From contig JAAXUC010000005.1 of assembly GCA_013336225.1 (NCBI GenBank), positions 59,630 through 96,595 of the forward strand: DNA of 36,966 nucleotides, given 5' to 3'. This DNA comes from Candidatus Moraniibacteriota bacterium (GTDB taxonomy: Bacteria > Patescibacteriota > Minisyncoccia > Moranbacterales > GWC2-37-73). The position numbers and the translations under genes are program-made. The notes beneath the pieces were generated by a model. That model had not been told where the DNA came from and made no database searches. It was given only the letters and a program-made list of their open reading frames with translations. Numbering within the stretch: the first letter of the stretch is position 1; every line of letters begins with the position of its first letter. Positions 1 through 36,966 of the stretch are shown piece by piece.

Positions 1-414
1 GAACAGGAGCCACTGATGTTGCTGGAATTAAAACTCTTCTCGGATTAAATTCTCTAGCTTACGCCAGCACAATCAATAACACTAATTGGTCAGGCACTCA
101 ACTTTCAATCGCAAATGGTGGAACCGGAGCAACAACACAAGCAGGAGCACAAACAGCTCTTGGTATCGGTTCAGTCGGTCTACTAAATTCAATCACACTT
201 TCAACTAACACCACTGGAAATTATCTAGACTTCATCACTGGTGGCTCAGGTATGACAGTGACAGGTTCAGCAGGACATGGAGCAACTCCAACTCTTTCTG
301 TAAACTTACTTGCTAGTGTGGATGGAACTTCAGCTATCACCAATTCAAACTCAGGTTTGGAATTTCAAGGAGCATCCAGCAATCAACTTACTTTGCTGCA
401 AGGTTGTGCAAATG
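1..414 (+). repeat. Long direct repeat, copy 1 (inside S74 gene)
   Basis: Bases 1-414 are identical to 1387-1800. A third, partial copy at 574-700 matches 1-127. The repeat probably extends beyond the window start, because both internal copies are preceded by the same CTCTCGATGTCGCAAGAGGA sequence. Confidence 0.95.
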
Positions 415-3400
415 ATCAGGTTTTATCTTGGGATGACACCAATAGCTACTGGAAATGTAATTCAATCTCAGGAGTGGGAGGTCTTACGGGCTCAGGCATA
501 AACACGCAACTTACAGTTTGGACCGGCTCAAACACTATGGGATCCCTCGCAACTCTCGATGTCGCAAGAGGAGGAACAGGAGCCACTGATGTTGCTGGAA
601 TTAAAACTCTTCTCGGATTAAATTCTCTAGCTTACGCCAGCACAATCAATAACACTAATTGGTCAGGCACTCAACTTTCAATCGCAAATGGTGGAACCGG
701 CGTTAACACTGCCTTCACTCAAGGCTCGATTGTTTTTGCTGGAGCGAGTGGCATTTATGCTGAAAATAATAGCAAACTTTTTTGGAACAACACCTCCTAT
801 AGGCTTGGAATTGGTACAGCAACCCCAAGTGAAATTTTAAGTGTCAATGGAAATGTTGCGATCAGTGGAAACATTCAAATAAATGGCACGAATCCAACCT
901 ATCACACAACGGTACAAGGTGGTGCTCAAACAGCCAATATTACATACACTTTGCCAGCAGCTGTTGCTTTTACTGATGGAGATGTGCTTAAAAGTGATCC
1001 AGCTGGAAACTTATCTTGGGGATCAGTAACTGGTGGTGCTGGAGCGGCTGGAACAGTCAGGCAAATCACTGCTGGCAGTGGACTTTTGGGTGGAATAATA
1101 ACGGATACTGGAACAATAGCAATTGATCTGCTTAGTGGTGCTTCTGGCAGTGGTCTAATATCTTCAAATTCAGGTTTGGAAATTCAAAATAACCATTTAA
1201 CACTTTTGCAGGGATGTGCAAATAGTCAAATTTTATCTTGGGATGATACGAATAATGTTTGGAAATGCGCTTCAATTACTGGCTCGGGAGTCGTTAGTGG
1301 TTCAGGAACAGCTGGCAGACTAGCAGTTTGGGATACGACTGCCAGCACACTCACTGATCTGGCAACTCTCGATGTCGCAAGAGGAGGAACAGGAGCCACT
1401 GATGTTGCTGGAATTAAAACTCTTCTCGGATTAAATTCTCTAGCTTACGCCAGCACAATCAATAACACTAATTGGTCAGGCACTCAACTTTCAATCGCAA
1501 ATGGTGGAACCGGAGCAACAACACAAGCAGGAGCACAAACAGCTCTTGGTATCGGTTCAGTCGGTCTACTAAATTCAATCACACTTTCAACTAACACCAC
1601 TGGAAATTATCTAGACTTCATCACTGGTGGCTCAGGTATGACAGTGACAGGTTCAGCAGGACATGGAGCAACTCCAACTCTTTCTGTAAACTTACTTGCT
1701 AGTGTGGATGGAACTTCAGCTATCACCAATTCAAACTCAGGTTTGGAATTTCAAGGAGCATCCAGCAATCAACTTACTTTGCTGCAAGGTTGTGCAAATG
1801 GGGAAGTTCTTTCCTGGGATGATGTTAATAGTTACTGGAAATGCAGTGCGGTTTCCGGCACAGGAGGCTTAGGCGGTCTTAGTGGTTCAGGCACGGCTGG
1901 CAATATTGCTGTTTGGGGAGCAACTGCAAACACTATTACTGAACTTGCAATTTTGGATGTTGCTCATGGAGGAACTGGGGCAAATATTGCATCTGGCGTA
2001 ACTGGTGCACGCGCAAATTTGGGATTGGTAATTGGCGCAGATGTGCAGGCTTATGATGCTGATCTCACAACTTTTGCTGGCATTAGTCCGATTGTAGGCA
2101 TGCAAACATTTATGAATAGTGCCACATTAGCATTGGCTAGGAGCAATTTGGGACTTGGAACCATTGCAACATTAAACAAAGGCACAACCACAAGTGGCAG
2201 TCTTTGTTCTTGGGATGGGACATATATCAATTGTGACACCTTAGCTGGAAGCGTTGGGGCAATAACTGGAAGTGGATTATCTGCAGCTTCAAATGTTTTT
2301 AATTTGGGTGGAATTCTCACTCAAAATGCAACCTTCACCGAAACTGGTGGGGCAAGAAATTTTGACCTGTCGGCCACCACTGGAACATTCTCAACAGGCA
2401 CAGGCACATTCACGTCTGGTGGAAATCTGACCTTTGCTGGCTCAGCAGCTCGCACCATTACTGGACCTGCCGCAAATTTAACCATAAATTCAGCTGGCGC
2501 AAACACTTTAACACTTGATTCAACCACAACTGGCGCTGTGAACTTGGGCACGAATGCTAACGCCAAAATTGTCACCATTGGTAATAACACTGCTGGCACA
2601 ACCTTGGCCTTGACTGGCGGAGCAACTTGGTCTATGACGGCAGCTGGACATCTGACAACGGCGGGAAGCTTGAAAAGCACATTGACTTCCAATCAAGTTG
2701 CCTTGGGAACAGGAGCAAATGTTGGAACGATTTCTTGGAGTCCAACTGCAGCCAGGACTTTGACAATTCCAGATGCCACCACTACTATGGTTGGCACGGA
2801 TACAACTCAAACATTGACCAATAAAACTTGGAATGGAGCTGCAATTGGATCTTTATATGGCGGAACTGGTCTTAATACGTCTGGATCAACTGGCGTTCCA
2901 AGTATTAATGCTGGAACATGGTCAGTCGCTTCTTCTCTTGGCGTGGCTCTTGGTGGGACTGGCACAACCACGTCATTCGCACAAGGATCCTTGGTTTTTG
3001 CGGGAGCAAGTGGGGTGTATTCTCAAGACAATGCCAACTTGTTCTATGATGCTACCAATCATCGCCTCGGACTTGGGACAATTGCGCCAAGTGCGATGAT
3101 GGAACTTTATGGCGCTAACAATAAAATGAAACTTTCATATGATGGCACCAATAATGCCACTTTGGCTGCAAATTCAGTGGGCGAATTGACTGTCAAAACA
3201 AGTTATGCAGCCGATTCTTCATTGGTGATCGGAAGTGGAAGCGCCGTAAATAGCTACGTGATGTATAGCTCCAATAGTTTGAATTATTTCAATGGTTATG
3301 ACACAGCAAATGCACTTTTCCGCATTGGAAAAGGAACAACAACAGTTGATGCAAGCGTAAGTGGAATCACTTTGAATACTGCCAATCAAGTTGGGGTGGG

Positions 3401-4529
3401 CGGAATTCCAAATGCTTCCTTTGCGATGAATGTGACTGGAAATGTAAATGTGGCTGGATCCGGAACATACACCGGGACTTGGACATCATCTGATTCACGC
3501 TGGAAAAAGAACACTGCGCCAATTGTGGATGGACTTTCAAAAATCATGGGATTGGAAGGCGTGTATTATGATTGGAAAACTGATGAATATCCAAACATGG
3601 GCTTCACTAATGACAAGCAAGTTGGCTTTATCGCGCAAGCGGTGGAACCAATCATTCCAGAAGTTGTGCATACAAGTGCTGATGGATATAAGAGCATCGC
3701 TTATGACAAATTGACCGCCGTGATTGTGAGCGCGATTCAAGAGCAGCAAACAGAAATTATTTCGCTGCAGAACATTGCTCTTGCACAAACTTCAGATCTC
3801 ACCGCAATTAAGAATGCAGTTGATGAGCAAGCGATTGCACTGGCAAATCTCAATCTTAAAACTGACCTGAACATCACCACTGTTGCAGGTTTACAAACTT
3901 CAGTTGATGAACAATTATCTTTGACAAGTTCGCGCATCAATAATCATGAAAACAGGCTTGCAATCGCTGAAGAAAAACTGAACAGTTTTGAAACATTTGA
4001 AACTCAGCAGAATTCCTTGAATGAAAACTTGCAGCAGCAACTGGATGATCTCAAATTGGTTAATGATCCAGCCAATCTGCAGCTTGTCAGTGCTAAGACT
4101 GATTTGAATGCCATTGAAATTGGATATATCAAGGCAATTCTTGGTATAGATCAAGCCAGTGGCAGTGATGTGAAAATTGTTGGCAAATTGACAGCCAAAA
4201 TTGTTAACGGTGGGGAACTGGAGATTTCGGTTTCAGATGAAGCCAATCGCACCATTGGAACAGCTGACATTGCAAATGTGAAAACAGATGCAAACGGCGA
4301 TGGCATTGATGATAACACAAATAGTGATGGAAAGAGTGTGGAAATCAAAACTGCAAAAGTTTCCGACAAAAGCAAGATTTTCACCAGCTTCCAGGGAAAT
4401 CCTGGCGGGGCTGGTTGGGTTGAAAAAACCAAAAATGCGCAAGGAGATTTTGATGGATTTGTGATTAAACTCAAGGATGCTATTCCTCAAGACATCAAGG
4501 TTGATTGGTGGATTGTACAGGAAAACTAA
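3..4529 (+). CDS. Giant fibre-like protein with Peptidase_S74 chaperone domain (5' end outside window)
   Basis: The frame is open from the first bases, so the gene starts upstream; the ATG at 252 is internal. The visible part is about 1508 residues. Most of it is low-complexity Gly/Thr/Ser/Asn sequence with recurring GGTGAT and LLQGCAN..LSWDD units, as in phage tail fibres and trimeric adhesins. Near 3486-3765 lies a Peptidase_S74 intramolecular chaperone domain: SSDSRWKKN (the Ser-Asp cleavage position known in this family), then GFIAQAVE, PEVV and YDKLTAVIVSAIQEQ. A coiled coil follows (about 3740-4130), then an extra C-terminal domain of about 130 residues with a Ca-binding-like loop DANGDGIDD near 4290. 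In the family, S74 trimerises the fibre and then cuts itself off. Probable role: a surface or secreted trimeric adhesin. No signal peptide can be seen because the 5' end is missing. A phage origin is possible, but no phage genes adjoin it. Confidence 0.85.
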   Translation, partial: TGATDVAGIKTLLGLNSLAYASTINNTNWSGTQLSIANGGTGATTQAGAQTALGIGSVGLLNSITLSTNTTGNYLDFITGGSGMTVTGSAGHGATPTLSVNLLASVDGTSAITNSNSGLEFQGASSNQLTLLQGCANDQVLSWDDTNSYWKCNSISGVGGLTGSGINTQLTVWTGSNTMGSLATLDVARGGTGATDVAGIKTLLGLNSLAYASTINNTNWSGTQLSIANGGTGVNTAFTQGSIVFAGASGIYAENNSKLFWNNTSYRLGIGTATPSEILSVNGNVAISGNIQINGTNPTYHTTVQGGAQTANITYTLPAAVAFTDGDVLKSDPAGNLSWGSVTGGAGAAGTVRQITAGSGLLGGIITDTGTIAIDLLSGASGSGLISSNSGLEIQNNHLTLLQGCANSQILSWDDTNNVWKCASITGSGVVSGSGTAGRLAVWDTTASTLTDLATLDVARGGTGATDVAGIKTLLGLNSLAYASTINNTNWSGTQLSIANGGTGATTQAGAQTALGIGSVGLLNSITLSTNTTGNYLDFITGGSGMTVTGSAGHGATPTLSVNLLASVDGTSAITNSNSGLEFQGASSNQLTLLQGCANGEVLSWDDVNSYWKCSAVSGTGGLGGLSGSGTAGNIAVWGATANTITELAILDVAHGGTGANIASGVTGARANLGLVIGADVQAYDADLTTFAGISPIVGMQTFMNSATLALARSNLGLGTIATLNKGTTTSGSLCSWDGTYINCDTLAGSVGAITGSGLSAASNVFNLGGILTQNATFTETGGARNFDLSATTGTFSTGTGTFTSGGNLTFAGSAARTITGPAANLTINSAGANTLTLDSTTTGAVNLGTNANAKIVTIGNNTAGTTLALTGGATWSMTAAGHLTTAGSLKSTLTSNQVALGTGANVGTISWSPTAARTLTIPDATTTMVGTDTTQTLTNKTWNGAAIGSLYGGTGLNTSGSTGVPSINAGTWSVASSLGVALGGTGTTTSFAQGSLVFAGASGVYSQDNANLFYDATNHRLGLGTIAPSAMMELYGANNKMKLSYDGTNNATLAANSVGELTVKTSYAADSSLVIGSGSAVNSYVMYSSNSLNYFNGYDTANALFRIGKGTTTVDASVSGITLNTANQVGVGGIPNASFAMNVTGNVNVAGSGTYTGTWTSSDSRWKKNTAPIVDGLSKIMGLEGVYYDWKTDEYPNMGFTNDKQVGFIAQAVEPIIPEVVHTSADGYKSIAYDKLTAVIVSAIQEQQTEIISLQNIALAQTSDLTAIKNAVDEQAIALANLNLKTDLNITTVAGLQTSVDEQLSLTSSRINNHENRLAIAEEKLNSFETFETQQNSLNENLQQQLDDLKLVNDPANLQLVSAKTDLNAIEIGYIKAILGIDQASGSDVKIVGKLTAKIVNGGELEISVSDEANRTIGTADIANVKTDANGDGIDDNTNSDGKSVEIKTAKVSDKSKIFTSFQGNPGGAGWVEKTKNAQGDFDGFVIKLKDAIPQDIKVDWWIVQEN
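1387..1800 (+). repeat. Long direct repeat, copy 2 (inside S74 gene)
   Basis: This is identical to bases 1-414 by direct reading. It encodes the unit that runs from TGATDVAGIKTLLGLNSLAY to LLQGCAN. The absence of even silent differences indicates a recent duplication or ongoing gene conversion, or an assembly artefact. Confidence 0.95.
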
Positions 4530-4530
4530 A

Positions 4531-4559
4531 TTGACCCATAACGCGAAAAAGCGTATTAT
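4531..4559 (+). promoter_or_regulatory. Sigma70-type promoter for the ligase-like gene
   Basis: TTGACC (4531-4536), a 17-base spacer and TATTAT (4554-4559) start two bases after the S74 stop codon. Transcription would start near 4566, giving a leader of about 40 bases. Confidence 0.55.
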
Positions 4560-4605
4560 TGTTGTAGTATATAAATTCAATTAAGCACTTAATTAAATTA
4601 CTTTA

Positions 4606-7179
4606 ATGAATATGCAAAATAATTTTCCAAATCAGCGTCCTTTTGCGCATGGCAATGTGCAAAGCGAAGAAGTTAATGTGCGGCCAGCGGGCAAGCCCAC
4701 TTCAACACATCATTCTTTTTCCATTATGGGTCGCCAACATGCAGAGCATGCAACGGCTGAAGTGGATGAAAAATCTTCGAAATTCTTTGGATTCCTAGAT
4801 GGAGTCATCACGACTTGCATGGCACTTTTCTTTTTTGGAATTCCACTTTTTTTCACGGGACTCACTTTTCAAGGCATCGCTTTTGAAAAACAAATCTTTT
4901 TCTATGGTGTACTTTTGATTGCCTTGGTTGCTTGGACGACCAAAGGCGTCATTTCAGGTGAAATGAAAATACGTCGCACCCCCTTGGACATTCCAATTTT
5001 GATCTTTGTGGTAACCTACGCGCTGGCAACTTTCTTTTCAGTTGATAAATGGCACAGTTTCTGGGGATTTTTTGGTGATCCATCACGCGGCTTGATGAGC
5101 GTGATTGCTTTGGTGATTGCATATTATGTAATTGTCAGTCATTACAATCTGAAAAGATTCGTGGCCATGCTTTGGGCTTTGGCTGGAGCTAATTTCCTGA
5201 TAGTTTTGTGGGCAGTCTTGCAATTCATGGCTGTGCGCATTGCGGCGCAAAGTTGGGGAGCTTATGTTCCTGCTAGTATGATGGGATCGCTTTCCAGTTT
5301 GGGAATTTTTTTGGGCATGATGTTGCCAATTTTAGTGACACTGATTTTGCATTTGAAATCTGAAAATAGTCGAGTCGCTGGAAAACTTTCCCTGGCTGCT
5401 CTGGCATTTTTGTTTATCACGCTACTGTTAAATATTTTTGCTTTGTTAGTTTTATATTCTTTTGTATCCTGGTCGGGAGTATTGATTGGAGTGAGTGTGT
5501 TCTTGATTTTCATTTTGGCGCGCATTGTGCGGCCGGCTAATAATTGGATCTGGGTTCCGATGGCGATGTTCGTTTCGATTTTGGCAATCCTGATGATTGG
5601 CAGTAATTCAATTTCGCGCGTTTCTTTGCCAGTGGAAATCAGCGCAGCCTATTCTTTATCTTTAGATGTGGCCAAGGAATCTTTGAAGAATTCCTTGTTG
5701 GTGGGAAGTGGCCCTGCAACCTATGGTCACGCTTTCTCATCGTTTCACCCTAAAGAATTCAATTTGGAATCTCTCTATAATTTGAGATTTTATCAAGGCA
5801 CAGGTTTGTTTTTTGAAGCAATTTCAACTGTCGGCTTGCTTGGAACGATTGCATTTTTGCTGTTGGTTTTGACTTTTGTAGGTTCAGGCGTGTATATGCT
5901 TAGTATCAATAAATCCAGAAATAAATTATATTCATTGGGGATTTTTTCTGCCGCCATCATTTTAGTGTCAAATGCTTTTGCAGGAAAAATTGAGGGACCA
6001 ATCTTACTGGTTGGTCTGGCAGTCATCGCTTTGGCAATGGCGACCTTGCTTACCGAAAGTGAATCACATGAAAGAACTTTGTCATTGTCGCTCAAAGCTT
6101 CTCCGCAATATGCGCTGGCCCTGGCTTTCGTGTTTATGGTGGTCAGTGCTGGTGTGGTTTTCTTATTTGTTTTTGTGGGAAAAGCTTTCATTGCTGATCT
6201 TAAAGCGGGAAGCGCCGTGCGTGAAAAGGCGGTGTCAGAAACTGGTTCCATCACCAAGATGGCTGGAGCTATTAATTGGTATAATCATGAAGGACGCTAT
6301 TTCACCAGACTTGGACAAGAATATCTGGTCTTGGCAAACAATGAAGCGCTTAAGGATGAGAAAGAACGCAATGTGAACTTGATCCAAAACTATTTGCAAT
6401 CTTCCATTGCACTTTCCAAACAAGGTCGCGACATGATGCCAAAAGACGCCTTGGCGCAAGAAACCTTGGCACAATCCTATGAAAATGCAGGCTTCTATGT
6501 GCCGGATTCGCTGACTTTGTCACAAGAAGCATATCAAAAAGGACTGGAGCTTGAACCGCATAATGCAGTTTATTTGATGAAGATTGGTCAAATTAAAATT
6601 GCCGAAGGAAGCGCAAAAAATTCTGAGCAAGATTTGAAAGCTGGCGCTGGGGAAGCTAAGGAATGGTTTTCAAAAGCTATCAATGAAAAATCAAATTTTG
6701 CGGTAGCCTATTATCAGCTGTCTTTTGCTGATGAAATTACGGGTGATAAGGATGGAGCAATTGATGCCATGGAGAAAGCACTTAAATATGACAACAGTAA
6801 TGTGAGTTATGTGCTTAATTTGGCGCGCTTGCATCAAACCAAGGGAACTGAGGATGACAAAAAAATTGCCGAAATTTTGTATAAGAAAGTCATTGAAGCT
6901 AACGATAAAGATGTAAATGCGCATTTCAGTTTGGGAATGCTCTATGAAAAGATGAAAAATAGCGCCGGTGCAACTGCTGAATATAAAAAGTTGCTTGAAC
7001 TTTTGCCAACAAGTGACAAGGAAACTCGCACTCAGATTCAGAAGATGATCGACAATGTGGCCAGAGGAATTGAAAACACGCCAGAAAACATCAAGTCTGA
7101 TGCAGTAGTGGCTCCAGTTGTTGTCCCGCAAGAGTCAGTTGCTCAAGACAGCCTGCCCTTGATTCAAAGCGGTCAGTAG
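4606..7179 (+). CDS. O-antigen ligase/polymerase-like membrane protein with C-terminal TPRs
   Basis: This is an 857-residue protein. Residues 1-55 are polar. Many hydrophobic segments follow between about 60 and 540, for example FFYGVLLIALVAW, IPILIFVVTYALATFF and AFLLLVLTFVGSGVYML. The loop GSGPATYGHAF (about residue 366) and the following HPKEFN resemble the periplasmic loop of the Wzy/WaaL family (Wzy_C). Residues about 610-805 carry TPR-like helices (AVYLMKIGQIKIAEG, AVAYYQLSFADEITGDKDGA, NAHFSLGMLYEKMKNSAGAT). Family knowledge suggests polymerisation of surface glycan or its transfer to an acceptor lipid or protein, with the TPRs as a partner-binding arm; glycosylation of the neighbouring secreted proteins is a possible but unproven target. 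No Shine-Dalgarno is visible. It has its own promoter and a terminator just downstream, so it is probably monocistronic. Confidence 0.8.
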   Translation: MNMQNNFPNQRPFAHGNVQSEEVNVRPAGKPTSTHHSFSIMGRQHAEHATAEVDEKSSKFFGFLDGVITTCMALFFFGIPLFFTGLTFQGIAFEKQIFFYGVLLIALVAWTTKGVISGEMKIRRTPLDIPILIFVVTYALATFFSVDKWHSFWGFFGDPSRGLMSVIALVIAYYVIVSHYNLKRFVAMLWALAGANFLIVLWAVLQFMAVRIAAQSWGAYVPASMMGSLSSLGIFLGMMLPILVTLILHLKSENSRVAGKLSLAALAFLFITLLLNIFALLVLYSFVSWSGVLIGVSVFLIFILARIVRPANNWIWVPMAMFVSILAILMIGSNSISRVSLPVEISAAYSLSLDVAKESLKNSLLVGSGPATYGHAFSSFHPKEFNLESLYNLRFYQGTGLFFEAISTVGLLGTIAFLLLVLTFVGSGVYMLSINKSRNKLYSLGIFSAAIILVSNAFAGKIEGPILLVGLAVIALAMATLLTESESHERTLSLSLKASPQYALALAFVFMVVSAGVVFLFVFVGKAFIADLKAGSAVREKAVSETGSITKMAGAINWYNHEGRYFTRLGQEYLVLANNEALKDEKERNVNLIQNYLQSSIALSKQGRDMMPKDALAQETLAQSYENAGFYVPDSLTLSQEAYQKGLELEPHNAVYLMKIGQIKIAEGSAKNSEQDLKAGAGEAKEWFSKAINEKSNFAVAYYQLSFADEITGDKDGAIDAMEKALKYDNSNVSYVLNLARLHQTKGTEDDKKIAEILYKKVIEANDKDVNAHFSLGMLYEKMKNSAGATAEYKKLLELLPTSDKETRTQIQKMIDNVARGIENTPENIKSDAVVAPVVVPQESVAQDSLPLIQSGQ

Positions 7180-7195
7180 GATTGCTCACAATTTC

Positions 7196-7233
7196 AAAAA
7201 AAACAGCCCTGAGAAAATCAAGGCTGTTTTTTT
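7196..7233 (+). terminator. Rho-independent terminator
   Basis: The stem AAAAAAACAGCC pairs with GGCTGTTTTTTT around a 13-base loop and ends in a T-run. The A-run on the 5' side could make it work in both directions. It separates the ligase-like gene from the secreted-protein array. Confidence 0.9.
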
Positions 7234-7276
7234 AGGTAGAATTGGTATGTGGATATGAAAAGATATTGCTTTTTTG

Positions 7277-7285
7277 TGGTATAAT
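7277..7285 (+). promoter_or_regulatory. Extended -10 promoter ahead of the array
   Basis: TGGTATAAT is a perfect extended -10. No convincing -35 lies at the expected distance. The first array gene starts 28 bases downstream. Confidence 0.6.
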
Positions 7286-7313
7286 GAAATGGTAATAATA
7301 ATTATTTTCGCTT

Positions 7314-8642
7314 ATGCAAAATAAAGCTTTAAAGTTTAAAAGCATTCTTCTTGTCATCAGTTTTTTGGTGTTGCCAGGTTTTTCCAAGGCGGCACCATTG
7401 ATATCTGCTCCCACGCCAAGCAGTGTGATCAGTGGGCAGGTTGTCACTGTTGCTGGCAGTGGCTTCGGGTCCAAGGCTGTCATTGCACCGATAAAATTTG
7501 ATGATTTTCAAGCTGGCAACAATGGTGATAGCGTCGCGACGCATGGCTGGGAAATCATAGGTGTTCCACCGATTATCAGCACGGAATTTCCAAGATATGG
7601 AGCAAAATCAGCGATGCATGATTTCACGGATACGGCTCAGTGGGACAGTGGATATTATTTAGGAGGTATGTTTGACAGTGCTAGTAGGCTTGGCTTAGAT
7701 CAGATTTATTTCTCCTATTATGTTTATACGAAACCCTTAAGAACAACATCGGTGTTATATAATCCAGCTAGTAATTATTCTGTTGGAGATTTGGTGCTGT
7801 GGAATAATACTGGTGGAGATTCCAAGACCATGGTTTGGGAATGCCAAACTGCGCACACCAGTAGCACACCTTTTGATCCAGCTTTGGAATATTACAATAA
7901 TTACACTTATTGGAAACCGGTATATTCCAGAAATGTGAAATATGGCAGAGCAACCAGTGGAACAGGCTCTGATGAGACGCGTGGAAATCCTCAATTTAAT
8001 TTGTTGACGCAATCTGAAAATGGAGGACCTTCTTGGTCGCAAGGTTTAAATAATGGTTCCGATACCAACGTTTTTTATTCGGGAGATTTTTTTGATCCGC
8101 AAGGAAAATTGTGGCCGCTCACTTGGCATCGCATAGAAGTCTATGTGAAACTTTCCAGCAGCGCTGGCGCAACTGACGGTGTTAGACAATATTTCAGCGA
8201 TGGCAAGGAAATCAAAAGGGAAGAAAATGTTGCCACTTTGACTGGCATTGATAATGATCCGCATTTTAATACGGTTTTTTCTCCCTACTATGTTTCGCAT
8301 GAACATGGATTGCCAGGAGATTTGTGGCCGGTGATGCCAGTGCAATATAAAATTTTCACTTCTGATTTCTATGTGGACAAAACTCGCGCGCGAGTGGAAA
8401 TTGGCAATGCGTCAACTTTTGCCAATTGCACGCATCGTGAAATTCAAATTCCACAAACAACCTGGAATGATGGTCAACTTGAAATAAAAGTGAATCAAGG
8501 AAGCTTTGCTGATGGTGCAACTGCATATTTATATGTTGTTGATGAAGATGGCAGTGTGAATGCTGTTGGCTATCCGATCACTTTTGATGGAATATTGGAT
8601 ACGACTGCACCCAGCGCACCAAGCGGACTTAGCGTTTTATAA
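7314..8642 (+). CDS. Secreted split-IPT/TIG protein with lectin-like insert (array gene 1)
   Basis: This 442-residue protein has a Sec signal peptide ending FLVLPGFSKA (cleavage near residue 25). The first half of an IPT/TIG domain follows (GQVVTVAGSGFGSK, to about residue 50). A region of about 300 residues is then inserted, containing FDDFQAG and KFGR-like beta-rich sequence. Its section at about 148-203 (YSVGDLVLWN, WECQTAHTS, YWKPV) resembles a short CBM5/12-type chitin-binding module; that match is weak. The second IPT half starts near residue 356 (TRARVEIGNAST, WNDGQLEIKVNQGSF, AYLYVVDEDGSVNAVGYPITF). The protein ends in the array tail DTTAPSAPSGLSVL. Likely extracellular and carbohydrate-binding; no catalytic residues were recognised. 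It begins the array after a terminator and a promoter. Confidence 0.75.
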   Translation: MQNKALKFKSILLVISFLVLPGFSKAAPLISAPTPSSVISGQVVTVAGSGFGSKAVIAPIKFDDFQAGNNGDSVATHGWEIIGVPPIISTEFPRYGAKSAMHDFTDTAQWDSGYYLGGMFDSASRLGLDQIYFSYYVYTKPLRTTSVLYNPASNYSVGDLVLWNNTGGDSKTMVWECQTAHTSSTPFDPALEYYNNYTYWKPVYSRNVKYGRATSGTGSDETRGNPQFNLLTQSENGGPSWSQGLNNGSDTNVFYSGDFFDPQGKLWPLTWHRIEVYVKLSSSAGATDGVRQYFSDGKEIKREENVATLTGIDNDPHFNTVFSPYYVSHEHGLPGDLWPVMPVQYKIFTSDFYVDKTRARVEIGNASTFANCTHREIQIPQTTWNDGQLEIKVNQGSFADGATAYLYVVDEDGSVNAVGYPITFDGILDTTAPSAPSGLSVL

Positions 8643-8648
8643 GAAATA

Positions 8649-8704
8649 ATGTACGTACCGATGTACCCGCACACTTAATTAAGTGTTATGGGTGTACGTA
8701 TATC
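8649..8704. repeat. Palindromic intergenic element, full form
   Basis: ATGTACGTACCGATGTAC and GTATATC flank a 31-nt insert at 8667-8697. The core of the insert is the perfect palindrome ACACTTAATTAAGTGT. It lies six bases after the preceding stop codon and has no T-run, so it is not a normal terminator. It is the same family as the elements at 9910, 12165, 14302, 15533, 18240 and 29853. Confidence 0.85.
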
Positions 8705-8746
8705 CGCATTCACAAATCTAAGTAAGTTTTTGGATGTAGATAAAGT

Positions 8747-9907
8747 ATGAAAACAAAATTTATTAAAATATTTTTTCTGTTCGTGACGTTTTTGATGTTG
8801 CCAAACTTGGCTTTTGCCACTCCCTCAATTGTTGATGTGAGTGGATCCTTGAATGATGGTCAAAATGTCAGCATCTCTGGCAGCGGATTTGGAGCGAAAA
8901 CAATTGCTGCTCCAGTCTATTGGGATAATTTTGAATCATATGCTCTGGGCAGTGCTCCGACTGCGGGTGGTTGGATTGTGCGAGCCGGCACTCCGACGAT
9001 TTCAAGTGAAAGACCTTATTCTTTCAGTAAATCGGTCAGATTCAACAATGCTGTGCATGATGTTTTTCAGCAGATGTCGCGCGACATGGGAACAAATTTC
9101 ACGCAAACAGTGTATTTCAAAGGCAAACTATATCTGGACAACACGCTGGATATTTGTCAGCAATATCAATGGAAAAATTTGAGATTTTCAAGTTCGCCAG
9201 GTGCCTATCATCAAAATGAGGAAACCTCAACTTCAATAACCATGATGAATCCTTGGTGGGAAGCAGCAGTTGGCAGCCGTTGGTTCAATACTGGTTCTCC
9301 TGATTTCTATTATAATGGAGGATTAAATGGCATTCCTGGAGGAACTCCGCTGTGGGGTGGCATCAATGCGCCGTCAACCTTATATCCATTTAATCAATGG
9401 TTTGACTATGAGTTCATAGTTAAACAATCCAGTGCAGCTGGCATTGCGGATGGTGCGCTCACGATCAATGTGAATGGAACACAAAAAACAAATGCCACTG
9501 GCTTGATCACTTATGGTGTTGGCGACGGGATTTATCGATACATGATGATGGGTGGAACCATTGCGTCTTGCAAGGATTCAACTGCAACCGTTTTGTTGGA
9601 TCCAAATTTCAAAATATATTACGATGACATGTATGTTGATGACACTCGAGCTCGAGTTGAGGTTTGCAATGCCAACACCAAAGCTGGGAGTACGCACTGT
9701 GAAATTCAAGTACCACAAAACACTTGGAGCGATGGTCAACTCGAAATCAAGTTGAATCAAGGGACATTTGCAAATGACTCAAGTGCCTATCTTTATGTGG
9801 CGGATGCAAATGGCAGCGTGAATGCAGTCGGCTTTCCAGTGACTTTCGGGGCCACCTCTGGCGACATCATTGCACCAGCGGCGCCGACTGATTTTGGCGT
9901 GCTATAA
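8747..9907 (+). CDS. Secreted split-IPT/TIG protein with lectin-like insert (array gene 2)
   Basis: This 386-residue protein has the signal peptide MKTKFIKIFFLFVTFLMLPN..AFA, cut near residue 25. IPT first half: NDGQNVSISGSGFGAK. The insert (about residues 52-298) begins YWDNFES, contains DGALTINVNGTQK, and ends YYDDMYVDD, as in jelly-roll lectin-like domains. IPT second half from about residue 299: TRARVEVCNANTKAGSTHCE, WSDGQLEIKLNQGTF, AYLYVADANGSVNAVGFPVTF. Tail: GDIIAPAAPTDFGVL, one of the more divergent tails (DFGVL for GLSVL). The last codons overlap an extended -10. Exported, with a probable glycan-binding role by fold only; the ligand is unknown. Confidence 0.75.
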   Translation: MKTKFIKIFFLFVTFLMLPNLAFATPSIVDVSGSLNDGQNVSISGSGFGAKTIAAPVYWDNFESYALGSAPTAGGWIVRAGTPTISSERPYSFSKSVRFNNAVHDVFQQMSRDMGTNFTQTVYFKGKLYLDNTLDICQQYQWKNLRFSSSPGAYHQNEETSTSITMMNPWWEAAVGSRWFNTGSPDFYYNGGLNGIPGGTPLWGGINAPSTLYPFNQWFDYEFIVKQSSAAGIADGALTINVNGTQKTNATGLITYGVGDGIYRYMMMGGTIASCKDSTATVLLDPNFKIYYDDMYVDDTRARVEVCNANTKAGSTHCEIQVPQNTWSDGQLEIKLNQGTFANDSSAYLYVADANGSVNAVGFPVTFGATSGDIIAPAAPTDFGVL

Positions 9908-9908
9908 T
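9900..9908 (+). promoter_or_regulatory. Extended -10 overlapping a stop codon
   Basis: TGCTATAAT spans the last codons and the stop TAA (9905-9907) of array gene 2. It could drive the gene at 9972. Confidence 0.45.
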
Positions 9909-9909
9909 A

Positions 9910-9935
9910 GATGTACGTTGATATGTACGTACATC
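9910..9935. repeat. Palindromic intergenic element, short form
   Basis: The arms GATGTACGT and ACGTACATC enclose eight bases. This form lacks the 31-nt insert of the full elements. Confidence 0.8.
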
Positions 9936-9971
9936 TGCACATTTAATTCAATATTTGGATACAGTAAAAAT

Positions 9972-12161
9972 ATGAAAAAAACTTTTCTTAAAATTTACCC
10001 CATGAAATTGCACCAATATTTAACAGGGGTCTTTTTCCTTTTCACGATTTTTTTCATGCTGCCAAATTTGTCCAGTGCAGCTCCATCTGTAATCTCTCCC
10101 ACGCCAGTGAATGTTTCTGATGGTCAAGACATTACGATTTCTGGCTTAGCCTTTGGCACTGGTCCGAATGTTGCGTTGTTTGATGATTTTGAAAGTGGCA
10201 ACGTTGGGCAAACTTTGAAAATCGGAAGTGGTTCAGCCAGCCTTGGGCAATGGGATGGTTTTGATGGTGGATTGAATCTACAATACAATGATGTTTATAA
10301 GCGCAATGGTAATAAGTCACTGTGGATAGACAACACCACTAACGATGGTGGTGCAAGAAGCAATCTTGCTACTACTAATTTGGAAACATTCTTTTCTTTT
10401 TGGGCATATGTGCCAAGCGATAAGTGGTGGCCTGGTGCCAATTCTGAAACTGATTGGGGAATGGCAAATTGGAAGATTGCTTGGCTGAAGGATGACAACA
10501 ATTCCAATGCTGGCAGCAGCGATCTGTATTTTCCAGCATACTTGGGACACACTGGACCGCCAACATATTTAACTGCAGTCGTGTCTGGCAATAATGCTCC
10601 TTTGGATGCTTCTTACAATAATCCCATAATTAAGCGCGGAGAATGGTTTAATTTGTCTGGTTGGGTGAAAGGCAGAACGGATGGAACTGGAGAAATAAAA
10701 TTATCAGAAATGACAGCTTCAGCTGGAATTGTGAAGCAAGTGGATTTGAATAGCGTCAATACTATTCAGGCGGCAGATGCAACGCATACAGCTGCTCCAT
10801 ATTATTTCAACACTTTTATCTTGAATGGTTTTGCAAGAACTGGTGCAAATGATGCAGTTTATTTTGATGATGTCTATGTGGCCACTGGCGTCAATGCGCA
10901 AGCGCGGGTTGAAATCGGCAATGCTGCAACGTACAGCTCCTCAACCAATTTGACAATCTTGCCCACAACTTCATGGAGTGCAAATTCAATCACGACTAAA
11001 GTCAGACAAGGTTCATTTCCCAACGGTCAAGCGTATCTCTATGTCACTGATGCGAGTGGAAATGTAAACACGACTGGCTACTCCATAAATTTTGTGCCGA
11101 CCATTGCAACTGTCAGCGGCACCATTGGCGATGGACAAAGCGTGACGATTGCTGGCAGTGGCTTTGGCGCGACTGGCCCTGAAGTGCTTTTCTTTGACAA
11201 TTTTGAAAATGGCACAGTGGGACAAAACATCAACACCGGGGCTGGATCTGCCACAATTGGCGAGTGGAATTTGTTGGGTGTTGTTTCGCCAAAATACACT
11301 GATCTTTTTTCACAAAGTGGCAGCAAGGCTTTCATGGCAACATCAGATCCATTGGTTGAAGGCAATGATAATGGGTTAATTTTGTTGCCTAGCATAACAG
11401 AACTTGCGGTTTCTTTTTGGGTGATGGTGCCTGCCGGAGACAATGTTCCAGGCGAAGACGGTGGCATTCCTAATTGGAAGGTGACTTGGTTTGACACTGA
11501 TAAAACCTGGGGGACACCATATCAATATGCTGGAGATGATGATGTGGTCGTTCCTGCCTTATTGGGATTGAATAATTGGTATCCAACAACTGGCAACATG
11601 TCACCATATCAACCAGCGGAATATACGACTGGACCCAATGTGCCATTTTTGACAAAAGGTCAATGGAAACGGGTGTGGTATTGGTTTAAGGGCGGATCAA
11701 ATTTGGATGGAGCTTTTAAATTTTGGAAACTGGACAATGGCGGAGTTAATGCTGTCATTGGTCAAGACAATGTCACGACTATGTTGGCTGGAAATCACTG
11801 GAATTACATGTCTATCAATGCCTACACTCGTCAGCCGCTTTCATCTTCTCCACTACAAAGACAACTTTTTGATGATCTCTATATTGCCACTGGCTCAAGC
11901 GCGCAAGCGCGAGTGGAAATCGGCAACGCTGCAACTTATGCAACTTCGACTAATTTAACTTTGGCCACAGTGAACAGTTGGTCTGATGTTGCCGTAAGTG
12001 CCACGGTCAGGCAAGGAAGTTTCACGAATGGTCAGACAGCCTATCTCTATGTTTTTGATAAAGATGGAAATGTGAATGCAATGGGTTTTCCAGTGACTTT
12101 CGGCAGCGCTGTTGGCGACGTCACTCCACCCAGTGCGCCATCAGGATTAAGCGTGCTATAA
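9972..12161 (+). CDS. Secreted protein with two tandem split-IPT/TIG lectin-like modules (array gene 3)
   Basis: This 729-residue protein starts at 9972. The frame is open further upstream to 9870, but that would overlap the previous gene and spoil the signal peptide. The signal peptide is the long variant: MKKTFLKIYPMKLHQYLTG, then VFFLFTIFFMLPN..SSA. Module 1: IPT half SDGQDITISGLAFGTG, insert starting FDDFESGNVGQ and ending FDDVYVATG, second half at about residue 306 (NAQARVEIGNAATY). Module 2: starts near residue 375 (GDGQSVTIAGSGFGATG), insert FDNFENGTVGQ to FDDLYIATG, second half near 642. Tail: GDVTPPSAPSGLSVL. There is no linker or tail between the modules, so only the true C-terminus bears the tail. 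Its 3' DNA is very similar to the ends of the next two genes. Likely an extracellular glycan binder with two binding domains. Confidence 0.75.
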   Translation: MKKTFLKIYPMKLHQYLTGVFFLFTIFFMLPNLSSAAPSVISPTPVNVSDGQDITISGLAFGTGPNVALFDDFESGNVGQTLKIGSGSASLGQWDGFDGGLNLQYNDVYKRNGNKSLWIDNTTNDGGARSNLATTNLETFFSFWAYVPSDKWWPGANSETDWGMANWKIAWLKDDNNSNAGSSDLYFPAYLGHTGPPTYLTAVVSGNNAPLDASYNNPIIKRGEWFNLSGWVKGRTDGTGEIKLSEMTASAGIVKQVDLNSVNTIQAADATHTAAPYYFNTFILNGFARTGANDAVYFDDVYVATGVNAQARVEIGNAATYSSSTNLTILPTTSWSANSITTKVRQGSFPNGQAYLYVTDASGNVNTTGYSINFVPTIATVSGTIGDGQSVTIAGSGFGATGPEVLFFDNFENGTVGQNINTGAGSATIGEWNLLGVVSPKYTDLFSQSGSKAFMATSDPLVEGNDNGLILLPSITELAVSFWVMVPAGDNVPGEDGGIPNWKVTWFDTDKTWGTPYQYAGDDDVVVPALLGLNNWYPTTGNMSPYQPAEYTTGPNVPFLTKGQWKRVWYWFKGGSNLDGAFKFWKLDNGGVNAVIGQDNVTTMLAGNHWNYMSINAYTRQPLSSSPLQRQLFDDLYIATGSSAQARVEIGNAATYATSTNLTLATVNSWSDVAVSATVRQGSFTNGQTAYLYVFDKDGNVNAMGFPVTFGSAVGDVTPPSAPSGLSVL

Positions 12162-12162
12162 T
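12154..12162 (+). promoter_or_regulatory. Extended -10 overlapping a stop codon
   Basis: TGCTATAAT includes the stop TAA at 12159-12161. The next gene starts at 12196, which gives a short leader made almost entirely of the palindromic element. Confidence 0.45.
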
Positions 12163-12164
12163 TT

Positions 12165-12189
12165 ATGTACGTTGATATGTACGTACATC
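12165..12189. repeat. Palindromic intergenic element, short form
   Basis: ATGTACGTTGATATGTAC is followed directly by GTACATC, without the 31-nt insert. Flanking bases on both sides match the full element at 14302-14357, so this is the exact empty counterpart. Confidence 0.85.
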
Positions 12190-12195
12190 GAAAAT

Positions 12196-14298
12196 ATGAA
12201 AATAAAATTTATTAAAATATTTTTTCTTTTGACAAGCTTTTTCATGCTGACAAATTTTGCCAGCGCGGCGCCAATCATAGCTGCACCAACTCCAATAAAT
12301 GTGTCCAGTGAACAAGACATCACAATCACTGGCAGTGGCTTTGGCTCGATGAGTGCTGATAGGATTGGCACAGGAAGACTAAACCATCTGTGGCTTGATT
12401 TTGCTGGCGGAAATTTGCTGCAAGATTCAATTTGCACGGCTGATCAAAACGCTTGGATGGTGACGGCTGATGGCGGGCGCGTGGCTGATAAATATTACGC
12501 CAAAAGAGTTGATCCTAATGCTGGTTTTGATCCTGATAATGTTGGAGGATTGACTTGCGGCGACGGAAATTATTTCGGCTATGCTCCAGGTATAAATGGC
12601 ACTTTGTTTTTATCCTATTGGTTTAAGATTCCAAGCACTGCAACCAGTGGCAAAAACATGCGCATCAGGTTTGATGGACCGGAAGCAAATCCAAGTTACA
12701 GCGATTTCTATACAATGGCTGGCATTTATTCAGGCACCGACAATTGGTTTTTGCGGCAAGCTTCCGATAAACCAGGCGGCGTTACGAATAGTTATGTTAG
12801 CGCCAATGAACTTGATCGCGATCAGTGGCAGCGGGTCGACATGCTGTTCACTGGCGGAGCAACTCCATCTCAGAAAGCTTGGATTGTGGGAAAAAACAGC
12901 AACAATCCACAATACACGCAAGATGTGAACATGCCGCCAGTCAATAACGTGGCGATAAACATTGGGGCTGGCAAAGACAATGGCAACGCATTGCCACTTA
13001 ATCAATTGGCCACCAGCGATTATTATGCCTATGACGATGTGTATGCCTCTTTCACACAAGCGAGAGTGGAAGTGTGCGATGCAAACGTTTGGTCAAGCAG
13101 AAATCATTGTGAGCTGCAACTTCCCACTGTTTGGTCAAGCACAAATGCAACCATAAAAATTAATCAAGGTTCATTTCCAAGTGGTCAGGCCTATCTCTAT
13201 ATTATTGACGCCAATGGCGAAGTGAACTCTGCTGGCTATGCCATAAATTTCGTGCCGACCATCTCAAATGTCAGCGGCACGATTGGTGATGGACAAAATA
13301 TCACAATTTCTGGAGCTGCTTTCGGAAGCAGCGGGCCAAGCACGGAAATCTTTGATGATTTTGAAAAGGGCACTGTTGGGCAAAACATAAATACAGGTGC
13401 TGGCTCTGCTCAAGTTGGGCAATGGACTTCTTTGGATGGCGCGCCAATGTATTCAAATGCATCAAGCCTAAGTGGGAATAATGCCATGCGCTCTGACATG
13501 TCAACTGGATATCGGGTAGATGCAATGATGTCGTTGCCAGCCAACACGACTAAAGTTTTTGGATCTTGGTGGGTCTATTTGCCCGCCGGAAATAATTTCC
13601 CAGGAGAGGGAACTGTTGATGGTACTAATTGGAAACAAGTTTGGATGATGGATGGTGATTCAACTGGAATTCGCGACTATGTTGTCACTTTGATCATGCA
13701 ACCAAGTGGTTGCGGAACTGGCATTACTCACAATGACACCACTGGCGGTGTCTTCACTAGCTGGCTGCCAACTTTCACTATGCCCAAGGGCAGATGGGTG
13801 AAAGTTTGGTATTATGTTGATGGTAAAAGTGATGCGACTGGAAAATTTGATTTTTGGTATCTGGACAATAATGGGGGAATACCGGTGCACGATGCCAATC
13901 TATCGAATATTGTGACACTGTCAACAAAAGTCGGAGGAACTGGTTATTGGGACAGAATTTATTTCAATGCTTATGGAAGACAAACTAATAACAGTTATCC
14001 AATGTTTGATGACATCTACGTGGCCACTGGTCCCAATGCGCAAGCGCGCGTGGAAATCGGCAACGCTGCAACTTATGCAGCCTCAACTAATTTAACTTTG
14101 GCCACTGTGAACACTTGGTCTGATGCTGCCGTAAGTGCCACGGTCAGACAGGGAAGTTTCACTGGTGGTGAGCAGGCATATCTCTATGTTTTTGATAAGG
14201 ATGGAAATGTGAATGCAACAGGTTTTCCTATGACTTTCGGTAGCACTACTGACGACGTCACTCCACCCAGCGCACCCTCTGGTTTAAGCGTGCTATAG
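12196..14298 (+). CDS. Secreted protein with two split-IPT/TIG lectin-like modules (array gene 4)
   Basis: This 700-residue protein starts at 12196; an upstream ATG at 12172 lies in the palindrome and gives a poor signal peptide. Signal: MKIKFIKIFFLLTSFFMLTN..ASA. Module 1: IPT half SSEQDITITGSGFGSM, insert of about 230 residues (TLFLSYWFKIP, WQRVDMLFTGG, YYAYDDVYAS), second half from about 285 (QARVEVCDANVWSSRNHCEL). Module 2: from about 353 (GDGQNITISGAAFGSSGPST), insert FDDFEKGTVGQ to FDDIYVATG, second half from about 613 (NAQARVEIGNAATYAASTN). Tail: DDVTPPSAPSGLSVL. Module 1 carries the Cys-containing version of the frame (VEVCD..HCEL) and module 2 the Cys-free version (VEIGN), so the gene joins two lineages of the frame. 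Exported; ligand unknown. Confidence 0.75.
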   Translation: MKIKFIKIFFLLTSFFMLTNFASAAPIIAAPTPINVSSEQDITITGSGFGSMSADRIGTGRLNHLWLDFAGGNLLQDSICTADQNAWMVTADGGRVADKYYAKRVDPNAGFDPDNVGGLTCGDGNYFGYAPGINGTLFLSYWFKIPSTATSGKNMRIRFDGPEANPSYSDFYTMAGIYSGTDNWFLRQASDKPGGVTNSYVSANELDRDQWQRVDMLFTGGATPSQKAWIVGKNSNNPQYTQDVNMPPVNNVAINIGAGKDNGNALPLNQLATSDYYAYDDVYASFTQARVEVCDANVWSSRNHCELQLPTVWSSTNATIKINQGSFPSGQAYLYIIDANGEVNSAGYAINFVPTISNVSGTIGDGQNITISGAAFGSSGPSTEIFDDFEKGTVGQNINTGAGSAQVGQWTSLDGAPMYSNASSLSGNNAMRSDMSTGYRVDAMMSLPANTTKVFGSWWVYLPAGNNFPGEGTVDGTNWKQVWMMDGDSTGIRDYVVTLIMQPSGCGTGITHNDTTGGVFTSWLPTFTMPKGRWVKVWYYVDGKSDATGKFDFWYLDNNGGIPVHDANLSNIVTLSTKVGGTGYWDRIYFNAYGRQTNNSYPMFDDIYVATGPNAQARVEIGNAATYAASTNLTLATVNTWSDAAVSATVRQGSFTGGEQAYLYVFDKDGNVNATGFPMTFGSTTDDVTPPSAPSGLSVL

Positions 14299-14299
14299 T
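14291..14299 (+). promoter_or_regulatory. Degraded extended -10 overlapping a stop codon
   Basis: TGCTATAGT sits at the same place as the perfect versions in neighbouring genes, with one change in the hexamer; here the stop is TAG. Confidence 0.3.
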
Positions 14300-14301
14300 T
14301 T

Positions 14302-14357
14302 ATGTACGTTGATATGTACCCGCACACTTATTTAAGTGTTATGGGTGTACGTACATC
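14302..14357. repeat. Palindromic intergenic element, full form
   Basis: The 31-nt hairpin insert is at 14320-14350, between ATGTAC and GTACATC. Apart from the insert, the element and its flanks match 12165-12189. Confidence 0.85.
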
Positions 14358-14363
14358 GAAAAT

Positions 14364-15521
14364 ATGAAAATAAAACTTATTAAAATATTTTTTCTCCTTG
14401 TAACCTTTTGTGTGTTGCCAAGTTCGGCCAGTGCAACTTTAGAGGTGAATAATGTCAGCGGCACGATTGCTGACGGACAAAACATCACAATTTCTGGAGC
14501 TGCTTTCGGAAGCAGCGGGCCAAGCACGGAAATTTTTGATGATTTTGAGGGTGGGGTTGCTGGGGATATTGTGCCACTAACTAGTCCAAAAGTTGGAACC
14601 TGGACAGGATATAATAGTCTAGTTCCTAATCAACCAAAATATGACAGCACTGCTCATTCTGGAGCTGGCAGTTTTCGTTCTTTTGATGGAAACACTCATT
14701 ATACGCTTAGCATGATTAAAACATTTGATCCTGCAACTGAAGGCTTCGTTTCTTTTTGGGTTAAATTGCCAGCAGGAACATATTTTCCTGGCAATACTGG
14801 CGATACCGCAGGTTCTTATCCGACAAATAGTGCATGGAAGATGACTTGGTTTATGGACACGCCAATTGGTGGTGGTGTGGCAAATGATGATTGGACCGTG
14901 CCAACTTGGATTGGAAGTGGCCCAGCCATTTCAGGGAATGACCAACCTGCAACTTTTTGGCTTGATAATGATTGGTGGTCTTTTTCAAATTGGGTGCGAG
15001 TATCTTATTGGATGAAGGCTGGAGTAAATCAAATTGTGGATAACGGAAATATTTGGTTTCAGGGTTTAAATGAAGGCGTGATTCAAAAAACATATACAAA
15101 AAATGATATTCCACTTTTTAATACTATATCGCGTGGAACTTCAAAGGACACCGATTATCATTGGCGACAATTGAACATTCCTGGATGGATGGACACTTCC
15201 TATTCTGGTCCCAATGTGCGGCCAGTGTATGATGATATTTATGTGGCCACTGGTGCCAACGCGCAAGCGCGCGTGGAAATCGGCAACGCCGCAACTTATG
15301 CAGCTTCAACGAATTTGACAATTTCCACGGTGAACAGCTGGTCTGATGCTGCAGTGAATGCCACCATTAGGCAGGGAAGTTTCACTGATGGTCAATCAGC
15401 GTATGTTTATGTTTTCGATAAAGATGGCAATGTAAATGCTTCTGGATTTCCTGTTACTTTCGGCAGCGCTGTTGGCGATGTGATTGCGCCCAGCGCACCA
15501 GCTGGATTAAGCGTTTTATAA
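14364..15521 (+). CDS. Secreted split-IPT/TIG protein with lectin-like insert (array gene 5)
   Basis: This 385-residue protein has the signal MKIKLIKIFFLLVTFCVLPS..ASA. The IPT first half (ADGQNITISGAAFGSSGPST, FDDFEGG) is almost identical in DNA to module 2 of the previous gene (14451-14548 against 13267-13365). The insert then diverges (ATEGFVSFWVKLPAGTYFPG, WVRVSYWMKAG, YDDIYVATG). Second IPT half from about residue 297: NAQARVEIGNAATYAASTN, SWSDAAVNATIRQGSF, AYVYVFDKDGNVNASGFPVTF. Tail: GDVIAPSAPAGLSVL. It looks like a one-module relative of array gene 4 made by duplication or gene conversion. An exported glycan-binding role is inferred from the fold. Confidence 0.75.
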   Translation: MKIKLIKIFFLLVTFCVLPSSASATLEVNNVSGTIADGQNITISGAAFGSSGPSTEIFDDFEGGVAGDIVPLTSPKVGTWTGYNSLVPNQPKYDSTAHSGAGSFRSFDGNTHYTLSMIKTFDPATEGFVSFWVKLPAGTYFPGNTGDTAGSYPTNSAWKMTWFMDTPIGGGVANDDWTVPTWIGSGPAISGNDQPATFWLDNDWWSFSNWVRVSYWMKAGVNQIVDNGNIWFQGLNEGVIQKTYTKNDIPLFNTISRGTSKDTDYHWRQLNIPGWMDTSYSGPNVRPVYDDIYVATGANAQARVEIGNAATYAASTNLTISTVNSWSDAAVNATIRQGSFTDGQSAYVYVFDKDGNVNASGFPVTFGSAVGDVIAPSAPAGLSVL

Positions 15522-15532
15522 TTTCTTAATTA

Positions 15533-15583
15533 ATGTACAAATGTACCCACACATTTAATTAAATGTTATGGGTGTACGTACAT
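15533..15583. repeat. Palindromic intergenic element, full form with compensatory changes
   Basis: The 31-nt insert at 15547-15577 has the core ACATTTAATTAAATGT. Compared with ACACTTAATTAAGTGT at 8671-8686, a C-G pair has become T-A on both arms. The left flank is shortened. Confidence 0.8.
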
Positions 15584-15590
15584 AATAAAA

Positions 15591-15758
15591 ATGAAAGCAT
15601 ATACCAATGAAAACATCAGAAAAATAACTAAGACTGGTTCTGGCAGCTATTGTGTTATAATTCCCAAAGAAATGATCAAGGAACTTAATTGGAAAGAGAG
15701 ACAAAAAGTTGTCATCAAAAAGTCGGGCAAAGAAATAATCATCAAGGATTGGAAATGA
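15591..15758 (+). CDS. AbrB/MazE-like swapped-hairpin DNA-binding protein (55 aa)
   Basis: This small ORF reads MKAYTNENIRKITKTGSGSY, then CVIIPKEMIKELNWKERQKV and VIKKSGKEIIIKDWK. The pattern K-I-T-K-T-G-(x)n-V-I-I-P-K-E-M, L-x-W, V-x-I is typical of AbrB/SpoVT/MazE domains, which bind DNA as dimers and often act as antitoxins or transition regulators. No toxin gene adjoins it: the next gene is a secreted array protein. Its stop overlaps that gene's ATG (ATGA at 15755-15758), which suggests coupled translation. A perfect extended -10 (TGTTATAAT) lies inside the ORF. It could regulate the array, but this is inference. Confidence 0.75.
   Translation: MKAYTNENIRKITKTGSGSYCVIIPKEMIKELNWKERQKVVIKKSGKEIIIKDWK
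15653..15661 (+). promoter_or_regulatory. Extended -10 inside the AbrB-like gene
   Basis: TGTTATAAT lies about 95 bases ahead of the start at 15755 and could give that gene its own transcript. It may be chance, since it also encodes conserved residues (CVI). Confidence 0.3.
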
Positions 15759-17002
15759 AAATGTTTAAGAAATTTTTCAAAATTTTTTTTCTGCTTGGAT
15801 TATTTTTCATGTTGCCAAATTTCGCAAAGGCAACACCAATAATCGATGATGTAAATGGCGTGATAGGTGACGGTCAAAATGTGACAATTGCTGGCAGCGG
15901 ATTTGGAACAAAGACAACTGCAGCGCCAGCCTATTTTTTTGGCAACCAAAACAACACAGTTGGACAACTTCCAGTGAATTTAACTTCATCAAGCACGGAA
16001 GGTGGTGGTTTTGTTTCGACGGATAATGAAAGAGTTGTCGGCACGCCACTTGTTAAATGGAATTATTTGTGTACCGCCCCTACTGATGAGTGGTGTATTG
16101 CCAACGGACATAGTGCAGGCTGCAATTGTGAATCATGGGGCAGGGATGTGTTTGATTTTGGGGCTCTGCCAATAATTACCCAACATTATTGGACTATGTG
16201 GGCGTATTTGGATAGGTCAGGGACAACTTGTCCTCGTTGGCAATGGAAGTTTATCTCTGCCAGTCCATCACATGAGGGGTATTTCACATATCCCGATGAG
16301 GCTGGCGGCGGCGGAATGTGGTTTTGGGATGACACGCAAGGATGGTTTGGCACTGCTTATCAAGAATATTATAGTCCTTATCCAACCAATAATGGTTATC
16401 AGGAAGCTGGAAATCATTATCAAACATCTGGAAATATTTCAGCTGATGGTTGGCTCTGGAATCAATGGCAGAGGATGGAGTTTTATGAAAAAATGTCTGA
16501 TGATGGCACTGGCGTGGTATATATGAATCGGGTGGGTAGAGCTGGCGCGCCTATTGAATTCCACACCAATTGGTATAATGCAGGGCCTGGCGATATGGCT
16601 AAGGGCAAGCGATATGTTGGAGTTGGAATGGCAATAGCCTCAATTAATAATACACCCACTGCTTGCAATGGCAGTGGAAAAACTGTTGATTTCAAATTAT
16701 ATAATGACAGTCTTTATCTGGACTCAACTCAAGCGCGCGTGGAAATTTGTGATACTGATGCATGGACTGCAAGGACACACTGCGAAATTCAGCCCACGAC
16801 AGCTTGGCCAACAGTTGGAGATCCAACTGCAGAAATTGTAATCACAGCTAATCAAGGAACTTTTGCGAATAGTTCAGATGCTTATCTGTATGTGGTGGAT
16901 GAAAATGGACTTGTGAACGCAGCTGGTTTTCCTGTGATTCTTGGAAATGTTGCCGGCGATGCTATTGCGCCAGGTGCACCGTCAGGATTAAGCGTGCTAT
17001 AA
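15755..17002 (+). CDS. Secreted split-IPT/TIG protein with Cys- and Trp-rich insert (array gene 6)
   Basis: This is 415 residues from the ATG at 15755, which overlaps the AbrB-like stop by four bases and gives the standard signal MKMFKKFFKIFFLLGLFFML, PN..AKA. The frame is open to 15689, but that start lies within the AbrB gene. IPT first half: GDGQNVTIAGSGFGTK. The insert (about 55-322) is unusual: it has a Cys cluster (NYLCTAPTDEWCIANGHSAG, CNCESWG) and many Trp residues (YWTMWAYLD, RWQWKFI, WFWDDTQGWFG, WLWNQWQRMEF). Second IPT half from about 323: TQARVEICDTDAW, THCEIQ, EIVITANQGTF, AYLYVVDENGLVNAAGFPVIL. Tail: GDAIAPGAPSGLSVL. Disulfides and aromatic ligand binding are plausible; ligand unknown. 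Confidence 0.75.
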   Translation: MKMFKKFFKIFFLLGLFFMLPNFAKATPIIDDVNGVIGDGQNVTIAGSGFGTKTTAAPAYFFGNQNNTVGQLPVNLTSSSTEGGGFVSTDNERVVGTPLVKWNYLCTAPTDEWCIANGHSAGCNCESWGRDVFDFGALPIITQHYWTMWAYLDRSGTTCPRWQWKFISASPSHEGYFTYPDEAGGGGMWFWDDTQGWFGTAYQEYYSPYPTNNGYQEAGNHYQTSGNISADGWLWNQWQRMEFYEKMSDDGTGVVYMNRVGRAGAPIEFHTNWYNAGPGDMAKGKRYVGVGMAIASINNTPTACNGSGKTVDFKLYNDSLYLDSTQARVEICDTDAWTARTHCEIQPTTAWPTVGDPTAEIVITANQGTFANSSDAYLYVVDENGLVNAAGFPVILGNVAGDAIAPGAPSGLSVL

Positions 17003-17003
17003 T
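16995..17003 (+). promoter_or_regulatory. Extended -10 overlapping a stop codon
   Basis: TGCTATAAT includes the stop TAA (17000-17002). No palindromic element separates this gene from the next; the spacer is a short AT-only run. Confidence 0.4.
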
Positions 17004-17027
17004 ATTATTAAAATAATTAAAATTATT

Positions 17028-18233
17028 ATTAAAAAAAGATTATTAAAATATTTTTGCCTCTTTGTAGTTTTCTTTATGTTGTCTGAATTTGTTTTGGCTG
17101 CGCCAAGTGTTTCGACCATCACACCAGTTACAACTTTTTCACATGGTTTGTCTGCAACTGTTAGTGGCGCTGGTTTTGGCGTTAAACAGCCAGTTGCGCC
17201 AATTCAAAGTGATTATATTACGAATCAATCTGCCTATATTTCAACACCAAATGGAGGTAGTGTGCCAGTTGGTGCTGGCTATGTCTGGAATAGGAAGATG
17301 CAATCTGTTAATGGCGGCGATGTTTTCTTCAGAACAGATGACCCGAGAGGAAAGCAAGCAGTTGTCTATACTAATGAATGGTCGGGTGATGCTCGAACCG
17401 GCGCTTTTACTGATTTTGATCGCAAGAATGTTTGCGGAGATAAAATGTATCTGTCTTGGTGGATGAAGCCGTATGGTGATCTCAAAAATGCGGCCATTTC
17501 AAATAAATTGACCAGGCTTGTTTGGGATATTGACGACAGGAGCGATAGAAATTATGTGGAATACGTTTGGAATCCTTTTGGTTTCGGTGGATTTTCTGGA
17601 GATATTGATAGTGGAGCTGAAAAGGGTATTAGTTTTAATCCTAATGACTCTTCAAATATTTTTGCTTATTTATGGTGGGAAGATTTTGGTGTTTACAATG
17701 CATGGAACAGGCAAGAAGTTGTTTTGGATAACTCACATCCGTCACCAAACATCACCTTGTATCCATATGCCACAAGTATTAATATTTGGACTAATAATGC
17801 TAAATTTTTTCCATCAACTCAATATCCCACCTGGGTGGATGCCCCAGTGTTTCGTGGATCATTATATCCCATTTGCAATCTTGGTTCCATTGGAGCTGAT
17901 TTTTCCAATACACCTCCCGAAGAGCAGCCAATTGTGGATTTTGTTGATATCTATTGGGACAATACAGTTGCTCGAGTTGAAATTTGCAACAATCAAATCA
18001 AAAATGATGCGACACACTGTGAAATTCAAACTCCACACACGACCTGGAGTGACGGCACTTTACAGATAACAATTAATCAAGGATTGTTTGTGGATGGTGC
18101 CACTGCGTATCTATTTGTGATGAATGCTGACGGAAGTATTAACAGCACGACTGCAAATTCAACTGTGACATTCAGTGGTGGATCTTCTGATATTATCGCG
18201 CCAAGTGCGCCGGGCGGACTTAATGTTATGTGA
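17028..18233 (+). CDS. Secreted split-IPT/TIG protein, probable ATT start (array gene 7)
   Basis: The first ATG (17076) falls inside the signal peptide. Reading upstream in frame gives I-K-K-R-L-L-K-Y-F-C-L-F-V-V-F-F, then MLSEFVLAAPS. This aligns residue for residue with the signal peptides of the other array genes if the ATT at 17028 replaces ATG. The choices are an ATT start, a disabled start codon or a sequence error. From 17028 the protein has 401 residues. IPT first half: SHGLSATVSGAGFGVK. Insert of about 260 residues: KMYLSWWMKPYGD, WNRQEVVLDN, FVDIYWDN. Second half from about 312: VARVEICNNQI, THCEIQTP, WSDGTLQITINQGLF, AYLFVMNADGSIN. Tail: SDIIAPSAPGGLNVM, stop TGA. Exported; ligand unknown. 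Confidence 0.65.
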   Translation: MKKRLLKYFCLFVVFFMLSEFVLAAPSVSTITPVTTFSHGLSATVSGAGFGVKQPVAPIQSDYITNQSAYISTPNGGSVPVGAGYVWNRKMQSVNGGDVFFRTDDPRGKQAVVYTNEWSGDARTGAFTDFDRKNVCGDKMYLSWWMKPYGDLKNAAISNKLTRLVWDIDDRSDRNYVEYVWNPFGFGGFSGDIDSGAEKGISFNPNDSSNIFAYLWWEDFGVYNAWNRQEVVLDNSHPSPNITLYPYATSINIWTNNAKFFPSTQYPTWVDAPVFRGSLYPICNLGSIGADFSNTPPEEQPIVDFVDIYWDNTVARVEICNNQIKNDATHCEIQTPHTTWSDGTLQITINQGLFVDGATAYLFVMNADGSINSTTANSTVTFSGGSSDIIAPSAPGGLNVM

Positions 18234-18239
18234 AAAATA

Positions 18240-18295
18240 ATGTACGTTGATATGTACCAGCACACTTATTTACGTGTTATGAGTGTACGTACATC
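18240..18295. repeat. Palindromic intergenic element, full form
   Basis: The 31-nt insert is at 18258-18288, between ATGTAC and GTACATC. It starts seven bases after the stop codon. Confidence 0.85.
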
Positions 18296-18327
18296 GCACT
18301 TAACAATAAGTGTATTGATATATAAAA

Positions 18328-19248
18328 ATGAAAATAAATTTTCTCAAAATCTTTTTTCTGCTCGCTTGCTTTTTTTTGCTGCCGAGTTTTGTTAGTGGAG
18401 AAATTATTTTTGATGGAAGTGGAAAATGGGAAACGACTTTTGATTGTGCCCAATGGGAGCAGCCATTGTCTGGTCCTTGGACAACTTTAAATTGTGATGG
18501 CTTGGAGCGCAGCAATGACACACTGATTCAGGGTGAGCCATTAAAAATAGCATTAGAAGCCAATAATCCTAAGGGTGCGGGAGGCTGTGGTGCTAGTTTC
18601 GCTGTTGCTGATGGTGACGATATTGCGTCAGGTAATTTTAAAGCTGGATTCCCGGCACTTGAAAAAGAATTATGGATCAGGTGGTACATGTTTTTTCCTG
18701 AAAATTTTAGCTGGGGACCTTTTGAATATCAAAAATATATGTTCATCCGTGGCTTGAGCTTGGAGGAGGTCATTTTGGAACCAGCTTTTCAAAATGGCAG
18801 CAATCTTGGAGCTTACAGATTTGTTTGTCAGGGGAGTGCCACTGCAACTTGTGCTAGTCCAATCGTTCCTCATTATTGGTCCGACGTTATGGGTGGTTCT
18901 GTTGGTGATGGAAAATGGCATTCTTATGAAATTCATTTAAAAATGGATACAAATAATTCAGATGGAGAAGGTGATTTATGGATTGATGGAAACAATATTT
19001 TCAGCGTTAAGAATGTTAATTATTCCAGAGGAGATGAAACAGCCAGACTTGGCTGGAACAGAGTCAATTTTATCTCAAATCAGAATTGGCCAAATAATGG
19101 TGGTGTCAGAAGAATTCTTTGGGATGATATGAAAATACATAGCTCGACCCCACCAAATTTGGATGCAAATGGAAATCCATTTATTGGAGTGATTGTAGAT
19201 GAGGATGTGACTTCACCCAGTGCACCAGCAAGTTTAAGTGTGATATAA
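18328..19248 (+). CDS. Secreted jelly-roll protein of the GKWETTFxC type (array gene 8)
   Basis: This 306-residue protein has the signal MKINFLKIFFLLACFFLLPS..VSG. The mature part has no IPT domain and begins IIFDGSGKWETTFDCAQW. Motifs shared with array genes 12, 13 and 14 follow in order: NNPKGAGG, ELWIRWYMFFPENFSWG, GDGKWHSYEIHLKMDTNNSD, GEGDLWIDG, ILWDDMKIH, TPPNLDANGNPFIG. Tail: EDVTSPSAPASLSVI. The strand pattern (W-I-R-W-Y, H-x-Y-E-x-H-x-K-M-D, W-I-D-G) suggests a concanavalin A-like jelly roll, perhaps related to polysaccharide lyases. No catalytic set can be assigned by eye, so binding is as likely as cleavage. Confidence 0.7.
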   Translation: MKINFLKIFFLLACFFLLPSFVSGEIIFDGSGKWETTFDCAQWEQPLSGPWTTLNCDGLERSNDTLIQGEPLKIALEANNPKGAGGCGASFAVADGDDIASGNFKAGFPALEKELWIRWYMFFPENFSWGPFEYQKYMFIRGLSLEEVILEPAFQNGSNLGAYRFVCQGSATATCASPIVPHYWSDVMGGSVGDGKWHSYEIHLKMDTNNSDGEGDLWIDGNNIFSVKNVNYSRGDETARLGWNRVNFISNQNWPNNGGVRRILWDDMKIHSSTPPNLDANGNPFIGVIVDEDVTSPSAPASLSVI

Positions 19249-19249
19249 T
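19241..19249 (+). promoter_or_regulatory. Extended -10 overlapping a stop codon
   Basis: TGATATAAT includes the stop TAA at 19246-19248. The next gene starts at 19296. Confidence 0.45.
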
Positions 19250-19251
19250 TA

Positions 19252-19268
19252 ATGTACATGCACATCGA
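19252..19268. repeat. Remnant of palindromic intergenic element
   Basis: Only ATGTAC and CACATCGAT-like ends remain; the centre is deleted. Confidence 0.45.
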
Positions 19269-19295
19269 TATTTATCTGCAAATTTTAATATAAAA

Positions 19296-20504
19296 ATGAA
19301 AAAACAAATAATTGAAACTTTTTTGTTGTGTAGTCTGTTTTTGGTGTTGCCAGTTTTGGCGCAGGCAGCGCCAGTCATAACTTCAGTCACGGCGGAAACA
19401 ACTTTTGCGCATGGAGAAGTTGTGAATGTTTCAGGCAGCGGATTTGGAAGTAAGACATCTCAAAACGGTGCTCAGCCGGTGGCTTTTGGGGATATGGAAA
19501 ATAGCAGTGTCAGTGCGCGACTCGGTGCATGGTCCAATACCACCAACATGGAAACTTCCACTTTATATAATCGCAATGCTAACAGCACCAATAATGCCAG
19601 ATGCACATTGGTGGATGCGGGAACTGGCGCAGATTCAGCGTGTTATTTTAGTGGTGGCAGTGATGCTGCCAAATGGTACACTCAGCATTGGTTTTATTTG
19701 GGCCCTGATTTTTCTTGGGGAGGGGCAACCGGCTTTGCTAATAATAAAGTTTTTCGCCTGTGGTCAACTGGAAGCACGCAAAGCAACTTGTCATTGGTGG
19801 GTCCAAGAGACAGAGGCTTGCTCAGTGTTGAATTTGTAGATTCTTCTCATGGAGGTTGGGGAACTGGTTGGCAGCCGACATCTTCATCCTACACTTGTCT
19901 CGACCAGGCCTTTGGTCATGCGTGTGACAGTGATTATTGGGACATCTATCCAGCGGGACTGGGTTGGCAAAATTGGGCAACTGACATGAATAAAGGAACT
20001 TGGCATCTTTGGCAATTTGAATATCAAGCCAGTGACATTGATGTTTCAAATGGGATCTTGCGTTGGTGGATTGATGGAAAACCAGTTTTTTCTCATGCAG
20101 ACATCATGACTCGCTCTACAGCCCACCCTTCAAATTTCAGGCCATATATCATAGGTATGACAGCTATACATAATAATTATGGTACTGGCACAGAAAATGA
20201 TGGTGCAACCGGAGAATATTTTCTTGACGATGCTTATATCGACAACACTTGGCAACGGATTGAAATTGGCAATACTGCAAACTATAATGATTGCACGTTG
20301 AAGGAAATTCAGCCGGCCACGCTCTGGAATGACGACGGCATAATTTTCAACTTGAATCAAGGATCTTTTGCAGCTGGCTCAACGGGCTATCTCTTCATCA
20401 CCGATGAAAATGGCACTAGGAATGCTGGCTTTACAATCACTTTTGCCCCGGAAGTAGGCGATGTGACTGCACCCAGCGCACCGAGTGGATTATTTGTCCA
20501 ATAA
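19296..20504 (+). CDS. Secreted split-IPT/TIG protein with lectin-like insert (array gene 9)
   Basis: This 402-residue protein has the signal MKKQIIETFLLCSLFLVLPV..AQA. IPT first half: AHGEVVNVSGSGFGSK. The insert (about 55-315) includes AKWYTQHWFYLGPDFSWGG, TWHLWQFEYQASD, LRWWIDGKPVFSH and FLDDAYIDN; the WWIDGKPVF strand recalls the WIDG strand of the GKWETT family. Second half from about 316: WQRIEIGNTANYNDCTLKEI, WNDDGIIFNLNQGSF, GYLFITDENGTRNAGFTITF. Tail: GDVTAPSAPSGLFVQ, the only one ending in Gln. Exported; probably glycan-binding. Confidence 0.75.
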   Translation: MKKQIIETFLLCSLFLVLPVLAQAAPVITSVTAETTFAHGEVVNVSGSGFGSKTSQNGAQPVAFGDMENSSVSARLGAWSNTTNMETSTLYNRNANSTNNARCTLVDAGTGADSACYFSGGSDAAKWYTQHWFYLGPDFSWGGATGFANNKVFRLWSTGSTQSNLSLVGPRDRGLLSVEFVDSSHGGWGTGWQPTSSSYTCLDQAFGHACDSDYWDIYPAGLGWQNWATDMNKGTWHLWQFEYQASDIDVSNGILRWWIDGKPVFSHADIMTRSTAHPSNFRPYIIGMTAIHNNYGTGTENDGATGEYFLDDAYIDNTWQRIEIGNTANYNDCTLKEIQPATLWNDDGIIFNLNQGSFAAGSTGYLFITDENGTRNAGFTITFAPEVGDVTAPSAPSGLFVQ

Positions 20505-20546
20505 CCTACAAAAAGTCCATCAAGTTTTTAAAGCTTACAAAGTAAA

Positions 20547-21731
20547 ATGCAAAACAAAATTTTCAAAATAATTATTTCACTTTCCATATTTTTTCTGTTG
20601 CCTCATTCTTCCGAGGCTGCTCCTGCAATTGATAGTGTCAGTGGCACAATTAGTGATAGGCAAAGCGTGACAATTGCAGGTGGCGGATTTGGGGAAAGTG
20701 GTCCCAATGTCGCGATGTTTGATGATTTTGAGCGTGGGAATGATGGTCAAGCTCTTTCTGCTGCTGCTAATATTGGAACATATACTTCAATCAGGAACAC
20801 AGTTTATTCATTTGCAGACTCAAAGCTTTCCAATAGCAAGGGTGCTAGAATTATTCCTACCGGAGCTTCCATAGGTGATTATGCTGGCTTTGCTAAAACT
20901 TTTGCTGCGCCAACCACGGAAGTGTTTATGACTAGTATTGGATATATTCCAAATGGACATCGTTGGCCTAACTCTTCTGACTTACGCACTTATCCAGATT
21001 CATCATGCTTGAAGCATCATTGGGCTTATTATGGAGCAAATGGATACCAAGGTGATGGTCAAGGCATTCCTGATGGTGGAACCGAACCTGACATTATTTC
21101 GGCCATGAAAATTGCTGGCGACACCTGGGCAAGAGTTTCTTCTAATGACACCACTCCGCGTGGCAATTTTGATCTGACTGATGATAAGGATGCCATGTGG
21201 GACTGGGATGAGCCAGTGAGATTTTCCTTTTGGGCTAAAACGAATGGGGTCAGTGCAGTGGGTTCTGATGGCTTGTTTCAAAAAGTTGGACCTGGCGGAC
21301 AAATTTATGCCAGATATAAAGATCAGAAAGCTTGGTGTAGGGCGGGTGATCTTTATTGTGGTTTTGACAGAGCCAGTTTTCCTGGTTGGATTCGAGTGAT
21401 TGCTGGCGATCCTGGTTTCCCAACCTCAAATTATGTTATCGATGATATCTATATGGCCACCGGCCCCAATGCGGCAGCCAGAATCGAACTTGGCAACAAT
21501 CCAGTCTATGCAAATTGCACAAAAATGGCAATCAGCACGCCCACGGCATGGAGCGACTCCGCTGTGACGGCAACCATTAGAGAAGGATTATTTAAAAGTG
21601 GCGACAGTATTTATCTTTTCGTGGTGGATGCAAACGGGGATGCATCTCCCGCCTATGGACCAATGACTTTTGGCAGCACTATTGGCGATACCACTGCGCC
21701 AGAAGCTCCAACTGGCCTGGGAGTTTTGTGA
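20547..21731 (+). CDS. Secreted split-IPT/TIG protein with lectin-like insert (array gene 10)
   Basis: This 394-residue protein has the signal MQNKIFKIIISLSIFFLLPH..SEA. IPT first half: SDRQSVTIAGGGFGESGP, then FDDFERGNDGQ. The insert runs to about residue 306 and includes EVFMTSIGYIPNGHRWP, VRFSFWAKTNGV and IDDIYMATG. Second half: NAAARIELGNNPVYANCTKM, AWSDSAVTATIREGLF, IYLFVVDANGD. Tail: GDTTAPEAPTGLGVL, stop TGA. The spacer before it (20505-20546) has no palindrome or clear promoter, so it may be co-transcribed with the gene upstream. Exported; ligand unknown. Confidence 0.75.
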   Translation: MQNKIFKIIISLSIFFLLPHSSEAAPAIDSVSGTISDRQSVTIAGGGFGESGPNVAMFDDFERGNDGQALSAAANIGTYTSIRNTVYSFADSKLSNSKGARIIPTGASIGDYAGFAKTFAAPTTEVFMTSIGYIPNGHRWPNSSDLRTYPDSSCLKHHWAYYGANGYQGDGQGIPDGGTEPDIISAMKIAGDTWARVSSNDTTPRGNFDLTDDKDAMWDWDEPVRFSFWAKTNGVSAVGSDGLFQKVGPGGQIYARYKDQKAWCRAGDLYCGFDRASFPGWIRVIAGDPGFPTSNYVIDDIYMATGPNAAARIELGNNPVYANCTKMAISTPTAWSDSAVTATIREGLFKSGDSIYLFVVDANGDASPAYGPMTFGSTIGDTTAPEAPTGLGVL

Positions 21732-21736
21732 AAATA

Positions 21737-21750
21737 ATGTACGTTGATAG
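21737..21750. repeat. Left half of palindromic intergenic element
   Basis: ATGTACGTTGATAG is the left arm only, six bases after the stop; the right half is missing. Confidence 0.5.
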
Positions 21751-21771
21751 ATTCGGTATTGCTTTAAAACG

Positions 21772-21780
21772 TGTTATAAT
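21772..21780 (+). promoter_or_regulatory. Extended -10 upstream of the MscS-like gene
   Basis: TGTTATAAT is a perfect match. No good -35 is seen at normal spacing. The leader would be about 110 bases. Confidence 0.5.
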
Positions 21781-21842
21781 TAACTTATAAATATTTTTTA
21801 AATGTAATTTTTTTTAAAAAGTTTCTTGTTATTTTGCATTTA

Positions 21843-21863
21843 TACCTGCCTACTGGCAGGCAG
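21843..21863. repeat. CCTGCC/GGCAGG interspersed palindrome
   Basis: CCTGCCTACTGGCAGGCAGG is followed by short ATACGA-type iterations up to 21899. I recall similar sequences in many CPR genomes, often mistranslated as LPTGRQA; this match is from memory. It places the true start of the next gene downstream of it. Confidence 0.6.
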
Positions 21864-21899
21864 GCGAAATACAGAATACGAGATACGAAATACAAAATT

Positions 21900-22589
21900 A
21901 TGAATCCAGTTCAAACATGGGGACAGGCAATTGCAACATCACTGATTGATCTTTGGGTGAGATTTATTTCCTATCTGCCAACATTTATTGGCGCGCTGCT
22001 GGTTTTCTTATTGGGAATGATCGTGGCTTCAATTTTGGGAAAAGTGGTGGAGCGCATCATTAGAGCAATGCGAGTTGATCAAGCCATTGAAAGACTTAAT
22101 ATTGGAGAAAAGTTGAAAGAGCATGGCATTGAAATCACCTTTTCAGAATTTTTGGGAAAACTAGTGCAGTGGTTCTTGGTGTTAGTGTTTTTGATGGCAG
22201 CCACTGATATTTTGGGGTTGGCGCAAGTCACAACTTTTTTGAATAGTGTGCTTTTGTATCTGCCTAATATCGTGGTGGCGACCATCATTCTTTCTGTGGC
22301 ATTTTTGCTGGGAAGTCTGGCCTTTACGATTGTGCGCTCCAGCACTAAGGCTGCTGGCGTTATGAATGCGGGACTTTTGGCAACCATTATTCGTTGGGCC
22401 ATCGTGGTTTTTGGTCTTTTGGCCGCACTCATTCAACTTGGCATTGCAACTTCATTGGTCAACACAATTTTCATCGGACTCATCTCTGCCATCTCCTTGG
22501 CGCTGGGTCTGGCTTTTGGATTGGGCGGACGCGAAGAAGCCGCACTCATCTTGAAAAAAATCCGTGAAAATATTGAGGAAAAAAAATAA
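21900..22589 (+). CDS. MscS-like/TM-helix-repeat membrane protein
   Basis: This is 229 residues from the ATG at 21900 (MNPVQTWGQAIATSLIDLWV). The longer frame from 21834 translates the interspersed palindrome and is rejected. Hydrophobic segments: FISYLPTFIGALLVFLLGMI, LVQWFLVLVFLMAATDILG, LPNIVVATIILSVAFLLGS, AIVVFGLLAALIQLGI and a Gly/Ala-rich last helix (ISLALGLAFGLGGREEAALI). The first helices and the glycine-rich helix match the conserved TM-helix family linked to small mechanosensitive channels. The protein stops right there, without the MscS beta and C-terminal domains, so it is a pore-only or scaffold version. It has no signal peptide of the array type and no array tail. A role in osmotic protection or envelope integrity is likely. 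Confidence 0.75.
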   Translation: MNPVQTWGQAIATSLIDLWVRFISYLPTFIGALLVFLLGMIVASILGKVVERIIRAMRVDQAIERLNIGEKLKEHGIEITFSEFLGKLVQWFLVLVFLMAATDILGLAQVTTFLNSVLLYLPNIVVATIILSVAFLLGSLAFTIVRSSTKAAGVMNAGLLATIIRWAIVVFGLLAALIQLGIATSLVNTIFIGLISAISLALGLAFGLGGREEAALILKKIRENIEEKK

Positions 22590-22613
22590 GGGCCTGTGCT
22601 TGTGGCTATTTTG

Positions 22614-22643
22614 TTTAGGCAGGTATTTAAATACCTGCCTAAA
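22614..22643. repeat. Perfect 30-nt palindrome after the MscS-like gene
   Basis: The arms TTTAGGCAGGTATTT and AAATACCTGCCTAAA meet without a loop. They share the GGCAGG/CCTGCC core with the repeat before the gene. It may act as terminator or as the other end of one element. Confidence 0.85.
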
Positions 22644-22658
22644 TATTTATCCATATAG

Positions 22659-22712
22659 ATGCAAAAACTCAGCCAAAGGCTGATCAGCCTTTGGCTGAAA
22701 ATCTATGAATAA
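22659..22712 (+). CDS. Possible leader peptide (17 aa) overlapping the next start
   Basis: This reads MQKLSQRLISLWLKIYE, stop at 22710-22712, overlapping the ATG at 22705 by eight bases. A second uORF at 28674-28712 has the same ending ISLWLKIYE and the same overlap. It may be a by-product of the palindrome it contains. Confidence 0.3.
   Translation: MQKLSQRLISLWLKIYE
22669..22698. repeat. Perfect 30-nt palindrome just before a start codon
   Basis: TCAGCCAAAGGCTGA and TCAGCCTTTGGCTGA form a perfect palindrome that ends six bases before the ATG at 22705. It could fold in the mRNA and hide the start. A 15-base relative lies at 28684-28698. Confidence 0.85.
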
Positions 22713-24075
22713 CTTCAATTTAAAATTCAAAATATTTTTTCTTCTCGCCATCTTTTTCATGCTGCCGAATTTTGTCAAGGCGGCAAATTTTTATGTGGCG
22801 ACTAACGGCAATGACTCCACTGGCGATGGCTCAATTGGTAATCCTTGGCTGACACCTAAATATGGAGCAACACAACTTGCAAGTGGCGACACTTTGTATC
22901 TTCGAGGTGGAACATATGACAATGTGCTGGTTGAAAATATTAGTGCAACAATTGCAATTTTACCAGCAGCGACAAACACGACCATCGCCAGTTATCCTGA
23001 CGAGGAAGCGATAATCACTGGTAACGGTGGAGTTGCTCCGACTGGTTGGGTTATAGGTGCTAATTCGCTTGCTAGCGGTATGACCATTAGAGATTTAACA
23101 ATTAAGGGTGCTGTAGTCATATTTAGTGCTACTGATGTTACGATTGAAAATTGCGACATTTCAGTTGGCGGCGATCTTTGGACCGGCAATTTGCAAGGAG
23201 AGATTATCTATGTGCAGGGAGGAATAAATACCGTTATTCAAAACAATGTTTTGCACGACAGCACCAATCAGCCAGGCGGCAGTGGCGATGTTGTGCTTGT
23301 ATATAAAAGCGATGGCTTGATCGTTCAAAACAACGAAATTTATGGATCGGCCCGCGCTGGAATAAATGTGAAAGATACCAGTAATAATGCCACCATTCGC
23401 TATAATTTTATTCATGATAACGTCATTGATGGTATTTGGACAGCCAACCAGGCCAATCCCTTTGTTGTTGGATCAACTACTTATACGATGACTGATAATC
23501 TGAATATCTATCAAAATATTATTACCAACAATTCAAATGGAAATGGAATTAATTTATCCATACACGTTAAGAATGTGCATATTTTTAATAATACTTTTTA
23601 TTATAATGGAAATGATTATTATCATGCAAACAGCCAGGTCTATCCGATTGAGTTTTTCAACAACATCTCTTTTAATCCTGTCGATCATTTCTTATATTGG
23701 CCTGGTGGAAGTTACTCGTCAATGTGGAATTTGAGTTATCTTGATTATAATAATTATTACAGAGCAGTAGGCCCAATTTGGGATTATCGCTATACAGATT
23801 ACACAACGCTGGCTGCTTGGCAAACCGCAGCCCAATCTTTTCTTGCTGGAAGTGAGGAAAATTCTGTTACGACTGATCCAGGATTTATGAATGCGTCAGG
23901 AAATTTCAACACACCAGCAGATTTCAGGAGAGTTTCATATGTCACCAATGGTCGTGGCGGAAGTTCTCCGTCAGTGATTGGTGCATACATCACAGGCAAT
24001 GAGGTTATTGGTGTGAATGCAGCGCCAGCTGATACAATTGCACCCGGTGCGCCAAGTGGACTGGGAGTTTTATGA
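22705..24075 (+). CDS. Secreted right-handed beta-helix protein (array gene 11)
   Basis: This 456-residue protein has the signal MNNFNLKFKIFFLLAIFFML, PN..VKA. The mature start NFYVATNGNDSTGDGSIGNP is the DUF1565-type opening of parallel beta-helix proteins. Short strand repeats follow: VTIENCDISV, TVIQNNVLHDS, LIVQNNEIYGSARAGINV, ATIRYNFIHDNVIDGIW, LNIYQNIITNNSNGNGI, VHIFNNTFYYNG. Such folds occur in pectate lyases, polysaccharide epimerases and adhesins; no clear catalytic Asp/Lys set was assigned. Tail: ADTIAPGAPSGLGVL, stop TGA. It shows that the array ends are attached to an unrelated fold. Likely extracellular and polysaccharide-binding or -cleaving. Confidence 0.8.
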   Translation: MNNFNLKFKIFFLLAIFFMLPNFVKAANFYVATNGNDSTGDGSIGNPWLTPKYGATQLASGDTLYLRGGTYDNVLVENISATIAILPAATNTTIASYPDEEAIITGNGGVAPTGWVIGANSLASGMTIRDLTIKGAVVIFSATDVTIENCDISVGGDLWTGNLQGEIIYVQGGINTVIQNNVLHDSTNQPGGSGDVVLVYKSDGLIVQNNEIYGSARAGINVKDTSNNATIRYNFIHDNVIDGIWTANQANPFVVGSTTYTMTDNLNIYQNIITNNSNGNGINLSIHVKNVHIFNNTFYYNGNDYYHANSQVYPIEFFNNISFNPVDHFLYWPGGSYSSMWNLSYLDYNNYYRAVGPIWDYRYTDYTTLAAWQTAAQSFLAGSEENSVTTDPGFMNASGNFNTPADFRRVSYVTNGRGGSSPSVIGAYITGNEVIGVNAAPADTIAPGAPSGLGVL

Positions 24076-24120
24076 AAAATAGATAGTCTTTGATTATAAA
24101 GATAAAGATCTTTGTTATCG

Positions 24121-24175
24121 TCGCTCGTTCGGAAATGAAAATTCATTTTCATTCCGCTCACTTTGCTAGATAATA
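24121..24175. repeat. GGAAATGAAA-type hairpin element, copy 1
   Basis: GGAAATGAAAA and TTTTCATTCC form a hairpin flanked by CGCTCGTTC and CGCTCAC, then TTTGCTAGATAA. Related copies lie at 27163-27231 and 28604-28672. Confidence 0.75.
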
Positions 24176-24176
24176 A

Positions 24177-24185
24177 TGATATAAT
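24177..24185 (+). promoter_or_regulatory. Extended -10 ahead of the RhuM-Fic gene
   Basis: TGATATAAT is a perfect match, with a leader of about 22 bases to the ATG at 24215. Confidence 0.5.
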
Positions 24186-24214
24186 ATCACTGTAATCAAA
24201 ATAAAACAAATAAA

Positions 24215-25219
24215 ATGAAGCAAAAACAAGACAAAAAAGCCTTAAAAACTGGGGAAATCATCATTTATCAATCAACTTCTGGACCAAGATTAGAAGTGCA
24301 TTTGGAAAGGGGAACAATTTGGCTGGATGCCCATCAGATGGCTTTTGTGTATGGCGTGAAACGCCCAGCTGTTGTAAAACACATTAACAATATTTATCAA
24401 TCCAAGGAGCTGGAAGAAAAATCAACCTGTTCCATTTTGGAACAGGTTGCGGCAGATGGGAAAATAAGAAAAATGAATTTGTATAATTTGGATATGATAA
24501 TTTCTGTTGGATACAGAATAAATTCTAAACAGGCCACGCAATTCCGCATTTGGGCAACCAAAACCTTGAAACAACATTTGCTTGAGGGTTTTACGATCAA
24601 TAAAAAGCGGCTTCTTGAGGAAAAAGAAAAATTGAAAAAACTTCAGGAGACGATTGTTTTCTTGCAACAAAAATCAAAAACAAAAATGCTCAAGGGGCAA
24701 GAGAAAGAAATTATTGAACTACTAGCTGACTATTCCAAAACGCTCACAATTTTGGAGCAATATGACAAAAGCAGCTTGAAAGAAATCAAAGATGGCAAAG
24801 CAATTTTTGTTTTGACCTATGAAAAATGTCAAAAAATTGTTTCGCAGCTCAAGAAAGAATTGATGGTCAAAAAAGAAGCTGGGGACATTTTTGGCAATGA
24901 AAGAGGTGGTGCATTCGAGAGTATTGTGAAAAATTTATATCAAACATTTGGTGGCAAGGAATTGTATGTTAATCTTGAATCAAAGGCAGCCCATCTTTTG
25001 TATTTGACAATCAAAGATCATCCATTTTCCGATGGTAATAAAAGAACGGCAGCATTTCTGTTTGTATATTTCCTGGATGCAAATAAATATCTTTTTCGCA
25101 AAAATGGCGAGAGAAAAATCAATGACAATGCTTTGGCGGCCCTGGCACTCTTGATTGCACAATCAGATCCAAAAGAAAAAGATCAGATGATCGCACTTAT
25201 AACACAACTGTTAAAATGA
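24215..25219 (+). CDS. RhuM-Fic/Doc fusion protein
   Basis: This is a 334-residue cytoplasmic protein. Residues 1-125 match the RhuM family: TIWLDAHQMAFVYGVKR, VVKHINNIYQSKELEE, STCSILEQVAADGKIR, YNLDMIISVGYRINSKQATQ, FRIWAT. A coiled linker follows (about 130-180). The C-terminal half is a Fic/Doc domain with GDIFGNERGGAFESIV and the full active-site motif HPFSDGNKRTAAF (catalytic His, acidic residue, Asn-Lys-Arg). Fic enzymes transfer AMP, or phosphate in Doc, to target proteins; RhuM domains are often fused to them. I see no clear inhibitory (S/T)xxxE(G/N) helix and no antitoxin partner next to it. Its stop overlaps the next array gene's ATG by four bases (ATGA). It is likely a toxin-like regulator, possibly acquired with the array. 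Confidence 0.85.
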   Translation: MKQKQDKKALKTGEIIIYQSTSGPRLEVHLERGTIWLDAHQMAFVYGVKRPAVVKHINNIYQSKELEEKSTCSILEQVAADGKIRKMNLYNLDMIISVGYRINSKQATQFRIWATKTLKQHLLEGFTINKKRLLEEKEKLKKLQETIVFLQQKSKTKMLKGQEKEIIELLADYSKTLTILEQYDKSSLKEIKDGKAIFVLTYEKCQKIVSQLKKELMVKKEAGDIFGNERGGAFESIVKNLYQTFGGKELYVNLESKAAHLLYLTIKDHPFSDGNKRTAAFLFVYFLDANKYLFRKNGERKINDNALAALALLIAQSDPKEKDQMIALITQLLK

Positions 25220-26160
25220 AAACAAAAATTCTAAAATTATTTTTCCTCCTAGCAATCTTTTTTGCGCTCTCGAATTTTGCCAGGGCGGCAATCAGTTTTG
25301 ACAGCAATGGAAGGTGGGAGACGACCTTTAACTGTCCAGAATGGATTCAGAATAATGCACTTAGTTGTGACTCACTGGATTTGTTTGGTAGTTGGTTTAC
25401 TACGATGGAAAATAAGGGTTCACAGATAACAGCATCAGCCAATAACCCCTTGGGAGTTGGTGGGGGATTTAGGCATTGGATAGGTGACTATATTCAAAAT
25501 GCTGTAAATATTTCAAATGACAACTCTGGGCCAATTGGACCTGAATTTCCATCTCCTCAGCAAGAACTTTGGATCAGGTGGTATTTGCGATTTGAAGAGG
25601 GAATGGCTTGGGATGATGCAACCTACACAGGAACCAAGTTATACCCCTACTATCACAAATTGTTATACATTTATTCGGCAGGAACGACACAGGTGATCCC
25701 AGGTTTCGTGATTAGTGACAACATGGCTTTAACGGCGCAAGCAACCAGTAATTATTATCAAGTTGCAACCCCTTCTGGATCAGGAGATTGGAATAGGATT
25801 AATGGTGGAAACACTGGGGATGGAGAATTTCATCTTTATGAGGTGCATATTAAAATGGATACTAATCAAACGGATGGAGTGGGGGAATTCTGGATTGATG
25901 GTGCCTTGGTAGCTTCTAATTATGCTGTTGACTGGAGTGATGGAGATGCTTTCGCAAAACAAGGCTGGGAATATATAAAAATCGGAAACAATCAGGCGTG
26001 GTCACATAACAATCGTGCAGTATATGAAGATTTTGATGACATTGTTATCTATAACACCACCCCTCCAAATTTGGACACAAATGGAAATCCTTTTATTGGG
26101 CCAATCGGTTATGGAGATATGACTCCGCCAAGTGTGCCAAGTAATCTCTCGGTGTTATAA
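25216..26160 (+). CDS. Secreted jelly-roll protein of the GKWETTFxC type (array gene 12)
   Basis: This 314-residue protein starts four bases before the end of the RhuM-Fic gene, so translation is probably coupled. Signal: MKTKILKLFFLLAIFFALSN..ARA. The body begins ISFDSNGRWETTFNCPEW and has NNPLGVGGGFRHW, QQELWIRWYLRFEEGMAWDD, GDGEFHLYEVHIKMDTNQTD, GVGEFWIDG, YEDFDDIVIYNTTPPNLD, NGNPFIGPIG. Tail: GDMTPPSVPSNLSVL. Closest in plan to array genes 8, 13 and 14. Jelly-roll, lyase-like or lectin-like; function not proven. Confidence 0.7.
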   Translation: MKTKILKLFFLLAIFFALSNFARAAISFDSNGRWETTFNCPEWIQNNALSCDSLDLFGSWFTTMENKGSQITASANNPLGVGGGFRHWIGDYIQNAVNISNDNSGPIGPEFPSPQQELWIRWYLRFEEGMAWDDATYTGTKLYPYYHKLLYIYSAGTTQVIPGFVISDNMALTAQATSNYYQVATPSGSGDWNRINGGNTGDGEFHLYEVHIKMDTNQTDGVGEFWIDGALVASNYAVDWSDGDAFAKQGWEYIKIGNNQAWSHNNRAVYEDFDDIVIYNTTPPNLDTNGNPFIGPIGYGDMTPPSVPSNLSVL

Positions 26161-26161
26161 T
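26153..26161 (+). promoter_or_regulatory. Extended -10 overlapping a stop codon, leaderless spacing
   Basis: TGTTATAAT includes the stop TAA (26158-26160). The next ATG is at 26170, eight bases after the hexamer, so a transcript would start at or next to the start codon. Confidence 0.5.
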
Positions 26162-26169
26162 AGAAATAG

Positions 26170-27126
26170 ATGAATAAAAATATTTTCAAAACAATTTTTT
26201 TCTTGGCTGTGTTTTTAATGTTGCCTGACTTAGTGTCTGCGTCTGCGCCGATTAGTTTTGTTGACGGAAAATGGGAAACCACATTCAATTGTGCGGAGCA
26301 TGACACACCTAATGGCTCCAGCTATGATTGCGCTGGAATGATAGTTCCAAATGGTGGCGGAAGTGAGGGAACAGATCAGCCAATCAATGTGACAAGAATA
26401 ACATCTGCTGCAAATAATCCGCTGGGAGCAGGAAATGGCGCCAGGTTTTGGAATAAAGATGGGAGCAACAATTGTTCAACAGCATATCGAATTTTCTTTC
26501 CAATCAAATTGACTGAGGTCTGGATTCGTTTTTATGAACGATATGAATCAGGATTTACCTGGAGCAATTTGGTTTATGACAAGCAGCTGTATCTTCATAC
26601 GGATTCACCCGAATATCAAGCTGTGATTGTGGAGCCTTACGGATGGAATAATTGGCAAGCTGCCGTGCAAGGAGTTTCTGGTTCAAATGCATCCAGTCAG
26701 ATTGAGGCGAATGGTTTCGGTTGGCAATCTGTGATGGGTGGCAATCTGGCTGATGGATTGTTTCATTCTTACGAAGTACATCTTAAAATGGATACGACTG
26801 GAATTGCTGGAACTACTGGACAACCTGTGCCGACTGCTGATGGCATAGGTCAGCTCTGGATTGATGGCGTGCTCAGAGCTAATAATCTGGCGGTAAATTT
26901 CAGTAATGGTAATGTTATAGCTAAAACTGGTTGGAGCTATTTCACTTTTGACAGCAATCAATCATCACCGGCCAACAGTAAAGAATCTTATGTCGATTAC
27001 GATGACATGGTTGTTTATAGCACCACTCCTCCTAATTTAGACACAAATGGGAATCCCTTCATTGGACCAATTGGATTTGGCGATGCGACAGCGCCTGCTG
27101 CACCGAGCGGACTGAGTGTTTTATAA
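26170..27126 (+). CDS. Secreted jelly-roll protein of the GKWETTFxC type (array gene 13)
   Basis: This 318-residue protein has the signal MNKNIFKTIFFLAVFLMLPD..VSA. The body begins ISFVDGKWETTFNCAEHD and has NNPLGAGNGARFWNKDG, LTEVWIRFYERYESGFTWSN, GWQSVMGGNLADGLFHSYEV, HLKMDTTG, GIGQLWIDGVL, YVDYDDMVVYSTTPPNLD, NGNPFIGPIG. Tail: GDATAPAAPSGLSVL. The start codon follows a perfect extended -10 so closely that a leaderless mRNA is likely. Exported; likely polysaccharide-interacting. Confidence 0.7.
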   Translation: MNKNIFKTIFFLAVFLMLPDLVSASAPISFVDGKWETTFNCAEHDTPNGSSYDCAGMIVPNGGGSEGTDQPINVTRITSAANNPLGAGNGARFWNKDGSNNCSTAYRIFFPIKLTEVWIRFYERYESGFTWSNLVYDKQLYLHTDSPEYQAVIVEPYGWNNWQAAVQGVSGSNASSQIEANGFGWQSVMGGNLADGLFHSYEVHLKMDTTGIAGTTGQPVPTADGIGQLWIDGVLRANNLAVNFSNGNVIAKTGWSYFTFDSNQSSPANSKESYVDYDDMVVYSTTPPNLDTNGNPFIGPIGFGDATAPAAPSGLSVL

Positions 27127-27131
27127 AATAA

Positions 27132-27161
27132 TTTTGTTACGTAACATGCTACGTAACAAAA
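27132..27161. repeat. TTACGTAA-type palindrome, copy 1
   Basis: The arms TTTTGTTACGTA and TACGTAACAAAA enclose ACATGC. It occupies the place after the stop codon that the GTAC-type element holds elsewhere. Confidence 0.85.
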
Positions 27162-27162
27162 A

Positions 27163-27231
27163 ATGAGCTTTTCGTCATTCGCTCGGAAATTGAAAGAGTA
27201 CTTTCATTTCGCTCAACTTCACTAGAAAATA
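27163..27231. repeat. GGAAATTGAAA-type hairpin element, copy 2
   Basis: TCGCTCGGAAATTGAAAG pairs imperfectly with CTTTCATTTCGCTCAA around AGTA, followed by CTTCACTAGAAAATAA. It belongs to the same family as 24121-24175. Confidence 0.75.
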
Positions 27232-27232
27232 A

Positions 27233-28567
27233 ATGCAAAATAAAATTCTAAAACTATTTTTTCTCCTCGCAATCTTTTTGATGCTGCCTAATTTTGCCAA
27301 GGCCTTGAATACTGCACCCTCTATTATTAGTGGGACATATACATCCAGGCAAGATGTGCAATTGTCTTGCAGTGATGCTGTTGGTTGCGCTGAAACCCTG
27401 TATTGCATCGGTGCAGGTTGCACGCCGAATAAGAAATATTATTACGCTGAGGGCGTCTATGCGGATGCACATATTTACATGACAGGTGATGCAGTTTTGC
27501 GATATCACAGTCGTGATGCTTTGGGAAATTGGGAAGCCATAAAAGAAACTGTTTATAATGTGAATCTTAATGAGTCAGTCATCTCATTTACAAATGGAAA
27601 ATGGGAAACATCTTTTGCTTGTCCAGATTGGGTTCATCTTTATGGTCAAATAGTCTTAAATTGTGATGGAATAACCCAGGGAGGAAACTGGGTTTCGGGA
27701 TTTGAAATTGCCAGGAATTTGCCAACCACTGAAGCAATCTTGATTGATAATAATTGGAAGTCGGAAGAGATCAAGGCGTGGGCGAATAATCCCGCTGGAG
27801 TGGCTGATTCTGGTGCCCAACTTCACTATTTGTATACCGGAAAGGATGGTACAAATTGCGATTGCAAAGAATATGATTGTTCATATCCTCGAGCAACCAA
27901 CTGTCCAAATTCAGGAGGCTTGAGAATAAAATTTTCCGAAGTTTTGCAGGAATATTGGATCAGGTTTTATCAATACTTCCCATCTGAAATGACATGGGGA
28001 GCAGCTTTTAGTGGAGGAAAGACGTTGTATTTTGATCATGATTATACAAGCGGATGGTACTTTATGTTTCCTCGTTATCCTGAAAATACAGGTATTCATT
28101 TTCAAACCAATGAAGAGGGGTCAACGACGGATGTTGGCACTGTAGTCTCCGGTAATGGTCTGGCTGGCGCTGACTGGCTTGCATCAAGTAATAGACAAGG
28201 CTATGGCAGATGGATACCGGTGGAATTGCATCAAAAAGTTGATACGAACAACGCTAACGGGATAGTTCAAATATGGGTTGATAATGTTCTTGTTTTGGAT
28301 AGGCAAGATTTTGATTTCGGTTGGTCTGAGATGACTAACCCAGTTGAAAAAATAGAAGTCGATGGTTTCAGGGAAATTCTTATTGGCTCAAACACAAATG
28401 GGCCAGAAGGTTCACCAGATATTAATATCCCAATTAGATATGATGATTTTGCAATCTACAAAACAATTCCACCAAATTTGGATGCAAATGATAATTCCTT
28501 CATCGGACCCATTGGTTATGGCGATGTGACTCCGCCAGGTGCGCCGAGCGGATTGAGTGTTTTATAG
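27233..28567 (+). CDS. Secreted jelly-roll protein with N-terminal CHB_HEX_C-like domain (array gene 14)
   Basis: This 444-residue protein has the signal MQNKILKLFFLLAIFLMLPN..AKA. Residues about 25-105 (APSIISGTYTSRQDVQLSC, KKYYYAEGVYADAHIYMTGD, LRYHSRDALGNWE) resemble the chitobiase/FN3-like C-terminal domain (CHB_HEX_C_1) found in many carbohydrate-active proteins; two Cys pairs may form disulfides. The jelly-roll part follows: ISFTNGKWETSFACPDW, NNPAGVADSGAQL, LQEYWIRFYQYFPSEMTWG, WIPVELHQKVDTNNANG, IVQIWVDNVLV, YDDFAIYKTIPPNLD, FIGPIG. Tail: GDVTPPGAPSGLSVL. It is the only member with an added N-terminal module. Extracellular; probably polysaccharide-interacting. Confidence 0.7.
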   Translation: MQNKILKLFFLLAIFLMLPNFAKALNTAPSIISGTYTSRQDVQLSCSDAVGCAETLYCIGAGCTPNKKYYYAEGVYADAHIYMTGDAVLRYHSRDALGNWEAIKETVYNVNLNESVISFTNGKWETSFACPDWVHLYGQIVLNCDGITQGGNWVSGFEIARNLPTTEAILIDNNWKSEEIKAWANNPAGVADSGAQLHYLYTGKDGTNCDCKEYDCSYPRATNCPNSGGLRIKFSEVLQEYWIRFYQYFPSEMTWGAAFSGGKTLYFDHDYTSGWYFMFPRYPENTGIHFQTNEEGSTTDVGTVVSGNGLAGADWLASSNRQGYGRWIPVELHQKVDTNNANGIVQIWVDNVLVLDRQDFDFGWSEMTNPVEKIEVDGFREILIGSNTNGPEGSPDINIPIRYDDFAIYKTIPPNLDANDNSFIGPIGYGDVTPPGAPSGLSVL

Positions 28568-28572
28568 AATAA

Positions 28573-28602
28573 TTTTGTTACGTAACATGCTACGTAACAA
28601 AA
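28573..28602. repeat. TTACGTAA-type palindrome, copy 2
   Basis: This is an exact copy of 27132-27161, carried inside the 116-nt duplication. Confidence 0.85.
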
Positions 28603-28603
28603 A

Positions 28604-28672
28604 ATGAGCTTTTCGTCATTCGCTCGGAAATTGAAAGAGTACTTTCATTTCGCTCAACTTCACTAGAAAATA
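28604..28672. repeat. GGAAATTGAAA-type hairpin element, copy 3
   Basis: This is an exact copy of 27163-27231, carried inside the 116-nt duplication. Confidence 0.75.
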
Positions 28673-28673
28673 A

Positions 28674-28712
28674 ATGCAAAATATCAGCCTATGGCTGAAA
28701 ATTTATGAATAA
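28674..28712 (+). CDS. Possible leader peptide (12 aa) overlapping the next start
   Basis: This reads MQNISLWLKIYE, stop at 28710-28712, overlapping the ATG at 28705 by eight bases. It shares its ending and overlap with the uORF at 22659. It contains the small palindrome TCAGCCTATGGCTGA (28684-28698). It may be the fossil start of a duplicated array gene. Confidence 0.3.
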   Translation: MQNISLWLKIYE

Positions 28713-29850
28713 TCTACATTTGAAATTAAAACTATTTTTTCTCCTCGCAATCTTTTTGATGCTGCCTAATTTTGCCAAGGCGGCACCAGTTGTGGATAGT
28801 ATTTCAGGTAATATTTCTCAGGGGCAAGTCGTCACTTTTAGTGGTTCAGGATTTGGAGAGAAGTCAGTCGCTCAACCACTTAAATTCGAAAACTTTTCAG
28901 GAGGATCAAATAACACGCGTATTTATCCGAATGATTCTTTTTGGGAAAAGTATGGTGATACAGGCGCGGTGTATAGTTCAACTAAAGCGCATTCAGGAAG
29001 CTTGTCTTTTGGATCACACATTTTGCCTGGTGGAAATGATTTTGAAACAAATTTTCACACCTTCGCAGCGCCAATGAATGAAATGTTTATTTCATATTGG
29101 TACTATATTGATGCTGATAGTTCGCAAGGTAGATCAGTCATTAAGCTTCCGCGCATAAGTTCCTCAGAGGCAGCTGGTGGAGGAGGAGTTTATAATGGTG
29201 CTGGTGGTATGACACTGGGCGGTACTTATGACTTGTTAACTAGTACTGGTCCGTATTGTGCTTTCAATGATGGCAATGGTGCAGAGTTGTTCACTGCAAC
29301 TGATGTTGCTCGACTTGAGTCGCCATATCCTTCAAATAAAACTTGGATTCGAGTTGATATGTATAAAAAACTTTCAACTGCTGGCATTGCTGATGGTGTT
29401 GTACAGGTTAAAATATATGGTTTTAATTCAGCTGTTAATAATGCTGCAATGACAAGAGCTGCAGGTCAAACATTTTTGCTTGATACTGTTTATTTGGCTA
29501 TGGAAGATGGATTTGAAAGTAGTCATAATTACTGGATGTATTTGGATGATATATATGTGGACAACACAAGAGCAAGAATTGAAATTTGTAATGCTAACAC
29601 GTGGTCAGCGGTAACAAAATGTGAAACTCAGCCAGCATCAGTGTGGTCATTTGATACAGGAACAGGAGCAAGTTCGGCAACAGTGACAGTGAGTCAAAAC
29701 TCATTTGCAAGTGGCGACACGGGCTATGTTTACGTGGTGGATGCAAATGGGCAAGTTAATAATACGACCCCAGCATCAATGATCATATTCGGCACTGATT
29801 CATCTGATATTACTCCACCCAGTGCGCCGACTGGACTTGGGGTTTTATAA
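28705..29850 (+). CDS. Secreted split-IPT/TIG protein with lectin-like insert (array gene 15)
   Basis: This 381-residue protein has the signal MNNLHLKLKLFFLLAIFLML, PN..AKA. IPT first half: SQGQVVTFSGSGFGEK. Insert (about 53-284): KFENFSGGSN, MNEMFISYWYYIDADSSQG, WIRVDMYKKLSTAGIADGVV, YLDDIYVDN. Second half from about 285: TRARIEICNANTWSAVTKCE, SSATVTVSQNSFASG, GYVYVVDANGQVN. Tail: SDITPPSAPTGLGVL. The N-terminus resembles that of the beta-helix gene at 22705 (MNN.xLK), including the hairpin and uORF before it, while the body is unrelated. This shows ends and bodies being reshuffled. Exported; ligand unknown. Confidence 0.75.
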   Translation: MNNLHLKLKLFFLLAIFLMLPNFAKAAPVVDSISGNISQGQVVTFSGSGFGEKSVAQPLKFENFSGGSNNTRIYPNDSFWEKYGDTGAVYSSTKAHSGSLSFGSHILPGGNDFETNFHTFAAPMNEMFISYWYYIDADSSQGRSVIKLPRISSSEAAGGGGVYNGAGGMTLGGTYDLLTSTGPYCAFNDGNGAELFTATDVARLESPYPSNKTWIRVDMYKKLSTAGIADGVVQVKIYGFNSAVNNAAMTRAAGQTFLLDTVYLAMEDGFESSHNYWMYLDDIYVDNTRARIEICNANTWSAVTKCETQPASVWSFDTGTGASSATVTVSQNSFASGDTGYVYVVDANGQVNNTTPASMIIFGTDSSDITPPSAPTGLGVL

Positions 29851-29852
29851 AA

Positions 29853-29910
29853 ATGTACGTTGATATACACTCACACACTTATTTAAGTGTGTGAGTGTAT
29901 GTATGTACAT
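29853..29910. repeat. Palindromic intergenic element, divergent full form
   Basis: The left arm ATGTACGTTGATAT is standard. The insert has become a long perfect stem, ACACTCACACACTTA with TAAGTGTGTGAGTGT around TT. It ends GTATGTACAT. Confidence 0.8.
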
Positions 29911-29925
29911 TATTTCGCAAAAAAG

Positions 29926-29934
29926 TGGTATAAT
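29926..29934 (+). promoter_or_regulatory. Extended -10 with leaderless spacing
   Basis: TGGTATAAT ends eight bases before the ATG at 29943, the same distance as for the gene at 26170. Confidence 0.55.
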
Positions 29935-29942
29935 AAGCCTAG

Positions 29943-31487
29943 ATGAATACGAATATTTTCAAAATAATTTTTCTCCTGGTGGCATTTTTAGTGTTGCCAG
30001 ATTTTGCCAAAGCGGCAAATACTTTTTATGTTGATGGCGGCGCTGTTGATGACACTGGAAGTGGCGCGCAAAATTCCCCGAAAAAATATATCACATCTGG
30101 ATTGCAATTGATGTTAGGCGGAGACACTCTTATTATTGAAGACGGAATCTATGCTGGTGAAAATAATATGATTGGTGATTATTCAAATCCTCGATATTAT
30201 CCACCATCGGGAACGGTTGGCACTTACACCATGATTCAGGCCAGAAATGTTGAACAAGTTATTATTGATGGTGAATATCTGAGAGCGCCATTTTCAATGA
30301 TTGGAGTTGTGGGTCGCGATTATCTTCATATAGACGGCATACACTTTAGGCGCGGTGTTGCTGGCGTATTTAACATTCGAGGATCATATAATAAGGTTAC
30401 TAATTGTGGCATGGAGGATGGTTTAGCATCAAACACTGATACGGAAACAGAAATCGCTAGTGTTATCGGCGGTTCTTCTTATACCTTAATTGAAGATTGT
30501 TGGGTGTGGGGCAAAGGTCGTTACGGATTTTATACTTCATCTTCCAATGGTGGTGCAAATCATGTCATTTTCAGAAGGATTGTGGTGAGATTCGATTCGA
30601 GTCCTAGCGGTGAAAAGCCGACTTCAGGTATTAGATTTTATAATGGTGATACGAATTCAGCTCAAAATGTAGTAGTGCTTGATTCTAATATTGCTTCTGA
30701 CGCATATTATCCAGAAGCAGTGGGTACTGGCGGTGGAAGCTCCACCACTGGCGAACCGAACCATACTTTTTATGGAATTATCTCACTTAATAATCTAGGT
30801 ATGAGCGGGTATCATTTTGAGATGACTCGTAACCCAGTGCTTATTTCCAATAGTGTTGTATGGGGTGGCGATATGGGAATAGAATCTTCTGGAAATAATA
30901 CTGCTGGATTAGTTATTAATGCTCAAAATGTAACAGCAGGACAAAATACGCGCTATGAATTTTATCGTAATATAAATTACACTGGCATGCTGATGAATGT
31001 CGCTGATTCAATAGCTGTCACTGAAAGTGGCGGTCAGGCATATTTAAATCCAAACTCGCTTTCAAATTCTGAACATTACATTGCTCCTGGCGGGAGTGCT
31101 GGTCAGTCGACAGGTTCGACCTTGATAACAGAAGTTGCTTTGAATGAAAAACTTAAATACCTGCCGCGTCCCGAGAGTGGAACAGCTGGTGCTACTATCC
31201 TGTATCAGATCGGTGTGAGTGGCACATTGCATGGTGAAGCTGGATGGAATACTACAACAACTCAACCGCTTTGGCCTTTTGCCAATGAAGCGATGTGGGC
31301 TGCAAAAATGAAAACATATAATGCCTCTGGACCAGGAGGCAACAGGGGATTTGCTGCGCTTGCTGGCTCAACTCAAACGCCACTCACTGATTATATTTGG
31401 GGATATCTTGGAAATCCCAAACCAGACATCTATGGCGAAAATGACATCGTCGCACCCAGCGCACCGACCGGACTTGGGGCACTATAG
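29943..31487 (+). CDS. Secreted right-handed beta-helix protein (array gene 16)
   Basis: This 514-residue protein has the signal MNTNIFKIIFLLVAFLVLPD..AKA. The mature start NTFYVDGGAVDDTGSGAQNS is a DUF1565-like beta-helix opening, followed by GGDTLIIEDGIYAG and strand repeats (YLHIDGIHFRRGVAGVFNI, NKVTNCGMEDG, TLIEDCWVWGKGRYGFY, VIFRRIVVRFDSS, VVVLDSNIASDAYY, PVLISNSVVWGGDMGIE). Residues about 380-500 form a non-repeat C-terminal part. Tail: NDIVAPSAPTGLGAL. Possible roles are polysaccharide lyase or adhesin. The active site is not identifiable by eye. Confidence 0.8.
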   Translation: MNTNIFKIIFLLVAFLVLPDFAKAANTFYVDGGAVDDTGSGAQNSPKKYITSGLQLMLGGDTLIIEDGIYAGENNMIGDYSNPRYYPPSGTVGTYTMIQARNVEQVIIDGEYLRAPFSMIGVVGRDYLHIDGIHFRRGVAGVFNIRGSYNKVTNCGMEDGLASNTDTETEIASVIGGSSYTLIEDCWVWGKGRYGFYTSSSNGGANHVIFRRIVVRFDSSPSGEKPTSGIRFYNGDTNSAQNVVVLDSNIASDAYYPEAVGTGGGSSTTGEPNHTFYGIISLNNLGMSGYHFEMTRNPVLISNSVVWGGDMGIESSGNNTAGLVINAQNVTAGQNTRYEFYRNINYTGMLMNVADSIAVTESGGQAYLNPNSLSNSEHYIAPGGSAGQSTGSTLITEVALNEKLKYLPRPESGTAGATILYQIGVSGTLHGEAGWNTTTTQPLWPFANEAMWAAKMKTYNASGPGGNRGFAALAGSTQTPLTDYIWGYLGNPKPDIYGENDIVAPSAPTGLGAL

Positions 31488-31580
31488 GGAACGTATAAAG
31501 TATCTTGTATTATGTATGATGTATAAATACCGAATGCAAAAAAATAAAAAAGTAGGTAGATATTTGAATATGTATTTAAA

Positions 31581-33362
31581 ATGCAAAATAATTTTTTAAA
31601 ATTTTACCCTGTGAAATTGAGCTCATATTTAACTGGGGTATTTTTTCTCCTCACCATCTTTTTAATGCTGCCGAATTTTGCGGCTGCATATACGGTGCGT
31701 GTAATCACTATCAATCCAGATGTGCATATCCCAGGCGGATCCTATGCTTCACCATTTATCATAACTACGGGAAATACGAAATATATCCTTGATGCCGACA
31801 TTTTTGCTGATAGTTCTGGCATTATGCTTAATGGGAATTTATCGAACATTATTATCGATCTTAATGGTCACACTATTACATATAATCAGGTGTCTCCAGG
31901 TGTTGGAATTGGTTCACTTGATTGGAGCACTTCAGATGTGGCAATTATCAATGGCTCTATTGTTCAGGGGTTTGCCATGTCTGATGGTGTTGTATATGGA
32001 ACGGGGAGTAATCCTATCAGATTTTATGCTGGGACACCTCAGTCATATAATGTTTTCAGGGTTCAGATTGCAGGTGTTTCGGTGCGCTATGGATCAAAAG
32101 ATGTTGGCGGGATAATTCTTGGAGCTGATGGTCATTTAATAGAGGATAATATTATTGAAGACACTTATGAATATGGCATTGTGACAGACAGGCATGTTGG
32201 GATTCCAGCAATTAGGACAGTTGGGCAAGATAGCATTATAAAAAATAATACATTAACCAACGTTAGGCAAAGAGGGATAGATCTTGGTCAAGACAGTGAA
32301 GCATTTGGAAACAATGTAAGTATCCGCAGCATTTGCACTAATTCTGTTGGTATCTCAACGGATTCACATGGTGTGAAAATATATGACAACATCATTAATG
32401 GTCGAGGTGAACACCCTATAGGTATTGGAGCTCATAATTCAACACTTAATGCCTCTTATGATAATGAAATTTATAACAATACTATTGATGTTCAAACGAC
32501 CCGCATCGGTCTTGAATATTTTGGTGCCTATCCCTCCGATGCGCTGACGGCTGTTCATATTGCGGATAGGGCAGTTGGAATACGCAGCACATCAGGAGCT
32601 TATAACTTGAAGGTACACGATAATGTTATTAGCGCAGCTAGTGATAGTGATTTTATGGGCACCTATTCTCCTGATGGCAGAGCAATTCGCATATCAGGAG
32701 GCGCCAGGGGAGTAATGGCTGGTGTTCGTTATAATGAACAAAGTGCAAGATTTTACAACAACACGATAACGGTTCTTGATAAGGATGGAACTGGTTATGC
32801 TGCTGGTTTTGCTTGCGATGCAAATATAGATAATAATAATGAACCAGCTCCAAATTTCAGGCCACCAGCCGTCGATTTCGCACCATCATTTATCGTTGAA
32901 AATAATGTCATAACCAGCAATGTATATAATTTTATTTTTGGAGATGATTATCAGTCATGCAATGGGGATGCACTTTTTATAGGCAATACGCTCATTAAAT
33001 CAAATTCTTATGCATCATATGCCACTTATGGTGTTGGACTTGGCGGTTATTATGGCAACAAGGTGCGAGTGATTGGAAGTGTTTATCAGTCTGGTGCGGC
33101 AGAAAACAGTCTGGATTTTTATTGGTCCAATGTGACCAATTTAATTGAAGGTGTTGGTGGTTCATATAGAGGAAAGTCGATTACATTTGGTGATCTCCAA
33201 TTAGACAATCATCTTTACTATCGTTACAAGCTGCATAATGTGGAGGGGACAACTGGCAGCGCAACACCAATCAATAGCACGCTCAATGCTATTGGTCCCT
33301 TGTTTTATTTTCAAGCAGACGTTGTTGCACCTAGTGCTCCAGTTGGTCTGGAAATTTTGTAA
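31581..33362 (+). CDS. Secreted right-handed beta-helix protein (array gene 17)
   Basis: This 593-residue protein carries the long signal variant MQNNFLKFYPVKLSSYLTG, then VFFLLTIFLMLPN..AAA, otherwise seen only at 9972. The body has beta-helix repeats: IIIDLNGHTITYN, VAIINGSIVQGFAMSDGVV, HLIEDNIIEDTYEYGIVTD, SIIKNNTLTNVRQRGIDLG, VKIYDNIINGRGEHPIGIG, NEIYNNTIDVQTTRIGLEYF, FIVENNVITSNVYNFIFGD, ALFIGNTLIKSN. The Asn-rich turns (NNT, DNI, NNV) are typical of PbH1 ladders. Tail: ADVVAPSAPVGLEIL. It is the last array gene before the rRNA region. Extracellular; lyase, epimerase or adhesin. Confidence 0.8.
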   Translation: MQNNFLKFYPVKLSSYLTGVFFLLTIFLMLPNFAAAYTVRVITINPDVHIPGGSYASPFIITTGNTKYILDADIFADSSGIMLNGNLSNIIIDLNGHTITYNQVSPGVGIGSLDWSTSDVAIINGSIVQGFAMSDGVVYGTGSNPIRFYAGTPQSYNVFRVQIAGVSVRYGSKDVGGIILGADGHLIEDNIIEDTYEYGIVTDRHVGIPAIRTVGQDSIIKNNTLTNVRQRGIDLGQDSEAFGNNVSIRSICTNSVGISTDSHGVKIYDNIINGRGEHPIGIGAHNSTLNASYDNEIYNNTIDVQTTRIGLEYFGAYPSDALTAVHIADRAVGIRSTSGAYNLKVHDNVISAASDSDFMGTYSPDGRAIRISGGARGVMAGVRYNEQSARFYNNTITVLDKDGTGYAAGFACDANIDNNNEPAPNFRPPAVDFAPSFIVENNVITSNVYNFIFGDDYQSCNGDALFIGNTLIKSNSYASYATYGVGLGGYYGNKVRVIGSVYQSGAAENSLDFYWSNVTNLIEGVGGSYRGKSITFGDLQLDNHLYYRYKLHNVEGTTGSATPINSTLNAIGPLFYFQADVVAPSAPVGLEIL

Positions 33363-33401
33363 AAAGTGGTAAAAATAAAAATGCTTCTTGGTTGAAATTG
33401 C

Positions 33402-33430
33402 TTTGCTACGTAACATGCTACGCAGTAAAA
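33402..33430. repeat. Degenerate TTACGTAA-type palindrome
   Basis: TTGCTACGTAACATGCTACG resembles the palindromes at 27132 and 28573, with mismatches in both arms. It follows the last array gene. Confidence 0.55.
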
Positions 33431-33498
33431 AATTTTTCTTTTGAAAATTGCCATGTTTTTGCGTCAACAATTCTGGCAATTTTCAGAAAAGAATATTT
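33429..33498 (+). terminator. Large hairpin after the last array gene
   Basis: TGAAAATTGCCA (33442-33453) pairs perfectly with TGGCAATTTTCA (33474-33485), and the outer A/T-rich arms extend the stem. A T-rich run follows. Likely end of the array transcript. Confidence 0.6.
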
Positions 33499-33579
33499 TT
33501 AATTTTTGGTTTATTTTGCTTTAAATGAAGCATTTTTTTGTACTTTGTATTTTGTGTATTATATATTGCTTGGAAAAGC

Positions 33580-33607
33580 TTGACACATCTTTTGTATCTG
33601 CTATTAT
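33580..33607 (+). promoter_or_regulatory. Sigma70-type promoter
   Basis: TTGACA (33580-33585), a 16-base spacer and TATTAT (33602-33607) make the best -35/-10 pair in the window. It could drive the 23S leader or a small RNA. Confidence 0.6.
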
Positions 33608-33613
33608 GAATTT

Positions 33614-33790
33614 ACGTCCAAAAAAAATATTTCAACTCTAGTTAACTGTTTCGTCTGACTTTTGTCAGGGAAAACAGTAAAAACATTTTGAGAAACAATA
33701 TTGAAAACAGACAAAAATTTAGTGGGTGAGTTCGGGAGCTCTTTTATGATGCCTCGAAAATTCACTACCAAGTGAGTTTTTTTATTTTTA
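33614..33790 (+). ncRNA. Candidate small RNA or attenuated rRNA leader
   Basis: The region lies between the promoter at 33580-33607 and a terminator-like hairpin at 33759-33790. It contains an internal hairpin (CTGTTT..CTGAC with GTCAG..AAACAG, 33645-33676). It has no ORF and matches no RNA family I can recognise. Confidence 0.3.
33759..33790 (+). terminator. Terminator-like hairpin
   Basis: AATTCACT pairs with AGTGAGTT (one G-T pair) around ACCA and runs into TTTTTATTTTT. Confidence 0.6.
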
Positions 33791-34136
33791 AATAGTGCCG
33801 AAAACATTTATTGGATTTCGCTAAAAGCTATAAGCTAACAGCTAAAACCTAATCAAGATTTTCCGCATTATTAGTAGCTTAACAATTATGGTCTATTGTG
33901 AATACGTGTGGTGTATTTTGATTTAGCGGAAAGATACACTGGGCGCAGCCATCACAATTAGTCAATAAGTAGGTCGTGCATATGTGCTTGCTGCACATAT
34001 CACATCAAAAACGATTTCAAAGAGTTTGAAATTAAGTGTTCAAAATAGCGTTATCAATTTTTTAATCGCAAGATTAGATATTATAAGAGTGGTCTTATAT
34101 AAGTGATTGTTAACTGCTAACCGTTAAATAAAGAAA

Positions 34137-36966
<2,830 letters not shown>

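Follow-up and report, generated by a model that had tools for sequence, protein, structure and literature searches.

Seventeen exported proteins encoded in one array of a patescibacterial genome end in the same kind of 14-residue tail, which we take to be the A strand of a fibronectin type III (Fn3) domain, with the stop codon directly behind it, and the same genome encodes anchor proteins whose Fn3 domain lacks this strand. We therefore propose a natural tag/socket system for surface display in Patescibacteria in which complementation of a split Fn3 domain is combined with cohesin-dockerin pairing. This reading appears likely to us (probability about 0.83), although the binding itself, the cohesin-dockerin pairing, the surface location and the sugar targets are inferred. 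It rests on the tail and its exact length, the Fn3 sockets without strand A (A-less sockets), the co-occurrence and linkage of both, the complementarity of the two domain parts, one gene fusion and one structural model.

The window, i.e. the whole stretch of DNA analysed (36,966 nucleotides; G000:C23:59630-96595), lies at a contig end of a genome of 1.11 Mb. Inspection of its open reading frames (ORFs) revealed 17 tail genes, all on the + strand between positions 7314 and 33362 (Table 1), each encoding a hydrophobic signal peptide with the core FFLLxxFFMLPNFAxA and the C-terminus D-[VTI]-[TI]-[AP]-P-[SAG]-A-P-[STA]-G-L-x-V-[LIM]-stop, or, in the general form across the array, D-x-x-[AP]-P-x-A-P-x-G-L-x-V-x-stop. 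The span also contains two genes that do not belong to the array, one for an MscS-like channel (21834-22589) and one for a RhuM+Fic protein (24215-25219). For some cargos (9972, 12196 and 15755) the ATG start lies later than that of the longest ORF, and for the gene at 17076-18233 the coding region of the signal peptide precedes the first ATG, and a non-ATG start is therefore probably in use. An intergenic palindrome (8646, 14299, 15526, 18237, 29849) could have marked a cassette or an integron-like site, but this idea was rejected, since it follows some genes only and is restricted to this cluster. A tighter tail-plus-stop DNA pattern matched 24 times genome-wide, always on one strand, and a broader tail pattern 32 times. 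The recurrence of the tail is not due to chance, because the reversed controls gave 0 matches for the tighter pattern and 1 match across all 96 genomes for the broader one. Counting two tail genes missed by the pattern (window position 29943 and L071 7411), the genome holds about 34. The first-pass annotation, made from the sequence alone, had claimed 17 genes in 26 kb with a common signal peptide and C-terminal tail, which held; beyond that claim, the array is not alone, as a second one of 10 genes is located on contig C6 and further tail genes on C8, C11, C14 and elsewhere on C23.

Table 1. Cargo genes of the array, with positions in the window; each tail is followed directly by the stop codon.
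Cargo	Position	Strand	Encoded features	Tail	Remarks
1	7314..8642	+	signal peptide, split IPT + jelly roll	DTTAPSAPSGLSVL	tail at 8598-8642; TIG below cut-off
2	8747..9907	+	signal peptide, split IPT body	DIIAPAAPTDFGVL	TIG above cut-off
3	9972..12161	+	two IPT/jelly-roll units	DVTPPSAPSGLSVL	longest ORF from 9870, ATG 9972 likely
4	12196..14298	+	two IPT/jelly-roll units	DVTPPSAPSGLSVL	TIG + Polysacc_lyase weak
5	14364..15521	+	IPT/jelly roll	DVIAPSAPAGLSVL	
6	15755..17002	+	IPT/jelly roll	DAIAPGAPSGLSVL	
7	17004..18233	+	IPT/jelly roll	DIIAPSAPGGLNVM	signal peptide upstream of first ATG (17076)
8	18328..19248	+	GKWETTFDC jelly roll	DVTSPSAPASLSVI	Polysacc_lyase PF14099 E 2e-6
9	19296..20504	+	IPT/jelly roll	DVTAPSAPSGLFVQ	
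10	20547..21731	+	IPT/jelly roll	DTTAPEAPTGLGVL	
11	22705..24075	+	right-handed beta-helix	DTIAPGAPSGLGVL	PF13229 E 1e-12
12	25216..26160	+	GRWETTFNC jelly roll	DMTPPSVPSNLSVL	
13	26170..27126	+	GKWETTFNC jelly roll	DATAPAAPSGLSVL	
14	27233..28567	+	extra N-terminal domain + GKWETSFAC jelly roll	DVTPPGAPSGLSVL	
15	28705..29850	+	split IPT + jelly roll	DITPPSAPTGLGVL	tail disordered in AlphaFold model
16	29943..31487	+	beta-helix-like repeat body	DIVAPSAPTGLGAL	no Pfam match
17	31581..33362	+	beta-helix-like repeat body	DVVAPSAPVGLEIL	no Pfam match

The bodies carried by these tails are diverse. Pfam matched IPT/TIG domains in several cargos, and the GKWETTFxC bodies matched the jelly-roll polysaccharide lyase family PF14099, mostly just under the Pfam cut-off; ten further cargos gave no Pfam match, and no dockerin was found on the cargos scanned with Pfam. 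In the AlphaFold model of the cargo at 28705 (mean pLDDT 67) the insert that splits the IPT domain forms a concanavalin-like jelly roll, and the model resembles jelly-roll polysaccharide lyases and lectin-like sandwiches (PL20 2zzj, PL14 5gmt, Aly36B 6kcw). Profiles of the IPT type and the GKWETTF type align with 99% probability, a score to which the shared tail contributes. The first-pass claim of three unrelated folds was thus too strong: the split-IPT insert and the GKWETTFxC body are both jelly rolls and the beta-helix is separate, leaving two unrelated fold classes, the beta-helix and the jelly roll, the latter in part combined with a split IPT domain. Jelly-roll lyase or lectin folds and beta-helices would probably bind or cleave polysaccharide, the sugar targets being inferred. 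Identical residues share codons somewhat more often than predicted from codon usage, both in the tail (0.44 observed against 0.32) and in the signal peptide (0.61 against 0.44). This agreement lends modest support to the recombination at the ends that had been suggested at first and is compatible with an expansion of the cargos by duplication with exchange of bodies; it leaves the partner sockets unexplained.

The general form of the tail is the usual opening of Fn3 domains. Among 462 ORFs from 37 loci the motif was found at the C-terminus 72 times, always ending exactly three residues past the conserved Leu/Phe, and the fixed three-residue ending also holds for 51 of 51 tails from loci picked without the tail pattern. 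Only two internal copies exist in the 462 ORFs, each continuing as a complete Fn3 domain (DTTPPTIPTNLSATAISSSQINLSWTAS). All 72 tails have Leu or Phe at position -4, as required by the search pattern; at position -2, on which the pattern placed no requirement, 71/72 have Val or Ile, and positions -3 and -1 are variable. We read this alternating conservation as the mark of a beta-strand that packs one of its sides into the core. It already suggests that L(-4)/V(-2) are under purifying selection among orthologues.

The complementary part of the domain was identified in small exported proteins which adjoin tail genes in G001 and G063 and whose mature part starts at Fn3 strand B (e.g. GSAMLKWNSNTEDDLNGYKIYYG). 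These sockets are either membrane-anchored or secreted with a dockerin. The match to Pfam fn3 (PF00041, 84 positions) begins only at position 11-17 in every socket scanned, strand A is missing in 34 of 34 socket proteins examined, and in most of them just a few residues separate the helix or signal peptide from strand B; generic Fn3 domains from other genomes, used as a control, contain strand A right at that place in 8 of 8 cases. Pfam further recognized Dockerin_1 in several sockets and Cohesin in neighbouring proteins. In the window's genome a membrane-anchored socket, a dockerin socket and cohesin proteins are found together on C22 (L058 10630-15301), the two best socket genes thus being located on another contig and not adjoining the array. 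Some scores are marginal there, with Dockerin_1 at 20.5 and Cohesin at 20.6 bits (just under the Pfam cut-offs) and the fn3 match of the dockerin socket at 20.7; a second Fn3 candidate in L070 (1906-2727) is a weaker, more generic match. In G003 an A-less Fn3 domain is fused to the C-terminal domain of a cohesin scaffold (61% identity, 118 aa), as expected if socket and scaffold form one attachment chain.

Tails and sockets occur in the same genomes. Strong socket matches (E below 1e-20) and clear tail matches were found in the identical 11 of 96 relatives, spanning three families, and neither was present in 83; the remaining 2 each have a lone tail-pattern match, one with an internal stop, and both look chance-like (Fisher p 9e-13 for co-occurrence, uncorrected for relatedness). 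Within the window's own genus three species possess both and three neither, the tail genes numbering 32, 9 and 5 in the former and none in the latter. In an independent phylum sample of 381 genomes only G383 has, besides the own genome, several tails (8), and it is the sole other strong socket match (E 2e-36; next best 2e-19). A scan of named genomes for the membrane socket retrieved Moranbacteria, Wolfebacteria, Brennerbacteria, Portnoybacteria and other Parcubacteria-type genomes. Of 7 additional socket-bearing genomes, which were selected independently of the tail pattern, 5 contained tails; the socket-bearing G476 and G479 showed no tail by the strict pattern. In ten loci the nearest tail gene is only 8-770 bp away from the socket gene, and operons with six, four or two cargos ahead of sockets were observed. 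The operon of Wolfebacteria GWB1_47_1 (L089) reads six cargos, membrane socket and secreted socket, and other clear operons are those of G053 (L062), G042 (L061), Brennerbacteria (L090), L101 and G003 (L064). Socket operons also encode Cohesin (PF00963) and Dockerin_1 (PF00404) domains. For about ten socket loci no tail gene lies within the stretch retrieved.

These data also bear on the remaining first-pass claims. The predicted difference in gene content between close relatives held, as seen within the genus, and the data support the suggested common route of export or assembly, which can now be specified as an Fn3 strand A tail with A-less Fn3 anchors. Two outcomes had been named as refuting it, namely that the ends occur unclustered on most secreted proteins, or that all bodies are divergent forms of one family. 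Neither applies: the tails are clustered and absent from other secreted proteins (sockets, cohesin scaffolds, large upstream proteins), and the beta-helix is separate from the jelly rolls.

The fit between tail and socket was examined with profiles and structure prediction. When a tail was joined to a socket by a four-residue loop, the fn3 match began at position 1-2 and reached 43.1-46.9 bits, compared with 36.6 bits for the socket alone and 38.3-41.0 bits for reversed, shuffled or unrelated C-termini attached by the identical loop. However, the loop was our own choice and the result depends on it; upon direct joining the score showed no gain for G000 (37.2 bits) and little for G053 (34.7 bits). 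For AlphaFold, the in-frame sequence L062:8109-8687 was folded with the stop read through purely as a tether between the tail and the neighbouring socket. Residues 37-42 of the tethered tail were predicted as a strand within a block with a pLDDT of 83, the flanks of the tail reaching values in the 40s to 50s; the remainder folds as Fn3, with PDB Fn3 domains as the best structural matches. In the model of the cargo at 28705 alone, the tail (residues 368-381) is coil with a pLDDT below 50. The tethered prediction is limited to one artificial tether without a decoy tail and with only two alignment rows over the tail, and strand pairing was read from DSSP only, without coordinates. We thus regard this model-based result as supportive, not decisive, for tail-socket pairing, which is inferred from sequence and model alone.

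We propose the following scenario. The cargo would be exported by Sec via its signal peptide, as inferred from sequence, and its last 14 residues, corresponding to Fn3 strand A, would stay free and flexible. The anchor Fn3 domain, starting at strand B straight after the transmembrane helix or signal peptide, would expose an open edge, into which the C-terminal strand of the cargo might insert outside the membrane and complete the sandwich, with Leu -4 and Val -2 as core residues. The cargo would thereby become attached non-covalently to the membrane via a socket with a transmembrane anchor or, alternatively, to a dockerin-bearing adaptor which itself binds cohesin proteins on the cell. Two to three sockets per genome would serve up to dozens of cargos, and such a ratio would account for the common ends on different bodies and for the patchy pattern in which cargo genes are gained and lost.

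Among the alternatives, the most serious is that the tail serves as a C-terminal signal by which a dedicated enzyme or translocon sorts or processes the protein, in the manner of PEP-CTERM, LPXTG or the T9SS CTD, its likeness to Fn3 strand A being incidental or ancestral. The strict C-terminal place, the fixed length and the strong conservation across otherwise different exported proteins are in favour of it. Nevertheless we consider it unlikely, as curated NCBIfam models of C-terminal sorting signals gave no match in the seven cargos scanned, the tail contains no transmembrane or basic segment, and the co-occurring and adjoining A-less Fn3 partners would remain unexplained. Even less probable is that the tails have no present function and are what is left of an Fn3 domain after its loss or after a gene fission, their spread being due to duplication and to recombination at gene ends. 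The codon agreement of tail and signal peptide, somewhat above expectation, and the tandem near-copies at the 3' end of the array are compatible with this view. However, remnants would differ in length, whereas 72 of 72 endings are identical with alternating conserved Leu/Phe and Val across families and genera, and separate genes have preserved an intact complementary half. Stop-codon read-through or frameshifting that fuses a cargo to a downstream socket gene, and thereby yields the split Fn3 domain in one chain, is consistent with matching frames where tail genes stop 67 bp (L062) and 256 bp (L064) before sockets, but is all but excluded because the frames do not match in other pairs (L061, L025), most cargos, including all 17 of the array, lie far from any socket, and a transmembrane helix or signal peptide would fall inside the fused chain.

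Split-Fn3 display, as preferred here, might be extended to a general natural tag/socket code, in which a 14-residue Fn3 strand suffices to mount any exported protein on one of a small set of shared sockets, of either the membrane or the cohesin-dockerin type. We favour this bolder version by a narrow margin only; if true, the surface repertoire would shift by gain and loss of tagged cassettes and not of anchors. Patescibacteria (CPR) are very small and mostly uncultured, and little is known about how they present proteins that let them attach to other cells or to polymers. The present proposal offers a concrete and cheaply testable display mechanism with named anchors, and the 14-residue tag allows the surface cargo to be listed in any such genome. 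In the open-access literature searched we came across no natural Fn3 strand tag by which diverse cargo is mounted, and searches on CPR/Patescibacteria cohesins, split fibronectin tags and Moranbacteria Fn3 yielded no description of such a system; to our knowledge, no split-domain sorting system of this tag/socket kind is known.

The physical principle of strand complementation has precedents, although the tag/socket system fits no known family that we could name. Donor-strand complementation is known from type V pili (Mfa1/FimA), and donor-strand exchange from TasA and archaeal threads (PMC5954841, PMC9674648, PMC9715654). There, a second exported protein provides the strand that completes an unfinished beta-sandwich, as is proposed here on the basis of sequence and model only; the donor strand of type V pili is C-terminal. 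In contrast to these systems, the fold is here Fn3, the proposed donors are many different cargos instead of one polymerising subunit, and the proposed acceptors are few anchors. The socket operons showed neither a chaperone or usher nor an activating protease, the cargo and operon proteins scanned gave no pilin, chaperone or usher match, and the criteria for chaperone-usher or type V pili are not fulfilled. LPXTG, PEP-CTERM and T9SS CTD proteins share the strategy of sorting many different exported proteins by one common C-terminus; the tail described here, however, is without a membrane-spanning or charged segment, and its predicted receptor is a beta-sandwich lacking that very strand. Cohesin (PF00963) and dockerin (PF00404) proteins in socket operons recall the cellulosome, whose defining arrangement of dockerins on the enzymes and several cohesins on a scaffoldin is not met; the dockerin resides on the A-less Fn3 adaptor and not on the scanned cargos, which would introduce an additional split-domain joint between cargo and scaffold. 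A further comparison is with SpyTag/SpyCatcher and other CnaB tag/catcher pairs (e.g. PMC5487036), in which one strand of an immunoglobulin-like domain tags the rest of the domain. Those pairs are engineered and covalent, whereas the tail/socket pair is apparently natural and its non-covalent attachment only proposed. If the proposal is true, engineered split-domain tags would have a natural counterpart based on the widespread Fn3 fold, from which new peptide tags could be drawn.

The genome carrying the array holds, on another stretch (L071), a divergent gene pair in which a small protein, whose tail is a variant form (DLTPPSSASNLSVQ*), faces another, different Fn3 protein lacking strand A. 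This pair might represent a second, independent plug/socket system, i.e. an inferred pairing of an exported protein's C-terminal tail with an anchor protein. ParA/ParB-like genes are located directly 5' of the socket operon in both this genome and G012.

Within the array, the signal peptide of one cargo gene is encoded in frame 5' of its first ATG (IKKRLLKYFCLFVVFFMLSEFVLAA), which suggests that translation begins at ATT or ATA, or else that the start codon has been lost; this possibility is inferred from sequence alone. An intergenic palindrome (GTACCC..ACACTTA-TAAGTGT..GGGTGTAC) is found 3' of several array genes, and its near copies in the genome (four, with ≤3 mismatches) are confined to the array cluster.

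Non-cargo genes are present among or beside tail genes, here and in the compared genomes G001 (same genus), G003 and G053.

Coordinates of the described features
Feature	Stretch	Position
Large protein, long internal repeats (GLNSLAYASTINNTNWSG...)	window	3-4529
Palindrome	window	8646, 14299, 15526, 18237, 29849
Signal peptide before first ATG	window	17004-17075
Its gene	window	17076-18233
MscS-like channel gene, adjoining tail genes	window	21834-22589
	G003, L064	11914-12603
RhuM + Fic domain protein, inside array	window	24215-25219
Similar-looking gene, tail-gene region	G001, L021	18746-19783
AAA ATPase/DUF4143-type-looking genes, alternating with tail genes	G053, L062	2837, 5636
	G001, L021	9577-15348
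ParA/ParB-like genes	own genome, L058	8802-10605
	G012, L059	6080-7894
Divergent pair	own genome, L071	7411-7848, 8122-9630
23S rRNA-like sequence	window	34100-36966
Apparent extra segment therein	window	~36370-36540

At its two ends the window includes 23S rRNA-like sequence, which reaches the contig end, and a large repeat protein, near which N-masked sequence occurs (stretch L009); this protein resembles phage tail-fibre or intramolecular-chaperone proteins.
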